A stretch of 64,000 bases of DNA, taken from a virus. Each line of letters opens with the position of its first letter. Position 1 is the stretch's first letter. The translations under genes were made by a program, and so were the position numbers. This document shows positions 1 to 64,000 of the stretch, in pieces. Location of the stretch: IMG/VR virus record IMGVR_UViG_3300009609_000001, positions 36,268 to 100,267 of that record; one strand, 5' to 3'. The notes below the pieces were generated by a model. That model worked only from the letters and a program-made list of their open reading frames with translations. It had not been told where the DNA came from and ran no database searches.

Positions 1-84
1 GCCGGCTTCGTCGAGTGCCAGTTCCAGCACCGGCGCGGCGCTCTTGCGGGCCTCTACGCGAGCTGTAATTTCGGCGTCGGTCAT
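1..84 (-). CDS. Hypothetical protein, C-terminus outside window
   Basis: Only the first 28 codons are visible (starts MTDAEITARVEARK). The ATG overlaps the stop codon of the gene upstream in an ATGA junction, the coupling used throughout this leftward gene array, which is the main reason to accept it. No family can be recognised from so short a piece. Confidence 0.6.
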   Translation of the reverse strand, partial: MTDAEITARVEARKSAAPVLELALDEAG

Positions 85-755
85 GTTGCCTCCATAGCAA
101 TCAGCGAACCGGCTGGCTTGCCGGTGGGGCGGCGGCGCTCAAACTTCCGCGTTCCAACGCCGCCGGCAATCAGTGCTTCCACGATCTTCTTGACGCTGGT
201 TCGCTTGTTCCAGGGCATCGTTACTTCAAACGGGACGCTCTCGTCCCCGTTAGTGCAACAGCCGCCGAACTTCTCGCGCACAGTCATTGTGGCCGTGCCA
301 TCATCGTTGAACCGCAGTCCGCCGAACCTGTACCAGTCCTCGTTGGTTTTCCAGAACGCTTTTTTGACCTTCAAGTCAAATTGATGCTTGCCGCCTTCCC
401 AGAGGTCGTGTTCGCTCAGGCCGACGATGCAGTAGTAGCGCTCGTTGCTCATGCGGCAAGTTCGCTCCGTGCCAATCTCGCGGAGCAGTAGCCCGTGCCA
501 GTCGGGATCGAACTTGTCCACCACAAAGCCAACGGTGAAATCGTGAATCCCGCTCGTCTGGCAAATTACCAAGTCGCCGGGTTTGATCTTGTCATACTCG
601 CGGTGCTCAAAATGGACGTACTCCCGGCCAGCGGAGCGGTCGTGGAAGTCCAGTTGATACGCGCCGCGAGCCAACACAAGCATCGTCTGAAGCTCGCGAA
701 TGATGGTCAGCAGGATTCGCTCTTTGTCGGACATTTCGGGTGGGGCGATTCTCAT
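81..755 (-). CDS. Hypothetical protein, 224 aa
   Basis: Not recognised. Residues about 50-115 (KPGDLVICQTSG, then alternating hydrophobic and charged residues to YYCIVGL) look like a small beta-rich domain; the C-terminus is basic (RKFERRRPTGK). I chose the ATG at 755 because it makes an ATGA overlap with the gene upstream; an open frame extends further 5' but only as a shadow of that gene. It is part of the leftward early operon. Confidence 0.8.
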   Translation of the reverse strand: MRIAPPEMSDKERILLTIIRELQTMLVLARGAYQLDFHDRSAGREYVHFEHREYDKIKPGDLVICQTSGIHDFTVGFVVDKFDPDWHGLLLREIGTERTCRMSNERYYCIVGLSEHDLWEGGKHQFDLKVKKAFWKTNEDWYRFGGLRFNDDGTATMTVREKFGGCCTNGDESVPFEVTMPWNKRTSVKKIVEALIAGGVGTRKFERRRPTGKPAGSLIAMEAT

Positions 756-985
756 GCGTCGTCCTCCAGGGTTATCAAGCAGCCGAACCGACATCCATTG
801 CACCACTCGCCTGGAACGCCGCCGCCCTCGCATGGAATCGGCCCGTTCTTATCGAATTCGCTTTTCGCAGCCGCCGTCATTTGGTCCCACGGCTTGAATA
901 GTTCGGGGTCCGCAAAGCACTGCGCCTCTAGTTCTGCCTTGCGGCGAATCGTGCTGAGCCGGAACTTGTTGGCCTTAGTAGTCAT
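752..985 (-). CDS. Small Cys-containing protein, 77 aa
   Basis: The C-terminal part carries a Cys cluster (C-E-G-G-G, then CNGCRFGC), which may bind a metal. The stop overlaps the next start (ATGA at 755) and the start lies 11 bases inside the upstream gene, so it is translationally packed into the same message. No named family. Confidence 0.75.
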   Translation of the reverse strand: MTTKANKFRLSTIRRKAELEAQCFADPELFKPWDQMTAAAKSEFDKNGPIPCEGGGVPGEWCNGCRFGCLITLEDDA

Positions 986-1550
986 CGCGTAGCCTTTCCG
1001 CGTCTTTCTTCAGTGCCGATATGCTCATTTCCAGGCTGTCACGCGGCGGCTTGTTCATCCATCCCAGCATGGTGGCAATGCTCTTGACGGTACGCCACTC
1101 TTCGTCATACCAGCGCTTCCAGCCTTCAGCCGCTTCGCGTGCGTTCCCCGGCACCGTGCCGTCCGGGAATTGCAGCCGGCACACGGGCGGGTCGAGTTCG
1201 GATTCAAGCGCGGCGATGCGGGCTTTTAGCGTGCGGTTCTCCTCCCAGACGGCCGTAACGTCGGCGCTGTTCTTCTCGAAGATGTCGCACGCCTCATTGA
1301 TTCGCTTGTTCTGTTCCTCAAGTTGCTTTATGCGTCCCTTGTCCTCCGAAGCCGCCTTACAGTACCCCTGCAAGTGCCGGAACTTATCTTCGTTCAGCAG
1401 CCGCAACTGTTTGATCTCCGCAGCCGCCAGCGTGAACACGTCCTGCTCTTGCACGCCGGTCACGCCCAGCGCTTCCCAGAGCTTGTCCAAGCCGGCGTGG
1501 TATTGCTCCGGGCTGATGTCGAATTTGGAACGCATTGTTTCGTCTCTCAT
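975..1550 (-). CDS. Coiled-coil protein, 191 aa
   Basis: Residues about 40-115 form heptad-like runs (EIKQLRLLNEDKF, RIKQLEEQNKRI, LKARIAALESEL) that predict a coiled coil. The second half is aromatic (EGWKRWYDEEW). Start 1550 is preferred because it forms an ATGA junction with a 38-codon gene upstream; another in-frame ATG lies five codons later. Function unknown; the coiled coil suggests dimerisation. Confidence 0.8.
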   Translation of the reverse strand: MRDETMRSKFDISPEQYHAGLDKLWEALGVTGVQEQDVFTLAAAEIKQLRLLNEDKFRHLQGYCKAASEDKGRIKQLEEQNKRINEACDIFEKNSADVTAVWEENRTLKARIAALESELDPPVCRLQFPDGTVPGNAREAAEGWKRWYDEEWRTVKSIATMLGWMNKPPRDSLEMSISALKKDAERLRDDY

Positions 1551-1663
1551 TGGCAAAGCATCCTGATTGTGTTCTTGAGCCGCAGGAACGCGAGATACCA
1601 CATTAGCTCTTGCTTCTCGGCGGCCGTGCAGCCGTTGGATTTGCACCATTCACGGAAGGTCAT
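1547..1663 (-). CDS. Very small protein, 38 aa
   Basis: Short reading frame (begins MTFREWCKSNGCTAAEKQ) that fills exactly the space between two genes and is joined to both by ATGA overlaps (1663/1660 and 1550/1547). This perfect tiling, with no gap or long overlap, is the evidence that it is translated. Helical, with two Cys; function unknown. Confidence 0.65.
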   Translation of the reverse strand: MTFREWCKSNGCTAAEKQELMWYLAFLRLKNTIRMLCQ

Positions 1664-1914
1664 GGCTCGATTCCAAAGGCTGGGTGCCGTGCATCGCAGC
1701 GTGAGCACCCAAGGTCGCTAAAGTCATAAATCGGCTTTCCGCAGTGCGGGCAAATCGGCTCATCTTCTTGCGGCTCGCACGATGCGGCCACGGCGCAGCA
1801 ACCATCACACGAACCTAATCCAATTGGACAATTGCACACACTGCACAAATCGTCGTCCGGCGTTCCGCCGCACCATGCCTCTTGCTCGATTCCCCAGTCG
1901 TGATGGCTACTCAT
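1660..1914 (-). CDS. Cys-rich zinc-ribbon-like protein, 84 aa
   Basis: Contains several CxxC pairs (CSVCNC, CDGCC, CPHCGK, CSRCD), the pattern of one or two zinc ribbons. An in-frame ATG at 1923 sits directly against the GGAAGG ribosome site, while the ATG at 1914 is at normal spacing, so I start at 1914 (MSSHHDWG). One of a group of small Cys-rich proteins in this arm; role unknown, possibly nucleic-acid or protein binding. Confidence 0.75.
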   Translation of the reverse strand: MSSHHDWGIEQEAWCGGTPDDDLCSVCNCPIGLGSCDGCCAVAASCEPQEDEPICPHCGKPIYDFSDLGCSRCDARHPAFGIEP

Positions 1915-2098
1915 GTTTTTCATCCTTCCAGAGCGGTCGATTGTCGCTCTCTGGGTTACGCGGCACTTGGCCAGAGCCGGGGCAAACGCTCCGGCATGGC
2001 TTTGGGTAATCGTGCGTCGGGATCAACTGGTTGCGGGCGCTGAATAGCTCGCCGCAGTGCGGGCACATAACGAGCGTGCGTGTGTAGGGTTCGTTCAT
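1907..2098 (-). CDS. Small zinc-finger-like protein, 63 aa
   Basis: N-terminal CPHCGELF followed by CRSVCPGSG gives four Cys in a zinc-ribbon arrangement. Ends with a charged tail (PLWKDEKHE). The stop overlaps the start of the next gene. No specific family recognised; it resembles short phage zinc ribbons of unknown function. Confidence 0.75.
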   Translation of the reverse strand: MNEPYTRTLVMCPHCGELFSARNQLIPTHDYPKPCRSVCPGSGQVPRNPESDNRPLWKDEKHE

Positions 2099-2103
2099 TG
2101 CGT

Positions 2104-2460
2104 TTACTCCACAAGGTCAATGCAGGAATCGTCTGGCAACTTGCACGTATCGTCCAACAGAATGAAGCTGGTCGGCTGGCCCGGCGTCACGCGCACCAAC
2201 CGGCCGACTTCCCAGGTTGCAAACACTGGCGGCTTGTCGCCGGTTCCGCCGCAATCGGGGCAAACATCCGGCCCAACAATCTCGCCGCCGGAAACGTAGG
2301 CCGGTTGATAGCCGCCAGTCCCGTCGCACGCTGTGCACTTCTCAAGCGGCATGGCCACGTTCTTGCTGTCGCATAGCTTCTCGCCGCAAAGGCTGCAACG
2401 CTGGATGATTCGGCCACAGGCTTCGATGCGTGGGCCGGCGATGTGGGTTGTGCTAGTCAT
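2104..2460 (-). CDS. DnaJ-type zinc-finger protein, 118 aa
   Basis: Carries CSLCGEKLC and two CxxCxGxG modules (CTACDGTGG and CPDCGGTGD), the signature of the DnaJ central zinc domain, but has no J domain. It could act as a zinc-dependent protein-binding module. ATG at 2460 shares its A with the TGA of the upstream frame (TGATG); a TTG one codon earlier is less likely. Confidence 0.8.
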   Translation of the reverse strand: MTSTTHIAGPRIEACGRIIQRCSLCGEKLCDSKNVAMPLEKCTACDGTGGYQPAYVSGGEIVGPDVCPDCGGTGDKPPVFATWEVGRLVRVTPGQPTSFILLDDTCKLPDDSCIDLVE

Positions 2461-2585
2461 CAATTCGCCTCCGCCATTTTTGCTTCCATCTTGTTCGCCA
2501 ACTCACGCAACGCCTGCGGCATTTCTAGGCGGCGCACGTCCGCAATCTTAGGACATGGGCCGCTGTAGCCGTGAAACTTGAACAT
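2460..2585 (-). CDS. Small protein or C-terminal part of a frameshifted gene
   Basis: From ATG 2585 this frame encodes 41 residues (MFKFHGYSGPCPKIADVRRL...) ending in a TGATG junction with the next gene. The frame is open and protein-like further upstream (ICLPRGEE before the Met), while the overlapping frame 2548-2706 loses protein character at the same place. One single-base shift near 2610-2620 would join MMRYSNKHERPSDAMIRK... to this sequence as one protein of about 85 residues. Confidence 0.5.
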   Translation of the reverse strand: MFKFHGYSGPCPKIADVRRLEMPQALRELANKMEAKMAEAN

Positions 2586-2706
2586 TTCCTCGCCGCGCGG
2601 CAGACAGATCGTTCGGTTCTGCCTTGAGCAGCTTGCGGGCCTTGCGAATTACCTTCCGAATCATGGCATCGCTCGGGCGCTCGTGTTTGTTTGAGTACCG
2701 CATCAT
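2548..2706 (-). CDS. Small basic protein, 52 aa (possibly 5' part of frameshifted gene)
   Basis: Starts at an ATGA junction with the upstream gene. The N-terminal 30 residues (HERPSDAMIRKVIRKARKLL) look like a genuine basic helix, but the last 20 (SAARRGNVQVSRLQRPMS) look like out-of-frame translation, and the adjacent frame continues plausibly. Either two overlapping small genes or one gene with a shift. Confidence 0.5.
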   Translation of the reverse strand: MMRYSNKHERPSDAMIRKVIRKARKLLKAEPNDLSAARRGNVQVSRLQRPMS

Positions 2707-2906
2707 TGCTCCGGGTCGTGATACCACCAACTGATATGCAACGGGACGCAGGGCAGGAAGCAAATCCACATATCCACGCAATGCCCACTCGTTTTCCAGA
2801 ATGCGCCAACCCAGCAGTCGGCAAGCTTGAATTCAAATTGCCAGTGCCAGCCTTCAAAGACAAGTCGCCGGGTTATCGGGCCGTAGCCAAAGAGAAGTCG
2901 TTTCAT
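2703..2906 (-). CDS. Trp-rich small protein, 67 aa
   Basis: Unusually aromatic (FEGWHWQFEFKL, WVGAFWK, WICFLPCVPLHISWWYHD). Similar short proteins with a Trp-rich body and a C-terminal P-x-H-x-x-W are common in phage early regions without known function; this is a pattern resemblance only. ATGA overlaps at both ends support translation. Confidence 0.7.
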   Translation of the reverse strand: MKRLLFGYGPITRRLVFEGWHWQFEFKLADCWVGAFWKTSGHCVDMWICFLPCVPLHISWWYHDPEQ

Positions 2907-3232
2907 TCAAAGTCTCCACGTTCAGGCTGCGCGTCGTTCTCGATTTCTGCGCTGCGTTCCGTCGCCTCATCCAACTCATCTTGAATATCCCAAATCGTGG
3001 CCGATATTTCCGACGCAGTTGGCGACGGGTCGTCAATCGACCTCCCAGCCGTGTGCTTATCGCAACCGCCGCTCACCATCTTGCTATAACGATGCGACTC
3101 CGGGTTAAGGCACAACGCCTGCATTTCCTGCCCGCCAATCTGCGCGGCGCATCGCTCACTCCAAAACTTGCAGCCGTCGCAAGTGCCACAGCCCACTGTC
3201 TGCATCGCTGATTTCCAGCTTGGGTCGAACAT
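2903..3232 (-). CDS. Cys-rich protein, 109 aa
   Basis: N-terminal half has CGTCDGCKFWSERC and later C-x10-SGGCDKH, a possible zinc site; the C-terminal half is acidic and helical (DIQDELDEATERSAEIEND). ATG 3232 follows a GAGGG ribosome site at good spacing and is preferred to an upstream TTG. Function unknown. Confidence 0.75.
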   Translation of the reverse strand: MFDPSWKSAMQTVGCGTCDGCKFWSERCAAQIGGQEMQALCLNPESHRYSKMVSGGCDKHTAGRSIDDPSPTASEISATIWDIQDELDEATERSAEIENDAQPERGDFE

Positions 3233-3236
3233 TGGA

Positions 3237-3488
3237 TTAACCCTCAAGTTGTTGTCGCTTTCTGAATTCGTGCATCGCCATTGGTTCGCTCAACTCGCCC
3301 TGTCGCTCCCGGCATCGGTCGCAAGCCGGCTGTCCGCCCCACTCTCCCTGCCAGTCATTCGGCAAGATCAAATCTTCGTACATCGGAATCCCGCTCGCGT
3401 GCGAATCGTCGCCGCACACTACGCACTCCGCGACGATCGGCCAGAGTTCGATGACTTGGACGCGGCCTCTTTCTTCCTTCGTTTCCAT
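3237..3488 (-). CDS. Small zinc-binding-like protein, 83 aa
   Basis: Two CxxC pairs (CVVCGDDS and CDRCRERQ) separated by about 37 residues, with a Trp-rich middle (NDWQGEWGGQ), suggest a single zinc site. Preceded by a GAGG ribosome site. No family recognised. Confidence 0.7.
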   Translation of the reverse strand: METKEERGRVQVIELWPIVAECVVCGDDSHASGIPMYEDLILPNDWQGEWGGQPACDRCRERQGELSEPMAMHEFRKRQQLEG

Positions 3489-3556
3489 GCCAACCTCAAT
3501 CCTTCGCTGATGCGCCGTTGACGTTCAGTGATGGGGACACGGCTATTCTTCGTCAT
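3419..3556 (-). CDS. Very basic small protein, 45 aa
   Basis: Begins MTKNSRVPITERQRRISEGL and continues with RLAWKRRKKE, a motif like the short S-x-G-x-R-x-A-W-x-x-R DNA-binding modules seen beside phage nucleases. It overlaps the start of the next gene by 70 bases, so the Ser-rich C-terminus may be partly non-functional or the frame may be fortuitous. Confidence 0.4.
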   Translation of the reverse strand: MTKNSRVPITERQRRISEGLRLAWKRRKKEAASKSSNSGRSSRSA

Positions 3557-3743
3557 CCTCGTCGTCATCCTCGCCCTCGGCCAGTTCGTCCAAATCTTCC
3601 GCCAGCGCGTACAGGTCATCCGTGATTCGGTCGCACTCGTTCTCCTCGTCGTCGCTCATGTGCCGGCGTGTTTCTGCGCTCTGTAGATCGAACGCCACGG
3701 ATCGAAGCGCTCCAGCAGCAGACGTGATCTTTTGGTTTTTCAT
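3543..3743 (-). CDS. Acidic small protein, 66 aa
   Basis: Helical N-terminus then a strongly acidic tail (AEDLDELAEGEDDDEDDEE). Acidic phage peptides of this kind can mimic DNA or bind basic host proteins, but nothing specific supports that here. Standard ATG; the downstream frame starts inside its 3' end. Confidence 0.65.
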   Translation of the reverse strand: MKNQKITSAAGALRSVAFDLQSAETRRHMSDDEENECDRITDDLYALAEDLDELAEGEDDDEDDEE

Positions 3744-3778
3744 TCGGTTATCGCCTCCCCGGTTTCACAGTCGAACAT

Positions 3779-4066
3779 CTATCGTCCCTCCGTAATCGCA
3801 CGCGGTTCATCGTCAATCCAAATGTCAATCGGCAAGCCGCGCTGCTTCATATGCCAGTCCTTCGCGGCCAGGCTGGTGAAGTGAATCGGCACCGGCACCT
3901 TGCATTCTTCGTAGTTCTCTGCGGTCGGTCGCCGGCAGGAGACGCACAAGACAAGATGCCCTCGAGCGCGGGCCAGCGCGATGAAGGCGTCCCATAGCTC
4001 GGAATCGGCTGTGTATGTGCCGTCGTAATCGAGCGCGATGCGCAGGCGCTTGGCTGGTTCGGTCAT
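3779..4066 (-). CDS. HAD-like hydrolase domain protein, 95 aa
   Basis: Begins with RIALDYDGTYT, matching HAD motif I (DxDGT), and ends with IDIWIDDEPRAI, matching the motif IV acidic pair near the C-terminus. The size fits a minimal cap-less HAD phosphatase. Start chosen at the ATGA junction with the upstream gene; both begin MTEP. In phages such enzymes are usually nucleotide or polynucleotide phosphatases; the substrate here is unknown. Confidence 0.8.
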   Translation of the reverse strand: MTEPAKRLRIALDYDGTYTADSELWDAFIALARARGHLVLCVSCRRPTAENYEECKVPVPIHFTSLAAKDWHMKQRGLPIDIWIDDEPRAITEGR

Positions 4067-4272
4067 TTCCTGCCGTCGCTTTCTTTTATGGTCGTCGCAC
4101 CGTGCTCGCGGAGAAACGATTCCGCCTCTTGCTGCGAGCCGCAGTCGATATGCAAGCCTTTGGTTTGAACCATGTCCACGCACCACAGGCCGTGTAATCC
4201 GATGTAGGCGCGGCCCACGTAGACGCCGCGCGCATCGAATGCGGTTAGTTCGGTGATGATCGGTTCAGTCAT
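4063..4272 (-). CDS. Hypothetical protein, 69 aa
   Basis: Single small alpha/beta-looking domain (MTEPIITELTAFDARG..., then SQQEAESFLREHG). ATGA overlaps at both ends place it in the early operon between the HAD-like gene and a larger helical protein. Not recognised. Confidence 0.7.
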   Translation of the reverse strand: MTEPIITELTAFDARGVYVGRAYIGLHGLWCVDMVQTKGLHIDCGSQQEAESFLREHGATTIKESDGRK

Positions 4273-4865
4273 TGGATTCCCTTCTCTTTCAGCAGCCCCG
4301 ACAACTCGCGGGCTTGTTCCAGAGCGGCGATGCGGGATTCTGCGGCCTGCAACGCGAGAATCACCCGCTCGTCAAGCGGCATCATGCGACCATCGACGAT
4401 TGGACCAACACCACGCGAGCGGCAGGTGTCTGCGATGTTCGCCAGCGTGTTGCCGGCATTGCCGGAGTTGTCCATTTCGAACTGAATATCCTTTCGCAGC
4501 CTCTCGATTTCGCAAGCTAGGCACGGCTTTCCGGCCTGCTTGTCGCGATGGTCCGGGCAGAGATTGTTGGCGAGTGAGTTCCGACACTTCAGGGTCAGCC
4601 GCTTGTTTTCTTTTTCGACGGCTTCAAGCGATGTACGCTCCACCAGCACGTACTTATTTGGGTCAATCGGTTTGCCGCGAACAGACTGAATTGCCTTCTT
4701 CGTATAGTCGCTCAGACCAACACATCCGGGATCGCAAATCACGCTTTGCAGCACGTCACGTAGCCGCTCAATCTCCTGCGCCTCCAAGCCGTCGGGTGAA
4801 GGCGCCGCCGTCGCTACGGGCGGGGTGGTGTTGGGCGGGGTCAGGGCGGGTAGGGTTTGGGTCAT
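4269..4865 (-). CDS. Helical protein with Cys motif, 198 aa
   Basis: Pro/Thr-rich N-terminus, then helical segments (QEIERLRDVLQSVI, ERTSLEAVEKENKRL, ESRIAALEQARELSGLL) that suggest coiled coil, with a Cys-containing middle (LCPDHRDKQAGKPCLACE). ATGA junctions at both ends. No family recognised. Confidence 0.75.
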   Translation of the reverse strand: MTQTLPALTPPNTTPPVATAAPSPDGLEAQEIERLRDVLQSVICDPGCVGLSDYTKKAIQSVRGKPIDPNKYVLVERTSLEAVEKENKRLTLKCRNSLANNLCPDHRDKQAGKPCLACEIERLRKDIQFEMDNSGNAGNTLANIADTCRSRGVGPIVDGRMMPLDERVILALQAAESRIAALEQARELSGLLKEKGIQ

Positions 4866-5497
4866 TTGATCCTCAAGGGTTCTATCTTTCGCAGTTGCTC
4901 GATGCGCTTCGTCGCGAGCGTCAAGAGCGTTTCTTCCGTGGCTTCCGGTTTGCAACTCGTTTCCGCAATCTCATCAGCCACGGAACGCCAAGCCCGCAAC
5001 AGCCGGTGCTTTCTCAGGCAGCCGGCGTAGTATCCCATGTGCGTACTGACGCATGCGCACGGCCTGAGGATTCCTTCCAGCCAGTCGATTGCGTCGCGCC
5101 CGCTCTCGAATCCGCCGGCCGATGCGATCTTCTTCCACCAGCCGGATTCCTTGAGCCAGTCCCGGAACGCCGCTGGTACGTGCGCTGGTATCGCTTTTTC
5201 CTTGGCTTCGATCAGTGCCGCAAACAGCATCGCATGCTCCTCCAGAAAGAAGTCTCTCCGCGTCAGTTTCCAAGCAGCGTCGATATCCTTTGACTCCCAG
5301 AACACCAGCAGGTTCGCCAGTAACTCCCGCTCCATGTCCGTGTCACAAGGCGTTCGTTTCTCCAGCAGTTTCCGATGCCGCCGCTGTTGCTCAATCGCCT
5401 GAAAGAACTTGAGCCGTTTGAGTTCGATCTTCTCCCAGGCTGCTTGGGCTTCCGGGTCGGCAAAGGTTGGTGTTGGGTTTGGCTTCGTTGCTTCCAT
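4862..5497 (-). CDS. Stand-alone DnaB N-terminal-like domain protein, 211 aa
   Basis: Residues about 53-190 resemble the N-terminal domain of replicative DnaB helicases: MERELLANLLVFW (helix 1), RRDFFLEEHAMLFAAL (the DF..x..H..ly.al signature), a GG-containing turn, then MGYYAGCLRKHRLLRAW. There is no P-loop or RecA-like ATPase domain. It could bind a host DnaB or primase as a loader or decoy; this is an inference. It begins 229 bases after the HNH gene upstream; I see no gene in that spacer. Confidence 0.65.
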   Translation of the reverse strand: MEATKPNPTPTFADPEAQAAWEKIELKRLKFFQAIEQQRRHRKLLEKRTPCDTDMERELLANLLVFWESKDIDAAWKLTRRDFFLEEHAMLFAALIEAKEKAIPAHVPAAFRDWLKESGWWKKIASAGGFESGRDAIDWLEGILRPCACVSTHMGYYAGCLRKHRLLRAWRSVADEIAETSCKPEATEETLLTLATKRIEQLRKIEPLRIK

Positions 5498-5725
5498 TCT
5501 TCACCAACCAACGGAAACTCAGGCGCGCACCACCACTAGCAAATACGTCTCCAGTAGCAGGTGTGCAAAACGCTCTTTGTGGTGATTTCAGCGGATCGTC
5601 GAAACGTATCCGCCGCGGAGTTCGCCCACCGGGTAGGGCAGCTTCCGTCCACGCCTGGCACAGCGCTATCCGCGTTACCGCCAACAGAGCGGCTATAATC
5701 CGGCGCACGGAAGGCCGGAATCCAC

Positions 5726-6463
5726 TTAGGAATTGGCCTCCACCTGCTTGGCTCGACTTCGCTTGTAACAGCGATTGCAAAGCCCTTTCCTGGTAGGTTT
5801 AGTTGGGATTCCACATGACGAGCACGGCGCCGCCGCCTTTGTTGGGCGCGGCGGTGCATCCATCAGCAATGCCATCGACGGGTCCACCCCGGCATAAATC
5901 CTCTTTTGCGTGCTGCTATACGACTTCCCGAGTTCTTTGCACCACGACTTTAGGCTTTGCTCTCGTCCGCCAATAACAATCCTTATCGTTCGGCGAGTGT
6001 TGTTTGACTGCTCAGCCGTGGTCGCCCACCTGCAATTTCCAGGCTCGTAATTGCCGTCGTTATTTACCCTCTCGATTGAGTGTCGTTCTGATGGGCGATT
6101 GCCCATGTCAGCAAGGAAGTTGGCAAACGAGTGCCGCCAGCGGTCGCAAACACTGATGCCGCGGCCGCCGTATCGATCGTATCCCTTGATGTTCTTTTTC
6201 TCACATCGCGCAATCATGCCAACCCAGACATGGTATTCAGGAGACTTAGAACGCCCATGCGTTCTGGTGCGCCCGCCAGAAATTTCGTTTCTTAGGCATC
6301 CGCAGCTCTTCTGCTGGCCAGAAACCATGTCCTCTCCACGAAATTCTCCTACAGTCCCGCAGGAGCAACGACAGATCCACCACGCCTTGCTTTTTCTCGT
6401 TTCGGCGTATCGAACTACCGTAAGCCGCCCGAATGTTTTTCCAGTGTGATCGATGCGCTTCAT
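5726..6463 (-). CDS. HNH-type endonuclease with zinc ribbons, 245 aa
   Basis: N-terminal GKTFGRLTVVRYAE and CRCSCG/KSCGCL form the zinc knuckle typical of phage HNH proteins. The core, about residues 85-150, reads YGGRGISVCDRW, then IERVNNDGNYEPGNCRWAT, containing the catalytic Asn/His-type site. A C-terminal CSSCGIPT...LCNRC finger is extra. It is one of four paralogues here (with 24110, 41973 and 62814). Probably a free-standing homing endonuclease that moves between phages. Stop/start TAATG with the upstream gene. Confidence 0.85.
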   Translation of the reverse strand: MKRIDHTGKTFGRLTVVRYAETRKSKAWWICRCSCGTVGEFRGEDMVSGQQKSCGCLRNEISGGRTRTHGRSKSPEYHVWVGMIARCEKKNIKGYDRYGGRGISVCDRWRHSFANFLADMGNRPSERHSIERVNNDGNYEPGNCRWATTAEQSNNTRRTIRIVIGGREQSLKSWCKELGKSYSSTQKRIYAGVDPSMALLMDAPPRPTKAAAPCSSCGIPTKPTRKGLCNRCYKRSRAKQVEANS

Positions 6464-6846
6464 TAGTTGCCTCTTACGGAGTTAAGCAATTGCACCCAGG
6501 CATGGACTTCTCCCCACGAAATGGCGCCTTGCTCCCTGTGCCTCAATTTGTTGATCGTGTTCAAGTCGAATAGCTCGCGATCTTCGATGAACTTTATTGC
6601 ACACTGCACCACGGCTGGCAGCCAAGACAGAATAGAGTCGTGGCACTGCCGACACGTCACCAGAAAGTTTTCCTTACAGCACCACTCGCTAGACTTTGAC
6701 CTCCTCGCAATCTCGTGAATGTCGAGAGTCCGTTTCTCGCGGCAGACGTGGCAGCGGTCGAAAGCCGCTCCCCACTCCGCGCGTTCCCTGAGCGCATCGG
6801 CGCTGGGATATGTCGGGCGGCGGCGGACAAGGGCACTTCGTTTCAT
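6463..6846 (-). CDS. HNH endonuclease-like protein, about 127 aa
   Basis: CHVCREKRTLDIHEIARRS followed by ENFLVTCRQCHD fits the classical HNH fold: Cys pair, catalytic His in the DIHEI position, Asn, and a second Cys pair. The start is uncertain. ATG 6846 has GGAAG close by; an ATG at 6969 would add 41 residues but overlaps the helicase gene by 50 bases. It lies directly downstream of the helicase, so it may serve recombination or be a homing nuclease. Confidence 0.7.
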   Translation of the reverse strand: MKRSALVRRRPTYPSADALRERAEWGAAFDRCHVCREKRTLDIHEIARRSKSSEWCCKENFLVTCRQCHDSILSWLPAVVQCAIKFIEDRELFDLNTINKLRHREQGAISWGEVHAWVQLLNSVRGN

Positions 6847-6919
6847 GTCTTCCAGCACTCGCCGAACTGTTGCGACCACAGCCGGCGGGTTTCCAGGGCG
6901 GAGGATGAGGGGTACTTTT

Positions 6920-9160
6920 TCAAAAGATGTTCTTTCGCTTCTCGCGGCCCTTTGCGCAAATCTCGACATACTCTTCGTTGTTGAGGTATCCTGCCTGGCG
7001 ACTGGCTTTGACCGCGTTCACCAGCACGTCCAGAGCATCATTGGTTTCCGCCTTGCCGATATCCGACAACAGCGCTTTGGCCACTTCGCGGAACGGCTGC
7101 GGGACTGGCTTGCCTTGCTTCACCAAATCAAAAGCGTTCTTGACCTCGATAGGCGTCATGTCGCGAGCATCGACGCCCGATCGACATAGCGCCCGAAGTT
7201 GATTAGGGGTCGGCCCGGATTTCTTCCAACACTCCCCTGGAATGCGGTTTGTGTGGGCAACCTCTTCCCGGCTCAGCCCCTCTTCTTTCAACTGGCCGAT
7301 CATTCGTCCGGCCTGGCGCTTGGTTGGTTCCCAGCCGGTGAAGTCCATCCCCAGCATGTGCAAGAACTTGATTTGCCCTTCGGTCGCCATCGACGGGTCG
7401 CGCTGTTCATAATTCGCGGTCCCTACTTCGTGCGTGGAATACTTCACATCGGCGTCAAGTTTCGCCCGCCTCTCGGCTTCCTCGATTCTCTTTTGACGCT
7501 CCGCCTCTCTCGCCAGCCTCAGCCGTTCTTTCTCTTCTGCGTCCTCTCGCTTGGCTTGCTCGATAGCCGCCTCTGGATCGTCAACTCCGCCAGTCAAGGC
7601 AATCTGTTCTGCGCGGGCGACGATTTCATCCGGCAAGCCATCGGCATAGATTTGCACCGTTGATGCGCAGTCTGCCAGGCCAGTCACGCCCACCAGATCG
7701 ATGATCAGGCAGTTGGCCTTTTCACTCTTGGCGATCGCCGCCAATCTCTCTTCCGGGGTGTCGAGTCCATTGATGCAGTTGCGCAGCGGCCGGCTGCCGC
7801 GCCCCTTCATTTGCTCGGCCAGAGATGAGGCTGCTTTACTGACGGGCCGGAAGATCGTCACGCAAGCGATATCAGGATCGTTGTAGCCCTCGCGACATAG
7901 GCCACATACTGAAAGGAATTGGAACTTGTCGCCCTTGTGGTCGCGGTAGACAAATCGCCTGGACTGCTCCGGGATCTCCCCGTGCAGGCAATGGGCTTGT
8001 ATTCCTAATTTCGTGACGTTCTCTTTCTTGAGGAAGTCGCCGCACTCTTTGCACTTGGCCCCGTCGCCAACCAGAAGGGTTGGATACCATCGCTTGCTCG
8101 CGCATGATGGGCATTCAACCTCACTGCGGGCGTTGATGTAATCCGCGACGTTCTGCGCCATCGCCACCGACGGAGAGAATACCAGCGTCTTGCGGTCGCC
8201 AACCATGTCGAGCATCGGCTCGCACAACTTGGCCAACTGACCCTCGATGGCGCAGGCAACCTCCCTGTCCCACTTGCTTTGATCGGTCCCGCATTCATCT
8301 TTCAATCGGCGGAAGTCCAGCGACTCGACTTGTACGAATCGCTGGAGATACGGTACGGCATAGCCGGCTTTGACCGCGCGGGTGAAAGGGTAATCGAGAG
8401 AGATTCCAGGAAAGAGTTTGTAGCCGATGTTTACATTGTCGCGCCGCTTCGGGGTAGCGGTCACACCGGATCGTCTGGATTGCGGATTCTGCTCAAACCA
8501 TTCAACGATGTGCCCGACCGACTTCATCCCCATACTGAATTTATGCGCCTCGTCGCAGGCCAGCAGCCAGTTGTCCCGCCAGTCGAATTTGTACAGCCGC
8601 GAGACCCGCTTCATCTTGTGGTCGCAGCGGTAGTCTGAATTGTGCTCCGCGATGCCGTCTGCGATTTCTTGTAAATCTCCTTCCGCTTGCAGGGCAGCAA
8701 TCACGCGCCGGGCCGCGGCCTTGGTCAGCAGCCCGATTTCATTCAACCCGAACTTGCGAAGCTCTTCCCGCTGTTCTTCCGTGGCGAGTTCGTGCGTCAT
8801 CAGGCTTTGCCGACTGGCAATCACGATCTGCGGAATGAAGCCGGGCTTGATTTCCTGAGACGCCATTTCGATCTCAAGCGTGAAGTCCGACCCCAGAACG
8901 TCCTCTACTTCCTGCGCGAACTGGCGGACCAACTCTTGTTCGTAACTCAGAACCATGCACCGATAATTCGGCCCGCGTTCCAGCCAACGCTTGAACTTCA
9001 AGCAGGTCATAATCGTTTTGCCGGCCCCCGTAAAAGCTCGTGTGAGCGTCCCGATGGTCCCGGAGTCCCATAGGTCAAAGGACTTATTTACGTCCTCGAC
9101 CTGATAGTCTCGCGGAACGATCCCGCTGGCGATGGCTTCCGCGCCGAAGAGTCCCATCAT
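6920..9160 (-). CDS. SF2 (DEAH-box) helicase, 746 aa
   Basis: Clear superfamily 2 motifs: PRDYQ (Q-like) near residue 16, Walker A TGAGKT at 44-49, DEAH at 203-206, TATPKRR about 30 residues later, and motif VI QMKGRGSRPLR in the second RecA domain. A Cys4 insert (CPSCASKR...CKECG) sits in domain 2, as in restriction-type ResIII helicases. The long charged region about residues 540-600 is a coiled coil. Probably unwinds DNA during phage replication or recombination. Starts at an ATGA junction with the ParB-like gene. Confidence 0.9.
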   Translation of the reverse strand: MMGLFGAEAIASGIVPRDYQVEDVNKSFDLWDSGTIGTLTRAFTGAGKTIMTCLKFKRWLERGPNYRCMVLSYEQELVRQFAQEVEDVLGSDFTLEIEMASQEIKPGFIPQIVIASRQSLMTHELATEEQREELRKFGLNEIGLLTKAAARRVIAALQAEGDLQEIADGIAEHNSDYRCDHKMKRVSRLYKFDWRDNWLLACDEAHKFSMGMKSVGHIVEWFEQNPQSRRSGVTATPKRRDNVNIGYKLFPGISLDYPFTRAVKAGYAVPYLQRFVQVESLDFRRLKDECGTDQSKWDREVACAIEGQLAKLCEPMLDMVGDRKTLVFSPSVAMAQNVADYINARSEVECPSCASKRWYPTLLVGDGAKCKECGDFLKKENVTKLGIQAHCLHGEIPEQSRRFVYRDHKGDKFQFLSVCGLCREGYNDPDIACVTIFRPVSKAASSLAEQMKGRGSRPLRNCINGLDTPEERLAAIAKSEKANCLIIDLVGVTGLADCASTVQIYADGLPDEIVARAEQIALTGGVDDPEAAIEQAKREDAEEKERLRLAREAERQKRIEEAERRAKLDADVKYSTHEVGTANYEQRDPSMATEGQIKFLHMLGMDFTGWEPTKRQAGRMIGQLKEEGLSREEVAHTNRIPGECWKKSGPTPNQLRALCRSGVDARDMTPIEVKNAFDLVKQGKPVPQPFREVAKALLSDIGKAETNDALDVLVNAVKASRQAGYLNNEEYVEICAKGREKRKNIF

Positions 9161-10140
9161 GTCTTTACCCCCGCGACCTGATCGGCCTTGTACTTGGGCA
9201 GGTAGCCGAGTTCGCTACAGTACGCGCAGGCATCGCCCTTGCTGTTGACCCCATCCTCGCAAGCCGGACAGAGAACCGAACGCGCCGAACGAAGGGTTGC
9301 GCAGCCGGCCTTGACCGATGCCAGCGATGAACCAATCCGGCCGTCCGCGCTGGTCCAGTGCGTATGGGGTACGTTGTCCTCAAAGAACTTCGTCAGAGAC
9401 CGGCAGAACGACTCGATCAGCTTGTTGTCGGCCTCCATCTTCGAGACCGTGGAAGGCTCATCCTCCGGTTCGTTTTCTTCGTCCAGGTCCGCTTTGGCGA
9501 TGGATTCCTTAATGGCCTTGCCGACGCTCTTAGCGGCTCCGCTTGTGATTTTTTTTGCGGCGGCCTTTCGTTTCTTTGCCGGGAGACTGGCGAGGGCTGC
9601 TAGGTCTTTAGCTGTCGCCTTCACTTCTCCAGACAAAACCGCGATCTTGATTTCCTCGCCGGCTGCTTCAGCGGCGGCGTCAACTGCTTTCGCGAACGCT
9701 GTATTGTTGTGAACTGTCCTTTCCGAAATACCCTCTTTTTCCGCGATTTTTGCGGCAGTCGAGCATTCTGCAACGGTTGCAGAATGCTTCCCGCCGATTG
9801 GCTTTTTCGGTGCTTCGCGGTACTTCTTCCCAATCAAGTAACGCCGCTGCTCCTCCGTTACATTCCGCTTGCTCAATTGATGGTCGATGATCCAATTGTG
9901 AGCGGACTGCCGATCCTCAAATGTTATCTTCACAGGCGCGGGCATTTTCAATTCTGGATGCCGCGCCTTGATGGCATAGCGACGATGCCCGTCCAGAAGC
10001 GTGTTGTGGTGATTGGCCCAAACAACGAGCGGTTCAAAGATTGCGCCGTCGGAGAGAATCTGCGATTCAAGCTCGCCAGAATCTTCGTTTGGTACGGATG
10101 GAATGAGGGCCGAGAATTCCGGGTCTATCTTGATCTTCAT
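9157..10140 (-). CDS. ParB-like domain protein, 327 aa
   Basis: Residues about 20-80 match the ParB/Srx N-terminal domain, with VVWANHHNTLLDGHRRYAI containing the DGHRR signature. A helix-turn-helix follows (AAKIAEKEGISERTVHNNTA), then a Lys/Ala-rich linker and a C-terminal CPACEDG/CAYC finger. ParB-like phage proteins bind DNA, bind or hydrolyse CTP, or are nucleases; which applies is not visible. ATG 10140 has a GGGAG site; the 80-base spacer upstream holds no gene. Confidence 0.85.
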   Translation of the reverse strand: MKIKIDPEFSALIPSVPNEDSGELESQILSDGAIFEPLVVWANHHNTLLDGHRRYAIKARHPELKMPAPVKITFEDRQSAHNWIIDHQLSKRNVTEEQRRYLIGKKYREAPKKPIGGKHSATVAECSTAAKIAEKEGISERTVHNNTAFAKAVDAAAEAAGEEIKIAVLSGEVKATAKDLAALASLPAKKRKAAAKKITSGAAKSVGKAIKESIAKADLDEENEPEDEPSTVSKMEADNKLIESFCRSLTKFFEDNVPHTHWTSADGRIGSSLASVKAGCATLRSARSVLCPACEDGVNSKGDACAYCSELGYLPKYKADQVAGVKT

Positions 10141-10220
10141 CGTCGACCACTCCCTTCGCCACGATCCCTTCGTGTCCGATCCATCGCCCCGGCTACGGCG
10201 CCAGGGCTGTCCAAAACGCC

Positions 10221-10484
10221 TCAAACCTCCCCCGAATCCACTCCCAGCGCCCCGTAGAACAAATCCGTCGAGATGTGCTCCGGTACTTTCAGGTCCAGTC
10301 GAATTGCGCCGCGAATGACCGGGTTCACAATGCCATCCTCTGCCGCCAACTTGATCGCTTTCTTCTCCGCCGTCGCAAAGCCGCGGGCCTCGATCACGTA
10401 GCGAGCGACAATGGGAACGTCCATAATGCGACGCTCGTTAGTTCGCGAGCCGATCATTACTTCAATGCGTTTGGTCCGTTTCAT
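10221..10484 (-). CDS. Hypothetical protein, 87 aa
   Basis: Basic N-terminus (MKRTKRIEVMIGSRT) with mixed alpha/beta character. Starts at an ATGA overlap with the upstream gene; the longer open frame 5' of this ATG lies within that gene. Not recognised. Confidence 0.7.
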   Translation of the reverse strand: MKRTKRIEVMIGSRTNERRIMDVPIVARYVIEARGFATAEKKAIKLAAEDGIVNPVIRGAIRLDLKVPEHISTDLFYGALGVDSGEV

Positions 10485-10942
10485 TTCAATTTCCCCAACC
10501 CCACCAGCCGCTTCTCGATCGCCAACAACAGGTCCATGCCCAGCAGTTCCCAGCCTTGGCAGTAGTCCCAATGGACGCCCCTGACGTTGGCAATCCGTTC
10601 CGCCAACTGATGCAGCGGCGTGGCCTCGTGCTCAGCTTGCGCCAGCTCTTCGGCTTCGCGTTCGGCGGCCTCTTGCTGCTCTTTGGCGAGCCGCGCCGCT
10701 TCGGCGTCCGCGAGGTGCTTGTCGATAGTGGCGGGGTCGGTGCTGACGATGTAGTTATCGAAGCCGACTTGTTTGCCGGTGGCTCGCGTGAACAGATCGG
10801 TGCCACCATCCGTATGTTTGGCTAACAAATTGTTCGACGTACTCCAATGCCGTAGCAATTCGATGACTTCCCACACGTCGCCTTTCGAGTCCAGGAACCG
10901 CGTGCCCACGGGCAAGTCGTATTTGGGTGGTTTGGTGGTCAT
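10481..10942 (-). CDS. Helical protein, 153 aa
   Basis: N-terminal beta-rich part (PKYDLPVGTRFLDSKGD) followed by a long Ala/Glu helix (ADAEAARLAKEQQEAAERE) likely to form a coiled coil. ATG 10942 is preferred to a TTG two codons earlier and has a GAGAAG site. Not recognised. Confidence 0.7.
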   Translation of the reverse strand: MTTKPPKYDLPVGTRFLDSKGDVWEVIELLRHWSTSNNLLAKHTDGGTDLFTRATGKQVGFDNYIVSTDPATIDKHLADAEAARLAKEQQEAAEREAEELAQAEHEATPLHQLAERIANVRGVHWDYCQGWELLGMDLLLAIEKRLVGLGKLK

Positions 10943-10944
10943 GT

Positions 10945-11232
10945 TCAACTTCTCAAAGCGTTGTCGAGCCGCCCAATCAGCGTGAGCTTCGCGGCCACGT
11001 ATCGCGGATTTGTCGGCGCGTCCTCAAATCCTTCGGGTAGTTGCTCGACAAGTTGATTGCGCCACAACTGGACAATCTCCCGAAGCTCCCGCAACTTCTC
11101 GCGCAGTGCCGCAATCTCGCCCTCGAAGTCCCTGCCAAGAATCGCGGCTTCAATCTGCGACCAATGCTTGTGCGTTCGCGCGCATTCCTCGGTCAGCCAA
11201 CCGGGATTGGGCTTGAAAACTTCAACTTGCAT
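10945..11232 (-). CDS. Coiled-coil protein, 95 aa
   Basis: GEIAALREKLRELREIVQLW is a strong heptad repeat; flanks are hydrophilic. Compact leftward operon member with no gap to its neighbours. Not recognised. Confidence 0.7.
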   Translation of the reverse strand: MQVEVFKPNPGWLTEECARTHKHWSQIEAAILGRDFEGEIAALREKLRELREIVQLWRNQLVEQLPEGFEDAPTNPRYVAAKLTLIGRLDNALRS

Positions 11233-11238
11233 TGATTG

Positions 11239-11463
11239 TTACTCCCCGTGGATCGCTTCCGACGCCAACTCCGTCGCCTCAATCGCCTCTTTGAGCTGCG
11301 TCTCAAGTCGCTCGCGGATGTTCGCTGGGAACGCATCCGGCAGGGCTTCCAGGACGGTTTGCACGTTGCCAACCGCCATACGGCACTCGCTTAGCGCATG
11401 CACGACGCACGCGATCCTCGCCTGTAGGCTCTTGCTCTCCGGGAACTCGTGTCGCTTTGCCAT
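11239..11463 (-). CDS. Small helical protein, 74 aa
   Basis: Predicted all-helical (MAKRHEFPESKSLQARI, then ETQLKEAIEATELASEAI). Six bases upstream of the next gene. No recognisable family. Confidence 0.7.
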   Translation of the reverse strand: MAKRHEFPESKSLQARIACVVHALSECRMAVGNVQTVLEALPDAFPANIRERLETQLKEAIEATELASEAIHGE

Positions 11464-11468
11464 GTTCG

Positions 11469-11747
11469 TTACTCCCCCGTGACGCTTGTGGCAGACTCGT
11501 TCTTTGCTTCAAAATGCGGGTCCACACCGAACTCTTCGCACAAGCGACATGCACTGGTGCTGCCCAGTCCGCAAAAGTATGCGACCTTGCCCCACGTCGA
11601 GCCGCAGAGAATTGGCGGGTCGTCCCCTGGCTTCCGGTTTCGATGAACCATTCTGGCGAGCGTCGAGACAACGCATCTGACGATTCGCCGCAGCCGCTCG
11701 TTGTCCCTGCGAAGTGAATCGATTTCGGCTTGTTCGTTTGCGATCAT
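11469..11747 (-). CDS. Hypothetical protein with Cys pairs, 92 aa
   Basis: Helical start (QAEIDSLRRDNERLRRIV), then ILCGSTWGKVAYFCG and CRLCEE, a possible zinc-binding end. Standard ATG. Not recognised. Confidence 0.65.
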   Translation of the reverse strand: MIANEQAEIDSLRRDNERLRRIVRCVVSTLARMVHRNRKPGDDPPILCGSTWGKVAYFCGLGSTSACRLCEEFGVDPHFEAKNESATSVTGE

Positions 11748-11808
11748 GTTCTCTGCCAGGCAATGGGGTGGGGGTTAAAGCCTCAACTCCGTTCCGTGTT
11801 TCTCGCGG

Positions 11809-11931
11809 CTACTTGCCCTTGCCGCCTTTAACCTTTTGCAACCAGCAGCCAATTAGGAATCCCACAAATCCACTAACTAGCGCGGCTGCAATCTCAGCTC
11901 GAATTAGTTGCTCAAGCGTGTAGTAGTTCAT
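11809..11931 (-). CDS. Single-span membrane peptide, 40 aa
   Basis: Reads MNYYTLEQLIRAEI, then AAALVSGFVGFLIGCWL as one transmembrane helix, then a basic tail KVKGGKGK. The hydrophobic core flanked by a positive C-terminus fits a small inner-membrane protein such as an inhibitor or superinfection-exclusion peptide; the function is not established. It lies just after the 12261 gene (three bases apart). Confidence 0.6.
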   Translation of the reverse strand: MNYYTLEQLIRAEIAAALVSGFVGFLIGCWLQKVKGGKGK

Positions 11932-11934
11932 GGG

Positions 11935-12261
11935 CTAGCCCTCAAGCGAATAGACGGGCCAGTCCTCTACGCCTACGCCGTATTCGTTGAGCGCGTTTGC
12001 AATCTCAGATTCCATGCCTTCCAGGTCGCACCAGCGCACGTCGCACAGACCGGGGATTTCGACGATGTAATCCGAGTCGGCGTCGTCGGGGTATTCCTTC
12101 TTCGCGGTGGCCAAGAGCGCCTCAACGTCCGCCTTGGTGACGGTAGCTGGTGTGACCGTCTCAATGCGAGTCAAGACGCATACGCTCTTTCCGGCCACTT
12201 CGATAACCTGTCGAACCTTCTCGCCGGTGGTGGCAGTAAACGTCAGTTTCTTGCGTGCCAT
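11935..12261 (-). CDS. Hypothetical protein, 108 aa
   Basis: MARKKLTFTATTGEK start, then a beta-rich segment with VCVLTRIE and an acidic end (DLEGMESEIANALNEYG). It is the first gene after the direct-repeat promoter region at 12286-12342 and probably heads its own leftward transcript. Not recognised. Confidence 0.7.
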   Translation of the reverse strand: MARKKLTFTATTGEKVRQVIEVAGKSVCVLTRIETVTPATVTKADVEALLATAKKEYPDDADSDYIVEIPGLCDVRWCDLEGMESEIANALNEYGVGVEDWPVYSLEG

Positions 12262-12285
12262 TGGATAGCTCCCAAGGTGGTGAAC

Positions 12286-12342
12286 GTCAAGGTTCTTTAC
12301 TATCGACTCTGGTCGCAAGAATGTCAAGGGTCTTTACTATCG
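12286..12342 (-). promoter_or_regulatory. Tandem operator-like direct repeats with promoter
   Basis: Two 20-bp direct repeats at 12286-12305 and 12323-12342 differ at one base; on the minus strand they read CGATAGTAAAGAMCCTTGAC. TTGACA from the upstream copy, 17 bases, then GATAGT from the next copy makes a good -35/-10 pair firing leftward into the 12261 gene. The HTH gene at 12347 lies just upstream, so its product may bind the repeats. Confidence 0.6.
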
Positions 12343-12346
12343 CAAA

Positions 12347-12664
12347 TCAGGCCGGCGGGAGAATGTGCCGGTAGTCGCTCAAGCCGAACGCCCTGCCCAG
12401 CGGCTCAAGCAAATCCTCAGACGGACAACCGCCGCCGCGCAGCCAGTGCTGGATGGTTGGCTTGCCAATTTCGACGCCTTGCTCGGCAAGCGCCTTGGCA
12501 ACGTCGGCGGTCTGCCAGCCGCGCGCGTCCATGAGGGATCGTAGGTGCACGCCGAAGCGCACGGGGAACCGCTTCAAGTCTTTGCGCGTTGGCTGCTTGC
12601 GCCGGTTCGGCATCGTCGCGGTCGCTCCAGGTGTGCGACGATTATCGCCAGAAATGAGGGGCAT
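12347..12664 (-). CDS. HTH DNA-binding protein (Cro/CI-like), 105 aa
   Basis: About residues 40-105: VHLRSLMDARGWQTADVAKA, then a recognition-helix-like KPTIQHWLRGG, matching small Cro/C1-type HTH domains. The C-terminus GLSDYRHILPPA is shared with the other HTH protein at 20375 (KSDYRDLIPPDD). ATG 12664 has AAGGA upstream. Likely a repressor acting on the repeats just downstream. Confidence 0.75.
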   Translation of the reverse strand: MPLISGDNRRTPGATATMPNRRKQPTRKDLKRFPVRFGVHLRSLMDARGWQTADVAKALAEQGVEIGKPTIQHWLRGGGCPSEDLLEPLGRAFGLSDYRHILPPA

Positions 12665-12671
12665 GTGCAAA

Positions 12672-12968
12672 TTATCCTTTCTTCGCGGGGTCGAATGGCT
12701 CTTCCTTGGCGACGCGCAGGTAATCCGGGAAGCATTCCGGCATCGCCTCATGCAACGCATACTGGCCCGGCGCACGATGGCAAGCCAACGTCAGCACCTT
12801 GCGGTATGCGGTCGGCGATGTTGGCTGCGTCCACCAGCCGATTTGGAATCTGGTCACGATTTCCGCCTGCGCGAGACACCAGCAGCGCCCGGTATTGCTG
12901 TTGCCGCCACGGTTGTAGAAATCGTTTACGCAGCCAACGCAATACCTCAGTTTATCGTGTGTTTCCAT
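12672..12968 (-). CDS. Cys/Trp-rich small protein, 98 aa
   Basis: Contains [21 protein letters not shown] and an aromatic GWWTQP segment. GAGGAG ribosome site precedes ATG 12968. The start lies inside the 3' end of the HNH gene upstream. Not recognised. Confidence 0.7.
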
Positions 12969-13468
12969 GTTCTCCTCTTCACTACATGCCCAATAGTCGA
13001 TCGACCAACTTGATACTCTGCGGCAAGTGCCGCGCCATTCTCACCAAGCGAAAATCTCATCCGTATTTCGGCGACTTGCGATTCCGTTAACCGCGACTGG
13101 CAGTGACGTTCTCCATGAGCTACGCGACCCTTGCGCATGGCATCGTGGCTATTGTCGAGCTTCGTTCCCTCAAAGATGTGCCGAGGGTTTACGCAGAGAC
13201 GAACATCGCACGAGTGACAGCCTTCACCGTTTGGCAATCGCCCGTGCGTCAGAAAAAACGCAATCCGGTGAGCGGTTGTCGGTTTCAAGTTGAAGCTGAA
13301 CTGTCCATAGCCAGTCTTTTTGAAGACTGCTGCCTGCCATAACCAGCACGCATCGTCACCGCCAGACGCATCAACCTTGCTCCAGAATCGCGCGGCAATG
13401 CGATCAAGTTTGCCACGGCAGTAGGGCAACTTGGCGTCGTGCGTCGTGTCGATTGCGGCGAGGGGCAT
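12947..13468 (-). CDS. HNH homing endonuclease (HNH_3 type), 173 aa
   Basis: [19 protein letters not shown] and [15 protein letters not shown], then [21 protein letters not shown] match the HNH_3 family of phage homing enzymes; catalytic His/Asn lie in C-x-N-P-x-H. The C-terminus adds a DNA-binding HTH ([18 protein letters not shown]). Strong GGAGG ribosome site. Probably a mobile gene inserted into the early operon. Confidence 0.85.
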
Positions 13469-13469
13469 A

Positions 13470-13778
13470 TCAAACCTCCGGGGGTTTAAGCACGGTTTTG
13501 GCGTATTCCACGATCATCTTCCATGCCTTTTCGGATAGCGGGCTGGGCGTCGAAATTAGGACCATTTCATCGCCGTCGTGAACGTGCCATTCGATTCGCT
13601 CACGCTTTGGCTTGGCGAGCAGCTTTCCGCGCGCGAAATCGGACACTGCGACTTTTTCCTTTGCGGCTGCTGCGTTCAGTTGGTCCATTTCCTCTTGGGT
13701 CAGCCGGCAGGTCAGCACAACCGTTTTGGCGAAGCCGGGCTTCATCTTCGGGCGTCCGCGTTGGCGCTTCATCAGCAT
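13470..13778 (-). CDS. Ribbon-helix-helix / MobC-like protein, 102 aa
   Basis: Basic start ([12 protein letters not shown]), then [20 protein letters not shown] and [12 protein letters not shown], the strand-helix-helix pattern of MobC-like or other RHH DNA-binding proteins. ATG 13778 is well spaced from AAGGA; ATG 13772 (TGATG junction) is the alternative. May be a small DNA-binding regulator. Confidence 0.65.
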
Positions 13779-14158
13779 GTCGGTTCCTTTGGCGGCGCGG
13801 GCAGGGGTTGCCATGCGGTCACTTCCCGCAGGCGGCCATTCACGGACCACCACGATTCTGTCAGCCAGCCGATTGCAATTCCATCAGCCGACGCCACGAG
13901 CACTTCGTCGTCGCCGGACGGCATCTGTTCCCCCACAGCGATCCAGCCCCCGGTTCGCTCGCGGGCTTCCGCCTCTTCCGAAGCATCGCATAGCTCAAGC
14001 GCGTGCCTGTACAGCAGAGCGTGCAGGTCTTTGCGAATCTGAAGCAAATCCGGGAACTCTGCCCCCGGTTCCTTCCATGCGTTGAACTCCGAGTGAAGGC
14101 GGCGAATCTCGGCGATTGCTTCGGTAAACGGTCCCGGCGGCAGGTTAGTCGGCGTCAT
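13772..14158 (-). CDS. DUF551-like protein, 128 aa
   Basis: The C-terminal half, GGWIAVGEQMPSGDDEVLVA through VTAWQPLPAPP, matches the DUF551 pattern (W-x-x-V...P...VLV...W.PLP) found in many phage early genes. The N-terminal half is helical. ATGA junction with the upstream gene fixes the start. Function of the family is unknown. Confidence 0.75.
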   Translation of the reverse strand: MTPTNLPPGPFTEAIAEIRRLHSEFNAWKEPGAEFPDLLQIRKDLHALLYRHALELCDASEEAEARERTGGWIAVGEQMPSGDDEVLVASADGIAIGWLTESWWSVNGRLREVTAWQPLPAPPKEPTC

Positions 14159-14487
14159 ACCTTCCCCTCGATCTCTTTGTCGCAGTTGCAAAAGTCCGCC
14201 TCGTGGTCGAACGGCTCGGTCTCCTTGACCTTGACGGCGTACTCGCTCACGTCGGACCAGTCCATGTTGTTGCTAAACCAGTCGGCGAAGTCGTATTCAT
14301 CAAGGCTGCCAGCGCGCACGGAGCCGACGGTATCCTCTCGCTCGTCGGCGTAGTTCGCGTCGCGGTCATCGGCGATGATTTGCAGCGGCACGTCCCACCG
14401 CTCGCCATTGGAGAATGAGCATCGCATCATCGCCGTGGTGGCAAATCGCTTGTAGCCGAGGTCTTTTTGCTGGTAGGTTTTCGCCAT
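14155..14487 (-). CDS. Acidic hypothetical protein, 110 aa
   Basis: Starts MAKTYQQKDLGYKRF after a strong AAGGAG ribosome site; acidic throughout (DEYDFADWFSNNMDWSDVSE) with a CNCD near the end. A GC-rich nested hairpin (14505-14568) sits just upstream of the ribosome site. Not recognised. Confidence 0.75.
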   Translation of the reverse strand: MAKTYQQKDLGYKRFATTAMMRCSFSNGERWDVPLQIIADDRDANYADEREDTVGSVRAGSLDEYDFADWFSNNMDWSDVSEYAVKVKETEPFDHEADFCNCDKEIEGKV

Positions 14488-14504
14488 GTTGTCTCCTTTC
14501 AAAT

Positions 14505-14568
14505 CCCGGCGCTGCGCCGTGTTGCCACGTTCTGGACGATGGGGACCGTCCAGGGACGCAGCGCCGGG
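14505..14568 (-). repeat. Nested inverted repeat upstream of a ribosome site
   Basis: Outer arms of 12 bp (14505-14516 and 14557-14568, CCCGGCGCTGCG and its complement) enclose a second 7-bp stem (14532-14538 with 14547-14553). It lies between the end of one gene and the AAGGAG of the next, so in RNA it would form a strong leader hairpin, without a clear U tract. Confidence 0.7.
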
Positions 14569-14574
14569 GATGGG

Positions 14575-14838
14575 TCAATCTGTTGCGTGTGGCAAGCACA
14601 TTTCCTCATTTGCCAAGTCAATGACGCGATAAACGTGCATCGGGTTGAACGCGCCGCCGGATAGTATCTGGTCCGCCCATTGGTGAGCACTCGTCCAACT
14701 CGCCTTGTCATCATCGTTGAAATGCGCAGGCCAGCCGACGCACTGGAAGCCCCACATCATCCCCAGGATGAACGCAGCCTTGTCGCGGTCGGTTGCGTGT
14801 TCCGGGTAGGAGCGTTCGCCAATGGCTGGCTTGCTCAT
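14575..14838 (-). CDS. Hypothetical protein, 87 aa
   Basis: MSKPAIGERSYPEHATDRDK then AAFILGMMWGFQCVGWP, a short hydrophobic helix that is probably buried rather than membrane-spanning. Two ATGs compete: 14847 (ATGA junction) and 14838, which has AAGGA at proper distance; I take 14838. Not recognised. Confidence 0.65.
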   Translation of the reverse strand: MSKPAIGERSYPEHATDRDKAAFILGMMWGFQCVGWPAHFNDDDKASWTSAHQWADQILSGGAFNPMHVYRVIDLANEEMCLPHATD

Positions 14839-14843
14839 ATGGT

Positions 14844-15065
14844 TCATTCCTTCGGCAATTCCGCCGCCAGCTTCACCATCTGTTCTTTGACGGCAAGCAC
14901 TTTTTCTAATCTCGCAAACACGGTTTCGCTGACCTCCAGTGTGGTCCATCTGTGCCGGCACTTTCTTGCGACGCAAATCCGCCTGCGTATCTGTGAGGTA
15001 TCGTTGCGGTGCGAGCGGCTGTTCTTTACTCGCGCGCCGGGTTTGCCGCACTTCGGGCACTTCAC
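14844..15065 (-). CDS. NrdR-like zinc-ribbon protein, 73 aa, GTG start
   Basis: MKCPKCGKPGARVKNSRS...IRRRICVARKCRHRWTTLE closely follows the N-terminal zinc ribbon of NrdR (CxxC, R-x-R-R-x-C, C-x-x-x-W-T-T-x-E), but the ATP-cone domain is missing. The start is GTG at 15065 after AAGGA. Probably a small DNA-binding regulator, like Ogr-type phage zinc fingers. Confidence 0.7.
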   Translation of the reverse strand: MKCPKCGKPGARVKNSRSHRNDTSQIRRRICVARKCRHRWTTLEVSETVFARLEKVLAVKEQMVKLAAELPKE

Positions 15066-15068
15066 GGT

Positions 15069-15254
15069 TCACTCATCCTTGGGTAGCGAGTTGATTGCCG
15101 CCGCCAGCGCCGACCGCGCCTTACCAGCCGACTCGATTACGGCATCCGAATCGGATAGCCGGCAAAGATCTGCCAGGATCACGGACGCCTTTTCGAGCGT
15201 GCGCACCTCGCTCTTCTCGACGGTCAACTTACGGCTCTTGGTGTTCAGTCTCAC
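15069..15254 (-). CDS. Small helical protein, 61 aa, GTG start
   Basis: Starts at GTG 15254, whose bases overlap the upstream TGA (GTGA). Sequence is helical (KLTVEKSEVRTLEKASVILA, then KARSALAAAINSL). Lies after the exonuclease and its partner. Not recognised. Confidence 0.65.
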   Translation of the reverse strand: MRLNTKSRKLTVEKSEVRTLEKASVILADLCRLSDSDAVIESAGKARSALAAAINSLPKDE

Positions 15255-15691
15255 GATTCGTCTCCCTTGGTGTTGGCTTGTCCTTCGTCTCCGAACGTAT
15301 CCGGCGCCGCATCGAGCGCCGGCTCGTCGGCGTGGCCATTCGTGGATGGCTTCTTCTCTCGCACGCGAACGCACTCCACCATTTCGCCGAACGCCAGGCA
15401 GCGAGTCGGATAGAAAGTGACACGCTTGCCGGTCCACTTGTCGGCCTCGGGACCGTACAGTTGCGCGATGCTATCCGCGTTCGTCTTATTGCACACGAGC
15501 TTCTTCGCGGTCTTTTCAAAGCGAATCACCATCTTCGCTTTCTTGCTGCCGTCGATCATTTGCAGCGATTCCTTGCTGACGGCCGAGATGGTCAGCGTCA
15601 CGTCCCTGCCCTTGAACTCGACCGCCGCCAAATAATCTGACGGAAACGCTAACTCACCGTTCAGAGTGACCTTACTCCTAGCCTTCGCCAT
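15251..15691 (-). CDS. Exonuclease-associated conserved phage protein, 146 aa
   Basis: Reads as one beta-rich domain: FPSDYLAAVEFKGRDVTLTI, MVIRFEKTAKKLVCNKTNAD, IAQLYGPEADKWTGKRVTF, then a polar tail. This L-N-K-T-N-A...G-x-x-W-x-G-K pattern is seen in phage proteins beside RecE-type nucleases; a single-strand DNA-binding role is plausible but unproven. GAGGG site before ATG 15691. Confidence 0.7.
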   Translation of the reverse strand: MAKARSKVTLNGELAFPSDYLAAVEFKGRDVTLTISAVSKESLQMIDGSKKAKMVIRFEKTAKKLVCNKTNADSIAQLYGPEADKWTGKRVTFYPTRCLAFGEMVECVRVREKKPSTNGHADEPALDAAPDTFGDEGQANTKGDES

Positions 15692-16559
15692 CGTCGCCCT
15701 CACTTTCTTCTGTGAATGCAGCCCCGCCGCCGATCGTCACCACGCTATCCCCTGCGTCCGCCAGCCAGCCGGGCATCTCCAGCGTTACCACTTCGTTGCA
15801 GCGGCCAGGCCAGATCCCGGTTTCGCAGCAGACCTTGTATTGCTCAAGAATCGCGTAGGCTTGCTGCCGGCCGTAGCGAATCAGCGCCGGCGATAGCTCG
15901 AACGCCATCACGTCATAGGGTGGTGTGCCCTCGACGGCGATGAAGGCGAACCGCTCCCGCTCGAATAGCTCCAAGTAGACAGCGGCTTGCAGGTTGTAGC
16001 CGAACGACAGAACCGTATTCGTGAACGTCCGCACGTCGGCGCTACGGACCTTTTTCAAATCGATCAAGGGGTCGGTCGTGAGCGCATCGCACCGGCCCTT
16101 CATGCGCACGCCGTTGACCAGCCCGACCTTGCTGATTTCGACGTGATCGATCTTGGCCGTCCACTCGCGCACGAACGGATGCTTGCGCAGCGACCGGATC
16201 ATGCCGATTAGGTTCGCGTGCTGGGCCACGGTCAGGATGATTTTCGTATCGTGCTCATCGCAGAAGCCGTCCCACTCCGCGCCGTAGCGCCTTCCCTGCC
16301 GCCAGACGGCGATGCGTTCAGCGGCAAGTTCTGGTTCAAGGAAGCAGGTATGCAGCGCGCTGCCCAGCGTCATATCGTCGGTGGTTTTCTTGACCAACTC
16401 GCGGTCCATCGCGGCTTTCAAGTGGGCCATGCTCGCGCGGCCCTCCTTGAGCACCGACTGCGACGGGATCGGCCAGCGCAGGTAGTCGGCGTGAGGGACG
16501 TGATGGTGCAGGCCATCCGCAATCGCCGTCGCCGGTTCAAGTTCAAGTTGCTGAGTCAT
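15678..16559 (-). CDS. RecE/exonuclease VIII-like PD-(D/E)XK nuclease, 293 aa
   Basis: Begins with a short peptide then HADYLRWPIPSQSVLKEGR and MTLGSALHTCFLEPE, the entry motifs of the DUF3799/PDDEXK_1 family. Catalytic residues: MKGRCDAL (D), PLIDLKKVRSAD (D-x-K), and FGYNLQAAVYLEL (helix Q-x-x-x-Y). Likely a 5'-3' double-strand exonuclease acting with the next gene in recombination or end repair. Start at an ATGA overlap. Confidence 0.8.
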   Translation of the reverse strand: MTQQLELEPATAIADGLHHHVPHADYLRWPIPSQSVLKEGRASMAHLKAAMDRELVKKTTDDMTLGSALHTCFLEPELAAERIAVWRQGRRYGAEWDGFCDEHDTKIILTVAQHANLIGMIRSLRKHPFVREWTAKIDHVEISKVGLVNGVRMKGRCDALTTDPLIDLKKVRSADVRTFTNTVLSFGYNLQAAVYLELFERERFAFIAVEGTPPYDVMAFELSPALIRYGRQQAYAILEQYKVCCETGIWPGRCNEVVTLEMPGWLADAGDSVVTIGGGAAFTEESEGDDGEG

Positions 16560-16837
16560 AGCGCTGTTTCCTTCCGTTGCTGATGCCGCACAAGCCAGTC
16601 CCGCATGATCTCCGGGCTGCCCCAACATCCTGCCGGCGCGTGCGAATCGAACCACAGCAAGATTTCGCGCAGCCGCACGAGGTTGTCGTTGTCCGCGCGA
16701 ATCACGGCCAAGCGAAGATCGTTGATAATCACCGCACGCAGGAAGCTGCCGGGCTGGATGCCATGCTCGATGTAGAGTTTCATCCCGTCGCGTAAGAGCG
16801 GCGGGAGCTTGTCGTAAGGCAGGCTCATGGTGTCCAT
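16556..16837 (-). CDS. Conserved small phage protein, 93 aa
   Basis: LPPLLRDGMKLYIEHGIQPG then SFLRAVIINDLRLAVIRAD and a C-terminal WLVRHQQRK. This L-R-x-G-M...G-I-x-P-G-S-F-L-x-A-V-x-x-N-D pattern recurs in many phage genomes as an uncharacterised short protein. GAGGA site before ATG 16837. Confidence 0.75.
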   Translation of the reverse strand: MDTMSLPYDKLPPLLRDGMKLYIEHGIQPGSFLRAVIINDLRLAVIRADNDNLVRLREILLWFDSHAPAGCWGSPEIMRDWLVRHQQRKETAL

Positions 16838-16838
16838 T

Positions 16839-17069
16839 TCAATTCATCCTCGCGCTCAATCTCTCAATCCCCTGCTCGAGCGCATCGGCCGCGATCCGGT
16901 AGGCATCGATGATCGGCGCTCCGTTGGACTTCAGTTCACACCGCGAGACAGGCTTGCCGTCCGCTCCAGACTCTTGCTCGATCACCACCAGCACAATGCA
17001 CACACCCGCTGCGCTGGCGGCTGTGCCCAGGTCGTTCAGTGCGAGTTGTACGGTGGCCGGGAGGGTCAT
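16839..17069 (-). CDS. Hypothetical protein, 76 aa
   Basis: Small mixed domain (MTLPATVQLALNDLGTAASA, VCIVLVVIEQ, then a helical end ALEQGIERLSARMN). ATGA overlap with the upstream gene. Not recognised. Confidence 0.7.
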   Translation of the reverse strand: MTLPATVQLALNDLGTAASAAGVCIVLVVIEQESGADGKPVSRCELKSNGAPIIDAYRIAADALEQGIERLSARMN

Positions 17070-17377
17070 TTCGGCAACGTCTCCCGTTCCTCTTTCACAG
17101 TCCGAACCATAATCGCCAGCGCCATCAGCCAGTCGTCGTAAATCGCCGCTGCATCCCAGCCGCTCGCCTGTGGCACGGGTCGCGGCAACAGCGCCCGCAA
17201 AAACCCGTCATCCTCATCAGGTGAGACTTCCGGCCCGTCGTGACGTGCGCGGCGACCGGAGCCCAGTAGCCCGGCGTCGTCCAGGCGTTGGCGGATTAGC
17301 TCGTCCGTCGCGGCCAGGAATCGCTCGGCGTCGTGGGCTTTGTCTTGCCAGCGGGTGCGGTCGGTGGAGGTAATCAT
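17066..17377 (-). CDS. Hypothetical protein, 103 aa
   Basis: Starts MITSTDRTRWQDKAHDAERF with GAGGAG upstream and an ATGA junction; helical N-terminus, acidic middle (PEVSPDEDDGF), and a C-terminal helix (DDWLMALAIMVRTVKEERE). Not recognised. Confidence 0.7.
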   Translation of the reverse strand: MITSTDRTRWQDKAHDAERFLAATDELIRQRLDDAGLLGSGRRARHDGPEVSPDEDDGFLRALLPRPVPQASGWDAAAIYDDWLMALAIMVRTVKEERETLPK

Positions 17378-17877
17378 GTGGCGGTCTCCTCGCATTTCCA
17401 CTCGTATACCGGCTCGGTTTTCGTGCCGACCTGCACTCGCTTGCAAATGGCTCCGTCTTTCGTCGGGAACGCCATAACGCGAAGTCTGTACGCGTACCAC
17501 TCGTTGTGCGTGCGCTCGCCAGTTGCCGGGTTGATGGTCGATGTATTTTCTCCGCTGCAAATCAATGCGTAGGTACGTCGCTCGATTTCGTGGTAATCTT
17601 CCGGCGGCTTGTCCTTGTCGGTGTGCCAGCCACGCGAAGCCAGATCGCGGAATAGCGGAATCAATTCGTCGAAGCTCTTGACGTAAACCATGATCGCAAT
17701 GAACGGCTCGCGGCACGCCCACTGAGTTACGGAAACCTTTGGTTCAAACTGCGGGAACAGGTCGGCCACGGCATGTGCCATGCGCGCCACGTCCGACAGC
17801 AACTCGGCTTTGATGCGGAGCGCGTCAAGCTCGTCGAACTTGGCCTGGATAGCAGGAGGGACGGATTTACTTGCCAT
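17374..17877 (-). CDS. Hypothetical protein, 167 aa
   Basis: Helical first third (AIQAKFDELDALRIKAELLS) and a beta-rich remainder with ALICSGENTST and YAYRLRVMAFPTKDG. The start at 17877 has GGAG at normal distance. Overlaps the upstream gene by 11 bases. Not recognised. Confidence 0.7.
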   Translation of the reverse strand: MASKSVPPAIQAKFDELDALRIKAELLSDVARMAHAVADLFPQFEPKVSVTQWACREPFIAIMVYVKSFDELIPLFRDLASRGWHTDKDKPPEDYHEIERRTYALICSGENTSTINPATGERTHNEWYAYRLRVMAFPTKDGAICKRVQVGTKTEPVYEWKCEETAT

Positions 17878-18079
17878 CGTTGTTCTCCAATTCCGCCGCC
17901 TTGAGCAGCAGTTGCCGTTGTAGGGCTTCGCAGTCGGTCGCGGCTTGACGTAGTTCGACGATTGCATCCGCATGGCCACGCCTGCGCAAATCGCTTGCCT
18001 TGTCGATGCGACTGCGAATGACGACTGCGCCGTTGCTGAGCGTGCTGAAGTGGACGCGGGTGGTTAGTTTGGTTGCCAT
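17867..18079 (-). CDS. Small hypothetical protein, 70 aa
   Basis: MATKLTTRVHFSTLSNGAVV then a basic helical region (RRRGHADAIVELRQAATDCE). It follows a GC-rich stem with a T run that ends about 12 bases before its ATG, so its expression may be attenuated. Not recognised. Confidence 0.65.
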   Translation of the reverse strand: MATKLTTRVHFSTLSNGAVVIRSRIDKASDLRRRGHADAIVELRQAATDCEALQRQLLLKAAELENNDGK

Positions 18080-18177
18080 GTTTGTTCTAAAAACGCCGCC
18101 GCCTTACTCGTGGTTCGTGCCTCACCTTTCGGTGATTCGGCTAGTTCGGCTTGCGGCTCTTGAGAGCCTATGGGCAT
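18064..18177 (-). CDS. Possible 37-aa peptide inside a structured leader
   Basis: From ATG 18177 the frame MPIGSQEPQAELAESPKGEA continues to AAAFLEQTWQPN and overlaps the start of the next gene. Composition is protein-like, but there is no clear ribosome site, and the same bases can be explained as an RNA hairpin region, so I give it low weight. Confidence 0.3.
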   Translation of the reverse strand: MPIGSQEPQAELAESPKGEARTTSKAAAFLEQTWQPN

Positions 18178-18214
18178 TGCGCTTCGGGCTTCAACCTTTT
18201 GGGGCGGCGGCGTT
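18087..18214 (-). promoter_or_regulatory. Structured leader with terminator-like stem
   Basis: Complementary arms at 18092-18103 and 18203-18214 (ACGCCGCCGCC type) enclose about 100 bases with a small hairpin (GGCTC-TTGA-GAGCC). On the minus strand the second arm is followed by TTTTT and, 12 bases later, the next ATG. The layout resembles an attenuator. Confidence 0.45.
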
Positions 18215-18270
18215 GGTTCCTTTCGTTGGGCCTCCCGCAGAAGCGCCGCGGGTCGCTTGGGTCGTGGTGG

Positions 18271-18489
18271 CTAGTTCACAGCACACCGCTCATTGGCGAG
18301 CTTTACAGCCAGCCTGATTTGAGCGGCCGTCAGTCCCGCATTGCCGCGGTCAAGAGCGTTCGCAAAGCCAAGTAACTCACCAGCGGCTTGCGGCCATAAG
18401 ACTTTCCGCTCATGGTCGGTTGATGCCGGGAAGTCCGGTATCGGCTGTGCAAAAAAATCAGGATTGATAGTTGGTTTTTCTGGCGGCAT
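18271..18489 (-). CDS. Small hypothetical protein, 72 aa
   Basis: Pro-rich start (MPPEKPTINPDFFAQPIPDF), then helical AAGELLGFANALDRGNAG and IRLAVKLANER. Start shares bases with the upstream stop (TGATG). Not recognised. Confidence 0.7.
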   Translation of the reverse strand: MPPEKPTINPDFFAQPIPDFPASTDHERKVLWPQAAGELLGFANALDRGNAGLTAAQIRLAVKLANERCAVN

Positions 18490-18638
18490 CAGTGCGTGAC
18501 CTTTCCGATACAGGCGAGAATCCCGCGGCGCGCCAGGAATCGTTGCCTGGCCTGCGCCTCTTCAAGCGTCTGGAATTCGTCGATAGTCGCGCTGTCCACG
18601 TCGTCCGACCATCGCAGTTGGTAGAAGGGGAATTTCAT
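18489..18638 (-). CDS. Very small protein, 49 aa
   Basis: MKFPFYQLRWSDDVDSATID then EFQTLEEAQARQRFLARRG, a compact beta-then-helix sequence with good coding character, ending in a TGATG junction with the next gene. Function unknown. Confidence 0.65.
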   Translation of the reverse strand: MKFPFYQLRWSDDVDSATIDEFQTLEEAQARQRFLARRGILACIGKVTH

Positions 18639-18691
18639 CGTTTCGTTTTCCTTGTCCTTGCCCCGCGGCCATTGCGGGTGCGGGAGGGGGG

Positions 18692-19603
18692 TTAGGGTGC
18701 ATCGACGATTCCGCCACTTGCGGCCAAGTCATCGTAGGATTGCTTGTTAGCTCGGCACTTCCGGCAGAGGGTTTCACCTGCCGAGAACAACTTGAACGGC
18801 TCGCTGCATTCGTCGCATTGGGCCATAGGCTGGCGTGGTGTCAGCCGAACATGCTCGGCAACTTCATCGGGAACCGTGGGGCGGTTGGCTGGCGGTTGGC
18901 CACGGGCGCGAGACAGTTCCTTTATGTCCGATTCGTCCACTGCCGATGCGCGCCATTCGTCCAGTTTGCGGAGCGTCCTTTCTTCGCCACGCTCCAGCAG
19001 CAAATGCCACTGATAGGCGTCGGCCGGACTGGCGTTTCCACCGGCAGCAATGAGAGCGGCAGCCCTCTCTTGGTGCGTCATGCTGTTCCACCACGCCATA
19101 CCGGCCGCTTCATCGACCACACTTCCGCCAACGCAAACGTGTTCACGCTGCGGAAGTTCCTCATTCTCCGTGTCTGCCGTGAATTTGCCGCGCGCTACGG
19201 ACTCTACGATGGCTTCGGCCTGTGCGTTTCCTGCGTCACGGCACACGTCACACGACCCGTAGCCGATTTGGACCTTGCAGGTACGGCAGTAATCGTCGTC
19301 AAAGCATGGGTCATTGTCGGGGTCCGCCTGCGCGTCCTTGTAGGCCCGGTTGCACGGCTCGCACCAGTCGCCTTCCTTGACGCCGTGCTCGCAGACGCTG
19401 CCGCCAATCCAGGAGAACAGCGAGACAACATCGTCGCCGGATTGTTCCAAGCCAGTGTCGATGTATTCCCAGCGGACGTTCCTGCCTTGTTCGTCTTTGG
19501 AGTCGAACCACAGGCCATCTGGCTTGCGGTTCGTGTTCCTCTCGGTCTTGTCGAGGTGATAAATGGCTCCGTCCATCGGACCATCGACGCATTGAAGAAT
19601 CAT
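18692..19603 (-). CDS. Multi-Cys hypothetical protein, 303 aa
   Basis: Three parts: an N-terminal beta-rich segment (MILQCVDGPMDGAIYHLDKT), a Cys-rich middle (CEHGVKEGDWCEPC, CRTCKVQIGYGSCDVC), and a C-terminal zinc-ribbon (CDECSEPF...CRKCRANK). Looks like a fusion of several small zinc modules. Start fixed by an ATGA junction. Not recognised. Confidence 0.75.
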   Translation of the reverse strand: MILQCVDGPMDGAIYHLDKTERNTNRKPDGLWFDSKDEQGRNVRWEYIDTGLEQSGDDVVSLFSWIGGSVCEHGVKEGDWCEPCNRAYKDAQADPDNDPCFDDDYCRTCKVQIGYGSCDVCRDAGNAQAEAIVESVARGKFTADTENEELPQREHVCVGGSVVDEAAGMAWWNSMTHQERAAALIAAGGNASPADAYQWHLLLERGEERTLRKLDEWRASAVDESDIKELSRARGQPPANRPTVPDEVAEHVRLTPRQPMAQCDECSEPFKLFSAGETLCRKCRANKQSYDDLAASGGIVDAP

Positions 19604-19905
19604 GTAGTCCGTCCTTCCAGGGCAGCCGCGCCCACCGGCAGGCATCGAGAAAGATTTTCGACTTCGATCTCCAACCGCAAGGCATTGATTTCCTGCGCTA
19701 TGGGAGATGGCGTGAAATAGCCTTCCGGCTTGTCGATGCCAAGATGTTTGATCGCCCCGCGAAGCGTACTGTGGGCTTGCGAGTGAGCGTCTGGATAAGT
19801 CGGAAAGAAACTCGCGTAGCCGTTCTTTCTGGCCACGGCCACGATGGCGTTCTCCTGCGATGACAGTTCAGGAAAGCACCACTCAAGCCACCATTGCTTT
19901 GACAT
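19600..19905 (-). CDS. Hypothetical protein, 101 aa
   Basis: MSKQWWLEWCFPELSSQENA start with GGAG at good spacing; helical C-terminus (AQEINALRLEIEVENLSRCL). A terminator-like stem with TTTTTT ends directly before this ribosome site. Not recognised. Confidence 0.7.
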   Translation of the reverse strand: MSKQWWLEWCFPELSSQENAIVAVARKNGYASFFPTYPDAHSQAHSTLRGAIKHLGIDKPEGYFTPSPIAQEINALRLEIEVENLSRCLPVGAAALEGRTT

Positions 19906-19916
19906 AAAGGTTCTCC

Positions 19917-19949
19917 AAAAAAGCCTGTCGCCGGACTTGCCGCACAGGC
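19917..19949 (-). terminator. Terminator-like hairpin before an RBS
   Basis: GCCTGT (19944-19949 complement) pairs with ACAGGC (19923-19928 complement), followed on the minus strand by TTTTTT and then GGAG of the next gene. It would end transcription from the 20264 gene or act as an attenuator. Confidence 0.6.
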
Positions 19950-19976
19950 ACTTGGCAAAGCCAAGTCTCGAACGGT

Positions 19977-20264
19977 TTACGACTGGTAATTCATCGGCCA
20001 AGCGAACTCTTTCGCGGCCTCGATGCCGGCTTCTGCCATGATTGCCTTGAAGGTCATTTCGGCCACCTTGTCCATGTGACAGTCGAGGGCGGCCTTCGCG
20101 GCGGCCAGAGCCTCCGGCAGCTTGATCTTGCACCACGACCGAATACAGGCGGTGGCGGCTTCGTAATCGAGAACCTTCAGGCCGTTGGCTCGGACGTATT
20201 CGGCAGCGGCACGCATGGCGGTCTCTGCGGCAAGCGTTCCCAGGTTGTCGATGTTCGTTGTCAT
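19977..20264 (-). CDS. Helical hypothetical protein, 95 aa
   Basis: All-helical, Ala-rich sequence (NLGTLAAETAMRAAAEYVRA, ALAAAKAALDCHMDKVAEM). First gene after the operator-like palindrome at 20317, so it probably heads a regulated leftward transcript. Not recognised. Confidence 0.7.
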   Translation of the reverse strand: MTTNIDNLGTLAAETAMRAAAEYVRANGLKVLDYEAATACIRSWCKIKLPEALAAAKAALDCHMDKVAEMTFKAIMAEAGIEAAKEFAWPMNYQS

Positions 20265-20312
20265 GTTCTTTTCCCTTTGCGTTTGATTCCCGCAAGTCTT
20301 GCTTGCGTGCGT

Positions 20313-20342
20313 ATAGTCTAACAGATTAGATTATCGGGTCAA
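20313..20342 (-). promoter_or_regulatory. Promoter with overlapping palindrome
   Basis: On the minus strand TTGACC (20342-20337) is followed after 16 bases by TAGACT, a weak -35/-10 pair. Inside the spacer lies the inverted repeat TCTAA-CAGA-TTAGA (20317-20330). The HTH gene at 20375 is directly upstream, suggesting repression at this site. Confidence 0.45.
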
Positions 20343-20374
20343 GCCCCCACGGGCATATAATCCAAAATACTTGA

Positions 20375-20938
20375 TTACCGTTTCCGCCGCTTATTCCCGC
20401 CGATTCCATCAACGAAATCATCCGGCGGAATCAGGTCGCGGTAGTCGCTTTTCCCTAGAGCCTTGGCAATCAGGTTCAAGTTCTCGACGCTGGGCGACGT
20501 GGTGCCGCCCATGTAATTGAAGATCGTCGCGCGACTGATGCCGGTTTGCTTGGCAATCTTCGTTGCGTCATCGCCGATGAGGTACTGCAAATAGAGCGCG
20601 AGTTGCCCGGCTGGCGTTTTGTGGTCCGGGTTGTTAGTGCGTTTGCGGCCCATGCGGCTTGCCTTGGTGGGAAGATGGTCCCCCACTCTACGTTCGCAGC
20701 CGCGCCGCCGCAACAATTTGTCTGCTCTGACTGCTTCCATCGCTTTCCTCTTGGCATCTCTCATGGCTTTGTCGCTCACAATTCCCGGCGCAGAAAAACC
20801 GATCATCGGGGTATCGGCTTGAAAGTCGAACGCAGAAGCGTCGCGCCTGCCCAGCGCCTTGCGGAACGCAGCCTGCGCAATGCGGGCATCTCTGCTTTTC
20901 CGCCGCAACGTCTCGGGCTTGGGTCGGGTTGTGCTCAT
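20375..20938 (-). CDS. HTH regulator with N-terminal extension, 187 aa
   Basis: C-terminal half is a helix-turn-helix: AGQLALYLQYLIGDDATKIA, KQTGISRATIFNYMGGTTSP, then NLIAKALGKSDYRDLIPPDD. The end motif S-D-Y-R-x-x-x-P-P matches the HTH protein at 12347. The N-terminal 100 residues are basic and unrecognised and may be a second domain. Likely represses the promoter at 20313-20342. Confidence 0.75.
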   Translation of the reverse strand: MSTTRPKPETLRRKSRDARIAQAAFRKALGRRDASAFDFQADTPMIGFSAPGIVSDKAMRDAKRKAMEAVRADKLLRRRGCERRVGDHLPTKASRMGRKRTNNPDHKTPAGQLALYLQYLIGDDATKIAKQTGISRATIFNYMGGTTSPSVENLNLIAKALGKSDYRDLIPPDDFVDGIGGNKRRKR

Positions 20939-21165
20939 GGTGTTAGCCTCTTGAATTCAAACGCCTGAAAGTCAACCGACATAACTTGTGCGAACGCCTG
21001 CACGTCGGCCTTGTCGGCAAACTCGATAATCGCCGCGTGTCTCAGGAGCATCGGTTCCGGCTCGCCGGTGTCCCGATTCAGCGTGAGCAAGCTGCCGTCG
21101 TCAAAACGCCCGATGGACAGGATGCGGAAGTTGATCGGTTTCTCTCGCGTGGTGGTCGTGCTCAT
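20935..21165 (-). CDS. Hypothetical protein, 76 aa
   Basis: Beta-rich sequence (FRILSIGRFDDGSLLTLNRD) with a helical end (KADVQAFAQVMSVDFQ). ATGA overlaps at both ends. Not recognised. Confidence 0.7.
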   Translation of the reverse strand: MSTTTTREKPINFRILSIGRFDDGSLLTLNRDTGEPEPMLLRHAAIIEFADKADVQAFAQVMSVDFQAFEFKRLTP

Positions 21166-21365
21166 GGGCTTGTCGCTTTCTCCGCGTCAATCGCGGTCAA
21201 ACTCTCCACCCCCAGCACGTCGGCCACGTATGCCTCGTGGGCCAGGTCCATAGCCGTATACGCGCGCCGCTGGCAGACGAGCAGGGCTTCGCGGAACTTG
21301 GCGTGCTCGGCCAGGAACGCGGCTCGTGCTTCGGGGTAGCCGTAGGCTTCGGTGGTGTAGATCAT
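21162..21365 (-). CDS. Small helical protein, 67 aa
   Basis: MIYTTEAYGYPEARAAFLAE then RRAYTAMDLAHEAYVADVLG; all helical. Start fixed by an ATGA junction with the DUF5131 gene. Not recognised. Confidence 0.7.
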   Translation of the reverse strand: MIYTTEAYGYPEARAAFLAEHAKFREALLVCQRRAYTAMDLAHEAYVADVLGVESLTAIDAEKATSP

Positions 21366-22357
21366 GGCGTCGGCTCCGGTTGGATGGCGGGGAACTCGTC
21401 CCACGTGCGACCGTCGAGCAGGCGGCCGGCGGCTTTTTTGCCAACGCGGAATATCGGACAGCGCTCGTCGTTCGATTCGAGCGGCGGGAACCAGACGCGA
21501 TCACGCTGATTCGCCGCATGGATTGCGGACACGCCGCGGCGCTGCGAGTCATCCTGATCCCCTGGTGCCCACTCGCCCCACTGCTTGAAGAAAAACGGCA
21601 CGCTAGCAGCTTCGCACTGGTCCCGCAGCGAGCGTGCCCAATCGGGGTGCATCGGGCGTGCGCCGTGGCCCGACTCGCCGCCAACGATTACCCACGAAAT
21701 TCCGGTCAAATCAATCTCGCCCAAATCCTCAAGCAGCGGTTCAATCGACAGGAACCGCACAGCGGCAAGCGTATGGCGCAAGTGGTCGATCCGATCGATT
21801 CGTTTGCGATCTTCCACGCTCACGCCCAGCCAGACGTTCGGCAGTGGCCAGGGTCCGGTATGCACGGCATCGGCGGCAATATCGCCATCCTCCACCATGT
21901 TTCCAGCGCAGACGGCAATGGCGAATTTCAGATCGACAGGCTCACCAGCGTATTTGCGTTCGCCCTGGAAATACCTTGCCATACGCTCGGCTCTTTTTGT
22001 GAGCACCTGAAACGTGTGCTGCGGACAAACGGCCATCACGCCGAAAACTCGATCGATGAACCAGTCGGGCACATCATCATGGAACAGGTCGCTCATGGAA
22101 TTGACGAACACCCGCTTTGGCTTTCGCCATTGCAGCGGAATCGACAGCGCCTCGGCGTTCAAGTTCACCTTGCCGGTCCACAGCACCTTGCCGTTCGTTT
22201 TCTTCGTCGTGCCGGAATACTTCGCCTGCCCCATCGCCTCAAGGCGGGCCGCGGTGCGCATGGCATAGCAGTTGTGGCAGCCCGGAGAAACGATCGAGCA
22301 TCCCGCGATTGGATTCCATGTTGCGTCGGTCCACTCGATTTGCGAATTAGCTGCCAT
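21362..22357 (-). CDS. DUF5131 (phage Gp37/Gp68) family protein, 331 aa
   Basis: IEWTDATWNPIAGCSIVSPG then CHNCYAMRTAARLE, VFVNSMSDLFHDDVP, MAVCPQHTFQVLTKRAERM, PLPNVWLGVSVEDRKRID, SIEPLLEDLG and WVIVGGESGHGARPM are the family's successive signatures. Three Cys (C-x7-C-x2-C) suggest an iron-sulphur centre as in radical SAM enzymes; the reaction is unknown. Start 22357 chosen over GTG 22366 because of GGGTG spacing. Sits among DNA methyltransferases. Confidence 0.9.
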   Translation of the reverse strand: MAANSQIEWTDATWNPIAGCSIVSPGCHNCYAMRTAARLEAMGQAKYSGTTKKTNGKVLWTGKVNLNAEALSIPLQWRKPKRVFVNSMSDLFHDDVPDWFIDRVFGVMAVCPQHTFQVLTKRAERMARYFQGERKYAGEPVDLKFAIAVCAGNMVEDGDIAADAVHTGPWPLPNVWLGVSVEDRKRIDRIDHLRHTLAAVRFLSIEPLLEDLGEIDLTGISWVIVGGESGHGARPMHPDWARSLRDQCEAASVPFFFKQWGEWAPGDQDDSQRRGVSAIHAANQRDRVWFPPLESNDERCPIFRVGKKAAGRLLDGRTWDEFPAIQPEPTP

Positions 22358-22382
22358 CGTGTTCACCCGTTAGGTTCGGCGT

Positions 22383-23255
22383 TCATGGGGACTCGGCGAA
22401 TAGCGGGTGTCGCGTCTCTGCGTAGCTGGGTCCGTTCATCAAAAGGACTTCGACGGCTCGCGTGCTATTTTCTCCGCGATTTCCTAGCTGCCCGTGCGCC
22501 ATCGACTTCGCCACGTCAAACGTCCGTTTCGTCCATCCGCTGTAAAGACCATCCAACCGCTCGTGGTCGTAATAACTGACGACAACGCGCGCCGCATGGA
22601 ACCTTTCCAGCAACGCCGCCAGTCGCTCGTGGTCTGCGTCCGAAAAGTCGTGGACGTAGTTTCCTTTTTTCACCAAATACGGCGGGTCGCAATAAATCGC
22701 GGTGTCACCCGCGTCGTCAATCCGCTCAATGATTTCAAAGGCATCGCGGCAAAGGATCGTAACGGCCTGAAGGCGCTTGCGCCATGCCGGAATGCTTTGC
22801 ACTGCGGAATTCCAGCGGACTCCCTCATGCCCGCCACCAGTTGTGTATCGCACGCCCGGCTTGTGAATCGTGTCGCTCGTGCCGGAAACTCCATTCCTTC
22901 CGAACCACGAGACAACAAAATAGTCGAATGCTCTTTCAAGTGGAGACTCGCATTCGGCCTGAAGGCGCTCCCAAGAATCTGTCAATTGCTGCTCTGAGAA
23001 CAAAACACGACGCAAGCGCCGGTACAGTTTCGGACCATCGGCGCTTTGAATAACGCGAGCCAAATTGACCAAATCGCCATGCAAATCGTTTACTCTCTCG
23101 TGCGACGCGCGCGGCTTGTTAAGCAGGACGGACATCGAACCGCAGAATGGCTCCCAGTAGCCGACGTGCGGCCCAAGTTCGGCAACGATGTCAGCCGCGA
23201 GATTTCTCTTGCCGCCAAACCACGGTGCCAGGGCTGTGATAGTCGGTGCATTCAT
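22383..23255 (-). CDS. Dam-like D12-class N6-adenine DNA methyltransferase, 290 aa
   Basis: APWFGGKRNLAADIVAELGP is motif X/I of D12 enzymes, GYWEPFCGSMSVLLNKPRA is the SAM loop, and AIYCDPPYL is catalytic motif IV (DPPY). Length fits the family. Would methylate adenine in phage DNA, probably against host restriction. Followed by a short gene through an ATGA overlap. Confidence 0.9.
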   Translation of the reverse strand: MNAPTITALAPWFGGKRNLAADIVAELGPHVGYWEPFCGSMSVLLNKPRASHERVNDLHGDLVNLARVIQSADGPKLYRRLRRVLFSEQQLTDSWERLQAECESPLERAFDYFVVSWFGRNGVSGTSDTIHKPGVRYTTGGGHEGVRWNSAVQSIPAWRKRLQAVTILCRDAFEIIERIDDAGDTAIYCDPPYLVKKGNYVHDFSDADHERLAALLERFHAARVVVSYYDHERLDGLYSGWTKRTFDVAKSMAHGQLGNRGENSTRAVEVLLMNGPSYAETRHPLFAESP

Positions 23256-23461
23256 CGCTTGGCAAACTCCCTCAGCCGCTTAGCAATCTCCGCCTCAGGC
23301 ATGAGCCACAACGAAGCGCCGACCGCCTCTTGCAGCAGATCCCGCGCGGCGTCGGTCCCTTGCGGCAGGTTGCGGCTCTCGCGGATGATCTTGCAGCACT
23401 TGCCGATGCCGTCGATTTCGACGACCGCGGCGCAGGCTTGGGCTTCGGTGGGGGTTAGCAT
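23252..23461 (-). CDS. Small helical protein, 69 aa
   Basis: MLTPTEAQACAAVVEIDGIG then NLPQGTDAARDLLQEAVGAS and EAEIAKRLREFAKR; helical, no known domain. Overlaps both neighbours by a few bases. Confidence 0.65.
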   Translation of the reverse strand: MLTPTEAQACAAVVEIDGIGKCCKIIRESRNLPQGTDAARDLLQEAVGASLWLMPEAEIAKRLREFAKR

Positions 23462-23844
23462 GCTTGCGATTCCTTTGCTCGTTGACGCCGCTCTTTCAAC
23501 CGCTCGCGCATCGCAATCCACCGCTTGGCATCTTCGCCGGGCCTGTATTCGTCCGTGTCGCTGTCGTACTCGGAATCCTCTGCGATGCACTCGTCGAGAT
23601 ATTCCCGCCAACCTCCCGGCCCCAGGCTGACTTCGTGCGCCTTGCCGAATTCCTTCCTGTCCACGTCGCACGCCATACAGCACTTCTCGTGGTTGGCTTC
23701 GCCCTCGAATACGTCGAAGTGGTCAACGTACTTTTCTCCTGGCTGGATTCTGCCGCCGCACGAGCTGCACTTATGCTGCTTGCGCGCCGTGCGTTCGGTT
23801 TCATTCCAGATGGTGCAGTATTCGTCGAAGTCAATCACGCACAT
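23455..23844 (-). CDS. Cys4 zinc-binding-like protein, 129 aa
   Basis: ARKQHKCSSCGGRIQPGEKY then HFDVFEGEANHEKCCMACDV forms a treble-clef-like zinc site (C-x2-C ... H-x2-C-x3-C). The C-terminal half is acidic then basic (KERRQRAKESQ). ATG 23844 has GGAGAG; a stem-loop with a T-rich end lies just upstream. Confidence 0.75.
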   Translation of the reverse strand: MCVIDFDEYCTIWNETERTARKQHKCSSCGGRIQPGEKYVDHFDVFEGEANHEKCCMACDVDRKEFGKAHEVSLGPGGWREYLDECIAEDSEYDSDTDEYRPGEDAKRWIAMRERLKERRQRAKESQAC

Positions 23845-23853
23845 GGTTCTCTC

Positions 23854-23888
23854 CAAAACAAGCCCGGCTTAGATACTCACCACCGGGC
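23854..23888 (-). terminator. Terminator between csrA and the next gene
   Basis: On the minus strand GCCCGG (23888-23883) pairs with CCGGGC (23867-23862) and is followed by TTGTTTT, then the GGAGAG of the downstream gene. It could end the csrA transcript or attenuate read-through. Confidence 0.6.
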
Positions 23889-23897
23889 GAGGCTTTC

Positions 23898-24116
23898 CTA
23901 ACCGGCTTCATGCCCGCCGCTCACTCCAGCGGCTCCGTCCGATGCGTCTCCACACGCAGCGGTCCTGTCGTGATTCAACTCGCGCCGCAAGACGCTCAGG
24001 TCTCGCGGGGCTTGAACGCCGATTCGCACCCGGTCGCCCTGGATGCGCACGACGCAAATCGAAATATGGCTTCCGATGTCGATGAATTCCCCGGTACGAC
24101 GCGATAAAACTAAGAT
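23898..24116 (-). CDS. csrA: CsrA/RsmA-type RNA-binding protein with ATC start
   Basis: The frame reads (start)-LVLSRRTGEFIDIGSHISIC, then VVRIQGDRVRIGVQAPRDLS and VLRREL, an almost complete match to CsrA (L-x-R-R-x-G-E-x-I-x-I-G ... V-R-I-G-x-x-A-P ... V-x-R-x-E-L), plus a 25-residue Ala/Gly tail. No ATG, GTG or TTG precedes it: an AAGGAGGT ribosome site is followed by six bases and then ATC (24116-24114). The upstream HNH gene stops at 24110, overlapping the start, so translation may be coupled. CsrA binds GGA in leader RNAs; the phage copy could redirect host or phage translation. Confidence 0.85.
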   Translation of the reverse strand: MLVLSRRTGEFIDIGSHISICVVRIQGDRVRIGVQAPRDLSVLRRELNHDRTAACGDASDGAAGVSGGHEAG

Positions 24117-24856
24117 GGGACACCTCCTTGCGATGGAAAATTGAGCGATGCAAACTCTCCGTACACCGTGCTGGCGGCAGCGTCATATGCCTTAGCAGCG
24201 GCAACCTCATCTGTGAACATTCCCAGGTGGATCGGCTTCTTGTCCTTGTGCAGACACGCTCGCCACTTGGCGCATTTTGAATTGAAGTGGACGCCCTTGA
24301 ACTTCGATGTTTTCGCGTCACGTCGCTTGCGAGTGTTTCGCATCTGCTGAACGCGGGTCGCCCAGCGGCAGTTATCCGGCTCATAATTGCCGTTCACATC
24401 CTTACGGTCGATTTCGAGATTCTCCGCGTAGCCGTTCGCATTGGCCCAATCGCGGAACGCCTCGAAACTAGCCTCCCACTCAGGACAGACACGGATTCCA
24501 CGCCCACCGTAATACTCGTAAGCCTGCGATGTCTCGCAATTGCACCTGTTTTTCATGTGGCACCAAATGCCATGCAATCGCGTTTTCGATTCTCCGTGGG
24601 TCTGAATATGCGATCCGATCTCAGTCGCCGCACACTCTCTTGAGCAATAAATACGCTCTGCGCTTGGCGAGAATCCAAACTCGCGTCCGCATGCCTTACA
24701 GGTTGCCTTAGACGGAGGATGTACACACTTGCGAGAGCAGTATTTGGCCGTTGCAAGACGCCCAACATGCACCGAGAATGGCGAACCGCACCGCTGGCAG
24801 GTTGTCTCAACCTGGGGATTCCGCTTGCGTTCTGAAAACAGCATTGTCTGTCTCAT
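24110..24856 (-). CDS. HNH endonuclease with AP2 DNA-binding domain, 248 aa
   Basis: Two N-terminal zinc knuckles (CQRCGSPF...CSRKC and CKACGREF...CSREC), an HNH core (YYGGRGIRVCPEWEASF, then IDRKDVNGNYEPDNCRWAT) and a C-terminal AP2 domain (SKFKGVHFNSKCAKWRACLH, HLGMFTDEVAAAKAYD). This is the domain order of AP2/HNH homing enzymes from which plant AP2 factors are thought to derive. The C-terminal coding region contains the csrA ribosome site. Confidence 0.9.
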   Translation of the reverse strand: MRQTMLFSERKRNPQVETTCQRCGSPFSVHVGRLATAKYCSRKCVHPPSKATCKACGREFGFSPSAERIYCSRECAATEIGSHIQTHGESKTRLHGIWCHMKNRCNCETSQAYEYYGGRGIRVCPEWEASFEAFRDWANANGYAENLEIDRKDVNGNYEPDNCRWATRVQQMRNTRKRRDAKTSKFKGVHFNSKCAKWRACLHKDKKPIHLGMFTDEVAAAKAYDAAASTVYGEFASLNFPSQGGVPS

Positions 24857-25392
24857 GCGGATTCCTCCAACAGCGACCTCTGCACGACGGGCGGCGGCTC
24901 AGCGTCGATGTGCATTACGATTCCCGTGATGTAGCTGGACCACGCCCACCCTCTGACTTGCTTCAGCGACTCAACGAAATTCTCGCGCGGAAATATGGCG
25001 GCAAGCGACATTAGCGCGCGAACGACGTTTAGCATCGCGCCGGCTTCATCTTGGCATTTCGCTGCCGCTTGCAGTGCTTCAAGTGCGGCGGACGAATCAC
25101 AGGTCGATTCATTTAGGGCTACGACGGGCGATTCCTTTTTCAGAGACCAAATTGCGAATAGGCAGTTGAGCGTTGCATATGGGCAGTGGATCGCCGGGCA
25201 TTCTTCAGCCAGTCGCAGCGAATTGATTGCCATTCGGATGCTGCTGTGCGCAGACTTGAGACCGGGCTTTTCGTATTTGCGAGGTCCAATCGCGTCGATG
25301 AGAAACGCCGATGGAGATTCTCTGGTGCGAGCATCGATAAGCACAAACTCGTTGTCCATCACATGCGACTCGAATGGTTTCCAGTAATCCAT
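24853..25392 (-). CDS. Hypothetical protein, 179 aa
   Basis: MDYWKPFESHVMDNEFVLID start from a TGATG junction; the body is helical (SSIRMAINSLRLAEECPAIH, SSAALEALQAAAKCQDEAGA, VVRALMSLAAIFPRENFVES). No family recognised. Likely an early-operon accessory protein. Confidence 0.7.
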   Translation of the reverse strand: MDYWKPFESHVMDNEFVLIDARTRESPSAFLIDAIGPRKYEKPGLKSAHSSIRMAINSLRLAEECPAIHCPYATLNCLFAIWSLKKESPVVALNESTCDSSAALEALQAAAKCQDEAGAMLNVVRALMSLAAIFPRENFVESLKQVRGWAWSSYITGIVMHIDAEPPPVVQRSLLEESA

Positions 25393-25613
25393 CACGCTGC
25401 CCCCATCGCCGCGTCCAATCGTTCCCCAATCTCCACACACTCCGCATCGCCGACCATGAAAAGCTCCCGGCAGGTCGTCGCCGCAGCTTCGCGCATGTGC
25501 TCCCGTTCGGCCAGCAACTCGCGGAGCATGGCGGCGGCTTCGTGGAGGTTTGATCCTGGCACGAATTCGCGCTGCGACCACGAGTTGATTTCGGTTAGGC
25601 GTTGGGGGGTCAT
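25392..25613 (-). CDS. Small helical protein, 73 aa
   Basis: MTPQRLTEINSWSQREFVPG then LHEAAAMLRELLAEREHMRE; a two-helix hairpin is likely. Coupled to the next gene by a shared base. Not recognised. Confidence 0.65.
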   Translation of the reverse strand: MTPQRLTEINSWSQREFVPGSNLHEAAAMLRELLAEREHMREAAATTCRELFMVGDAECVEIGERLDAAMGAA

Positions 25614-25615
25614 CG

Positions 25616-26296
25616 TCAGTCCGTGAATTGGAATACTTCCTGCTCAAGCCGACGTGCGGCGATTTCGCAATAGCGCTCTTCAATCTCGATTCCAATGGCT
25701 TTGCGGCCCAGCAGCTTCGCGGCTTCCAGCGTTGTCCCGGTGCCAGCCTGCGGATCAATAACGCCGTGGTCGCCATACTGGTTGACCAGCCATTTGACGT
25801 GCTCTAGCCGCCGTGGGCTTGGGTGGGGCAGATTCTCATAGTCGATGCCGTCCGATGTTCCTTGACCCCTGCCGGTGTGCTGCCGCTTGTTGGAATTGTT
25901 CCTTGCCACAATTTCGCCGCTCAACACACGCAAGCCTTCCCGCGACGGCGGCGGCTCACCGAACACGTAGGCAATGTCTGAGCCAACCAGCACGCGCCCG
26001 CGATAGGATGGTCTCGCATACCGCAGCCAGCACGCGCGAATGAACGGCAGCGCCGGCGGCACAGCCAAGAGAAATCTGGGGTCGCTCGTGCATCCCATAT
26101 GGACGACGAGCGTTTTGACGGTCAAGGCATCGCACGTCTCGCGAAAAAGCTGCTGCGGGTCGGCAACTCCCGGAAAGACGGAGTTCGGCCATACCGGATC
26201 GCAAATGCAAACCGGCGGCTGCTGAATCGACGGCAGCACCTCACGGCAATCACCGCAATAAATCTCGATGCCGTTCCGTGAGTAGTAAGGGGTCAT
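25616..26296 (-). CDS. DNA methyltransferase (beta-class N4/N6 type), 226 aa
   Basis: GIEIYCGDCREVLPSIQ begins the target/IV region; VIDPQAGTGTTLEAAKLLGR then KAIGIEIEERYCEIAARRL is the SAM motif I end typical of permuted beta-class enzymes. Motif IV reads CDPVWPNS where S/DPPY or DPPW is expected, so specificity or activity may be altered. Third methyltransferase in this arm. Confidence 0.8.
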   Translation of the reverse strand: MTPYYSRNGIEIYCGDCREVLPSIQQPPVCICDPVWPNSVFPGVADPQQLFRETCDALTVKTLVVHMGCTSDPRFLLAVPPALPFIRACWLRYARPSYRGRVLVGSDIAYVFGEPPPSREGLRVLSGEIVARNNSNKRQHTGRGQGTSDGIDYENLPHPSPRRLEHVKWLVNQYGDHGVIDPQAGTGTTLEAAKLLGRKAIGIEIEERYCEIAARRLEQEVFQFTD

Positions 26297-26463
26297 TCGC
26301 AGATCCTCACAACAATCGGCTCAGACTCCAGCTCGTCGACCAGCAGCACCGACAGCGGATAGCCGGTGTCGATGATGCTCAGCACGTCCAGGGCGGGTAC
26401 GAGCCGCTCGAGCTCGGCGTCTGCCAGGGCGTTGATGCGGGCGTTGTATTCGGATTCGGTCAT
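26293..26463 (-). CDS. Small acidic protein, 56 aa
   Basis: MTESEYNARINALADAELER then hydrophobic strands (VLSIIDTGYPLSVLLVDELE). TGATG junction with the upstream gene and ATGA with the methyltransferase. Not recognised. Confidence 0.65.
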   Translation of the reverse strand: MTESEYNARINALADAELERLVPALDVLSIIDTGYPLSVLLVDELESEPIVVRICE

Positions 26464-26699
26464 CAGTTTCGTCCAGCCCTGCGACTTGCCAGCGAGCATT
26501 GCAGGTGCTCAATTGCCCGCTCCATTGCGTACTCTTGCAATTCAGGTTCGGGGACATTGACCCAGAGCGAACAATCGTCCACGCCTTCACGCTGAATAAT
26601 TCCGACCGTAACCAGCGCGACGCAGTTATCCGCCGCTACCTCGTGGGTAACTCCAATCGACTCTTGCACGTCGTCCGGTATGTCGTCCATTTCGTTCAT
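26463..26699 (-). CDS. Hypothetical protein, 78 aa
   Basis: MNEMDDIPDDVQESIGVTHE start at an ATGA junction; ends helical (QEYAMERAIEHLQCSLASRR). Beta-rich centre with VALVTVGIIQREG. Not recognised. Confidence 0.65.
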   Translation of the reverse strand: MNEMDDIPDDVQESIGVTHEVAADNCVALVTVGIIQREGVDDCSLWVNVPEPELQEYAMERAIEHLQCSLASRRAGRN

Positions 26700-26782
26700 G
26701 CGTTTCGCTCCCTCACGCACCCAAGCCAGGTAATCGCCGCGACGCAAAGGGCACAGAATCCGATAGCGGAGAGCATGGTCAT
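26696..26782 (-). CDS. 28-aa membrane peptide
   Basis: MTMLSAIGFCALCVAAITWL then GCVRERNA: a single hydrophobic helix with a charged C-terminus. It exactly tiles between two genes through ATGA junctions, which supports translation despite its size. May insert in the inner membrane. Confidence 0.55.
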   Translation of the reverse strand: MTMLSAIGFCALCVAAITWLGCVRERNA

Positions 26783-27141
26783 ACGACGCACTCCGATAGT
26801 AGTTCCCGCAACGTAATCCCCTCCTCGCGCGCCATCTTCTCGAAAGCCAGCCGCATCTTTTTCAACGCCCGCAGTTCCGATTTCTGAATTGCTCGCCGGC
26901 ACACGCCAAAGCGCTGCGCGAGCGATTCGTAGGTGACGGCGCCGGTTTGCTGGTACGGTCGCTCGACGATCAGCCCCCGCGCGGCCGACGACGAAGCGTG
27001 ATCGCCGGTCCGCGCGGGTACCCGTTCTTGGCCGACTTGCTCGTGTTTTGTCGCCGGCAGACGGTGCGCGTCAGGGTTGGGCAGGAAACCTGATTGCGAG
27101 CCGCTGCCGGCGGTTGTTGGGGTCGTGGGGACCATGCTCAT
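26779..27141 (-). CDS. Sigma region 4-like DNA-binding protein, 120 aa
   Basis: C-terminal half reads TYESLAQRFGVCRRAIQKSE then LRALKKMRLAFEKMAREEG, the HTH and closing helix of sigma-70 region 4 (E-L-A-x-x-F-G-V-x-x-x-x-I-x-x-x-E-x-x-A-L-x-K-x-R). The N-terminal half is a Pro/Gly-rich linker; region 2 is missing. It could be a partial sigma or an activator for the late genes. ATGA junctions at both ends. Confidence 0.7.
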   Translation of the reverse strand: MSMVPTTPTTAGSGSQSGFLPNPDAHRLPATKHEQVGQERVPARTGDHASSSAARGLIVERPYQQTGAVTYESLAQRFGVCRRAIQKSELRALKKMRLAFEKMAREEGITLRELLSECVV

Positions 27142-27866
27142 ACTGATTCCATGATTCGACGCCCTATCCACTCCGCGCACGCCGGGAACACGCTGTTGCC
27201 GATTCCTCTAATGCGCTCCACGTAATCGGGAAACCCTGCGCGGCTTCTAAGTCCGCGGGATGCAAGTAGGTGTGCCCGGTCTGCTGCTTGTACCAGTCGC
27301 GGAGATTCAGTGTCCCGCCTTTGGGCCTGCATGATTTGCCGCCCTTCCAGTCCGTGGCCGTTGGCGTCGGCAAGTTCGGCGAGCAAGAACACTCGTTCCC
27401 GCTCGTGGTCAGCCCCAAAGCAACAGGCGCGCAGTCGGAAGGGCAGGACAGCGTAACCAAGCGATTCAAGGCCAGCTCGGAATCTCCACCAAGGCCAGGG
27501 AGCATCGCGCCGGATGTGCGACGGATTCTCTCGGACCACAAGGCGCGGGCGAATCGCATCAACAATGCGGAGGAACTCACCGCCGAGGCTCGATTGACTT
27601 GCGACACCGTAACCGCGCGCTCCGCTGTTCTCTTGGCACGGGTCTCCGCCAGCGATGCAGTCAACTCTCCATTGCTCAATTGGCTCTGGCGGGAAGGTTC
27701 GCACGTCGTCCCATCGCCGCACGTTGGGCCAATGCTTTTCAAGGACTCGTCGGCAGTAAGGGTCGATTTCAACTTGCCACCTGCATTCCATGCCTGCGCG
27801 TTCTAACCCAAGGTCCATGCCGCCAATGCCAGCGAACAAACTGCCGAACGTCACCCGTCTACCCAT
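27138..27866 (-). CDS. C5-cytosine DNA methyltransferase, 242 aa
   Basis: VTFGSLFAGIGGMDLGLERA is motif I, CIAGGDPCQENSGARG is the catalytic motif IV with PCQ, VVRENPSHIRRD is motif VI (ENP), and GIGNSVFPACAEWIG is motif X. The target-recognition region between is short, so this is a compact enzyme. Protects phage DNA or marks it. Overlaps its upstream neighbour by 16 bases. Confidence 0.9.
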   Translation of the reverse strand: MGRRVTFGSLFAGIGGMDLGLERAGMECRWQVEIDPYCRRVLEKHWPNVRRWDDVRTFPPEPIEQWRVDCIAGGDPCQENSGARGYGVASQSSLGGEFLRIVDAIRPRLVVRENPSHIRRDAPWPWWRFRAGLESLGYAVLPFRLRACCFGADHERERVFLLAELADANGHGLEGRQIMQAQRRDTESPRLVQAADRAHLLASRGLRSRAGFPDYVERIRGIGNSVFPACAEWIGRRIMESV

Positions 27867-28123
27867 CCAATCCCCGGCACGCACACATCCCCGCACGCTT
27901 CATGGATTGCTTGCCCCAACCGAACCATCGTGAATCCGTTCAAGTCGCGGCGCTGGTAACGGTCCCACAGGTAATCAATCGCGGCCTCAACTTCCGTCCC
28001 CCAGAACCGCACGATGTAGGTCTGTCCGTGCCGGCTGTATTCGGCTTCCAGGATTTCGTCGCCGTCGTCATCGCCTCCGAAGCGGGGTCCAATTGGCAGG
28101 CACGGTGCGTCGATGGTCAGCAT
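27851..28123 (-). CDS. Hypothetical protein, 90 aa
   Basis: MLTIDAPCLPIGPRFGGDDD then ILEAEYSRHGQTYIVRFWGT, EAAIDYLWDRYQRRDLNGF; mixed alpha/beta with aromatic residues. Not recognised. Confidence 0.7.
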   Translation of the reverse strand: MLTIDAPCLPIGPRFGGDDDGDEILEAEYSRHGQTYIVRFWGTEVEAAIDYLWDRYQRRDLNGFTMVRLGQAIHEACGDVCVPGIGWVDG

Positions 28124-28664
28124 TTGGTGGCCTCCGGTTTCGCAACTGCCGCGCGAAGGTCGGCCGCCAGTTCTGGAGCATGCCCGGTGAGTTTTTCCAG
28201 GGCGACGTGAAGCGGCCAGGTTTCAGGTTCGGCTGCTTCGCTTGATTGTTCCGGCGACTTGCGCGGCTCACGTCCAATTCCTTCTCTGCGGCTTTGGTTT
28301 CTTCGATGTGCCGCTCAAATTCGGCTTCGTCGATTGCGGCGATGCGCTGCCAGCGGTGGGAGTCTTTCCTGGAAACGCCGATTTGTTCGAGGGTAAAAGG
28401 TGTTCCCACGTGGGAACAGGTTTCACTCGGCCGCCCCCCGGTCGAGCGCTCCGTGTTGGCTAACGCATCACCAAGCCATCTGGCTGACCTCATCTTTAAT
28501 TCCGTGGCAAGGCTTTGGGTTTCCCCTGAAAGCCCGTTCATTTTGGCGAAGTGCCTTGCGGACTCCGCCAAGTCCATAATTTCCTTTGCCTTGTCGAAAC
28601 TGTTGCACTCGGCCAGGAGTCGCTTTGCGTTCCCCAGTTTTTTTACGATGGCAATTTCGTTCAT
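28068..28664 (-). CDS. Conserved phage protein (possible frameshift near 3' end), 198 aa as read
   Basis: Residues 1-130 (IVKKLGNAKRLLAECNSFDK, SLATELKMRSARWLGDALAN, LEQIGVSRKDSHRWQRIAAI) match a common phage/plasmid protein with a DNA-binding look (L-G-I-S-K-x-x-S-x-R-W-Q). The last 50 residues lose that character, while the -1 frame reads EPRKSPEQSSEAAEPETWPL then HVALEKLTGHAPELAADLRA and stops at 28116, overlapping the next start. A one-base change near 28255 may have shifted it. Confidence 0.7.
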   Translation of the reverse strand: MNEIAIVKKLGNAKRLLAECNSFDKAKEIMDLAESARHFAKMNGLSGETQSLATELKMRSARWLGDALANTERSTGGRPSETCSHVGTPFTLEQIGVSRKDSHRWQRIAAIDEAEFERHIEETKAAEKELDVSRASRRNNQAKQPNLKPGRFTSPWKNSPGMLQNWRPTFARQLRNRRPPNADHRRTVPANWTPLRRR

Positions 28665-29038
28665 CGGCGAAGTTCTCCGATGAGCGAATCGACCTCAGGC
28701 GTGTAGCGAAACCACTCTCCATGAAGGTGCAGGTGAGCCAGTTTCTTGTGGCACTCGTTTTCCAGGTGTCCCGCGCTGGCAATCGTCGCGATGAGTTTCA
28801 GCGGTCCTGGCGCGCCGGTTTGCAGGTCCGCAATGCGTGCCGGCGGGTCTGACGACACGCCGATCTTCACCGCATCGCCGCACAAGGCAAAGTAAAGGCT
28901 CTTGTTTACGTGAAGTCGGTCGGCACCCTTCGCCGGAAACAGCGCCCTTGCGTATGCCGCTTGTGCGCTGGCCAAGGCTATCGTCTCTCGCAGCCTAGCC
29001 ATCTCTGCTACTGCTTCGGCCGTGCTCATGCTTCCCAT
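28661..29038 (-). CDS. T5orf172 / GIY-YIG-like domain protein, 125 aa
   Basis: SLYFALCGDAVKIGVSSDPP then ARIADLQTGAPGPLKLIATI and ECHKKLAHLHLHGEWFRYTP are the order of the T5orf172/MUG113 branch of GIY-YIG proteins (V-K-I-G...R...LQ.G...L.L....E...H..F...R..GEWF). Possibly a nuclease, though catalytic activity is uncertain in this branch. ATG 29038; a second ATG three codons on is possible. Has an operator and promoter upstream. Confidence 0.8.
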   Translation of the reverse strand: MGSMSTAEAVAEMARLRETIALASAQAAYARALFPAKGADRLHVNKSLYFALCGDAVKIGVSSDPPARIADLQTGAPGPLKLIATIASAGHLENECHKKLAHLHLHGEWFRYTPEVDSLIGELRR

Positions 29039-29137
29039 GCGTGCCGCCGCGCGGCCCAGCCGCGGAAAAGTTTTGCGGGCTTCGGTTTCGCCAGCGGGGC
29101 GATTAGAAGACCGACGATTTGCGTTACGTCGGCTGAT

Positions 29138-29155
29138 TGTACCTATAGCGGTACA
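29138..29155 (-). promoter_or_regulatory. Operator palindrome with promoter, copy 1
   Basis: TGTACC-N6-GGTACA. On the minus strand TTGTAA, 16 bases, then TACAAT forms a promoter whose spacer and -10 overlap the palindrome, firing leftward to the 29038 gene. Same layout as the copy at 29410, so one repressor probably controls both. Confidence 0.65.
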
Positions 29156-29194
29156 AATTACAAGTGGTCTATTTCCAGAAAAACAGAAACGGCT

Positions 29195-29401
29195 TTAACT
29201 CTGCCGCGGTCCGGGCTTGCGCGGGATTTTCTTGAACGCATCAAGCGATTTTTGCGGAATCAGATAGGTACGTTCGCCTAGCGTTTCCGCTTCGATGCGC
29301 CCATCGCGGATATACCTGCGCACGAGGCTTTCGGTAATGCCAAGCGCCTTGGCTGCCTCGACGGTGGAAAAAGACTTTTCGATAGTTGTTGCCACGGACA
29401 T
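29195..29401 (-). CDS. Excisionase / MerR-type HTH_17 protein, 68 aa
   Basis: FSTVEAAKALGITESLVRRY then IRDGRIEAETLGERTYLIPQ is the winged-helix HTH_17 fold of excisionases and small regulators (TVxEAAxxLGxxxxxVRRxIxxGxLxAxxxG). Near the integrase on the opposite strand. Strong AGGAG ribosome site. It may be Xis and/or bind the two palindromes that flank it. Confidence 0.8.
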   Translation of the reverse strand: MSVATTIEKSFSTVEAAKALGITESLVRRYIRDGRIEAETLGERTYLIPQKSLDAFKKIPRKPGPRQS

Positions 29402-29409
29402 GCTCCTAG

Positions 29410-29427
29410 TGTACCTTTGGCGGTACA
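29410..29427 (-). promoter_or_regulatory. Operator palindrome with promoter, copy 2
   Basis: TGTACC-N6-GGTACA again, with TTGAAA, 16 bases, then TACACT on the minus strand. The -10 almost touches the AGGAG site, so the transcript leader would be very short. Points at the excisionase-like gene, suggesting autoregulation. Confidence 0.65.
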
Positions 29428-29535
29428 GATTTCAATACCTAACGGACTTCTCGGCACTGACGCCCCTCCCGGCCGGATGGCCGCGGCTTCTCCCGCTTCT
29501 GCGGTGGGCGTTAAACCTTTGCTCCGGTCCACAAA

Positions 29536-29619
29536 TGCGAGCGAGAGGACTTGAACCTCCACGGGATTACTCCCACGGCGACCTCAACGCCGCGCGTATG
29601 CCAATTCCGCCACGCTCGC
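29536..29619 (-). tRNA. tRNA-Leu (anticodon GAG)
   Basis: Acceptor arms GCGAGCG and CGCTCGC pair at the ends. The anticodon arm is CGGCG-TTGAGGT-CGCCG with GAG at positions 34-36. A long variable arm (TGGGAGTAATCCC region) and the GGTTCAAGTCC T-arm complete a class II tRNA. No CCA is encoded. It lies between the excisionase-like gene and integrase, so it may be a phage tRNA or part of the integration site; the window cannot tell which. Confidence 0.9.
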
Positions 29620-29654
29620 CAATTCCTACGCCGCTTTGCGTTGATGATACCCTC

Positions 29655-29673
29655 AACTTTATTTCCTAAAGTT
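29655..29673. repeat. Small inverted repeat upstream of integrase
   Basis: AACTTTA-TTTCC-TAAAGTT, a 7-bp palindrome with a 5-base centre in the tRNA-integrase spacer. Could be an integrase arm site or weak terminator; no second copy seen. Confidence 0.35.
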
Positions 29674-29822
29674 CGCTTAGCTTTTTGCTTGGCGCAGCCG
29701 CGCGCGTTAGGCAACGTCGAATGCGCACGCTATCGCGCTTAGGACTTGAGGAATTTTGCTTACAAACGCTCAAGCTCTAGTCAGTTTCTTGCCAATAAAA
29801 ACAAGTGGGCAGGAGAATCGAA

Positions 29823-30665
29823 ATGGACGACCGCACTTTGCTGCTGTTCGTCGGGGATTACCGTTTAGAGCGGGACGTGAGCGACGGCACGATTGCCTAT
29901 ATCCGGGTGACCGTGCGGCGCTTCTCGGATTGGCTCAAGAAACCGGCGACTCTGGACGACCTGGAAGACGATCTGGTCAACCGCTGGCTGGCGTCGCTCT
30001 TGGACGATGGGCTAGCGCGGCCCAGCGTGAAGGGACATAGAGGCAACCTCTTGAGTCTCTGGCGGTGCGCATTCGAGCGCGAGCTTGTGAGGCTGCCGCC
30101 GCGCAGGGTGAGAAAAATCAAATGCCCGCGCACGCTCCCCGAGGCGTGGGAGATTCAGCAGCTTCAATCGCTGCTGACTGAGGCAGAGAAAATGCCTGGC
30201 TGCTTCCGCTATGTCCCGCTATCGTGGGCGGAATATCTGCGGGCGCTGATTCTGGTTGCTTGGGATTCCGGGCTTCGCCTGGGAGATTTGCTGACGCTCC
30301 GCTTCGATCAGGTTGGCACGGACGGCTCGCTGATCGTCCGCCAGAACAAGACGGGGGAGAGTATCCTGCGCAAGCTGCGGCCCGAGACGATGGCGGCCGT
30401 GCAAGCCACGGAACGGGCGCGGCGCGAATTGATCTTCGGCTTCGTCCACTCGCGGCAGGTGATGACCGTATTCAAGCGGCTGGTGAAACTTGCCGGGCTG
30501 CGCGGCGGCACGAGGAAAATCAGAAAGAGCGGCGCGTCGCACGTCCCCCGTGAAGAGGCTAAGGATTACCTGGGGCATCTGTCGGACCATTTGGCGCGCA
30601 GGCACTACATCGACCCGCGGCTAGGCGACCGGAAAGATCCGCCGCTTCCACCGAAGATCGCATAA
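29823..30665 (+). CDS. int: Tyrosine-family integrase, 280 aa
   Basis: N-terminal SAM-like core-binding domain (TIAYIRVTVRRFSDWLKK, LARPSVKGHRGNLLSLWR), then catalytic box I DSGLRLGDLLTLRFDQV with the first Arg, the Lys in IVRQNKTGESIL, box II RKIRKSGASHV with the second Arg (the usual His is replaced), and LGHLSDHLARRHYIDPR with the nucleophile Tyr. ATG 29823 has AGGAG at ideal distance. Would catalyse phage integration. First plus-strand gene, opposite to the early operon. Confidence 0.9.
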   Translation: MDDRTLLLFVGDYRLERDVSDGTIAYIRVTVRRFSDWLKKPATLDDLEDDLVNRWLASLLDDGLARPSVKGHRGNLLSLWRCAFERELVRLPPRRVRKIKCPRTLPEAWEIQQLQSLLTEAEKMPGCFRYVPLSWAEYLRALILVAWDSGLRLGDLLTLRFDQVGTDGSLIVRQNKTGESILRKLRPETMAAVQATERARRELIFGFVHSRQVMTVFKRLVKLAGLRGGTRKIRKSGASHVPREEAKDYLGHLSDHLARRHYIDPRLGDRKDPPLPPKIA

Positions 30666-30755
30666 TCGATTGGCGGCAGGTGCAAGCCCATCGCCAGCCC
30701 GTGCTCCTGCGCCAGCCCGGCGAACCCCGCGGCGACCGGGGAAGGATTGGTGAGC

Positions 30756-30863
30756 TTATCCCACTATCCACGCCACGGCGCGCCACACGGCCCGGCAGAC
30801 GACGACCGCGAGCCAGAGCGCCAGCGAGCCGAGAAGGGCACGGCGGTAGGACGGGTAGGGCAT
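30756..30863 (-). CDS. 35-aa membrane peptide
   Basis: MPYPSYRRALLGSLALWLAV then VVCRAVWRAVAWIVG: one hydrophobic segment with flanking Arg. Minus strand, between integrase and the 31212 gene; weak GAGAAG ribosome site. The rest of 30666-30921 has no convincing gene, although a start-less frame (DKLTNPSPVAAGFAGLAQEH) runs on the minus strand after it. Confidence 0.4.
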   Translation of the reverse strand: MPYPSYRRALLGSLALWLAVVVCRAVWRAVAWIVG

Positions 30864-30921
30864 GGCTCACATGTTCACATACTTCTCGGCAGGATTGGAG
30901 GATTGGTGAGAATCCCCCAGA

Positions 30922-31212
30922 CTAGCCGGCCTCCAGGTCGATGAATCGCTCACGCCGAAACGGCACTTCCCGCTGATCCTCCATCAGCTCGCGGATGTGG
31001 CTAGCGGCAATGATGGCGTGGTCGCTCGCGTATCCGTCGGGGTTGATCTTGTCGGCTTCGATGCCGATGTTCTCCAGCAACGCTTGTGCGCGTGCCAGGA
31101 GTTTGACTTCAGCCGCCGTGAGCATGAGCCGCGCCGGCAACTTGCTAGGCGTAAAAATATCGCTCATGGATTGCGGCTTGTCAGGTCCGCGAAATGCGGG
31201 GTATGTATTCAT
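30922..31212 (-). CDS. Hypothetical protein, 96 aa
   Basis: MNTYPAFRGPDKPQSMSDIF then LTAAEVKLLARAQALLENIG and an end rich in charged residues (REVPFRRERFIDLEAG). AAGG precedes ATG 31212; a second ATG at 31167 is possible. Not recognised. Confidence 0.65.
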   Translation of the reverse strand: MNTYPAFRGPDKPQSMSDIFTPSKLPARLMLTAAEVKLLARAQALLENIGIEADKINPDGYASDHAIIAASHIRELMEDQREVPFRRERFIDLEAG

Positions 31213-31487
31213 CCGATTCGCCTTGGTGATTTTTGAAACAACGGTCAACGCCACGATCCTGCCAAAGTGCAGGCTTCCGCCCTCTGCCCAGGGCGGTAGC
31301 GTGGACTCAGGAGGCTAGCTTTCGAGGATTCCCGTGTATTCGCCGGGGGCAGCGGCAAACACCGCGGGACCATGCGATTTTGTCAGGCGGACAGTCGTGC
31401 GAGGAGGGCTTTGTAACGCTGGCCCTCGCTGTAACGCAAAGGGTGCTGCCGGTCGCACCCTCCCAGGCGCGCCCGGCAGATAGGACG

Positions 31488-31525
31488 CACCGCGTCCGAC
31501 GCATCCCGTCGGGCGCGGTGTTTTT
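31488..31525 (+). terminator. Strong intrinsic terminator
   Basis: Arms 31488-31501 and 31507-31520 (CACCGCGTCCGACG and its near complement) with a 5-base loop, then TTTTTG. Reads on the plus strand. Confidence 0.75.
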
Positions 31526-31741
31526 GTGCGCCGTCGGGTAGAATGGCGGGCATGGCAAACAATCAGGTTAAGCCGGGGCGGGGAGCGGTCTAGGCTGCAC
31601 AAAGCCATTCTGGTTAAAATAGCCGGGCCGGCACGCACAGGGTCATAAGTCCTGTACCGGCCCGGTAGAATGGTGGGCGCACTGCGCCAGCCGGCGATTA
31701 CGCGCCGGTCGCCGCGAACCTTACGGCCGCGGCCACCATCC

Positions 31742-31822
31742 CGCCCTTGCGGAGCCAGCCGCTACCAGAATAGCGGCTTTCTCCCGCGAGACGCGGGAGC
31801 CGGACGGCGCAAGGGCGTTTTT
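31742..31822 (+). ncRNA. Multibranched RNA-like element ending in a T run
   Basis: CGCCCTTGCG (31742-31751) pairs with CGCAAGGGCG (31808-31817), followed by TTTTT. Inside are two hairpins: AGCCGCTA/TAGCGGCT (31757-31778) and CTCCCGCG/CGCGGGAG (31781-31799). A closed multi-stem shape plus a terminator tail is typical of a small structured RNA; homology unknown. Confidence 0.5.
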
Positions 31823-31953
31823 GTGGTGGATTGAAAAACCCGACCGCTGCGGTAACAGCGGCCGGGCCGTGAAGCGCGGCTATCCGACCTATTTACCCTC
31901 ATGACGGTACGGCCAATGGTGCCGCTAGTCGGGGTCACGCACTCCACTGTGTA

Positions 31954-31987
31954 GCCCTGTCCCCGCGTGGGGGCAGGGCAGCTTTTG
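31954..31987 (+). terminator. Intrinsic terminator
   Basis: GCCCTGTCCCC pairs with GGGGCAGGGC around a short GCG loop, then AGCTTTTGTTG. Plus-strand orientation. Confidence 0.6.
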
Positions 31988-32029
31988 TTGTCCCGAGATT
32001 CTTGGCCCAAAACAAGACGCGACTTTCCA

Positions 32030-32081
32030 GAAATAAAAACGGCCCGCGCAGACCGCTAGGACTGCCGGGCCGTTTGTGTTT
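32030..32081. terminator. Bidirectional terminator after the 32506 gene
   Basis: AACGGCCCG (32038-32046) pairs with CGGGCCGTT (32066-32074). On the minus strand it is followed by TTTTTATTT, a good end for the leftward gene; on the plus strand by TTGTGTTT. Confidence 0.7.
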
Positions 32082-32116
32082 CGGGATTGATTCGTCGATC
32101 CATCAGTTACCGCTTC

Positions 32117-32506
32117 CTATTTTGCGACGCTGTATTGGTGATTCTTCGCTGAGATTCTGACGGACGTTATCTTTCGCCTGCGCAGCAGACTGGATAGCGT
32201 GGCATAGACCACCTTTTTCGGATTCTCTGCCGACGTTTTAATCTGGTCGTGAAGGGCTTCAGCAATCGCCGCCGCGTTGCTTCCGGGTTTGGACTGCAAG
32301 TAGTCGATGACGATCTGCGTAATTGGCTGATTCTTCTTCCTGGGCTTCCTGGGCTTCTTGGCCACCGGCGCGCCGTTCGACTCTTTTGATCCGGCGAATT
32401 GGTTGAACAGATCCGGGTACTGCGTGAAAATGTCCCGTAATTGCCGGGCAGCTTTCGCGCGTTCCTCCGCGTCCCGAACCAATTTATCGATCCTGCTGCT
32501 TTCCAT
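32117..32506 (-). CDS. Winged-helix-like protein, 129 aa
   Basis: Helical N-terminus (RIDKLVRDAEERAKAARQLR), a very basic linker (KKPRKPRKKNQP), then ITQIVIDYLQSKPGSNAAAI, KKVVYATLSSLLRRRKITSV, a winged-helix pattern. Likely a small DNA-binding regulator in the lysogeny region. Followed by the terminator at 32038. Confidence 0.7.
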   Translation of the reverse strand: MESSRIDKLVRDAEERAKAARQLRDIFTQYPDLFNQFAGSKESNGAPVAKKPRKPRKKNQPITQIVIDYLQSKPGSNAAAIAEALHDQIKTSAENPKKVVYATLSSLLRRRKITSVRISAKNHQYSVAK

Positions 32507-32944
32507 TTTTGCGCTCGCTTCAAATTTGCCGGTTGACGAAAAATCACCGTTTCTATACCATTAAACGAAGAGCGGACGGGAACGCCTTTCGGCGAACGCG
32601 CCTACTCTATCGGTCGCCACCTCGCTAAGGTTGCGACCACTCTAGTGCCTTGACGTGAGAACCCAGGTTGATGTTGTGGTCGGCCTGGGTTTTCTCGTGC
32701 GCTCTCCGCACCACCCTGAAATCTATCGCGATGACAGCATCGTGACAATCTGACTTGCCTTGTGCAAGAGCAATGCACGCTGGGAATCGCGACGGAGTTC
32801 TGGCCCGAAGAGAAGCCCGCGCTGCCGGTTGAAATCCCGCTTGAGGCCAAGCCGTTTGACTTCGATTTCGCGGAACTGGAGTGGGTCGGCTAGCGGCGGC
32901 CGATGCGCCCCAGGAACGACTGGAGTTCCTGGGGCGTGTGCAGC
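32507..32944. other. Spacer with terminator-like stems and a small remnant
   Basis: 438 bases without a full gene. A terminator (ACCCAGG 32661-32667 with CCTGGGT 32684-32690, then TTTT) reads on the plus strand. A strong 12-bp stem at 32906-32936 lies just past the repressor stop. A short plus-strand frame (see 32762) may be the tail of a lost gene. Confidence 0.5.
32762..32893 (+). pseudogene. Possible gene remnant, 43 codons from GTG
   Basis: The frame reads CTLGIATEFWPEEKPALPVE then IPLEAKPFDFDFAELEWVG and stop, with protein-like acidic and aromatic content. It has no ribosome site and the frame closes soon upstream, so it is probably the 3' end of a decayed gene. Confidence 0.35.
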
Positions 32945-33412
32945 CTACTGCTGACCATAATACAGAACATCCAATTGTGATGGCTCTGTATCTAGGGCGA
33001 AAGCCAGTTTTTCGATTGTGAAATCGGCCGGAGCATGCTGGCCCGACTCCAAGCGGCTGATGTGACTTTGTGGCAGCCCGGACTTTTCAGCCAGTTGTTC
33101 CTGTGTCATGCCGAGTTCTTTCCGCCGCCGGCGGATCATTTCCCCAACGTGGCGATGGTATGCTTCAACCTTGGCAATTGCGGTTGGAGGTACTCCCTCT
33201 TGTGGGTCCGCTGTTCCGTGGCGTTGGCGCAATTCGGGAGTACAAATCTCCTCGATGGCCCCCGCGATTTCCATTTGCTCGTCGCGGTCATCGGATTCCC
33301 GGAGAAGCTCCCACAGGCGATCAACGCGCTTTTTCTTTTTTGCCGAGAGCCTGAGATAGCATTGCACGAATTCCTGAACGGCTCCTCCATTGTTATCTGA
33401 TACAGTTTGCAT
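32945..33412 (-). CDS. XRE-family repressor (CI-like), 155 aa
   Basis: C-terminal HTH: GEMIRRRRKELGMTQEQLAE then KSGLPQSHISRLESGQHAPA, TIEKLAFALDTEP, a textbook HTH_3 domain. The N-terminal half is helical and charged (LSAKKKKRVDRLWELLRESD). GGAGG precedes ATG 33412. A pair of identical direct repeats lies upstream at 33733-33790. It is the best candidate for the lysogeny repressor, or the antitoxin half of a two-gene cassette with the 33665 gene. Confidence 0.85.
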   Translation of the reverse strand: MQTVSDNNGGAVQEFVQCYLRLSAKKKKRVDRLWELLRESDDRDEQMEIAGAIEEICTPELRQRHGTADPQEGVPPTAIAKVEAYHRHVGEMIRRRRKELGMTQEQLAEKSGLPQSHISRLESGQHAPADFTIEKLAFALDTEPSQLDVLYYGQQ

Positions 33413-33665
33413 AAAAATAATCCTCCCGGTTAGGCTGGTAGACTCCCGTTCCAAATTGGGTGATGTCCAGATCGGCAAGTGCGGGTCTGTCGCCGAAGTC
33501 CACCAACCGTTTGATGGTCTTTACGACGTGCCAATACTGAAAATCTGTAAGGAGCGCCCGTCCTTCGTCTTTTGCTTGCGACAACACAACCAGCGTAATT
33601 GGCTGGTTGCCTTCTACGTCATTTGCTTTGCTATCCCCGTCCCCCCGTCGTTCACCGTCTTCCAT
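33393..33665 (-). CDS. Hypothetical protein co-transcribed with the repressor, 90 aa
   Basis: Low-complexity start (MEDGERRGDGDSKANDVEG), then NQPITLVVLSQAKDEGRALL, TDFQYWHVVKTIKRLVDFGD and a C-terminal tail. It overlaps the repressor start by 20 bases. The order small protein-XRE protein resembles HigBA-type cassettes, but no toxin fold is evident. GAGGG site before ATG. Confidence 0.55.
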   Translation of the reverse strand: MEDGERRGDGDSKANDVEGNQPITLVVLSQAKDEGRALLTDFQYWHVVKTIKRLVDFGDRPALADLDITQFGTGVYQPNREDYFYANCIR

Positions 33666-33715
33666 TGCTGCGTCCCTCGCATTTCTACCGAGTTCGAAAT
33701 ACTATTCGGTTCCAT
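33614..33715 (-). CDS. Possible 33-aa leader peptide
   Basis: ATG 33715 follows an excellent GGAGAAAGGAAG site and encodes MEPNSISNSVEMRGTQQWKT before a stop inside the next gene. A six-G run near the end could allow a shift into the 33665 frame. Could be a leader or the true N-terminus of that protein. Confidence 0.4.
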   Translation of the reverse strand: MEPNSISNSVEMRGTQQWKTVNDGGTGIAKQMT

Positions 33716-33732
33716 CGGCTTCCTTTCTCCAA

Positions 33733-33790
33733 CCAAATATACAACGATATGCAACACCAGACAAGTCGCCAAATATACAACGATATGCAA
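33733..33790. promoter_or_regulatory. Pair of identical 22-bp direct repeats (repressor operator)
   Basis: CCAAATATACAACGATATGCAA occurs at 33733-33754 and 33769-33790 (given here as two copies of 22 bases starting CCAAATATAC and ending GATATGCAA). The spacing of 36 bp between starts puts both on one face of DNA to within half a turn. They lie upstream of the repressor transcript and are likely its operators. Confidence 0.65.
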
Positions 33791-33888
33791 TCCTTGCAAG
33801 CGGTTTTTCCGCGAGAATCTGGCGGCAGTGCCAGCGAGCGGTGAGCCCCTTGTAACGAAACGAAATAGGCCGGTTTCAGGGGCTTACG

Positions 33889-34161
33889 TTACAAAGCCGT
33901 GCGAGGAGCGCAAATTCCCTGCGTCGTTTTCGGGGCGATCGTCGTGCGAATAAGATTGTCGCCAGCATCGTAAGCGTTGCATTCCCGCGAAAGCAGCACG
34001 GCCGGCATGCCACCGTCGTACTCGTACTCGCACTCGTGGACGTAAAAATAACCGTGGCCCTCTACTTCGGCGACCCCGGAAAAGCCGGCGACTGCGATCC
34101 AAGGCCGCGCTACTGCTCTGCGATTCCGCCACCGTCGTGCTGCTATTCGCGGCCGGCGTGT
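33889..34161 (-). pseudogene. Start-less gene fragment, minus strand
   Basis: The open frame encodes AVAGFSGVAEVEGHGYFYVH then ECEYEYDGGMPAVLLSRECN, AYDAGDNLIRTTIAPKTT and a stop; strongly protein-like, but no ATG, GTG or TTG is available until residue M in GGMPAV (34008). Its 5' end seems to have been lost at about 34110, where a plus-strand fragment begins. Confidence 0.5.
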
Positions 34162-34289
34162 TCACGCTCAAGGATCTGGTATTCGAGGGCTGCGTCTGCT
34201 ACGCGCTGTCGGCGCTCAACTGCGCTGCGGGCCGGCTGCTGGTGCTGCTGCCGGGTGAGCCGTGGTGGCGGGATTGGCGTCGGGGGTAA
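34137..34289 (+). pseudogene. Start-poor membrane-protein fragment, plus strand
   Basis: Frame with strong GC3 bias: ALLLCDSATVVLLFAAGVFT then LKDLVFEGCVCYALSALNCA, GRLLVLLPGEPWWRDWRRG, stop at 34287. Protein character starts around 34092 without a start codon; GTG 34137 is the only candidate. Likely a 5'-truncated membrane protein. Confidence 0.4.
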
Positions 34290-34335
34290 TGGTTGGTAGA
34301 ATAGGTTGAGTCACTTATATGTGGGTGCTTATATT

Positions 34336-34815
34336 ATGCGCAAACCGGCGCGCGAAAAGGACAGCGAAGCGGTGCGAGTCAAGATCGCCCAATGGTATCG
34401 ATCTGGGTGGACTCAAGCTCTTATGGCTAAAGAACTTGGGATGACTCAGCCAGCAGTTTCCCAGCATCTTGCGTCGATTCGCGCCGAGTGGAAACAGTCA
34501 CGACTGGAGGAGTTCGAGGCGGTAGCGGAAGTCGAGCTGGAAAAGCTCGACGCACGGGAGGCCGAGTTGATCGCTGCCTACGAGCGAACGCCGCTGGAAA
34601 ATCGCACCGTGGAGCTGGCGGCCAAGTTGTCGGATTCCGTGGTGAACATCGTAAAACGCCGTTGCGGCATCCGTGGCACGGACGCTCCGAAGAAACCTGA
34701 CGGCAGCCCAGTTGATGCCGATCCGATGGAGCCGCGTCAGGTGCTTCACGAGCGGCTGCGCACCAGGTTGAACGAGCTGATTAAGGCCGGGCTGGTGCGG
34801 CCGGGCAACAACTAA
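34336..34815 (+). CDS. HTH protein, possible terminase small subunit, 159 aa
   Basis: IAQWYRSGWTQALMAKELGM then TQPAVSQHLASIRAEWKQSR is an HTH, followed by a long helix (FEAVAEVELEKLDAREAELI) and VNIVKRRCGIRGTD. This arrangement, just before packaging genes, is like small terminases that bind pac/cos DNA. The start is uncertain: ATG 34336, or TTG 34306. Confidence 0.65.
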   Translation: MRKPAREKDSEAVRVKIAQWYRSGWTQALMAKELGMTQPAVSQHLASIRAEWKQSRLEEFEAVAEVELEKLDAREAELIAAYERTPLENRTVELAAKLSDSVVNIVKRRCGIRGTDAPKKPDGSPVDADPMEPRQVLHERLRTRLNELIKAGLVRPGNN

Positions 34816-34824
34816 GGCATCATC

Positions 34825-34848
34825 AAACCGGAACCGTGGTTCCGGTTT
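34825..34848. repeat. Perfect palindrome, related to the one at 38311
   Basis: AAACCGGAAC-CGTG-GTTCCGGTTT follows the stop of the HTH gene. The core ACCGGAAC-N4-GTTCCGGT recurs at 38311-38330. Could be a stem after transcription or a protein-binding site. Confidence 0.6.
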
Positions 34849-34923
34849 CAAGTCTTGACGCTCTGGCTCATTCTTGCCAAAATGCCCACAGTTGCACGCT
34901 GGGCGCGAAAACTGCGCATACAG

Positions 34924-34990
34924 TCTCGGCGTGCAACCACCGAGCTTTTGAGAACCCCGGTCAGCACGCTGATCGGGGTTTTCTTTTTTC
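34924..34990 (+). terminator. Hairpin plus strong terminator before the 35005 RBS
   Basis: CTCGG (34925-34929) pairs with CCGAG (34940-34944). AACCCCG (34953-34959) plus inner GTCAGC/GCTGAT then pairs with CGGGGTT (34974-34980), followed by TTTTCTTTTTT. The next gene's CAGGAGG starts at once. Same two-stem order as the leaders of the structural genes, but with a longer first loop. Confidence 0.7.
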
Positions 34991-35004
34991 TCAGGAGGTA
35001 AGTC

Positions 35005-35973
35005 ATGCTCGCGCGTACCGTGGAATTGCTGGATGCTGTTGATCGGGTGTTGCAAGCAGAGGAAGACTTCGAGGAGCCGGATCAAGGGTATTGGGACATC
35101 ATCGAGCACTGCCTGACCACATTCCGCGAAGGAGACCTTCCGGCGGCCTGTCGGCCAATCTCCGAGATTGTGGGCCGCATTGCCCCGGAACTGGATCGAG
35201 TTGACGCTGAGGGGATTCCGCTGGGACGGACGCGGTATTACGCGCTCCTCAAGCAGCTTGCGGCCGAGCGAAACAAGGCCGAGCCGCGGCAAAAGACCAT
35301 CGAACCGATCGAGATGTTGGTCGAGCAAGGGGTCAACCCCAAGCAAATATGCGCGATGTACGGGCTGGTCGATGCCTCGGGCCCGCGATTGGACTGGCTG
35401 CGACAAGAGCGCGAGAACCCCGGCACGGTGCTGGGCCCGGTCGTGCCGCATCCCGACGAAGCCAGCCGGCAGGAGGTCGAGGCGTTCCGCACAGCCCGCG
35501 AGGAGTTCCAGGGCAAGAATCCAGAGCGGCAGAAAGCCTCACGGGAACCGGAAGATCAGCCTTGCCACGAATCATGGGAGGAACTGTTCGCCCTGCGCCC
35601 CCCGGTCAGCATCCAGCAGCTTGCAGCCATGAAGTGCTGCACGCCGGCCGAAGTGGTGCGGATGGCGCGCAAGCTCAAGGCGGTCGAGCATTTGCCGATC
35701 GCCGAGCGAACGGCCGTCGAGCGAGCCGAGCGCGACAAGTCAGCCAAACCGGCCAAGAAAACAGCGAAAGCCGCCTCGCCGCCACCGGACGACCTTGAAG
35801 ACGACGATCCGGAAGATGGCTCAGGCACGGAAGGCGATGAGGTTCATGCGCGAATCGCGGAGTTGCACAAGGAAGGGACCGGCCCCAAAGAGATCGCGGA
35901 GTTACTCGGCGTTGATGGCCGGACCGTGGCGGCTGTGATTCGCAAGCTGGAAAAACAAGCCGTTGCGGTGTAA
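35005..35973 (+). CDS. Packaging-associated HTH protein, 322 aa
   Basis: N-terminal helices (LLDAVDRVLQAEEDFEEPDQ), middle with IEMLVEQGVNPKQICAMYGL (an HTH-like turn), acidic Lys/Ala linker, and a C-terminal HTH (IAELHKEGTGPKEIAELLGV then DGRTVAAVIRKLEKQ). Directly precedes TerL, so it may be a small terminase or its regulator. Ideal AGGAGG ribosome site. Confidence 0.75.
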   Translation: MLARTVELLDAVDRVLQAEEDFEEPDQGYWDIIEHCLTTFREGDLPAACRPISEIVGRIAPELDRVDAEGIPLGRTRYYALLKQLAAERNKAEPRQKTIEPIEMLVEQGVNPKQICAMYGLVDASGPRLDWLRQERENPGTVLGPVVPHPDEASRQEVEAFRTAREEFQGKNPERQKASREPEDQPCHESWEELFALRPPVSIQQLAAMKCCTPAEVVRMARKLKAVEHLPIAERTAVERAERDKSAKPAKKTAKAASPPPDDLEDDDPEDGSGTEGDEVHARIAELHKEGTGPKEIAELLGVDGRTVAAVIRKLEKQAVAV

Positions 35974-37464
35974 GTGATGCTGCTCTCACCCGGACAGCTC
36001 GAAGACATTCTCGCGCTCAAGGACGATGAGCAGATCAAAGAGGATGTCAGAAAGGAGTTGACGTACCAATATTACAGCTTTCACCCTCGGGTTGATATTC
36101 CAGAGGATTTTGAGGAGCAGACGGCGTTTATTGAAGCGGACCCAAGCGTCGTCAAATTTGCCGTGGCGCTTGGTGGAACAGGATCCGGTAAGACAATTGC
36201 CGCCGCCGCCAAGACAGTCGATTTTCTGGCTTACAACAAGCCGCCCCGTCCGCGCTGCCCATTCTGGGTCATTGGAGAAACCTACGATCTAGCGTGTGGC
36301 GTATGCTGGAATGAAAAGCTCTTTAACATGATCCCGAAATCATGGGTGATTCATACTGCTTGGATTGACCGCGCTCGCAACTGGCCTGCGGCAGTTCTAC
36401 TCAAGGACGATCCGCTGTCAGCACACCCGGAGATCGGCTGGATTCTGGAATTCAAATCATACGCGCAGGGCCGTGAACGGATGCAGGCAGCGAGCATCGG
36501 GGGCTACTGGTTCAACGAAGAAGCCCCGTTCTCGATCATTGAGGAGGTTCAGGGTCGCTGCCGGGATTACGATTCCCCAGGTTGGGCCGACTTTACGCCG
36601 GTTGATATCCGCTCCCCCGAGTGGCAGGAAGCATACGAGAATCCGCCTGAAGGCTGGCAGTTCTTCCACCTGAACACGGAGCGCAACTCCTACATCAACC
36701 AGGAGTGGATACGTCGCTATCTGGCCAGGCTGCCGGAAGACGTGCGCGAGACGCGCCGCGTGGGCGCGTTCAGCAGTTTTCGCGGGCAGGTGTTCAAGGA
36801 GTGGAACAAGAAAATCCACGTCATCGAGCCGTTCGAGATTCCACACGATTGGCACCGGATACGCGGGTTGGATTTTGGCTTCAACAATCCATTCGTGTGT
36901 TTATGGTGCGCCAAGGACCACGACGGCCGCTATTACGTGTACGATGAGCACTATCAATCTGGCCAGCTCAACGCCTACCACGTCAAGAAAATCAAGGAAC
37001 GCGAGTGGAACGATAACAGCCCGTACTACGGACAGACCTACAGCGACCACGACGCCCAGGAGCGCGCGGAGCTGATGAACCTCGGGATCCACTGCACGCC
37101 GGCGCGCAAGAATGTTTTGCTTGGAATCGAACAGCTTCGATCTCTGTTGATGGTCCAGGCTGACGAACGGCCGATGCTGTACGTGTTCAAGCAGTGCGAA
37201 AACCTGATCCGCGAGTTCGGCAGCTACAAATGGCCGGAAGGGACAGACCGAAAGAATCCCAAGGAACTGCCTCTGCCGGTCAATGACCATTGTTTGGATG
37301 CGCTTCGCTACGTCACGCATTCCGACGCTATCCGCCTCTCCGGCCCGCCCACGGCCATGAAGCGAGTCTGGCAGCCCAAGGAAAGCCTGCGGTTCAAGCG
37401 GAGTGTGCGGGAGCGAGTCGCCTTCAACGGGAATGGAAAGAATGGAAACGGCCGAAAAGATTGA
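35974..37464 (+). CDS. terL: Terminase large subunit, 496 aa
   Basis: ATPase: Walker A GGTGSGKT at 67-74, adenine motif GETYDLACGVCW, Walker B IGGYWFNEEAP. Nuclease: RGLDFGFNNPF (first Asp), YSDHDAQERAEL, and NDHCLDALRYVTH (last Asp), as in Terminase_6C-type enzymes. Cuts concatemers and packages DNA. Starts GTG 35974 or ATG 35977; I keep the GTG, directly after the preceding stop. Confidence 0.95.
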   Translation: MMLLSPGQLEDILALKDDEQIKEDVRKELTYQYYSFHPRVDIPEDFEEQTAFIEADPSVVKFAVALGGTGSGKTIAAAAKTVDFLAYNKPPRPRCPFWVIGETYDLACGVCWNEKLFNMIPKSWVIHTAWIDRARNWPAAVLLKDDPLSAHPEIGWILEFKSYAQGRERMQAASIGGYWFNEEAPFSIIEEVQGRCRDYDSPGWADFTPVDIRSPEWQEAYENPPEGWQFFHLNTERNSYINQEWIRRYLARLPEDVRETRRVGAFSSFRGQVFKEWNKKIHVIEPFEIPHDWHRIRGLDFGFNNPFVCLWCAKDHDGRYYVYDEHYQSGQLNAYHVKKIKEREWNDNSPYYGQTYSDHDAQERAELMNLGIHCTPARKNVLLGIEQLRSLLMVQADERPMLYVFKQCENLIREFGSYKWPEGTDRKNPKELPLPVNDHCLDALRYVTHSDAIRLSGPPTAMKRVWQPKESLRFKRSVRERVAFNGNGKNGNGRKD

Positions 37465-37714
37465 TGAATTGAGCGAGTTTCGCGACGCCATCCGTAGCGT
37501 TATCCGAGCCATTTGCATTAGCATCAAAGCAAATGAATGGCCGGAAACAAAGGAACACGATTGGCTCTTCGGTATATTCCTTGGCTTCGACATCGACGAT
37601 CAGTTTTTGCGCGAAGTAACAGAGAAGAACGGATGGAGCGAAGACGAGGTTGCTAGCCTGATGTGCTATCGGCGCGGAATACAGACACTCATGAAAAAGC
37701 AGTTGCCAGCATGA
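37442..37714 (+). CDS. Hypothetical protein, 90 aa
   Basis: METAEKIDELSEFRDAIRSV then EHDWLFGIFLGFDIDDQFLR and a basic end. It starts inside the end of terL (GGAAAG site); another ATG at 37433 is possible. Ends in an ATGA overlap with the next gene. Not recognised. Confidence 0.7.
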   Translation: METAEKIDELSEFRDAIRSVIRAICISIKANEWPETKEHDWLFGIFLGFDIDDQFLREVTEKNGWSEDEVASLMCYRRGIQTLMKKQLPA

Positions 37715-37902
37715 TCGAGACTAAACCCTCCCGCGCCCAAGCGGATATCCGCGAGAAGGAAGCCCTGCTGGCGCGGCTGGAGCAACGCATCGCCGCTGGG
37801 GACCGCAACCCGCGGCTGGTGCTGATGGCCGAGAAGGTGCGGCAGGTTGTGCAACTGCTGCACGAGATGTGGTTGCTGAATCAGGAGGCGCGAAGGGGAT
37901 GA
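37711..37902 (+). CDS. Small coiled-coil protein, 63 aa
   Basis: RAQADIREKEALLARLEQRI then VLMAEKVRQVVQLLHEMWLL predicts two helices forming a hairpin. ATGA junction fixes the start. Not recognised. Confidence 0.7.
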   Translation: MIETKPSRAQADIREKEALLARLEQRIAAGDRNPRLVLMAEKVRQVVQLLHEMWLLNQEARRG

Positions 37903-37925
37903 GTCGTAAAAGGTGAAACCGGCTT

Positions 37926-38264
37926 ATGCTTGACTGGATCGACAAATTGACGTGGTGGCAAATTCCACTTTTCGTGTTTGCAACCATAGTCCTATCCCGT
38001 GTGGCCATCGCGCCCTACTGGATGTACCAGAAGCATCAGCAACAGAGAAAAGCGCAGTTGTTTGAATCCGGTCCGACCACGACCCTGATCTGCAAGATCG
38101 AAGCAGCGCTCTCGGACTGGACTCCGGACGGCCGCGAGTGGGAGTTGATCAGGTATCTCCGCGGGACGGCTGACATGATCGAAGCTCGCGGCATGCGGAT
38201 ACAATGGCAAGATGAATTTAGAAGCAGCACCCCAAGGCAAAGCGCCCTTGGAAGCCCGGAGTAA
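37926..38264 (+). CDS. Single-span membrane protein, 112 aa
   Basis: N-terminal WQIPLFVFATIVLSRVAIAP is a transmembrane segment or uncleaved anchor, followed by a cytoplasmic basic region (YQKHQQQRKAQLF) and a helical body. The position between packaging and head genes does not reveal its role; a holin or accessory membrane protein is possible. Confidence 0.7.
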   Translation: MLDWIDKLTWWQIPLFVFATIVLSRVAIAPYWMYQKHQQQRKAQLFESGPTTTLICKIEAALSDWTPDGREWELIRYLRGTADMIEARGMRIQWQDEFRSSTPRQSALGSPE

Positions 38265-38294
38265 ACCTGCTGGAAAGCAGTGGGATAGCCGGGC

Positions 38295-38337
38295 ACTTTT
38301 GACATCGGAAACCGGAACAATTGTTCCGGTCAAAAGT
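38295..38337. repeat. Nested palindrome upstream of the KTSC gene
   Basis: A perfect 20-bp palindrome (ACCGGAACAA/TTGTTCCGGT, 38311-38330) lies within wider arms ACTTTTGAC (38295-38303) and GTCAAAAGT (38329-38337). Shares its core with 34825-34848. Position 27 bases before ATG 38364 suggests control of that gene. Confidence 0.6.
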
Positions 38338-38363
38338 TCTGTAACACGGCAATTATCGATAAA

Positions 38364-39569
38364 ATGGCCTACAAGAAATCCAAGCCCGACCAGAATCCAG
38401 CCGCGCGCATCAGCCAGGCTGCCGCCGCCGCGCGCAAGCTCTCCGGCCAGCGTCTGGAGCAAGTGCGCAAGCGGGTTGGCAATTATCTATCGAAGGGCTT
38501 GGACCGTGAGATTGCCCAGCGTTCCGTGCATCAGGGGACCTCGGAGTTAACCGGATCGCTCCGCCAGTATGCCAAGGGGGGCAAGCTCTCTGGGTCGCTA
38601 TTGAACAAGTTCGGCCCGCTGGGAAAGGCCATCGAATTCGTCCTGGGAGGTCCGAAGCGCCCCGGGGTGACAAACCAATCCGTCCAGGATGCGATTGACC
38701 TGCTCCGCCAAGTCGCGCCTGAGACGCTGGCCCCTGAGTATCGTTTGCCGCATCCGGCGCGTGGCCCACGGCCGATACCGGTTACTCCGGTTACGCCTCC
38801 TCCGGTCCAGCCGCAGCGCACACGCTCGCCGTCCGGAGTCCCCCTGCCGGAAGCCTCGCCGCAAGAGCCAGGCGGTCCGACAATTCTCCCAAAGCAGCTT
38901 CGCCAGCCGGATGAGCCTCCTCCGAGAATCCCGCAAGCGCAGCCTGTGCCGGCCGGTCAGGAAGAAGAGTTTGTCCCCGCCTCGCAAGTCTCCGGGATCC
39001 AGATGATTCCGGTGGACAACTCCAGCAACGTCTATTCCTTCGGGTACGATCCCCAAACGAAGGTCATGCGGGTTATTTATCTCGCCGCCTCGGTGCGTGG
39101 ATCGTCAGTCAGCGGAAACGTTGGCACGGCGCAAGGCAAGAGCCGCCGCCATCGACCACGCGGCGCGCTGGGGCGGACCGTGACGCAAGATCGCCGCGGC
39201 ATGGGGCCGGCTTACGATTACTACAACGTGCCGGCCAACATCTTCGAACGCTTCCAAGGGCAGGCCAGCAAGGGCAAGGCTGTGTGGGATTTACTGCGGG
39301 TTCGCGGTACAATCGAGGGCCACAGATACGAATATTCCTTGGTGGCAGCGGGTCAATCGAATATCCTGGGAGCGCAGGGACAGGTAACAGGCTCGCTGTT
39401 GTACGTGCCTCGGCGGGCTGTGCGCGGCGGTTTTGTAGGCCGAATTGGACCTCGCGGCGTGCCGGGGAGATTGAAGAGCCTGTTGCCGACCGCGATGCGA
39501 CCGGGGATGCCTCGACCTCGGCCGCCGGGACAGCCTAACGATGGGACAAGGGGGTTGTATCGATGGTAG
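38364..39569 (+). CDS. KTSC-domain structural-region protein, 401 aa
   Basis: Residues about 1-110 basic and helical; 110-210 Pro-rich linker; then VDNSSNVYSFGYDPQTKVMR, YNVPANIFERFQGQASKGKA, which is the KTSC domain (S-x-x-I-x-x-x-G-Y-D ... L-x-V-x-F ... Y-x-x-V-P-x-x-x-x-x-x-F), split by an RG-rich insert. QDAIDLLRQVAPETLAPEY matches a segment of the tape measure (NARDLLKQVAPQVLAQK). Likely a virion or RNA-binding protein. Confidence 0.75.
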   Translation: MAYKKSKPDQNPAARISQAAAAARKLSGQRLEQVRKRVGNYLSKGLDREIAQRSVHQGTSELTGSLRQYAKGGKLSGSLLNKFGPLGKAIEFVLGGPKRPGVTNQSVQDAIDLLRQVAPETLAPEYRLPHPARGPRPIPVTPVTPPPVQPQRTRSPSGVPLPEASPQEPGGPTILPKQLRQPDEPPPRIPQAQPVPAGQEEEFVPASQVSGIQMIPVDNSSNVYSFGYDPQTKVMRVIYLAASVRGSSVSGNVGTAQGKSRRHRPRGALGRTVTQDRRGMGPAYDYYNVPANIFERFQGQASKGKAVWDLLRVRGTIEGHRYEYSLVAAGQSNILGAQGQVTGSLLYVPRRAVRGGFVGRIGPRGVPGRLKSLLPTAMRPGMPRPRPPGQPNDGTRGLYRW

Positions 39570-39787
39570 GAAGTAGACTTCCGACACCAAAGCAAGTGTC
39601 GGATACGAAGCAGTTCGTGTTGTGTATTTGCGGCACACGTGGCGCAACGCAAGTGGACAGCGAGTTTCGGGTGCTTACAAAACAACAGGCACTCGACCAG
39701 TTGCGTGGGCTTTTGTCGGATAAGCACGGATATTCGCTGGTGTTTGCTACAAGCCCAGGTGGCCTGCCACGCGGCGGCATGGGTTAG
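39563..39787 (+). CDS. Hypothetical protein, 74 aa
   Basis: MVGSRLPTPKQVSDTKQFVL then EFRVLTKQQALDQLRGLLSD. Its first codons (ATGGTAGGAA) repeat those of the 39868 gene. Not recognised. Confidence 0.65.
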   Translation: MVGSRLPTPKQVSDTKQFVLCICGTRGATQVDSEFRVLTKQQALDQLRGLLSDKHGYSLVFATSPGGLPRGGMG

Positions 39788-39867
39788 CCGTACGGCAACG
39801 GACGGCAAGACCTCACAATAACGTCGGATGAAACTTCCGGGGCCGCCACCAAATAAAGGTGAGATCG

Positions 39868-40143
39868 ATGGTAGGAATGCCGGAAATTCGCACAATTGAC
39901 CCAATAGATACAGGGCACCGCAAGGGAGTTGCCGACGCATTGCGCGCTATCGCAGACAGAATCGAGCGAGGTGAAACCGGTGGAGTTGTGGTGCAAGAAA
40001 ACTTCACGTCTCCGTATGGAGTTGACAGGTACGGCGCATGCCAAGATGCCGTGCTGATCGGATCAGCGATCCTGATAACCAACTTGGAATTCCTGCCGCA
40101 GCATTTTGCGCGCTTGTGTGAATCGCTGAGGCTCAAGAGGTGA
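39868..40143 (+). CDS. Hypothetical protein, 91 aa
   Basis: MVGMPEIRTIDPIDTGHRKG then VADALRAIADRIERGETGGV and a beta-rich end with ILITNLEFLPQHFARLCE. ATG 39868 follows AAAGGTGAG; a GTG at 39859 is less likely. Not recognised. Confidence 0.65.
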   Translation: MVGMPEIRTIDPIDTGHRKGVADALRAIADRIERGETGGVVVQENFTSPYGVDRYGACQDAVLIGSAILITNLEFLPQHFARLCESLRLKR

Positions 40144-41898
40144 ATGATGAACGCACAACACCCCGCTGGTGAAGAAATCCAGGCAGGCGAACACGTGGGC
40201 CTCGATACCGATGGGAAGCTCAAGGAGATCGACAACTCTCGCCGGCTCAAGATTCTCCGCGCCGATCGGCAACTGTTGGTCGAGTGCTTCGCGGCGCTGC
40301 GGCAGTTCCGCTACCTGAACCTGCCCAAGATTCAATCCGTGCCGGCCGATGCCGAGGTTGTGGACATCCGCGAAGATTGGGATTCTCGCTCCCTGAGCAT
40401 CCTGCTGCGACACCCGTCGTTTGAACGCGTGCCAGACGGGGCGTGCATTCCGTACATCGAGAATGAGTACGTGACCGCCTTCGAGAACATCCCGCTGGAA
40501 AAGTCGCTGCTGGTCGTTCGGCACGCTCCCGGCGCTCCGGATTCATTTCGCGAGTCCGTGGCAGAGATTTCAAAAACCGTTGGTCAGCACATCGTTTTGA
40601 TGCCGCACGGGTATGAGATTGAATCTCTGGACGACGAAAAGCTGGCAGAGATTGGCTTGCAGCGCGTAGATCAGCCCAGCGGTGCAACCTACGGCAAGTC
40701 GCCAGTTACCCTATTCGCGGAGTTGCGGGCCGAAAACGAATCCTTGCGGAAAGAGTTCCGGCTGTTCGCGCTGGCCGTGTGCGAAATGCACGGTGGATTG
40801 GTCGCCATTGACGATCGCACGATGCACGCGATTAGTCCAACCGATACGCTGATGGTCCACGCAGACGAAGCGAACCGGCGGGTTGTGTACAGTCGGAGCG
40901 AGCAAACGACCAGGGGCTTTCCGCCCACGTCTCCAGAGCTGCGCCGGATGCAAGTCGATCAGGCGCGGGAAAGCGTCGGATTGCCGCCGATCGAATGGCC
41001 AGATGCACCGTTGCCCTACGATGCCGCGCAATTCGAGCGCGACTACGCCACGGCTTCCGGGCTGACCATTGAACAGAATCGAGAGCTGGGCCTGCGCGTC
41101 GAGCCGTGCGACTGCGGAGAGGGCGGGTGCAAGGGCTTCAAGATGGCGCATTCTCCGCCCGACGCCGGGATTGCTCTGGTCAACGCCATGAGCCACGCCA
41201 CGCGGCGGATTGCCCGGCGGCTCGTGGCGGAGCGCGAGCAGGCGGCGCAAGAGGCGATTCTGAAATCCGACGGCGGCACAACGGCCGTTCCGCCGATCGA
41301 CTCGCCGTGGGACACCTCGCGCAACATCCGTTCCGCCGTGGAACGTGCCGAGGCACGGCTCGTGAGGCAGCAAGTCAGCCTCACTGCGGAGCAAGCGGCT
41401 GCGGCGTACAAAGGCGATACGCGGCCAATTCCCGGTCGAATTGGCACACTGGGCATCATCAAGACCGATACGCCAGGCGAGCCGGTCGTGACGCGCCCCT
41501 TTAATGATCGTAGTATCCCGGATCCTGGCATTGTCCCGTGGGCAGAACAGCCGATGTTGAAGGCCGCGCCGTGGGCCGAAGAAATGTTGGCGGATGCGTT
41601 CAAGTCTGGGGAAGCGAGCCCTGCGTCACCATGCGAACCGCTGGCCGCTCGCTCAACGGAACATTCAATAGAAACCAGCGTAGGCGCAGCAGGTGAAGTT
41701 CGGTTGCCCTGTCCTAGTCGCGCAGGTCTCCTGGGGTCTGAGCGCGCGACATCAGCGAATCCCCGCGGGATGCGGTTCGAATCCGCCGATACGCTGGCTG
41801 ATAATCCCTGCCCCGAGTGCAAAGGCAGCGGAATCTATCAAGGGTTTAGCGTAGAAGAAAAGTGCAAAAACTGCGGAGGAACAGGAGCAGTATGTTAG
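40144..41898 (+). CDS. Large mosaic protein with C-terminal DnaJ-type zinc finger, 584 aa
   Basis: Modules in order: a short beta domain (IQAGEHVGLDTDGKLKEI), helical and alpha/beta stretches, a Cys cluster (CDCGEGGCKGFK), a KGDTRPIPGRIGTLGIIKTD linker, and a C-terminal CPECKGSGIY / CKNCGGTGAVC zinc finger. Looks like several small phage domains fused; function unknown. Two ATGs (40144, 40147); first used. The HNH gene directly downstream ends in a related CRACGGSGVK tail. Confidence 0.75.
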   Translation: MMNAQHPAGEEIQAGEHVGLDTDGKLKEIDNSRRLKILRADRQLLVECFAALRQFRYLNLPKIQSVPADAEVVDIREDWDSRSLSILLRHPSFERVPDGACIPYIENEYVTAFENIPLEKSLLVVRHAPGAPDSFRESVAEISKTVGQHIVLMPHGYEIESLDDEKLAEIGLQRVDQPSGATYGKSPVTLFAELRAENESLRKEFRLFALAVCEMHGGLVAIDDRTMHAISPTDTLMVHADEANRRVVYSRSEQTTRGFPPTSPELRRMQVDQARESVGLPPIEWPDAPLPYDAAQFERDYATASGLTIEQNRELGLRVEPCDCGEGGCKGFKMAHSPPDAGIALVNAMSHATRRIARRLVAEREQAAQEAILKSDGGTTAVPPIDSPWDTSRNIRSAVERAEARLVRQQVSLTAEQAAAAYKGDTRPIPGRIGTLGIIKTDTPGEPVVTRPFNDRSIPDPGIVPWAEQPMLKAAPWAEEMLADAFKSGEASPASPCEPLAARSTEHSIETSVGAAGEVRLPCPSRAGLLGSERATSANPRGMRFESADTLADNPCPECKGSGIYQGFSVEEKCKNCGGTGAVC

Positions 41899-41904
41899 AA
41901 TGTC

Positions 41905-41941
41905 GGGCGGGCCGCAGCCTGCAATGCTGCGGACACCGCCC
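41905..41941 (+). repeat. Strong hairpin before an HNH gene
   Basis: GGGCGG pairs with CCGCCC outside CCGCAGC pairing with GCTGCGG. It lies between the stop of the large gene and the AGGAGG of the HNH gene and may insulate or attenuate the inserted gene. Confidence 0.65.
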
Positions 41942-41972
41942 TAAACACTGTCACCTTCTTAGGAGGCGAGCA

Positions 41973-42695
41973 ATGCCTGAAAAGCATTCTACAGCGACAC
42001 GCCAAAGGCCACAGCGCGGAGATTTGACCGGGAGAAAGTTCCGGCTCTTGATGGTTATCAAGTATGTCGGCAGGGACAAAAACAGGAACAGCCTTTGGCT
42101 GTGCCATTGTGAATGCGGCAAAGAAACGATCACATGCTCGGCCTATTTGAAAAACGGCGACACTAAATCTTGCGGGTGCCTAAATTCCAAGACGACGGTA
42201 GCTAGGAACACCACGCATAATTTGTACGGCACTCCAGAGCACAGAAACTGGACGGCAATGATCGCAAGGTGCGAAAACCCAAACGTCAAGGTGTTCCACA
42301 ACTACGGTGGGCGAGGCATCCGCGTGTGTGAGCGATGGAGAACATCGTTCGCAGCGTTCTATCAAGACATGGGTCTAAGACCAACGGCTCAGCACACAGT
42401 GGATAGGTTCCCTGATCCAGACGGCAACTACGAACCGGACAACTGCCGATGGGCAACAAGGGCGGAACAAAGTCGCAATCAGAAAAGGAATCGCTTGCTC
42501 ACGTTTAATGGGAAGGTGCGATGCCTTCAGGATTGGGCCACCTTGAGCGGAATTAGTGCAGCGTCGATTTCCAAGCGACTCAAGAAAGGCTGGACAGTCG
42601 AGCAGGCACTATCGACTCCGACCAGAGGAAAGCCCGGATCGGGCCTGAACCAGACCGAAGATTGCCGCGCGTGCGGCGGGAGCGGCGTGAAGTGA
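41973..42695 (+). CDS. HNH homing endonuclease, 240 aa
   Basis: Same architecture as 5726 and 62814: GDLTGRKFRLLMVIKYVGRD, CHCECGKETITC, KSCGCL zinc knuckle, then YGGRGIRVCERWRTSFAAF and VDRFPDPDGNYEPDNCRWAT. Its last residues, EDCRACGGSGVK, belong to a DnaJ-type finger and not to the nuclease family, suggesting it was inserted into, or fused to, the end of a zinc-finger gene. Stop overlaps the next start (GTGA). Confidence 0.85.
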   Translation: MPEKHSTATRQRPQRGDLTGRKFRLLMVIKYVGRDKNRNSLWLCHCECGKETITCSAYLKNGDTKSCGCLNSKTTVARNTTHNLYGTPEHRNWTAMIARCENPNVKVFHNYGGRGIRVCERWRTSFAAFYQDMGLRPTAQHTVDRFPDPDGNYEPDNCRWATRAEQSRNQKRNRLLTFNGKVRCLQDWATLSGISAASISKRLKKGWTVEQALSTPTRGKPGSGLNQTEDCRACGGSGVK

Positions 42696-42964
42696 CTGGC
42701 CAGTGCATCTCCTGCCGACTCGAACTTGCCGCCGGCATCTCGCTGGGCGGCGACCTGCTGCACTTCTGCGCCGTCTGCTGGAAGGAAATGACACCCGCCG
42801 AACGCTCCGCAGCGCAGGCCGCCTACTGGCAGTACGTGGCATCCTGCCGGCAAGCGTACCATCAGGAACAAATCGCCGCCGCCACGTCGGCGCTATACGA
42901 CTTGGTACGGGAATGCGTCCAGCAAGCCCGCGCGGAAAACGGCTTTCCGTGGGAGAGGAACTAA
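42692..42964 (+). CDS. Small Cys protein, 90 aa, GTG start
   Basis: GTG 42692 overlaps the TGA of the HNH gene. CISCRLELAAGISLGGDLLH then CAVCWKEM gives a zinc-like Cys4; the rest is a long helix (SAAQAAYWQYVASCRQAYHQ). Not recognised. Confidence 0.7.
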   Translation: MTGQCISCRLELAAGISLGGDLLHFCAVCWKEMTPAERSAAQAAYWQYVASCRQAYHQEQIAAATSALYDLVRECVQQARAENGFPWERN

Positions 42965-42984
42965 ATCGGTAGGAACCCCTGAAA

Positions 42985-43173
42985 ATGTCGATCGGTTTAC
43001 AAGAACAGAAGATCCGCAACAAGTCGCTCACGGACGAGGCCATCAAGTTTCTCTCCGACGAGTTGGGCAGAATCCTGGTGCCGGGCTATCATGGTTCGGT
43101 CGAGGTCTGCGTATGTGTCCAGGACGGAATAGCGCAGGTCGTGAAGAAACGGATCGAGAAGCTCAAGAAGTAA
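42985..43173 (+). CDS. Small hypothetical protein, 62 aa
   Basis: MSIGLQEQKIRNKSLTDEAI then EVCVCVQDGIAQVVKKRIEK; mixed alpha/beta, basic end. Directly upstream of the first leader element. Not recognised. Confidence 0.65.
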   Translation: MSIGLQEQKIRNKSLTDEAIKFLSDELGRILVPGYHGSVEVCVCVQDGIAQVVKKRIEKLKK

Positions 43174-43183
43174 ACTCCCTCGC

Positions 43184-43203
43184 GGTATCAGATTCCCTGA
43201 GCC
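43184..43203 (+). promoter_or_regulatory. Leader hairpin element, copy a (portal gene)
   Basis: GGTA-TCAG-ATTCC-CTGA-GCC. A following stem (GAGC...ACGC with GCGT...GCTC) ends directly at the portal ATG. First of seven copies; see the copies at 50101, 51485, 51971, 58876, 61432 and 63491. Confidence 0.7.
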
Positions 43204-43236
43204 ACGCAAAGCCATTCACCCTGGCCGCGTGTGCTC

Positions 43237-44892
43237 ATGCCATCCATCAACGGCAGTAAATCCCGCCGAGACGATCCCGCCGGCAAGCATCGCGGCATCC
43301 CGCCAAACTTCGGCCGCGGCGTCGTTCCCCACGTTGCTACGTTCGTCGGCTTCATCTCCAGTTTCTCCAAGAGCTACCGGCCCAGCGACGAGGCCCTGCG
43401 GCATTCCATCGAGCAAGCCCGCTACATGCGGAACGACACCTCGATTATGGAATGCCTGGAGGCCCGCCAACGCGCTACGGCGCTGCTGAATTGGCACATC
43501 GAGCCGGAAGACGAGAAAGACCCGGAGCAAGTCGAGCTGGTCGAGAACCTGACGCGGATCGTGGAATTGACGCCGCGCTTCACGGAGTATCGACGCTGGC
43601 TCCTGGAAGCCATTTGGTTCGGCCGAGTGGCCAGCCAGAACATCTACGGCTGGGACATCCGACCCAGGCAGAAGAAACGCCTGTACGTCCGCCGCTGGAT
43701 GCCGATTCACGGCGACAAGCTGGTATTTCGCTTCGACGACGGGACCGGGAAGTACAGCGACGATCAAATCGGCATCAAGTACACGCAATTCGTCGATGCC
43801 GAGGATTTCAGCGGGCGATTCGAACTGGAGCCGACCGACTACGGCATGGCCTACTTCCTAAAGCCCTGGGAGCGGTCGCTGCTCACGGTCCATCGGCACA
43901 TGATCGAGGATGGGGCTTACGAGGATCCCCAGAGCGCCGGCAGAATCCACGGCGTCGGAATTCGGGACAGAATCTACTGGACGTGGTATCAAAAGCAAGA
44001 AGTGCTGGGGATGCTGATAGAACTGATCGAGCGAACCGGCATGGGGTTCAACATCTGGTATTACCCGGCCGGGAATGATCAGGCTTATCAGGACACCGTA
44101 GAAGCCGCCAAGAATCAAAGCGGCCAGAATGCCGTGCTGATTCCCCGCACTCCAGGTGACCCGGCGCTAGACGGCTACGGATATGACCGCATCGAGCCGT
44201 CGGGAAGTGGAATCCAGAACCTCAAGGATGTGATTCACGAGTTCTTTGGCCACCAGATCAAGCGCTACATCCTGGGGCAAACGCTGTCGAGCGAAGCGGA
44301 CGCCACGGGGCTGGGGAGCGGCGTCGCTGATTTGCACTTGGAATCCTTTCTGCAAATCGTCAAATACGACGCCACGAACTTGGAAGAGTCGATCACCACG
44401 GACCTGATCGAGCATCTCAAGCGGTTCAACTTCCCGGGGTCAAGTCATTTCCGGGTGAAGTTCAAGATCGACACGGAAGCCGCCGACGTGCAAGCCAAGC
44501 TGCAAGCCGTGTTCACCGCCTGGCAGATGGGCGCCGCTGTCCGCACGGCCGACGTGTTCGACATGATTGGCTTGTCGGTCCCTGGCCCGGATGATCAGGT
44601 ATTGGCCAATCCGCAGTTGCAACAGCAGCCGGCGCAGGAAGGGCAAGAGCCGCCGAAGTCTCCGCATCAAGCCGTCCTGGAAGCCCATTTGAACGAAGAG
44701 CCGAACGCGCACGGGGAATCTCCGCAGCAGGCGTTGCTTGAGGTCCTGACGCCCAGCAACAGCCCGGCGTCGGACGTGGCAGGCAAGGTGGTTCCACGGG
44801 GAGTAACGCGGCGGAGCGGGAATTGGAATATTACCCAGTACAATCGCAGCGGCTGGTCACGGGCGCTGAAGTTGTGGGGCGTGAGCATCTAA
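43237..44892 (+). CDS. Portal protein (DUF935/Mu gp29-like), 551 aa
   Basis: MRNDTSIMECLEARQRATAL and NWHIEP at the start, RRWLLEAIWFGRVASQNIY, then VIHEFFGHQIKRYILGQTLS and GVADLHLESFLQIVKYDAT match the DUF935 portal family. The dodecameric portal forms the DNA channel of the head. A C-terminal Gln/Pro-rich tail (residues about 455-505) may be flexible. ATG 43237 preferred to GTG 43231. Confidence 0.85.
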   Translation: MPSINGSKSRRDDPAGKHRGIPPNFGRGVVPHVATFVGFISSFSKSYRPSDEALRHSIEQARYMRNDTSIMECLEARQRATALLNWHIEPEDEKDPEQVELVENLTRIVELTPRFTEYRRWLLEAIWFGRVASQNIYGWDIRPRQKKRLYVRRWMPIHGDKLVFRFDDGTGKYSDDQIGIKYTQFVDAEDFSGRFELEPTDYGMAYFLKPWERSLLTVHRHMIEDGAYEDPQSAGRIHGVGIRDRIYWTWYQKQEVLGMLIELIERTGMGFNIWYYPAGNDQAYQDTVEAAKNQSGQNAVLIPRTPGDPALDGYGYDRIEPSGSGIQNLKDVIHEFFGHQIKRYILGQTLSSEADATGLGSGVADLHLESFLQIVKYDATNLEESITTDLIEHLKRFNFPGSSHFRVKFKIDTEAADVQAKLQAVFTAWQMGAAVRTADVFDMIGLSVPGPDDQVLANPQLQQQPAQEGQEPPKSPHQAVLEAHLNEEPNAHGESPQQALLEVLTPSNSPASDVAGKVVPRGVTRRSGNWNITQYNRSGWSRALKLWGVSI

Positions 44893-44906
44893 CCAGGGAT
44901 TCAAAC

Positions 44907-45290
44907 ATGGAACGCAGGTCTTTCTTTGGAATGTGCATCGCGGCGATGGGTGGACTGCTTGGGACGCGCTCTGCCAAGCCGGAATTCAAGGGATCGGTTG
45001 TTGAGTGGCAGGGCGAGACCGGCACCCTGTCAAAGCCGCTGGAATCAGCCAAGCCGCTGGAATCAGCCGACCCATTTGAGGTAGTCGATGTCATGTACAT
45101 CGGCGAAGTTTTTGATGCCAATGGCGAAAGTGTCGATTGCATCACGCTACCGGTTCGCCGGATCGACGTGGATCGTTTTGGACGGGCCAGCAATTGGATG
45201 CGCGAAAATCTGACGACGACACCAAGTCGCGAGTGTCCTAAGCACGGAGATTTGATTTACGCAAAGCCGATCGGCGACAAGACAGCGTAA
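44907..45290 (+). CDS. Signal-bearing small protein, 127 aa
   Basis: MERRSFFGMCIAAMGGLLGT resembles a short twin-arginine or lipoprotein-like signal (RR-S-F-F, hydrophobic core). KPLESAKPLESADP comes from a direct duplication of 18 bases. Rest is beta-rich and ends with CPKHGDLIYAKP. Exported or head-associated; unknown. Confidence 0.65.
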   Translation: MERRSFFGMCIAAMGGLLGTRSAKPEFKGSVVEWQGETGTLSKPLESAKPLESADPFEVVDVMYIGEVFDANGESVDCITLPVRRIDVDRFGRASNWMRENLTTTPSRECPKHGDLIYAKPIGDKTA

Positions 45291-45349
45291 GCCGCACCCA
45301 TAACCTTATATGTTGTGCAAGTTTTTGACCCACAAGGGGGGTATTGGCG

Positions 45350-48300
45350 ATGGGAGTGCTGACCGTCTCCGAAGCAATCCGCGTGCTCTACAAGCGGATC
45401 ACTCCCGCCGTTGGCCAGAAGGAGTTCTGGTCCAATGAACCGCGCGATGCCGGTGGAAAGTGGACGACTCCGGCACATGAGGCTGTGGCACGACCAAAGG
45501 ACGACGACGAGCATTTTAAGTTGAGCGATCGCCCGTCGCCAAAGTTCGAGCCGCTTGTCGAGGATCCTCCTCGGGACGAGAAACAGCCGCCACCACAACA
45601 CGAACCACTCCCGGGTCAGAAGGAGATGTTCGGCGCGACGGTGTCTGCAAAGACCAAGCCGGCCACCAACGAAGCCCTCTGCGCCCGCATCAAGTCCGGC
45701 GACAGCGGGGCCGAGGATGCCCTGCTGAAACAGAATCAGGGTCTGGTCTACAGCATTGCCCGGCGATACACGCGCACCCCCGGCGATCTTGAGGACTTGG
45801 CCCAGGAAGGAAATATCGGCCTTCTGGAAGCCGCCCGGCGCTTCGACCCTGAGAAGGCCAAGCATTTTTCGACCTATGCCAACCTCTGGGTGCTGGCCAA
45901 GGTGGGAAACTACGCCAAGAAATCCTGGAAGCAGTCCACCACGCAAGTAGGTGGCGACGACGACGAAAGTTCTATCGACGATCTAGCCGTGGACACCGGG
46001 GACACCTCGCCTGGATCTGGACTGGAAACATCGGAGTCACAAGACAAGCTGCGCGCCGCGGTGGCAACGCTTCCTGAGCGAGAAGCCCTGGCGGTCCGAC
46101 TGCGGTTTGGTCTTGAAGGTAACGAACCGCACGAGTTCGAAGAGATCGGAGACAAGTTGGGCATCTCTCGGCAACGGGCGCACCAGATCACCGAGAAGGC
46201 GATGGAGAAGCTTCGCCGCACGATGAAATACCGGCGCGTGGCGGACGTGCTCAAGGCGCTATATGCGAAGAAGCACAAGCCCGCAGCCAATCAGGCGTCG
46301 ATGTGGGGAGAAGAACAAGAGAAGCTCCATCCCCGCGATGAGGGCGGGAAGTGGACGCACGCGCAAATGAGCGTCGCCAAGAAAGCCGTCGAGCACATGA
46401 AGGGCAAGTTGCACGGCCCGAAGAGTAAAGAGGACCTTGTGTTTGCGGCCGGCGATCACTACTTCAACGATTCCGAGGCACGAAAGCACTTTGATTCACA
46501 CAAGCATTTTCAGGAGGGCGTGAAGGCGCATTTGGAAACGTCGGAGCAACAGGCTGCGCCAGAACAGTCGGCGGCAAAAGAGCCGCACGAAATGACGCTG
46601 GACGAGTGGGTCCAATCGATGATTGGCAAGCCATATAGAAACGGCACCACGGGAGAAAATGCGGTCTATAACGAATTGGACTTGGCCCGCCTCAATCAAC
46701 TGCACGAGAATCATGTCGCCACCGAACTGATTCACGGGGGAACGGTTCTGCCCGAAGTGCTGGCCGATTATCCCGACCTGCAGCCGAAGGCCACCGAGAA
46801 GCCTCAAAACATCACCGGTAGATACTCCCGCACCCTCTCCACCCGCGACGCCCTGCGCAAGGTCATGTACGCCTCATACCGCGGGAGCGCATTCGTCGTT
46901 CCAAAGATGGTATCCCTACAGCCGCCAAAACCTGGCGTTGGCCAAAAGCACTTCGGATTCGCAGGCGATTCGGGAGTGCATCAGCCGCCGCAGGACCCGG
47001 AGTTCGAAAAGCTCCATCCTCGTGGAAAAGGCGACAAGGGCGGCCAGTTCGCCGAGAAGCCGGAAGGCGAGAAGGCAAAGGACGATGCCGAGAAGAAAAC
47101 CGAGAAGCCGGCAGCAGAATCAGCGCCACACCCTCTGGCGGCCAAGCATGCCGAGGCCAAGAAGCACGTCACGGTCCCTGGATCAGTCACGCTGTTGAAG
47201 CACGGTTCGGAGTTTCACGCCTTCGGGGACGATGCGGCCAAGCTGGCGGAACATGGCATTGGCGACGGTCAACACGCTCACTTCGGTATGGGGGAGTTAA
47301 ATCGGCACTTGACGAATCTGACGGGCAAAGGCCAGCGTGTGGCGATCGCCGAACCTCGCGGGAAAGAGCCGGTCGCCGAACCTCCAAAGCCGCCGAAACC
47401 GGAGCCGATTCCGGCCGAGCGCCCCCCTGCGATAGCACCGCCTGCCAAAGCCGCGCCAGCTCGCCGCGTTGCACCAGCGCCGGCCGTCAAGGCACAGGCG
47501 ACAAATCCACCACAGCAGCATCCCAGCGTCCAGCAAGCTCTGCGCGACCTGGAACAAAAGCACGGACTGAGGAAGTCTCCGCCGCATCAATCGGACGTTC
47601 AACTTGCGCCGGAATCGCCATCCAAGCCGCAATCCGTCAAGGAAATCATCGCATCCGTTCACGCCAAGCATGGATTGCCACCGCGAGCGAAGCCGGCACC
47701 ATCCAAGCCGCCAACCTCAATGACCCTGGCCGACATCGCCGCATGGAACAAAGCCGGACACTTGAAGATTCCGTCAAGCGTCACGTTGGCTGGCATCCAA
47801 GAACGCATGGCCAGCCGGCAATACGAGCCCGTCACCATCGCCAAGCAGAAAGACGGCACGCTGGCGGTCATCGGCGGAGCGGAAAGCCTGCTGGCTGCGG
47901 CCAAGAATCACGAGAAGCAAGTCGCCGTACGACTTTCGGACAATGCCCACAAGCACTTCGCACAGAACTCTCCCAAACCAAAGGTAGATCCGGAGAAGAT
48001 TGCCAAGGGAGTGAGCGCCATCAAAAGCCGCCTGATGAGCATTTCTGACCATTCCCCGATTCACGAGCGGGTGCATCAATCGCTTGGAACGAAGTCCGTC
48101 CGGGAAGTCGAGCAGCGATTGGACGCCGCGGCGCAATCCGGCGACATGAGCACACTAAAGGCAGTCGAGCAAGCCATCTGGCCGGATCGATACCCGAAGT
48201 CCACAAAACAAACGCTGTCCGACCTGTTCAAGAAATCCCATCAGCCGTCGTCGGAAACTCCAACCCCAGCACCGCACGAGACCCCCTCGGCATACGAGGA

Positions 48301-50077
48301 TTGGCTGCCATCTGAATTTCACCAGAACATTGCCAGCATTTCTCAAGAGCACGGCATCGACCCGGGCGACCTGCGCGAAGCAGTGGATGACCTGCACCGG
48401 GAATCCGTTGATGGCTGGCGAGAGCGTTTGAACATGTTCAACGCCTACCAAAGCAAAGGCATGACCCCCAGCAGCCTCAATGCCTGGCAGGAGTCCGGCA
48501 AGGACTTGGAAGAGTACCCCGGCATGGATGAAGCGGTAGCCAGATTCTCCGGGACGTGGGGCGAGCACGGCGGGTATGGCGCTGGCCAATTCAACGTCGG
48601 CAAGTCCAGAACCAGCGCTGCCGTAGACAGCCCAACAGAGCAATTCGTCGCCATGATGCTGGCGGGCCGGCCGCGGAAGCCGGTCAAGGACGAGGGGATG
48701 ATTCGCACGGCCGCCGCACAAGTTAAATCAGCGCAGCAGTATCGTCCGGCTAGTGGCGAGCAAGTTCCGTTCTCGCGCGAAGGCCGGAAAGAGCGATACC
48801 TGCGGGACCTTTGTGAGCATGTGAACAAAGCGGCCGGTGACTGCCACCCAAATCCCAGCGATCCGCAACGAAAAGCCGGAAACTTTCGCAAGGGCCACGT
48901 ATGGGTGCATGGCCTGCCCATCAGCATCGAAACCGCTAAGGGATTCAAGCGCTGGCCCGGGGGACCGCCTCTGGCTGCGCACTACGGCTACATCAAGGGG
49001 ACCAGCAGCCGCGACGACCAGCAGCTTGATGTATTCGTTGGCCCCGTGCCGTCGAGCCAAATCGTATTCCTGATCGACCACCGCAGAAAGAGCGGGCGAT
49101 TCGACGAGACGAAGGTCCTCATTGGTTTTTCCAGCCGAGAGCAAGCCGTCAAGGCGTATCTCTCGTCCTATCCTCCGGGCCGCAGGGCATTCCCGTTGAC
49201 CAAAATGACGATCTGGCAATTCAAGGCCTGGCTCAAGGAGGGCGACCAGCGTACCCCGGTCGAGCGACAGGTGAGCAAGTTCGCGCGGTCGCCAGCGGAC
49301 GTGCTCAAGCAGCTTTACAAAAAGATCAAGCCAGCCACCGGGCAGATCGGACTATTCGCTCCGCATCCCGCCAAAGCCTCAGTGCAGCATACCGCCACGG
49401 TCGCGCTGCCCGAGCCCAACTTCACCGGCGTTATCAAAGACAGCCTCGGCCGCGAGCAACACTACGTTGACGGCGTGCATGTGGCCGGGCCGCAAGATGC
49501 GGAGACGCCGAAGCCGGTCAAAAAGATCGAGCCAAAGCCTCGGCAGAAGTCCATGTTCGACGATGACGTGCAATGGGTCGAGGTCAACAACACCCACGTC
49601 GCGATTGAGCCGGATGGAAAGATCGTCCACGGTCCGGAAGGCATGGAAGGCAAGCAGATCGACGAGATCGAGAAGGTGGAGGAGCCAACGGATGTTATGG
49701 CCGAATCGTCGGAAGACACCGTAACGGAACCATCGCCATCTCCCTGGAAACTCTCCCGGGGCGACTTTCACAAGCAGCAGAAGCCGGGCTACGACGTTGC
49801 CGCCACGAACCGCGAACACAGGGAATCGGTCGAGCAAGCCCTGGCAGAAGGAAAGGATGTTCCCGCTGAGGCATATCGGGATTACGCTGATTTGAAGCCA
49901 AAGGCCAAGACGGTTGAGGAGGCGATTCGGGGCGTGGTGGCTCCGAAACCGATAGCGAGCGCTGCGGAACCAAGTACAATAGGATTGGAAGGCGGTCAAG
50001 AGCGTGCGCGAGGCACTGGTGGGGATTTCCTCCGTATGACGCAAAAACCGTTGACAAGTCAGCCGCAAAAAGCCTAG
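45350..50077 (+). CDS. Giant modular (polyvalent-type) protein with sigma-70, ParB-like and pyrophosphatase-like domains, 1575 aa
   Basis: Residues about 120-190 are sigma-70 region 2 (NQGLVYSIARRYTRTPGDLE, DLAQEGNIGLLEAARRFDPE, FSTYANLW). Residues 241-290 are region 4 (LPEREALAVRLRFGLEG, then IGDKLGISRQRAHQITEKAM). An acidic 45-residue linker replaces region 3. About 790-863 is ParB-like (YEPVTIAKQKDGTLAVIGGA, signature DGHHR lost). About 1140-1300 is a pyrophosphatase-like domain of polyvalent proteins (AHYGYIKGTSSRDDQQLDVF, DETKVLIGFSSREQAVKAY). A V-L-x-x-L-Y-x-x-x-x-P-A-x-x-Q motif recurs at about 5, 297, 498 and 1314. Position between portal and scaffold suggests head packaging and injection. 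Confidence 0.85.
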   Translation: MGVLTVSEAIRVLYKRITPAVGQKEFWSNEPRDAGGKWTTPAHEAVARPKDDDEHFKLSDRPSPKFEPLVEDPPRDEKQPPPQHEPLPGQKEMFGATVSAKTKPATNEALCARIKSGDSGAEDALLKQNQGLVYSIARRYTRTPGDLEDLAQEGNIGLLEAARRFDPEKAKHFSTYANLWVLAKVGNYAKKSWKQSTTQVGGDDDESSIDDLAVDTGDTSPGSGLETSESQDKLRAAVATLPEREALAVRLRFGLEGNEPHEFEEIGDKLGISRQRAHQITEKAMEKLRRTMKYRRVADVLKALYAKKHKPAANQASMWGEEQEKLHPRDEGGKWTHAQMSVAKKAVEHMKGKLHGPKSKEDLVFAAGDHYFNDSEARKHFDSHKHFQEGVKAHLETSEQQAAPEQSAAKEPHEMTLDEWVQSMIGKPYRNGTTGENAVYNELDLARLNQLHENHVATELIHGGTVLPEVLADYPDLQPKATEKPQNITGRYSRTLSTRDALRKVMYASYRGSAFVVPKMVSLQPPKPGVGQKHFGFAGDSGVHQPPQDPEFEKLHPRGKGDKGGQFAEKPEGEKAKDDAEKKTEKPAAESAPHPLAAKHAEAKKHVTVPGSVTLLKHGSEFHAFGDDAAKLAEHGIGDGQHAHFGMGELNRHLTNLTGKGQRVAIAEPRGKEPVAEPPKPPKPEPIPAERPPAIAPPAKAAPARRVAPAPAVKAQATNPPQQHPSVQQALRDLEQKHGLRKSPPHQSDVQLAPESPSKPQSVKEIIASVHAKHGLPPRAKPAPSKPPTSMTLADIAAWNKAGHLKIPSSVTLAGIQERMASRQYEPVTIAKQKDGTLAVIGGAESLLAAAKNHEKQVAVRLSDNAHKHFAQNSPKPKVDPEKIAKGVSAIKSRLMSISDHSPIHERVHQSLGTKSVREVEQRLDAAAQSGDMSTLKAVEQAIWPDRYPKSTKQTLSDLFKKSHQPSSETPTPAPHETPSAYEDWLPSEFHQNIASISQEHGIDPGDLREAVDDLHRESVDGWRERLNMFNAYQSKGMTPSSLNAWQESGKDLEEYPGMDEAVARFSGTWGEHGGYGAGQFNVGKSRTSAAVDSPTEQFVAMMLAGRPRKPVKDEGMIRTAAAQVKSAQQYRPASGEQVPFSREGRKERYLRDLCEHVNKAAGDCHPNPSDPQRKAGNFRKGHVWVHGLPISIETAKGFKRWPGGPPLAAHYGYIKGTSSRDDQQLDVFVGPVPSSQIVFLIDHRRKSGRFDETKVLIGFSSREQAVKAYLSSYPPGRRAFPLTKMTIWQFKAWLKEGDQRTPVERQVSKFARSPADVLKQLYKKIKPATGQIGLFAPHPAKASVQHTATVALPEPNFTGVIKDSLGREQHYVDGVHVAGPQDAETPKPVKKIEPKPRQKSMFDDDVQWVEVNNTHVAIEPDGKIVHGPEGMEGKQIDEIEKVEEPTDVMAESSEDTVTEPSPSPWKLSRGDFHKQQKPGYDVAATNREHRESVEQALAEGKDVPAEAYRDYADLKPKAKTVEEAIRGVVAPKPIASAAEPSTIGLEGGQERARGTGGDFLRMTQKPLTSQPQKA

Positions 50078-50100
50078 TATTACGGCTGAGAAACCGAAAA

Positions 50101-50155
50101 GGTATTGGACCAACCAAGCCCGCCGTCCCGCAAAGGGACGAGCGGGCTTTTTTAT
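50101..50155 (+). promoter_or_regulatory. Leader hairpin element, copy b, with terminator
   Basis: GGTA-TTGG-ACCAA-CCAA-GCC (50101-50120) runs into a terminator: GCCCGCCGTCCC (50118-50129) with GGGACGAGCGGGC (50135-50147), then TTTTTTATTT. The GCC is shared by both stems. Scaffold gene starts 11 bases after the T run. Confidence 0.75.
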
Positions 50156-50165
50156 TTGCCGAACG

Positions 50166-51464
50166 ATGCCTGCAACCTTAGCTCCAATTCGCACGCCTCC
50201 TCTGGACGAATACTCCGTCGAGCACGACGTGCCGATCTTCACGGAGCACACCATCGAGGTCGAGGGCGACAGCGGCGAGAAAGAGTCCGACTGCTACGGG
50301 CTGAAGGAACTCCAGTACATCACCGACAACCTGAACAACCGCATCGAGGATACCGGCGACTTCGTGCCGATCGTCGTCGGGCACACCGACCCGGAAGATA
50401 AATCGGTCAAGCCGCCTGTCGTGGGGTTCGCCGGCCCGTACAAGATCGGGCGTTTCGGCCGAACGAAACCGCGATGGGCCATCTTTGCTGAAAATTGGTG
50501 GACGCGCAAGGATCCCGCCACGGTCGAGCTAATCAAGCAGCATCCGCGGCGCTCCGTCGAGCTGTGGCGAGAGGATCGCTACGAGGATCGGTTCTTTGAC
50601 CCGATCAGCCTCCTGGGCGCAGACACGCCTCGTCTGGACCTGGGATTGATGTTCAGCCGAACCAGCGGCAAGAAGATTCGCCGCTACTCCGCCGTGGCAC
50701 CCAGCGGCACCAATACTTTCGCTCCGACGTTCGGGGATGAAAAGAAGAAGCTCAATTACGCCGGCCCAGAGCCGGACGACATTTCCTCCGAGGAGGGCGA
50801 TATGCCTAGCGTCGATGAAATCGTTCAGGCCCTGGAACAAACCGACGTTTTTCAGTGGGCGCGCGGGAAGATGGCCGAGGAATCCGGCGTTGGTGGCGAT
50901 GCCGATGACGCTGCGCCTCCTGAGGCTCCGCCTGCCGCCCCGCCACCAGCCAATCCGCCGCCCGGCGATCAGGAGAACATGAACATGCCCTACGCCAGAA
51001 CCGGCGACAAGGACCGCTACGCCCGCCTGGAGCGTGAGTTGCGGGAAACGAAAGACTTGTACGCCAAGACGGACCGCGAGAACAAGGCCCTCAAGGATCG
51101 TCTCGACGCCAAGGACCAGGAAACGACTCGCGCCGTCCGATACGCCCGCCTGCAAGAGCTTTCCATGCAGCACGTCCTTGACCCCGAAGAGGAAATCGAG
51201 GAAGTGCTGGCGATGGACGACAAGACGTGGGACAAGCATCAGGATCGCATCCTGAACCGCTACGAGCGAATCCCCGCCGGCCGCGTGCTGCCCTACGAGC
51301 GCCCCGCGATGCTCAAGAGCGAAGCCGCTGATTCGGCCGCGGAGAAGGAAATCGCCGAAGAGGCCGCGAACCTGGTCACTTCCAAGCGGAACGCTGGCGA
51401 GAAGATCACCTACTCGGCCGCCCGTGAACTCGTTGTCCAGCAGCGCAAACAAAAGCGAGCCTAA
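50166..51464 (+). CDS. Head scaffold/protease-type protein, 432 aa
   Basis: VVGHTDPEDKSVKPPVVGFA then GPYKIGRFGRTKPRWAIFAE, TVELIKQHPRRSVELW resemble phage head protease/scaffold proteins that precede capsid genes. The C-terminal half has a Pro-rich spacer (about 250-275) and a coiled coil (DRYARLERELRETKDLYAKT, REDNKALK-like heptads), as scaffolds do. Placement before decoration and capsid genes agrees. Confidence 0.7.
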   Translation: MPATLAPIRTPPLDEYSVEHDVPIFTEHTIEVEGDSGEKESDCYGLKELQYITDNLNNRIEDTGDFVPIVVGHTDPEDKSVKPPVVGFAGPYKIGRFGRTKPRWAIFAENWWTRKDPATVELIKQHPRRSVELWREDRYEDRFFDPISLLGADTPRLDLGLMFSRTSGKKIRRYSAVAPSGTNTFAPTFGDEKKKLNYAGPEPDDISSEEGDMPSVDEIVQALEQTDVFQWARGKMAEESGVGGDADDAAPPEAPPAAPPPANPPPGDQENMNMPYARTGDKDRYARLERELRETKDLYAKTDRENKALKDRLDAKDQETTRAVRYARLQELSMQHVLDPEEEIEEVLAMDDKTWDKHQDRILNRYERIPAGRVLPYERPAMLKSEAADSAAEKEIAEEAANLVTSKRNAGEKITYSAARELVVQQRKQKRA

Positions 51465-51484
51465 GTTCGCAAACTGAACCTTTT

Positions 51485-51535
51485 GGTATCGGACCAACCG
51501 AGCCTGTAACACCCTCCATTCAGGAGTAACAGGCA
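51485..51535 (+). promoter_or_regulatory. Leader hairpin element, copy c, masking an RBS
   Basis: GGTA-TCGG-ACCAA-CCGA-GCC (51485-51504) is followed by GCCTGT/ACAGGC enclosing CTCC/GGAG, so the second stem hides the GGAG ribosome site of the decoration gene. The two stems compete for GCC. Confidence 0.75.
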
Positions 51536-51940
51536 ATGTCCGGTATCCCAGGTTTTCAAGGCGTGGCTGGCGGCGACATCAACACCAGCCGCTTCGTCAA
51601 GATTTCCACCGCCGCCAACAAGACGCTCTTGGAAGCAGGCGCTAGCGAGCGTTGCTTCGGCATCTCCCAGGAAGGCACGGCGCTGGCCCCGATCCCCAGC
51701 GCAAGCGGACTAGCGGCCGTCGCCGGCAATCCGATCCACGTCTACATCCCCGGCCAGTTCTGCTTGCTGAAGATCGGCTCCGGTGGGTGTGTCGCTGGTG
51801 ATCAGCTTGCTCCAGGAACCGACGGCAAGGGCGTCATCAACACCACGGACAAGCGCTGGACCGGTGCAATCGCCTTGGAAACCGCGTCCGAAGACGAGTT
51901 GGCGCTGGTCTACGTGATGGCCGGATTCAACGCGGCGTAA
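51536..51940 (+). CDS. Capsid decoration (DUF2190-like) protein, 134 aa
   Basis: RFVKISTAANKTLLEAGASE, CFGISQEGTALAPIP, GNPIHVYIPGQFCLLKIGSG, GDQLAPGTDGKGVINT and GAIALETASEDELALVYVM follow the DUF2190-like pattern of small beta-rich proteins beside capsid genes. Probably stabilises the capsid surface. Confidence 0.75.
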   Translation: MSGIPGFQGVAGGDINTSRFVKISTAANKTLLEAGASERCFGISQEGTALAPIPSASGLAAVAGNPIHVYIPGQFCLLKIGSGGCVAGDQLAPGTDGKGVINTTDKRWTGAIALETASEDELALVYVMAGFNAA

Positions 51941-51969
51941 CCCCCGAACAACCAATTTTTTCGACTTCT

Positions 51970-51991
51970 GGGTACTGAATCACTCAGGCCC
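51970..51991 (+). promoter_or_regulatory. Leader hairpin element, copy g (capsid gene)
   Basis: GGGTA-CTGA-ATCAC-TCAG-GCCC. The stem bases differ completely from the other copies but still pair. CGTG after it can pair with the CACG that overlaps the capsid GTG start. Confidence 0.65.
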
Positions 51992-52019
51992 GTGAAAGCC
52001 CCTAACAAGGAGTTGACAC

Positions 52020-53066
52020 GTGGCTGCTTACCCATCCGGTAGTAACACCTTCGTATTGAGCCACGACGCGACCCAGAACATGGTCGTGGACTTCGCCCGC
52101 AACATCGAGGATTTTGCGGTCAATGAGTACGTGCAAATTCGCAAGGTCGATAAGGTCGCCGGCTACTGGCTGCAAATGACAGTCGAGGAAGCCGGTCGCA
52201 TCCTGAACACGAACCTGGCCGACTTCGAGTGGGCGGATGGCACGGTCGATCCGGAAGCCAACGACGGAACCGAGTCGTTCGAGTTCCTGTCCTACCTGGC
52301 CAAGCGCTATCGCTTTGGATTCAACATGGGCTACCTGGCCAGTGGTCAGGCCGGCTGGGATATCATCGCCCAACACTCCAGCATCAAGGCCCGTCAGGCG
52401 ATGACGGCGCGCACCCAGAAGGTCGCCACGCTGTTGCAGACTTCCGGAAACTACGACTCCACGCACACCTCGGCGGTCGCGTCCATCACCGGCGTATCCG
52501 GAAAGTGGGACGTATCCACAACGGCGCGGTCTGACATCAAGCGGTCGCTCGATTACGCGGCGGACATCATCTACCGGGATACGCTCGGCGCGGTCAGCAA
52601 GAAGGACCTGAACCTGGTCGTTTCACCGGGCTGCTTGCGGAAGATGAGCGTCTCGCAAGAGATCGTCGATCTGCTCAAGGGTTCTCCCAGCGCCTACGGA
52701 TGGCTGCAAGGCGCACTGGCTGGAGAGAAGGTGGACTACGACGTTCCCAAGGAGCTGTACGGCTACCGCCTGGTGGTCGAGGGAGCGGTCAAGGTCACTT
52801 CCCGCAAGGGCGCCACCCGCGCCACGAGCTATGTCTGGAGTGACACGTCGCCAGCGCTCATCAGCCGCGTAGGCGCGTTGGAAGCCAAGATTCCTTCGCA
52901 GGCCCCCAGCTTCTCGACCTGCACGCTGTTCATGCAAGAGGAAATGACGGTCGAGACCCGCGATGAACCGGACAACCGGCGCACGAAGGGCCGCGTGGTG
53001 GAATGCTACGACACGAAGCTGACCGCGCCTTCGAGCGGGTTTTTGTTCACGTCGGCTGTGGCCTAA
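52020..53066 (+). CDS. Major capsid protein, 348 aa, GTG start
   Basis: N-arm (AAYPSGSNTFVLSHDATQNM), helical segment KARQAMTARTQKVATLLQTS, DIKRSLDYAADIIYRDTLGA (spine helix), NLVVSPGCLRKMSVSQEIVD (typical MCP probe-strand region) and a C-terminal beta tail. Size, position after scaffold and decoration, and the leader element support the call. AAGGAG precedes GTG 52020. Confidence 0.85.
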   Translation: MAAYPSGSNTFVLSHDATQNMVVDFARNIEDFAVNEYVQIRKVDKVAGYWLQMTVEEAGRILNTNLADFEWADGTVDPEANDGTESFEFLSYLAKRYRFGFNMGYLASGQAGWDIIAQHSSIKARQAMTARTQKVATLLQTSGNYDSTHTSAVASITGVSGKWDVSTTARSDIKRSLDYAADIIYRDTLGAVSKKDLNLVVSPGCLRKMSVSQEIVDLLKGSPSAYGWLQGALAGEKVDYDVPKELYGYRLVVEGAVKVTSRKGATRATSYVWSDTSPALISRVGALEAKIPSQAPSFSTCTLFMQEEMTVETRDEPDNRRTKGRVVECYDTKLTAPSSGFLFTSAVA

Positions 53067-53084
53067 TTGCTTGGGGCAGCGGCA

Positions 53085-53579
53085 ATGGCATACGCAACCG
53101 AAGCGCAGTTGAAAGAGAGATTTGACAACCGCTTGCTTGGCCAACTTGGATCGGATTCGGGACAAGCCTGGGACGCCAACTGCTCAACCAACATCGCGGC
53201 CGCCCTGGACGACGCCAGCGGAATGATTGAGGCCGCCCTGTTGATGGGGGGTCGATACACCACGGCTGATTTATCCGGACTGACCGGAAACTCGGCCAAG
53301 TACCTGGTTCGAATCACTTGCGATATTGCCATCTCCATGCTGATGGAGCGGCGCAAGTATTCCGACGACGACGCGCGGGTTCACGCGCTGGAAAAGACCG
53401 AGGAACACTTGGAAATGCTTCGCAAGGGGTCGCACATTTTCAACATTCCCGCGGTGGTCGCGGCTGGCAGCATTCACGGCGAAGTCGGTCCCACGATGGT
53501 CGAGCTGGAAAACTCCTCGCTGATTCGCTACCGCACCAAGCATTATTACCCACGATCCAGAACACCCGGCGACAGGTAG
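53085..53579 (+). CDS. Head-tail connector (DUF1320/Mu gp36-like), 164 aa
   Basis: YATEAQLKERFDNRLLGQLG, AALDDASGMIEAALLMGGRY, YLVRITCDIAISMLMERRKY and HALEKTEEHLEMLRKGSHIF match DUF1320 helices. Likely a head completion or adaptor protein. ATG 53085 preferred to an earlier TTG. Confidence 0.85.
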   Translation: MAYATEAQLKERFDNRLLGQLGSDSGQAWDANCSTNIAAALDDASGMIEAALLMGGRYTTADLSGLTGNSAKYLVRITCDIAISMLMERRKYSDDDARVHALEKTEEHLEMLRKGSHIFNIPAVVAAGSIHGEVGPTMVELENSSLIRYRTKHYYPRSRTPGDR

Positions 53580-53586
53580 GTGATAC

Positions 53587-54084
53587 ATGCCTCTCGGTAC
53601 AGGCTCCATGACGGTTCACGTCGCCGGCCCGGCGCATTTGCAAGTGGCAACGCCAGCCTCCGGGGCACTCGAAGACCTGGGGTACTCTCGCAACGGCGTG
53701 GACGTGACCTTCCGCGGGTATTACGACGATGTGCCTTCGGACTTGATGGGCGGGGAACTTGGCCCGCCGTTGGATGTGCAGTATTTCGGCGAGACGGCCG
53801 ACATCCAATGCCAACTGACCAGTTACCAAACCAGCGTCTACAACAAGGTCCAAGCACAGCTTGCGGCCGGAACTGCTGGCACTCCGGGAACCCCCGGAAC
53901 ATTGATGTTCTCGGAATTGAAGGCGTTCCGTCTGCGGATTACGTCCACCATTGAAATCCTGAACTTCGTCAACGTCGTCTTCCGTCAGCCGCGGGAAATC
54001 AACAAGGGAACGCGGTTCAGCCAAGCAGTCGTGGTGGCCACGGCTTACGAAAACGACTCCGGGGTCTTGTACAACGCGACGTAG
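53587..54084 (+). CDS. Tail tube / minor tail protein, 165 aa
   Basis: Beta-rich: GSMTVHVAGPAHLQVATPAS, VDVTFRGYYDDVPSDLMGG, and a C-terminal FSQAVVVATAYENDSGVLYN, with a GTAGTPGTPGT loop. Position between connector and tail chaperone suggests the tail tube. No direct family match claimed. Confidence 0.6.
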   Translation: MPLGTGSMTVHVAGPAHLQVATPASGALEDLGYSRNGVDVTFRGYYDDVPSDLMGGELGPPLDVQYFGETADIQCQLTSYQTSVYNKVQAQLAAGTAGTPGTPGTLMFSELKAFRLRITSTIEILNFVNVVFRQPREINKGTRFSQAVVVATAYENDSGVLYNAT

Positions 54085-54085
54085 C

Positions 54086-54553
54086 ATGTGGAACTGGCTC
54101 AAATCGCTCTTCCGGCGGCACGACAGCCGGGAAATCTTCTCCTTCTGGGATGGCGTGCGCGAGCGCCGCGCAGACCCGATCACGCTCTATCGCGGATTGT
54201 CCAGTCACAAAGATTACAACCTGGAAAACGACATCCCCGCCACGGTTGAAGGCGATCCGACTGCTCACGCCCTCACGGTTCGCGTCGTCCGGGAAGTGTT
54301 TGACGTACCCGGCTGGTCGGAAGATAGCCCAGGATTGACCGAACGGGAAACCGTCGAGTTACTTTGGCAGTTTGACGGCTACCTTGAATCGCTAAAAAAA
54401 AGTACCAATCTGACGCTGATCTCGCGGCCTGCTATGGAGCCGCCGCCCTCGGAATCCTCTCTCACGAGCAGCGAGTCGGACTCTGGCTCAACATCTCACG
54501 AAGCCAAATCCGACAAGCCTACGGAGTGCTTGGAGCCGTTAGCAGTGCCCTAA
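54086..54553 (+). CDS. Tail assembly chaperone, zero-frame product, 155 aa
   Basis: Begins MWNWLKSLFRRHDSREIFSF and carries a helical domain (ETVELLWQFDGYLESLKK). At codons 103-105 it meets A-AAA-AAA. Zero frame continues as a Ser/Glu/Pro-rich tail; the -1 frame gives a normal domain (see next entry). Position just before the tape measure is where tail chaperones sit. Confidence 0.8.
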   Translation: MWNWLKSLFRRHDSREIFSFWDGVRERRADPITLYRGLSSHKDYNLENDIPATVEGDPTAHALTVRVVREVFDVPGWSEDSPGLTERETVELLWQFDGYLESLKKSTNLTLISRPAMEPPPSESSLTSSESDSGSTSHEAKSDKPTECLEPLAVP

Positions 54554-54690
54554 AGGATTCGGTCGGTGCCGAGTGGTTCAAGGCCATCTCTGAGACCGAA
54601 GAAGAGGGCACGGCGATGTACAACGTCCATTCCGCCATGTCTGAAATGATGGGCGATCGCAACGGCCATCCCCTGGGAGGCCATCGGTAA
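54086..54690 (+). CDS. Tail chaperone, -1 frameshift product, about 201 aa
   Basis: Residues 1-105 are from the zero frame, then reading from 54400 in the -1 frame: KYQSDADLAACYGAAALGIL, SHEQRVGLWLNISRSQIRQA, YGVLGAVSSALKDSVGAEWF, ending NGHPLGGHR and TAA at 54688-54690. The stop shares its A with the tape-measure ATG (TAATG). Such G/GT-type shifts are conserved in siphovirus tails. The sum of protein character in the -1 frame and the exact junction is strong evidence. Confidence 0.8.
54394..54400 (+). promoter_or_regulatory. Ribosomal -1 slippery heptamer A-AAA-AAA
   Basis: Eight A in a row (54394-54401) placed so that the zero-frame codons are CTA-AAA-AAA-AGT. Slipping one base back gives AAG-TAC, entering the open frame that ends at the tape-measure start. 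Confidence 0.8.
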
Positions 54691-56807
54691 TGCCTGCCCC
54701 TCTCATTCCCATCATCGCCCGTGTGCTGACGGCGATCCTGCCACGCGCAGGGGCTGCTTTGGCTGGCCGGGCTGCCGTCGCTGGCGCAGGTGAGGCAGCC
54801 GCCGGAACCGCAGCACGAGCCACGGCAGGCCGCACGTTGGCATCCCACGGGACAAGCAAGGCCGTATTGGGAACCGGCGAAGCGGAACTTGCCGCAGCCA
54901 GAAAGGCCAGGATCGGCAGAACCTTCCGGATGCCGACAAAGGCGGATACCTCCGGAATCACAAAGCACGTCAGCGACAGCAACAATCAGAGTTTCATCGA
55001 CAAGATTCAGAATGCTCGCGATTTGCTGAAGCAGGTTGCGCCGCAAGTTTTGGCCCAGAAAGACACGGCGGCATTTACACCTCCGGCCGCCACGCCGACG
55101 CCCGCCCCACCAACGACTCCCGCCCCTCAGCCGACAGTTCTCCCTCGTCCGCCGATTCAGGCTCCGACTCCGCCAGGTCAACCAATTGAACAGCGAGCCG
55201 GAGCGCCGCCGGTTCAGCCGCAGCGGCCAATTATAATCCAGCGACAACCTCAAACATTGCCAACTGCGCAGGCTCCATCCGCGCCGGTACAGGCTCCGCC
55301 GGTCCAACCGTCCGCCCCAAAACCCCAGCCAGCACCACAACCAACCGCCTCTAAGATTCTGCATTCCCCGCGCGCCAAAGCTCCGGGCTTCATGGACCAA
55401 CTGAGGAAGTTCGCCACCAAGGCGGGGAACTTTGCTCAAGACGCTGGGTTGTACGATCCTTCTCGGGCAGCGCGAGGACCCGGCGAATCAATCCTTCGCG
55501 GTGCGCATACCTACCTGACGACGACGCCCGAGCAACGGGCCGCCGAGAAGATCAGCCCCGTCAAAGATTTCGCGATGGGCTGGCTGCGAAGCTGGCGGCG
55601 CCCACCGGTCCCACGGAAAGGAAAGAAAGAGGACGAGGGCAAGTCGCCATTCAAGAAGGTCAAGCCTCCGCCAATCGCCGGTACGATTCCACCCAAGCCG
55701 CGCAGCCGAGAAGAGTACGAGCCGGAGAAGTCTCCGCGCACAATCGAAGAGCTGCACAAGGAGATGCTGGCGCTGTACCAGCGTGGCGTCACCAAGGGCA
55801 AGGAAGCCGACGCCATCCTGGATGAACTCAAGCGCGCCGAGGCCCTGCAAGCCAAGGCCGATGGCAAGGGCCCGCTCTCACAACCCAGCAAGGGAGCAAT
55901 CACGCTCGGCGGCCGGACAGCTCCGCAAGCGCCTCCGACGCCAAAGCCCCCACCGGTTCCGGCTGTCCAGCCGGCTCCCGGAGGAAACCTGTCGAGCGGC
56001 AACCTCGCCTCCGCCTTGGCTGCGAACACCTCGGCCGTGCATGGCCTGACTTCGGCGATGCAGTCCCAACCCAAGCAGAGATTCGCCACCGGCGGAATGG
56101 TTCCCGGCGCTGGCCGCGGAGATAAGGTCTCGGCGCTCCTGGAGCCTGGAGAATGGGTGCTGACCCGCGATCAGGTGAAGCGCATCGGGGAAATGAACCT
56201 GCGCAACCAGCGGTTCCAGCACGGCGGCCCGGTACAGAAGTTCGCCGGCGGTGGGCCAGTCAGCGGCGCGGCAGATATCGACGTGCCCGGGCGGCATTTG
56301 AGCGACGCCTTCTCCGGAGCGCTGGATCGCGGCAAGCAGGCCCTGAGCGGACCGGGGGGCTTTATCTCGGCCGTGATGAGCACCCCGCCGGCCTTGAAGC
56401 GATTCAGTCAGGATGTGCTACAGTCGAGCGAATCGCTGCGAAGGTTTGACGGCCGGATGAGTATTGCGTTTTCCAAGTTGGAATATGGGCGACTGAGAAG
56501 GGAAGTTGAAACGGCCGGGGCAACTTCGGGAAGCGCTGCGGTATTGGCGTCAGCCGTGGATAGCATGGAAAACGATCTGCAAGGCATCATGCTCATAGCG
56601 AGGATCGCCACAAACTATCTTGCGGTAATCGCAGCCCAATCGGTTGGTCTTCTGGCGAAAATTGCCAGTAAAACAATTGGGCCGGCCATGTTAACCGTGC
56701 TGGCAGAGATCGAGAAAAACACTAGGGACTCGAACGCCAAGGCGGGAATTCCGGTCGTGGAATTCTTAAAGAAAGCGGCTGAGTACAACAAAAAAAACAG
56801 GCCCTAG
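54690..56807 (+). CDS. Tape measure protein, 705 aa
   Basis: Hydrophobic start (IPIIARVLTAILPRAGAALA), then a Pro/Gln-rich middle (about 125-235), a basic region, and RFATGGMVPGAGRGDKVSAL then LEPGEWVLTRDQVKRIGEMN, the G-G-x-V-P-G-x-G-x-G-D-x-V...L-x-P-G-E motif of tape measures. Helical C-terminus with hydrophobic runs (IARIATNYLAVIAAQSVGLL). Sets tail length. It shares NARDLLKQVAPQVLAQK with the KTSC protein. Follows the frameshifted chaperone. Confidence 0.85.
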   Translation: MPAPLIPIIARVLTAILPRAGAALAGRAAVAGAGEAAAGTAARATAGRTLASHGTSKAVLGTGEAELAAARKARIGRTFRMPTKADTSGITKHVSDSNNQSFIDKIQNARDLLKQVAPQVLAQKDTAAFTPPAATPTPAPPTTPAPQPTVLPRPPIQAPTPPGQPIEQRAGAPPVQPQRPIIIQRQPQTLPTAQAPSAPVQAPPVQPSAPKPQPAPQPTASKILHSPRAKAPGFMDQLRKFATKAGNFAQDAGLYDPSRAARGPGESILRGAHTYLTTTPEQRAAEKISPVKDFAMGWLRSWRRPPVPRKGKKEDEGKSPFKKVKPPPIAGTIPPKPRSREEYEPEKSPRTIEELHKEMLALYQRGVTKGKEADAILDELKRAEALQAKADGKGPLSQPSKGAITLGGRTAPQAPPTPKPPPVPAVQPAPGGNLSSGNLASALAANTSAVHGLTSAMQSQPKQRFATGGMVPGAGRGDKVSALLEPGEWVLTRDQVKRIGEMNLRNQRFQHGGPVQKFAGGGPVSGAADIDVPGRHLSDAFSGALDRGKQALSGPGGFISAVMSTPPALKRFSQDVLQSSESLRRFDGRMSIAFSKLEYGRLRREVETAGATSGSAAVLASAVDSMENDLQGIMLIARIATNYLAVIAAQSVGLLAKIASKTIGPAMLTVLAEIEKNTRDSNAKAGIPVVEFLKKAAEYNKKNRP

Positions 56808-56894
56808 GATAACGGACGCCAAGCTTGGCTTCATCGCAATGGCCACCGCCAAAAGAACATACGCCGCGACGACCCCCGAAATAGTTTTTTTCAT
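56766..56894 (-). CDS. 42-aa two-span membrane peptide, antisense
   Basis: MKKTISGVVAAYVLLAVAIA then MKPSLASVILGPVFFVVLSR FL: two hydrophobic helices with a basic start. Minus strand, overlapping the end of the tape-measure gene. With its upstream partner (56899) it could be a holin or a small lysis peptide; the opposite strand makes it unusual in this operon. Confidence 0.5.
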   Translation of the reverse strand: MKKTISGVVAAYVLLAVAIAMKPSLASVILGPVFFVVLSRFL

Positions 56895-56898
56895 GTGA

Positions 56899-57030
56899 CT
56901 ACCCAAGTCCATATTGAAGAAGGTCGAGAACCGCGCCAATAACAGGCAGTAATTTCGGGGTCACCAGTAGGCCAGTTGCCAATAGCGCCCAAGAAGAAAT
57001 AGCCAGGATTGACAACCATCGGGGTTTCAT
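56899..57030 (-). CDS. 43-aa membrane peptide, antisense
   Basis: MKPRWLSILAISSWALLATG then LLVTPKLLPVIGAVLDLLQY GLG: basic start and two hydrophobic stretches. It fills the space between the tape measure and the tail gene and ends five bases before the next antisense start. Ribosome sites are weak, so translation is not certain. Confidence 0.5.
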   Translation of the reverse strand: MKPRWLSILAISSWALLATGLLVTPKLLPVIGAVLDLLQYGLG

Positions 57031-58836
57031 GTGTCAACGACTCTAAAGTACAACGGCGTGCAAATCAAGAACTGCACGCTCAAGGACTTCCGCCAAAAGC
57101 TGGAATACGATCCCAGCGGCACAGACCCAGAACTAAATCGGTTTCGCATCAGGGTCAACGGGTATGTTTATTTGCATTCCTCTGCCACGGCCGCGATTAA
57201 CGTAAACGAGGATGGTGCCGCCGTTCCTAAGCCGCAAGTCACCGTTCCCCGTGGACAGACCAGCGCCGTTGGCATCTTCAAGCTGGCTCGCAAGTTGCTG
57301 ATGGAGCCTCGGCGCGACTTGGAACTCCTTTTTAATGGCCAGTCGGTGCTGGTGGCCCAGCCCACAACCTCCCCTGGAGACGTAAAAAACGGCATCGGGG
57401 ACGTGGACAACGGCCCCAAGCCGATGTCCTGTGAGATTGTAAAGGTTGTCGGGAAGAAATCTATCAGAATCGAGTTTGAAATCGAATGTGCCCTGGTCGA
57501 GTGTGATTCCAACCGCAATACCCGTGGGGTGCTCTCCAACCGCTGGGGGCAGACTGACGATTACGACGAGAATTTCTACACGACGCGGACCACGACCGGG
57601 AGACTGCGGATCGCCAGCCAGTATTTGGGCGCGATGGGTCCGCACTCCTTCCGCTCCTGGGTGATGCCGCCACTATCGAAGGGCTTCAGGCGTCATTCCA
57701 TGAACTTCGTGGCCACGCCAGATCAGTTGGTGCTAGAGTACCAAATCGTTGACCGCCAGATTGACGCCGCTCCGCCAGCGCCCGGAGTCACCTGGAGCGG
57801 AACGCATAGCATGAGCACGGCGGATCAGCTCCGCATCCTGGAAGAGGTCAACCTGACGATTCATGGCCCGCCGGGGCAGCCGGACAAAAAACCGCTCATC
57901 AGCATTGCCGCCGACGTGGCTATGGACAAGCTCGATATTTTGAGCAAGCAGAACGGGGAAGAATTCATTCTCGAACAGGCGTCAATCGTCGATCATATCG
58001 ATACTGCTCAAGTTGAAGTGCGGATTCAGATCGCCCGAGTCCCCAAGGATCCGATGGCATTGCTGAATTTCGACACAACGAAACTTGGTCTCTGGCCATC
58101 GCCGGTTAATCAGGGAGCTTATGATCGGCTGAAGTCGGCGATTCCCACCGCCTTCGGCGTGAACAGCCCTGGCGGGATCCTTGTCAGCCATCTGCAGACG
58201 CAATGCGACAACGCACATGCCATGCCCGCACAAGGCGAAAAGGACCCCTCGGAGAAAAAGAAGGCAAAGATCGAGGCCACCACAATTGCGACCTATGAGG
58301 GCTCGAAGGGGACGCTTACGACAAGCAGCCTTCAGGCCAGGAGTTACTCCTCGGCCCATCGAAAATTCCCCTACACCCACTACGAAATGTCCGCATCGTA
58401 CTTGACCAGCATGAATCGGATTCAACTTCCGATTGCCAGGTCGAACAACGATAGGGAGAAGGATTCGGCTGCAATCGTTACGCTGTCCCCGGCCACGAGT
58501 AAACTGATCGTCGAGGTGCAGGCTGAGCGCGCCGGAAAGTGGCCGGACATTCCTGATTCGTTAGATATGAGCGATGAGACAGGAAACCGGTATTGGCTCC
58601 TGAAATCCAAGGTGACTCCAGAGACCCCACGGCTGGGAGTGAATGCCCAGCGGGACCAGACCGTATTTGCGGTGAAATGCCACTACGAGTACGGAACAAC
58701 TCGCCGGGCGACTAAGATAGAGGCCGGCCAACAACCCGCCTTCGCGAAGAACCTGTTTTCGCACACCGTTCCGGCGTCGGCCTTCTTGACGGACATTTTC
58801 GATCTGAGATCTGGTGCAAGTCTCACGAGAAGATAG
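57031..58836 (+). CDS. Distal tail / baseplate protein, 601 aa
   Basis: Long beta-rich protein starting STTLKYNGVQIKNCTLKDFR, with KPMSCEIVKVVGKKSIRIEF, NRWGQTDDYDENFYTTRTTT and WVMPPLSKGFRRHSMNFVAT in the first half. First large gene after the tape measure, the usual place for distal tail proteins. GTG 57031 start. No named family recognised. Confidence 0.6.
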   Translation: MSTTLKYNGVQIKNCTLKDFRQKLEYDPSGTDPELNRFRIRVNGYVYLHSSATAAINVNEDGAAVPKPQVTVPRGQTSAVGIFKLARKLLMEPRRDLELLFNGQSVLVAQPTTSPGDVKNGIGDVDNGPKPMSCEIVKVVGKKSIRIEFEIECALVECDSNRNTRGVLSNRWGQTDDYDENFYTTRTTTGRLRIASQYLGAMGPHSFRSWVMPPLSKGFRRHSMNFVATPDQLVLEYQIVDRQIDAAPPAPGVTWSGTHSMSTADQLRILEEVNLTIHGPPGQPDKKPLISIAADVAMDKLDILSKQNGEEFILEQASIVDHIDTAQVEVRIQIARVPKDPMALLNFDTTKLGLWPSPVNQGAYDRLKSAIPTAFGVNSPGGILVSHLQTQCDNAHAMPAQGEKDPSEKKKAKIEATTIATYEGSKGTLTTSSLQARSYSSAHRKFPYTHYEMSASYLTSMNRIQLPIARSNNDREKDSAAIVTLSPATSKLIVEVQAERAGKWPDIPDSLDMSDETGNRYWLLKSKVTPETPRLGVNAQRDQTVFAVKCHYEYGTTRRATKIEAGQQPAFAKNLFSHTVPASAFLTDIFDLRSGASLTRR

Positions 58837-58875
58837 CTCGCCATTATGCAAAACCTGCTAAACTAACCGCCAACT

Positions 58876-58927
58876 GGTATCGGACACACCGAGCCGCGCG
58901 TTCCCTCCGGGGACGTGCGGCTTTTTT
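58876..58927 (+). promoter_or_regulatory. Leader hairpin element, copy d, with terminator
   Basis: GGTA-TCGG-ACACA-CCGA-GCC (58876-58895), then GCCGCGCGTTCCC with GGGACGTGCGGC and TTTTTT. Loop differs from copy c but stem is kept. GGAG of the next gene follows at once. Confidence 0.75.
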
Positions 58928-58941
58928 CATGGAGATAGACC

Positions 58942-59370
58942 ATGAGCGCCACAACCATCGAAGCAGAAGTCCTGGAAGCCTCGTCCGCCAAGACCGCCAG
59001 CAGCACGGGCACGACGGCGATCGGGGGCCGCGGCGAGTTCCGAGCAGCGGAGTTTGAGCTTGACGTGACGGTATCCGACACGGACGCCGGCGACACCCTT
59101 GATGTTTTCATTCAAACCACGATCGACGGGACCAACTGGCTGGATGTCGTGCATTTCACCCAGGTCATCGGAACGGATACCGCCAAACGGTTCGTCGCCA
59201 AGATCGTAGGCACGCTGGCGGAAGCCATGTACGAAGTCGCCTCAGCCTTGGCCGCCGGTTCCGTTCGCCACATCCTTGGAAAACGCTACCGGGCGCGATG
59301 GGACTTGGTGGACGCCGGTGCCGACAACGCGAGCTTTACCTTTTCGATCACTGCGAACTTCATCCCCTGA
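58942..59370 (+). CDS. Virion-region beta protein, 142 aa
   Basis: GEFRAAEFELDVTVSDTDAG, DTLDVFIQTTIDGTNWLDVV, FTFSITANFIP: a single beta-sandwich-like domain, as in small tail or head accessory proteins that begin with polar repeats. Ends in a TGATG junction with the next gene. Confidence 0.65.
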   Translation: MSATTIEAEVLEASSAKTASSTGTTAIGGRGEFRAAEFELDVTVSDTDAGDTLDVFIQTTIDGTNWLDVVHFTQVIGTDTAKRFVAKIVGTLAEAMYEVASALAAGSVRHILGKRYRARWDLVDAGADNASFTFSITANFIP

Positions 59371-60974
59371 TGGCAGTCAATCTGACAACGCTGTTCACTC
59401 GCTGGGGCAAGATGCTCTTTGCCCTGAACACGCTCAACACTGCGCGTCTGACCACGGTTCCGGATGAAATCCAGGATGTACTCGACGAGTTCGCCTCGGC
59501 CTCGGCGGCCATTCTCTCCACGGTTGACAATCTTCCCGATGCCATTCCCGCCTGGCAGTCAGGGACCGGCAGCATCGCCACGGAGCTACAGGCTTCATTT
59601 CAGGCCCTACTGGTGCAAATGGTCAAGGATGACAACGTGCAACCCGATGACGCACTGCTGACGGCCTACGACGAGCTATTGCGGCAAATGGACGCCAGCA
59701 GCGACACGGTAGACGCCAGCGTGGTTGCGGGCACGGCGACGGCGGACGCTGGGAATACCGGGACCGGCGCCTTTCTGGTTTCCGTAAAACGTGGCGATGG
59801 GCGCAGCGAAGAGAACCTCTACGCGGAAGATGTCCGCTTCATTTGCACGGCGCGCGGAGAATCGGCGACGTTCAGCTTCGCCGGGGAACCCACGGTCGAT
59901 TACCTCTCTGAGCAATGGCCAGATGGCTCGGGCTGCTCGGGCAGCGTGACCGTCATTACCTCAGACGACAGCCTGGCTGACAATGGCGGCTTTGAGGACG
60001 AAGACGATATTTCTGACGTGCCCGATGGTTGGGAAGTGATCGTCGGCACTCCTGGGACCACGTTTCGAATTACGGAGCCCGAAGTTCAAACGGTTGTGAT
60101 TTCCGGGACTCCCACACTGGGAACCTATGCCCTGGTGTTCACCAACGCTGCCGGAAAGGTGCAAATCACTGGCCCACTCGATTTCGACGCTGACGGTGGG
60201 ACCGTGCAAGCAGCCCTAAATGCCCTGATTGGCGCGGAAGGCTGGACGATTGACACCACGGGGACCAGCCCAAACTACACGCACACGATCACCATGCTGG
60301 ACGGACCCGGAGGCAACGTCACTCAGCTTAGCAGCATGGCCTCGGCCACGTTCAATGGCACGATCGGCCACGCGACGACAACCGTTGGTGGGGAATCCTT
60401 CCGTGGCTCGAAGTCCCTGGAGTTCATCGGCGGGGCCACGCTCAATGCGATTCAGATTCCACTGGCAGATCTGACGGCCGCGACCGCCTATGCCTGCAAC
60501 ATCTGGGCGAAGGTGAGTTCCGTTCCCGGCGCGGGGGACTTTCGCATCTGCCTTTGGGATGGCTCGGCGGTCGTCAACGATGATCAGGGCGTAGCCAACA
60601 GCCTGACTGTCAACTGCCCCGGTTTGACAACGAACTGGGCCGCCCAGAAGGTGATGTTCCAGACCCCGTCCGTTATGCCGCCAGTCTTGTATCTGCGGAT
60701 CGAACTGACGACCGCGCTTTCCGGCGGGGTGTCTCTGTACCTGGACGAGCTGGCGTTCGATGCGGCAGATTTGTTGTACATTGGCGGGCCAAATGCTAAA
60801 CTGTTCTCCGGTTCAACCCAATGGGAAGTAGCGGACGCCTTTACGCTGGCAATGACGAACGACCGGGCGGGAGAATTCCAGACAGGAGTGTTTCGCGCAA
60901 TTCAATCTCCGGAAAGATTGTTGCCAAGCAACGCGGCGGCTGGTGAAACGATCAGCGACGCGCTGGTCAGCTAG
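59370..60974 (+). CDS. Tail-tip protein with carbohydrate-binding-like domain, 534 aa
   Basis: Helical start (MAVNLTTLFTRWGKMLFALN, TARLTTVPDEIQDVLDEFAS), then beta-rich repeats, and NGGFEDEDDISDVPDGWEVI...SFRGSKSLEFIGG, which resembles CBM4-type carbohydrate-binding modules, followed by LYLRIELTTALSGGVSLYLD. Probably a receptor or cell-wall contact protein. ATG 59370 set by TGATG. Confidence 0.6.
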   Translation: MAVNLTTLFTRWGKMLFALNTLNTARLTTVPDEIQDVLDEFASASAAILSTVDNLPDAIPAWQSGTGSIATELQASFQALLVQMVKDDNVQPDDALLTAYDELLRQMDASSDTVDASVVAGTATADAGNTGTGAFLVSVKRGDGRSEENLYAEDVRFICTARGESATFSFAGEPTVDYLSEQWPDGSGCSGSVTVITSDDSLADNGGFEDEDDISDVPDGWEVIVGTPGTTFRITEPEVQTVVISGTPTLGTYALVFTNAAGKVQITGPLDFDADGGTVQAALNALIGAEGWTIDTTGTSPNYTHTITMLDGPGGNVTQLSSMASATFNGTIGHATTTVGGESFRGSKSLEFIGGATLNAIQIPLADLTAATAYACNIWAKVSSVPGAGDFRICLWDGSAVVNDDQGVANSLTVNCPGLTTNWAAQKVMFQTPSVMPPVLYLRIELTTALSGGVSLYLDELAFDAADLLYIGGPNAKLFSGSTQWEVADAFTLAMTNDRAGEFQTGVFRAIQSPERLLPSNAAAGETISDALVS

Positions 60975-60992
60975 AATCAAAAACGGTGCAAA

Positions 60993-61136
60993 ATGGTGAT
61001 CTCCTTGAAGCTTGGCGTGATCCGACAAGATTCTCAGGGAGAGTACCGTTATGCCACGAAAAGGACAGCCGCGCACAAATCGTTTTTGGAAAAGAAAGCG
61101 ACCGCTATTCGCGCGAGGTTGGCGGTTGCCGGTTAG
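60993..61136 (+). CDS. Small protein, 47 aa (overlapping alternative frame)
   Basis: MVISLKLGVIRQDSQGEYRY then ATKRTAAHKSFLEKKATAIR ARLAVAG has balanced composition. An overlapping 37-codon frame, 61051-61164, has a better GGGAG site but is almost pure Arg/Lys (PRKGQPRTNRFWKRKRP), as shadow frames often are. I favour the 47-codon frame, not strongly. Confidence 0.45.
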   Translation: MVISLKLGVIRQDSQGEYRYATKRTAAHKSFLEKKATAIRARLAVAG

Positions 61137-61170
61137 AAGAATCGGCCACGGCCGACGAAAGTAAGGAACG

Positions 61171-61416
61171 ATGTCGATTCACGAGATGTACGGCCGCATG
61201 GCGGAGGAAAACCAGCGACTTGCGCAGGAGTACAAAAACCTCCTGGGATTGCTGGACAGCGTGCGGACCGGCAAGGTCGATCCAGCGAGAATCGAAATCA
61301 ACATGGCCGCCGACTCGTGGACGCTGCTGCCAGATAAACCGGTCGCGGAAAAGTCAGAGAACGGCGAGTGGAAGAAACGTGATCCAGTCACCGGAGCGGA
61401 GTTAGCACCGAACTAA
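61171..61416 (+). CDS. Small tail-region protein, 81 aa
   Basis: HEMYGRMAEENQRLAQEYKN (helical, possible coiled coil) then ARIEINMAADSWTLLPDKPV. Between tail-tip and adhesin genes; perhaps a chaperone for fibre folding. GGAACG site. Confidence 0.65.
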   Translation: MSIHEMYGRMAEENQRLAQEYKNLLGLLDSVRTGKVDPARIEINMAADSWTLLPDKPVAEKSENGEWKKRDPVTGAELAPN

Positions 61417-61431
61417 ACTTAACTGCCTTTC

Positions 61432-61490
61432 GGTATCGGATTCCACCGAGCCGCAGAGTCCCAACGGATTCTGACGGCTCGTTTCTTTTT
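61432..61490 (+). promoter_or_regulatory. Leader hairpin element, copy e, with terminator
   Basis: GGTA-TCGG-ATTCCA-CCGA-GCC (61432-61452; six-base loop), then CGAGCCG pairing with CGGCTCG followed by TTTCTTTTT. The terminator arm overlaps the first stem by CGAGCC, so only one can form. Confidence 0.75.
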
Positions 61491-61501
61491 GGAATTCGAT
61501 C

Positions 61502-62716
61502 ATGGCTCTTACCGCTTCCAACGGCTTGGCGATGGCTGGCACGACAGCCCAGCGTCCCGGATCTGCGGAGACCGGTCAGCCGTATTTCGATACCACCATC
61601 ATGGGCTGGATCGTGTGGAACGGCACGACCTGGCAAGATGCCGCCGATTCTGCCTCGGCTGATGCCGCAATTGGCTCAATCACAGGCGGAGACTCGTCCC
61701 TTGCAATCGCCGGCCTGGCAGCCTCCGGGAGCGGTGCCGGTGGGTCCGTACCAATTTCCGGGTCAGTCGGCGGAACGCATACAACGGGCACTGGTGGGGC
61801 TGGTGGGGCATCTGGAATCACGGCTGGAGCTGGCGGCGCGGCGAGCGGCGCGGCTGGTGTCGGCGGGGCCGGCGCGGCAGCGAACCTTACTGCTGGTGCT
61901 GGCGGCGCTGCGTCAAATGCGGCGAGCGGAAACGCTGGAGCCGGTGGTGCATCTACCGTCTTGGCTGGCGCAGGCGGGGCCGCGACCGGGACTGGCGCTG
62001 CCGCTGGCGGAGCTGGTGGTCTGGCGAGCGTAACAGCCGGCGCTGGTGGCGCAGCAGCGGGAACGTCTGCCGCGGGCGCGGGCGGCGCAGCTTCCCTTGT
62101 CTCCGGCGCTGGTGGCGCGAAGAGCGGCACAGGAACGGCCAACGGCGGCGCAGGCGGGACAGTCTCGATCACTGGCGGCGCTGGAGGGGCAACGGCGTCA
62201 ACCGATGCAGGATCGCTTGGTGGGGCTGGCGCACCTATTTCGATCACTGCCGGAGCTGGTGGGGCTTGCTCTGCGGGAACCGGCGCAGGTGGTGTCGGCG
62301 GCACGATCACGCTGGCTCCCGGAGCCGGCGGTACGTCAGCCGGCGGAAATGCTGGTGCGCCGGGTCGAGTCAAGGTTGGCGGCGCTGGCCTGTTCGCGTT
62401 TGCCAATGCTCAGACGATCGACATGGCCGACGCCACGGTGCAACTCACGCTGGTTCCCGGAGTCCCAGCCGGCACGCTACTGACTTCCACGGTGCTGTAC
62501 ATCGACGCCAACTCTGGCGCGACCGAAGACCTGGAGTTGCCGCACGAAGCGGACTCGAACGGCTTGGTGCTGATTGTCAAGAACACGGGTGGGGAAGACA
62601 TCGTGGTGAAAGACGATTCTGGAGTCACGACCATTTGCACGATCAGCACCACGGAAAGCGCCGTCCTGTTCTGCGACGGCACAACTTGGAGCGGATTCGT
62701 CGGACAAACAACGTAA
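61502..62716 (+). CDS. Gly/Ala-rich adhesin-like protein, 404 aa
   Basis: N-terminal attachment part (AQRPGSAETGQPYFDTTIMG, WIVWNGTTWQDAADS), then about 200 residues of G-A-G-G-A repeats (about 85-295), then a beta-sandwich end (TLVPGVPAGTLLTSTVLYID, ADSNGLVLIVKNTGGEDIVV). Long Gly repeats can pack as polyglycine II helices, as in T-even type adhesins. Likely a receptor-binding tip. Paralogue at 63565. Confidence 0.75.
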   Translation: MALTASNGLAMAGTTAQRPGSAETGQPYFDTTIMGWIVWNGTTWQDAADSASADAAIGSITGGDSSLAIAGLAASGSGAGGSVPISGSVGGTHTTGTGGAGGASGITAGAGGAASGAAGVGGAGAAANLTAGAGGAASNAASGNAGAGGASTVLAGAGGAATGTGAAAGGAGGLASVTAGAGGAAAGTSAAGAGGAASLVSGAGGAKSGTGTANGGAGGTVSITGGAGGATASTDAGSLGGAGAPISITAGAGGACSAGTGAGGVGGTITLAPGAGGTSAGGNAGAPGRVKVGGAGLFAFANAQTIDMADATVQLTLVPGVPAGTLLTSTVLYIDANSGATEDLELPHEADSNGLVLIVKNTGGEDIVVKDDSGVTTICTISTTESAVLFCDGTTWSGFVGQTT

Positions 62717-62813
62717 TTATGTGGTTTTGAAACAAACTAGACATGATAAAATGACCCCGCGATGTTGTAAGCATCCGGGGTCGTGGCCAAAACCTGAAAG
62801 GAAGGTTTCGACG

Positions 62814-63479
62814 ATGATTAGGGTACGCGAGGAAGCGTGTGGCGTAAAGCAGGGAGACAAGTTCGAGCGACTTGAGGTAATCGGCTGTCCGTTCAGCAAT
62901 GGAAAAGGCAGGTGGTGGGCTGTTTGTTTGTGCGAATGCGGAAACGTTATCGTCTCAGACGTGCAGAACCTGAAAAAGCCAAACCATACAACGTCTTGCG
63001 GTTGTAGACATAAAGAAATCACCAGGAGCCAAAAGCCGAACCTTAAGCACGGAAAAACGGATCACCCGCTTTACTCTGTTTGGATTGGAATGCGCCGGCG
63101 ATGCACAGACGAAAAAGATCAGGAGCACTTTAGGCGATACGGAGGTCGGGGCATCTCGGTTTGCGACGAATGGCAGGACTTCGAGGCATTTTACCAATGG
63201 GCAATTGCGAACGGATGTAAGCCCGGCCTGACCATCGACAGGCGAGATAACGACGGAAATTACGAACCAGGAAATTGCCGCTGGGCGACGGATGTTGAGC
63301 AGTCAAGAAACATAAGCACTAATGTGCTCATTGCTGCGTTTGGCGAAACAAAGTGCGTAAGTGCGTGGGTCGAAGATGAACGATGTGTCGTGAAGCATCA
63401 CACCCTGCTAGGCAGAGTCCACGCAAACAAAATGACCGCTGAGCAGTGCATTACACAGCCGTCTCGAAACCGACGGTAA
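62814..63479 (+). CDS. HNH homing endonuclease between adhesin paralogues, 221 aa
   Basis: VKQGDKFERLEVIGCPFSNG, CLCECGNVIV, TSCGCRHKE zinc knuckle, YGGRGISVCDEWQDFEAFYQ and IDRRDNDGNYEPGNCRWATD HNH core, then a C-terminal helical DNA-binding part. Own AAGGAAGG site and an upstream hairpin (GACCCCG...CGGGGTC). Probably mobile, inserted between the two Gly-rich genes. Confidence 0.85.
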   Translation: MIRVREEACGVKQGDKFERLEVIGCPFSNGKGRWWAVCLCECGNVIVSDVQNLKKPNHTTSCGCRHKEITRSQKPNLKHGKTDHPLYSVWIGMRRRCTDEKDQEHFRRYGGRGISVCDEWQDFEAFYQWAIANGCKPGLTIDRRDNDGNYEPGNCRWATDVEQSRNISTNVLIAAFGETKCVSAWVEDERCVVKHHTLLGRVHANKMTAEQCITQPSRNRR

Positions 63480-63490
63480 ACACATTTCTC

Positions 63491-63547
63491 GGTATCAGAC
63501 CAACTGAGCCGACGGACTTCCGCAAGGAGGTTCGCCGGCTTTTTTGT
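63491..63547 (+). promoter_or_regulatory. Leader hairpin element, copy f, with terminator
   Basis: GGTA-TCAG-ACCAA-CTGA-GCC (63491-63510). Then AGCCG...CGGCT around TCC-GCAA-GG, followed by TTTTTTG and the AAGGAG of the next gene. Loop as in copy c, stem as in copy a. Confidence 0.75.
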
Positions 63548-63564
63548 TTAACAAGGAGTCTTCG

Positions 63565-64000
63565 ATGCCAACCCTAACGCTTTTCGGTCATGACCTGTCA
63601 GGAACAACGGCCCAGCGACCAACTAACGTAGAAATTTCTCAGCCGTACTTCGATACCGATCTTGGCCAATTGATGGTCTGGAATGGAACCGCCTGGCAGG
63701 CCGCGGCTGATGCGTCCGATTCAGTGGTCGATTCGATCACAGGCAATGATGCCACATTGGACATTGCCGGAAAGGCCGGAACCGCAGCAACCGGTGGTGC
63801 AGGCGGGGCCGTGCCGATCGCCGGTGGAGTCGGCGGAACTCATACGACTGGAACCGGTGGCGCGGGCGGGCTTGTGACCGCCTCGGGCGGTGTGGGTGGC
63901 GCGGCGTCTGCCGCTGCCGGTATCGGCGGCGCGGGCGGCGCTTCTACCGCATCTGGTGGAGCCGGCGGTGCTTCGACTCATGCCTCTGCCGGAAACGGCG
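63565..64000 (+). CDS. Gly-rich adhesin-like protein, 3' end outside window
   Basis: Starts MPTLTLFGHDLSGTTAQRPT then QPYFDTDLGQLMVWNGTAWQ, matching the N-terminal part of the 61502 protein, and enters the same Gly-rich repeats (TGGAGGAVPIAGGVGGTHTT). A paralogue; the far end probably carries its own receptor-binding domain. Frame is open to the window edge. Confidence 0.85.
   Translation, partial: MPTLTLFGHDLSGTTAQRPTNVEISQPYFDTDLGQLMVWNGTAWQAAADASDSVVDSITGNDATLDIAGKAGTAATGGAGGAVPIAGGVGGTHTTGTGGAGGLVTASGGVGGAASAAAGIGGAGGASTASGGAGGASTHASAGNG

Follow-up and report, generated by a model that had tools for sequence, protein, structure and literature searches.

Which function does a 20-nt hairpin serve that recurs seven times ahead of late-operon genes in a phage? 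This question is raised by a 64,000-nt stretch of the IMG/VR record IMGVR_UViG_3300009609_000001 (hereafter the window; the whole record comprises 100,267 bases). The first-pass annotation had described seven copies of the pattern GGTA-stem-loop-stem-GCC with a four-base stem, and all of them are present, starting at positions 43184, 50101, 51485, 51971, 58876, 61432 and 63491. In a search of both strands, these seven are the only perfect matches in the window, with none on the minus strand, and a covariance model derived from the full set of copies and run on the entire 100,267-base record recovers the same seven and no others. GGTA and GCC at this spacing, irrespective of stem pairing, occur 14 times in the window versus around nine expected; the spacing alone is thus not rare, and the signal lies in the paired stem. 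The stem identities reported earlier (TCGG three times, TCAG twice, TTGG and CTGA) and the loops of five or six bases, the latter in the copy at 61432, were borne out. Each copy, when folded in isolation, adopts the structure GGU-(bulged A)-4 bp-loop-4 bp-GCC, including a U-G wobble; the first-pass annotation had described the terminal GG and CC as pairing around an unpaired A.

The seven hairpins were identified by pattern scan and covariance model and are all located on the coding strand, which is the plus strand for every feature described below, 28 to 54 nt from the downstream start. The first hairpin (43184-43203; GGU(A)UCAG-AUUCC-CUGA-GCC) precedes the portal protein gene (phrog_113, 43231-44892), the third (51485-51504; GGU(A)UCGG-ACCAA-CCGA-GCC) a capsid-region gene for a 134-aa protein (phrog_673, annotated as head scaffolding, 51536-51940) and the fourth (51971-51990; GGU(A)CUGA-AUCAC-UCAG-GCC) the gene of the major head protein (phrog_1005, 52020-53066), which was assigned by family match and by its relatives. 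The sixth hairpin (61432-61452; GGU(A)UCGG-AUUCCA-CCGA-GCC) and the seventh (63491-63510; GGU(A)UCAG-ACCAA-CUGA-GCC) are followed by genes matching a virion structural family (phrog_20787), the former encoding a 404-aa protein (61502-62716), the latter (63565-64000) starting with an ATG 54 nt after the hairpin and continuing past the end of the window. The second (50101-50120; GGU(A)UUGG-ACCAA-CCAA-GCC) and the fifth (58876-58895; GGU(A)UCGG-ACACA-CCGA-GCC) stand in front of late-operon genes for proteins of 432 aa (50166-51464) and 142 aa (58942-59370), neither of which gave a family match. The statement that each copy precedes a virion gene therefore holds by family match for five copies and by position for these two.

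The hairpin shares its five 3'-terminal bases (A/G-A/G-GCC) with the start of a second, stronger stem, a feature that the first-pass annotation had missed, as it had missed the partner protein gene described below. In four of the seven window copies (50101, 58876, 61432 and 63491), the second stem and the T-run behind it make up an intrinsic terminator on the RNA sense strand. As predicted by folding, these terminators extend from 50116 to 50153, where the final 5 nt of the hairpin open the 5' arm, from 58891 to 58927, again with a 5-nt overlap, from 61448 to 61490, a terminator-like stem with a T-rich tail, and from 63506 to 63545. At 43184, 51485 and 51971, the second stem reaches the start codon or the Shine-Dalgarno sequence of the portal gene, the 134-aa capsid-region gene and the major head protein gene, respectively, and each of these stems is predicted to exclude the hairpin. 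The stem of the first copy (43199-43236; GAGCCACGC...GCGUGuGCUC) covers the GTG at 43231 and ends at the portal ATG at 43237; that of the third (51502-51534; GCCUGU...ACAGGC with CUCC/GGAG) hides the Shine-Dalgarno sequence of the ATG at 51536; and that of the fourth (51987-52025; GGCCCGUG...CACGUGGCU) includes the GTG start at 52020. All seven second stems stand out by their stability: when the downstream sequences were shuffled with dinucleotide content preserved, 0, 2, 25, 2, 1, 0 and 0 of 500 shuffles, in window order, were as stable as the real stems, and the start-sequestering stem at 51485 is hence barely better than its shuffles. The predicted folds of three copies, all from a single phage and one of them weak, thus suggest that the same hairpin can also be coupled to a platform that sequesters a translation start.

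The hairpin is found far beyond the window. Scans of IMG/VR yielded dozens of copies in unrelated phages, and around 79 distinct contexts were kept. In 47 distinct copies, 100% of the pair cells are formed and 70 double-sided changes are present; the covariation score is 0.539 compared to 0.207 ± 0.019 for shuffled copies and collapses when the pairing partners are slid, which supports the conserved, covarying RNA fold that had been proposed. GGTA, GCC and the terminator were preset in several scans, and their invariance is therefore partly a matter of ascertainment. With the terminator required and two stem pairs left free, 33 of 36 viral matches pair; for a second pattern, whose stem closes with an A-T pair, the figure is 40 of 120. 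The least biased scan, in which the whole stem was free, produced a bimodal distribution, with four of four pairs in 40 contexts, three in one, two in 12, one in 12 and none in five; the first loop base is A in 38 of the 40 fully paired contexts, though the scan did not demand it. Among the looser matches of the covariance model is a GCUA...GGC variant (L160:4931), in which a lower pair has switched to C-G and the terminator arm has switched too. In 257 Gb of bacterial genomes, 11 of 50 matches to the terminator-coupled pattern were paired, which is near chance, and three cases are plausibly real: Rufibacter, a Salinisphaera prophage and a Planctomycetales contig. The exact 20-mers that were tested are absent from 50,697 phage records, and ten annotated regions from cultured relatives of the downstream genes contain no copy of the hairpin; some of these regions carry plain terminators.

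Hairpins of the relatives are placed like those of the window, and most of them precede scaffold, prohead-protease, portal or tail genes in unrelated phages. Downstream genes with a family match encode portal proteins (L031, L056 and L069), scaffolds (L042, L043, L045 and L051), head maturation proteases (seven contigs), a small terminase (L059), tail fibres (L066 and L077) and structural proteins, and nearly all belong to head, packaging or tail. Phages related to the window phage by their major head protein or portal (L009-L027) have no copies, which indicates that capsid homology does not track the element. Since the downstream proteins do not form one family, the RNA seems to be kept or acquired independently of the gene that it controls. 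In line with the earlier statement that no described family is known to have this form, Rfam contains no match to the hairpin, be it at the gathering threshold or at permissive thresholds, and no described system of this kind was found in the literature searched (open-licence PubMed Central papers). Several established types of element were considered and rejected. An Rfam riboswitch finds no match in Rfam, boxB was likewise dismissed, and a CsrA/RsmA operator does not fit because copies whose stems read TCAG, TTAG, TTGA or TTTG lack the GGA loop triplet. Sigma-70 promoters were discarded as well: -35/-10 sites occur three times in 19 kb, fewer than in shuffles, and one of them (50051-50080) lies upstream of copy 2 only.

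The overlap of the two stems is also a property of the whole family. An intrinsic terminator, that is, a GC-rich stem followed by a U-run, is present in nearly all relatives of the window hairpin. Its 5' arm begins exactly 5 nt before the end of the hairpin in 56 of 64 scored copies and 4 to 6 nt before it in all of them. The predicted minimum-energy fold pairs the GCC of the hairpin with the downstream stem in 79 of 79 leaders, with median energies of -22.4 kcal/mol for the downstream stem and -4.3 kcal/mol for the hairpin. The two structures are mutually exclusive in these folding predictions, by which the hairpin and its overlapping competitor together are an attenuator.

What could shift this balance towards the hairpin? 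An all-against-all comparison of the carriers revealed no large protein common to all of them; it did reveal a family of proteins of about 60 aa, whose genes adjoin the element. Members consist of 41 to 76 aa, have an alpha-beta-beta arrangement and are only mildly basic (median net charge +2). With an iterated profile, a gene of this family was detected within 1.5 kb upstream in 47 of 79 element contexts, and in 29 of these 47 cases the open reading frame ends 10 to 73 nt before the hairpin. Of 80 matches with a paired stem, 45 have the gene at most 1.5 kb upstream, compared with 0 of 119 unpaired matches from the same scans (p = 5e-23); the former number is enriched by construction, as the profile was built from proteins encoded upstream of elements, whereas the latter is not. 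Profile matches far from any element, which are also free of this construction bias, were all found in carrier genomes. Rufibacter and Salinisphaera, which had been chosen by the RNA pattern alone, both encode the protein (E = 5e-12 and 2e-15), whereas 479 other genomes from their phylum or class (481 in all) contain no match better than 1e-4; the homologue of the Salinisphaera prophage was already among the profile rows, that of Rufibacter was not. No clear homologue of two family proteins tested was detected in 50,697 phage records. The element and the gene of the small protein are thus linked, and the two co-occur.

In the window, the family is represented by a divergent member of 62 aa, encoded from 42985 to 43173, whose stop codon lies 10 nt before the first hairpin. 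The window phage had escaped the first profile, and inspection of the sequence preceding hairpin 1 brought this gene to light; it matches the family profile with E = 2.6e-10 after rebuilding of the profile with the window sequence among the seeds. The protein has a two-residue insertion that it shares with two other carriers, and its AlphaFold2 model comprises a helix and two strands (mean pLDDT 86). The alpha-beta-beta fold was predicted for two members (pLDDT 91 and 86), and a Foldseek search of the PDB with the model of a 41-aa member identified no significant fold relative. The window phage carries a single copy of this gene and seven hairpins. Similarly, a single gene precedes the first of two elements located 13 kb apart in Rufibacter, and the Salinisphaera prophage has its gene ahead of all four elements, the nearest of which is a GGUG variant found by the model. 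Eleven multi-copy records encode the protein; in 10 of them its gene stands upstream of every copy, the exception being G039, where one copy precedes the gene. The protein was not found in the carriers G031, G038 and G036, all of which are possibly fragments; as most carriers are fragments, such an absence is weak evidence.

The small protein resembles DUF2292/YezD and OscA, which have a similar size and share the C-terminal motif F-Y-G-x-(hydrophobic)...G-K-(I/V); however, profile matches are weak and mostly below threshold. One of ten members scores 22.6 bits against the Pfam gathering threshold of 22 bits for DUF2292 (PF10055), nine score below it and the window protein does not match. The NCBIfam cut-off for OscA (NF033785) is not reached, with one of 42 members matching at E = 0.022. 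Judged from these scores, DUF2292 and OscA would be distant relatives at best. OscA is a small protein of unknown function, which has been tied to sulfur starvation and chromate (PMC2996968). Of the families that the protein resembles, it is the only one with a recorded cellular link (sulfur starvation), and an RNA-related role of DUF2292 or OscA proteins was not encountered in the literature searched (open-licence PubMed Central papers).

Taken together, the overlapping stem and the partner protein gene suggest a function: the element is probably a protein-dependent attenuator, in which the small protein binds the hairpin and switches the virion genes on. Counting against this reading are the low net charge of the protein, its resemblance to families of unknown function, the carriers in which it was not found and the gene order in G039. 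It is also conceivable, but unlikely, that the hairpin is sensed by a host RNA-binding protein, by RNA polymerase itself, as in the case of the HK022 put RNA, or by a small molecule, and that the small protein is a frequent neighbour with another job. This would account for the conservation of the RNA across otherwise unrelated phages, for the lack of another phage protein common to all carriers and for those carriers in which the small protein was not detected. However, the only two strong scores among the 481 bacterial genomes belong to the two genomes selected by their RNA, the protein gene adjoins paired matches and never unpaired ones, and a 20-nt element offers few invariant bases for a small-molecule pocket.

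For a protein-dependent attenuator, the following sequence of events can be envisaged. By default, the downstream stem, which is much the stronger, would form in the nascent RNA, and the virion gene that follows would be left untranscribed or untranslated. As the gene of the small protein sits before the first copy, the protein would be produced before that terminator acts and would accumulate. It would then bind the bulged-A hairpin, in which G-G-U-A, the A of the loop and G-C-C are conserved and the stem is free in sequence but paired, and the bound hairpin would withhold the five nucleotides which the downstream stem needs to close near the U-tract or to hide the start. Acting in trans, the protein would turn on all copies, whether they are near or kilobases away, leading to a delayed and coordinated expression of the virion genes. 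Binding, polarity and timing are what we infer here. The main argument for activation over repression is that both types of platform give the same outcome: three window copies replace the terminator by a start-region stem on the same arm, and a stabilised hairpin would mean expression in both kinds.

The same RNA and protein could, in principle, act with the opposite sign, the protein melting or sequestering the hairpin or favouring the terminator and thereby exerting negative feedback on virion genes. Gene linkage and distribution in trans leave the polarity unfixed, and in phage P22 the synthesis of the scaffold is autoregulated, which provides a precedent. We nevertheless regard this polarity as quite unlikely: the terminator, by far the stronger structure, prevails in each of the 79 predicted leaders as it is, so that a factor merely favouring it would have little to do, and a stabilising binder would require just such a hairpin, conserved, unconstrained in its stem sequence and yet paired throughout.

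The arrangement of an activating, protein-dependent attenuator resembles that of several known systems. In the BglG/SacY/LicT systems, the RAT hairpin shares sequence with the 5' arm of an intrinsic terminator, and read-through is permitted when the protein stabilises that hairpin; the phage hairpin likewise runs into the 5' arm of a terminator. However, RAT comprises around 30 nt with two internal loops, whereas the phage element has 20 nt and one bulged A, and BglG-type proteins are larger, controlled by the PTS and equipped with a CAT domain, whereas the phage partner has 41 to 76 aa and no such Pfam match. Furthermore, unlike the RAT system, the element belongs to phages, and a single record can contain as many as seven sites at which the protein would act. 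Neither the RAT consensus nor a CAT-PRD protein was found, and no Rfam match appeared even at a permissive threshold; the element would thus work like an antiterminator of the BglG/RAT kind and shows none of the RAT sequence features that could be tested. Like lambda N/boxB and HK022 put, it would place later genes under phage-encoded control through a small RNA hairpin; those systems, however, render the polymerase resistant over long distances, whereas here a separate hairpin overlaps each terminator, as would suit attenuation at the site itself. The coat-protein operators of MS2 and PP7 are also short hairpins, with a bulged A that in PP7 lies four pairs below a loop starting with A, but they mediate translational repression by the coat protein in single-stranded RNA phages, whereas the phage element mainly gates terminators, and homology is not claimed. 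Riboswitches and ribosomal-protein leaders share the principle of a sensed domain in competition with either a terminator or a stem at the ribosome-binding site, one sensor serving both platforms; they differ from the element in that it has no Rfam match and a linked protein gene, and in that its sensor does not reach the size of known metabolite aptamers. We read the system as protein-dependent attenuation, a known kind of regulation, with a new RNA family and a family of small proteins as its parts.

Could the module do without a regulator? Hairpin and terminator might form a passive, partly leaky unit that sets fixed ratios between virion operons, the hairpin merely tuning terminator strength, and there are cultured phages, for example Xanthomonas phage PBR31, with intrinsic terminators between head genes and no such hairpin. 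This is very unlikely, as a passive module does not predict conserved GGUA, A and GCC around a covarying stem, nor does it predict start-sequestering platforms or a linked protein gene. A DNA signal, such as a promoter or a recombination or packaging site, is scarcely credible, even for a repeated near-palindrome in intergenic regions, given stem bases that vary freely yet stay complementary, the absence of promoter-like sites and of any upstream sequence conserved among the copies, and the restriction of window copies to the coding strand and of the terminator to the RNA sense strand.

With attenuation by the small protein as the favoured reading, we lean, if only slightly, towards a wider one, according to which uncultured tailed phages possess an undescribed two-part regulon, consisting of an RNA-binding protein of about 50 residues and up to seven hairpins per record that gate termination or translation and thereby time virion production across unrelated phages. 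How uncultured phages turn on their virion genes is mostly unknown, and the system provides a directly testable switch of which both parts are named. It would add an RNA family that is absent from Rfam and suggests that one sensor hairpin can be combined with terminator and start-site platforms in a single operon. A 20-nt RNA tag and a binder of about 50 aa might potentially serve as a compact antitermination tool. If the proposed mechanism is true, it would give a role to a family of very small proteins and a molecular role to the DUF2292/OscA-like fold.

The window encodes three HNH endonucleases, which are related to one another and all assigned to phrog_374. One of the genes is located at 5726-6463 (-), the second at 41862-42695 (+), shortly upstream of the gene for the small alpha-beta-beta protein, and the third at 62721-63479 (+), immediately upstream of hairpin 7. 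The phage genome also contains a tRNA-Leu(gag) gene at window positions 29536-29619 (-).

L009, a relative by major head protein, lacks the window-type hairpin; it carries a different repeat, CTCCTGCCGGCG-GGCCGGCTC, in four copies (at 1870, 2451, 3107 and 3512), which may constitute another hairpin family. The 7/14-base repeats CCACTA(A/T)C and AGTGGATAG are found in many blocks of the related phage contig L012, for instance at 4563-4708, 10883-10984 and 13100-13190. A further repeated sequence, GGTATTTTTTGAATTAAGCC followed by a terminator, is present in the viral records L322, L334, L347 and L351 and is devoid of the paired stem of the window-type hairpin.

The gene at window positions 45344-50077 (+) codes for a giant protein of 1577 aa, whose PHROG matches are DarB-like, minor head, endolysin and 'sigma factor'. 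This protein family is common to eight of 13 larger records that contain the RNA element. In the carrier G040, the small-protein profile yielded two weak matches side by side (G040:C1:27908-28117, -) within a single 106-aa frame; they lie 30 nt upstream of an RNA element and possibly represent a tandem duplication.

Follow-up and report, generated by a model that had tools for sequence, protein, structure and literature searches.

The 64,000-nucleotide stretch of viral DNA analyzed here (positions 36,268 to 100,267 of IMG/VR record IMGVR_UViG_3300009609_000001; hereafter the window) contains, in its structural region, a gene for a giant protein of 1575 residues in which an apparently complete pair of sigma-70 domains is embedded. 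Sigma modules within giant proteins of this phage and of two related ones suggest that the sigma factor enters the cell together with the DNA, and that the phage's own genes are in this way started at once. Phages that transcribe with the host polymerase are generally assumed to need the host sigma at their earliest promoters. With a sigma of its own in the particle, a phage would escape this dependence and could infect cells with an unsuited sigma pool (slow growth, stress); the known ejected effectors would also be joined by a factor for transcription initiation. A class of such virion-delivered sigma factors would be the sigma counterpart of the N4 virion polymerase.

The frame (45344–50077, plus strand) is open over 1577 codons counted from a TTG at 45344. 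The 1575-residue product (45350–50077) begins at the ATG at 45350, which is immediately preceded by AAGGGGGG. The original prediction, made from the sequence without database searches, placed sigma regions 2 and 4 within this protein, and both were recovered by Pfam. Sigma70_r2 (PF04542) covers residues 127–195 (45722–45928, plus strand; E-value=2e-17, 63.2 bits against a cut-off of 24) and Sigma70_r4 (PF04545) residues 239–291 (46058–46216, plus strand; E-value=1.8e-13, 50.2 bits against 24.1). In a search confined to the phage's own record the E-values were 2.2e-20 and 2.1e-16, respectively. The general sigma-70 model TIGR02937 (NCBIfam) gave 101.8 bits with a cut-off of 42.9, and a phmmer search of the PDB gave chains of SigA, RpoS and RpoD, with E-values of about 1e-25. 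Residues 104–303 were modelled with AlphaFold; both sigma domains are helical, with pLDDT above 90, and the linker between them is disordered. Among the PDB fold matches listed for this model there were sigma factors exclusively. The whole-chain TM score was about 0.38, a low value because the linker is disordered and the model leaves the mutual placement of the domains undefined. A chance similarity or a mis-read frame is ruled out by the E-values, the PDB and NCBIfam matches, and the model.

The segment joining the two regions (45941–46057, plus strand) had been described as an acidic linker which replaces region 3, and this description holds in part. In the phmmer alignment the linker DDDESSIDDLAVDTGDTSP pairs with region 3.2 of SigA, EEDDSHLGDFIEDQEATSP, making it the equivalent of the sigma finger; the missing part is therefore region 3.0/3.1. 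The module thus consists of regions 2, 3.2 and 4, and since no region 3.0/3.1 lies between region 2 and the 3.2-like linker, it is not a sigma factor of the RpoD type (group 1/2). For the comparison of single residues we used what we take to be the corresponding stretch of the E. coli protein, which agrees with the SigA alignment. The region 2.2 core contacts D403, Q406, E407 and N409 (E. coli numbering) are kept at residues 151, 154, 155 and 157, and the equivalent of M413 is a Leu. Of the residues involved with -10 DNA, N383, L386, F427, S428, T429, Y430 and W434 have equivalents in the module, W433 is replaced by Leu, and Q437 and T440 were not aligned. Loss of core-contacting or -10 residues, which the original prediction had named as the finding that would speak against it, was thus largely not seen: the core contacts are present and the -10 aromatics are retained in part. 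In region 4 the recognition helix has SRQRAHQI in place of the TRERIRQI of SigA, and the equivalents of E585 and R588 are unlike those of E. coli; judged from these changes, the -35 preference may differ from that of SigA. As the equivalents of W433, E585 and R588 differ from E. coli, the promoters recognized cannot be predicted, and when intergenic sequences were searched for dyads and k-mers that might mark a phage-specific promoter, no consistent -35/-10 pair emerged.

The remainder of the giant protein identifies it as a polyvalent protein. Residues 1175–1298 (48866–49237, plus strand) form an InPase domain (PF18823; Pfam E-value=4e-32), a known domain of polyvalent proteins. Two disparate kinds of domain, sigma regions 2 and 4 and InPase, are consequently combined in one chain, which is encoded among virion and packaging genes, between the portal and the matches to scaffold and major head proteins. 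The InPase motif, D(G)DHxDVFVGP in relatives, reads DDQQLDVFVGP in the window; the fold is kept, and from this comparison a metal-binding or catalytic Asp seems to have been lost, which warns that modules of the giant protein can decay. No single-subunit RNA polymerase catalytic domain was detected in the giant protein with Pfam or NCBIfam.

The sigma module is flanked by two copies of a recurrent linker, HPRDEGG(K)W/F, with the fuller form (F/W)..E.HPRDEGGKF/W. The first copy (KRITPAVGQKEFWSNEPRDAGGKW; 45383–45472, plus strand) precedes the module and the second (KKHKPAANQASMWGEEQEKLHPRDEGGKW; 46268–46363, plus strand) follows it. The same motif precedes the sigma module of a related phage (L107), and it occurs in giant polyvalent or portal-fused proteins of five further relatives. 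A fixed pattern for it gave nine matches among frames of at least 450 amino acids (0.31 million residues) and, among shorter frames (1.68 million residues), a single match to an unlike sequence. The relatives were gathered by their portal from viral and genome contigs. Most of the latter belong to MAGs of planctomycetes, which hints at a planctomycete host.

In ten relatives an InPase is fused to the portal itself (L003, L029, L032, L036, L037, L049, L081, L085, L088 and L189), as is an ART-PolyVal domain in L006. In the InPase fusions such domains are indeed part of a virion protein; together with the recurrent linkers, the portal fusions mark the giant protein as a cassette of modules that belongs to the portal locus. 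Among 70 portal frames, 35 have a C-terminal extension of at least 200 amino acids. Extensions of 1000–2160 amino acids were observed in L003 (9545–17884, a portal frame of 2780 amino acids), L022, L024, L027, L048 and L053, some of them with InPase, LPD1, ART-like or methyltransferase modules. One contig (L009) has two paralogous portal genes, at 9893–11464 and 16647–19190.

The gene neighborhood bears out the predicted position between portal and scaffold. On the 5' side lies a Mu-type portal protein (43231–44892, plus strand; PF06074, E-value=1.3e-40). On the 3' side, also on the plus strand, are matches to a head scaffolding protein (51536–51940; phrog_673, E-value=5e-9) and to a major head protein (52020–53066; phrog_1005, E-value=2e-8). 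The intervening gene (50166–51464, plus strand) specifies a 432 amino acid late protein with no family match, which might be a protease or scaffold. The giant gene and the portal gene occupy one unit bounded by an intergenic element that consists of GGTATYRGACCAACYRAGCC and a hairpin, an arrangement which fits a presumed joint, late expression of the two genes. A small ORF between them (44907–45290) starts with MERRSFFGMCIAAMGGLLG, which resembles a twin-arginine signal, and an HNH endonuclease with a CapR-like N-terminal match is encoded between terminase and portal (41862–42695).

Sigma modules in this setting are rare and recurrent. When IMG/VR was scanned with a sigma alignment, L107 ranked above all other loci, with 40% identity over about 190 residues. 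In L107, regions 2 and 4 share an open frame of 3235 or more amino acids with ART-PolyVal domains and a methyltransferase, and the phage has the same portal type (50% identity), fused there to InPase (L189). A third phage (L013) carries regions 2 and 4 in a 1060 amino acid protein encoded directly after a portal protein of 1533 amino acids. Among the 41 portal-clade records besides the window, region 2 was found in these two phages only. Sigma carriers thus number 3 of 42 records including the window, and since many of the records are fragments these absences carry little weight. All three region 2 domains form part of giant proteins, with no free-standing case, and a profile search of the 100-kb record from which the window derives found no region 2 besides that of the giant protein. 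The other viral sigma matches of the IMG/VR scan lie in frames of up to 665 amino acids, mostly 190–420. A 534 amino acid protein encoded shortly before the giant gene of L107 (L190, 7240–8841) has the motif HEFAH and the giant protein's GETMTKNGVTYVLNENHRW linker. It is a candidate zincin peptidase and could process the polyvalent protein.

In the sigma tree the window and L107 group together (95/87), with L013 apart on a long branch. At least two separate acquisitions of sigma by polyvalent proteins are, from this tree, possible but not proven. Planctomycete sigma factors which lack region 3 were considered as the source of the module and ruled out, because the tree joins the window with L107. 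Those of L096–L099 resemble it in that regions 2 and 4 are joined without a region 3.0/3.1 domain; they differ in being chromosomal, about 560–600 amino acids long with an N-terminal extension, and not nearest in the tree. Direct IMG/VR scans with the whole giant protein, or with its sigma region alone, returned no close relatives, and with the L013 protein as query the sole return was its own contig. A tblastn search of 50,697 annotated phage records with the giant protein gave at most 14% coverage among the matches listed, so that none of these joins sigma and InPase. Ten sigma matches from annotated phages were inspected and lie in frames of 164–564 amino acids.

Polyvalent phage proteins have been argued to be injected with the phage DNA and to jump-start transcription, and InPase is among their listed domains (Iyer et al. 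2017, PMC5512222). The giant protein shares with them its size, its combination of unrelated activities including InPase, its position among virion genes, and the portal fusions in relatives. It differs in that no sigma-70 domain is named there: the word 'sigma' is absent from that paper, in which the transcription module is an N4-type RNA polymerase. The N4 virion RNA polymerase (PMC12633501, a preprint) is likewise a giant, late-made protein with a transcription function, and its ejection with the DNA to start early genes, which we infer for the window, has been shown for N4. It brings a complete single-subunit polymerase, whereas the window encodes a specificity factor that needs host core; there is no homology. 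T4 Alt is packaged in the head and is believed to redirect the host's polymerase from the very start of infection, as we propose here; unlike our proposal, it is an ejected ADP-ribosyltransferase which modifies RNA polymerase and does not replace sigma (PMC5512222). Free-standing phage sigma factors, for example those of jumbo phages (PMC7824862), share the sigma-70 fold and differ in being separate genes, mostly of 190–420 amino acids, without polyvalent modules. In the passages of that survey found on the subject, sigma is a separate phage-coded factor and polyvalent proteins are treated apart. Phrase searches through 5.39 million papers for a virion-borne, packaged or injected sigma factor gave no match. 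As a component of polyvalent proteins, we regard sigma as a new type of effector, which is functionally like the N4 virion polymerase and not homologous to it.

We propose the following course of events. The giant gene would encode a string of effector modules between recurrent linkers, one of them a sigma-70 factor composed of regions 2, 3.2 and 4. The polyvalent protein would be made late together with the portal, enter the head near it, and be ejected along with the DNA. The sigma module, free or still tethered, would then bind host core RNA polymerase, and the loaded polymerase would be guided to early promoters of the phage at a stage when none of its genes has yet been expressed. That the protein is ejected and its sigma steers host RNA polymerase to early promoters seems to us slightly better than an even bet. 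We put at about evens the wider proposal of a class, in which the clade packages sigma-70 as a polyvalent module that sets host RNA polymerase before phage genes are read. Packaging, ejection, core binding and promoter choice are all what we infer for the module. Delivery with the DNA is supported indirectly, since many relatives have InPase fused to the portal, the sigma is housed in a polyvalent protein, and the clade includes two more phages with this arrangement. As the sigma domain is embedded in the giant chain, cleavage may be needed; no processing peptidase was found in the giant protein of the window.

Alternatively, the polyvalent protein, or a cleaved or internally started form of it, could act as a late sigma in the producing cell and serve the structural genes. 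This is the usual place of action of phage sigma factors in the literature, and the module is the sole sigma of the record and is located in the late block. We nevertheless consider a late role unlikely. A huge portal-linked product of the late operon would be an odd switch for that same operon, the 42 clade records contain no free-standing sigma genes, and in relatives other modules of the cassette are fused to the portal. An internal start might be read from the AAGGAG directly before an ATG at 45626 within the giant gene; the two abut with a spacing of zero, which makes such a start doubtful.

Perhaps the ejected module is instead a decoy, taking core RNA polymerase from host sigma without starting phage promoters. 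The region 2.2 core-binding residues are indeed better kept than those which read the -10 and -35 sequences, and cassettes of relatives carry host-modifying modules such as ART. Both DNA-binding regions and the region 3.2 finger, which a decoy would not need, are kept nonetheless, region 4 also in L013 and L107, and we judge the decoy distinctly improbable. Slightly less credible again is a degenerate remnant, or a structural element which binds DNA or portal and has no function in transcription. The sporadic distribution of the sigma domain in the clade and the apparent decay of the InPase in the same protein would agree with it. Against it, the sigma scores are as high as those of bona fide sigma factors, the core contacts are preserved, the structure is modelled with confidence, and polyvalent proteins of at least two different sequence lineages have a sigma module. 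The virion-delivered sigma factor remains our preferred reading.

The intergenic element, which was brought up by the promoter search, is present in six copies on the plus strand, at 43184, 50101, 51485, 58876, 61432 and 63491, shortly upstream of late-gene starts. Four copies were found by a 3-mismatch search, as against none in shuffled sequences. No copies were located in other loci, and the window gave no Rfam matches. The first hairpin is fully paired in every one of the six copies, and at two of its pairs both partners have changed (compensatory). There is an overlap between its 3' arm, GAGCC, and the 5' arm of a second hairpin, which in four of the six copies is terminator-like, with a T-run at its end. 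The arrangement is attenuator-like, and the element looks like an RNA structure.
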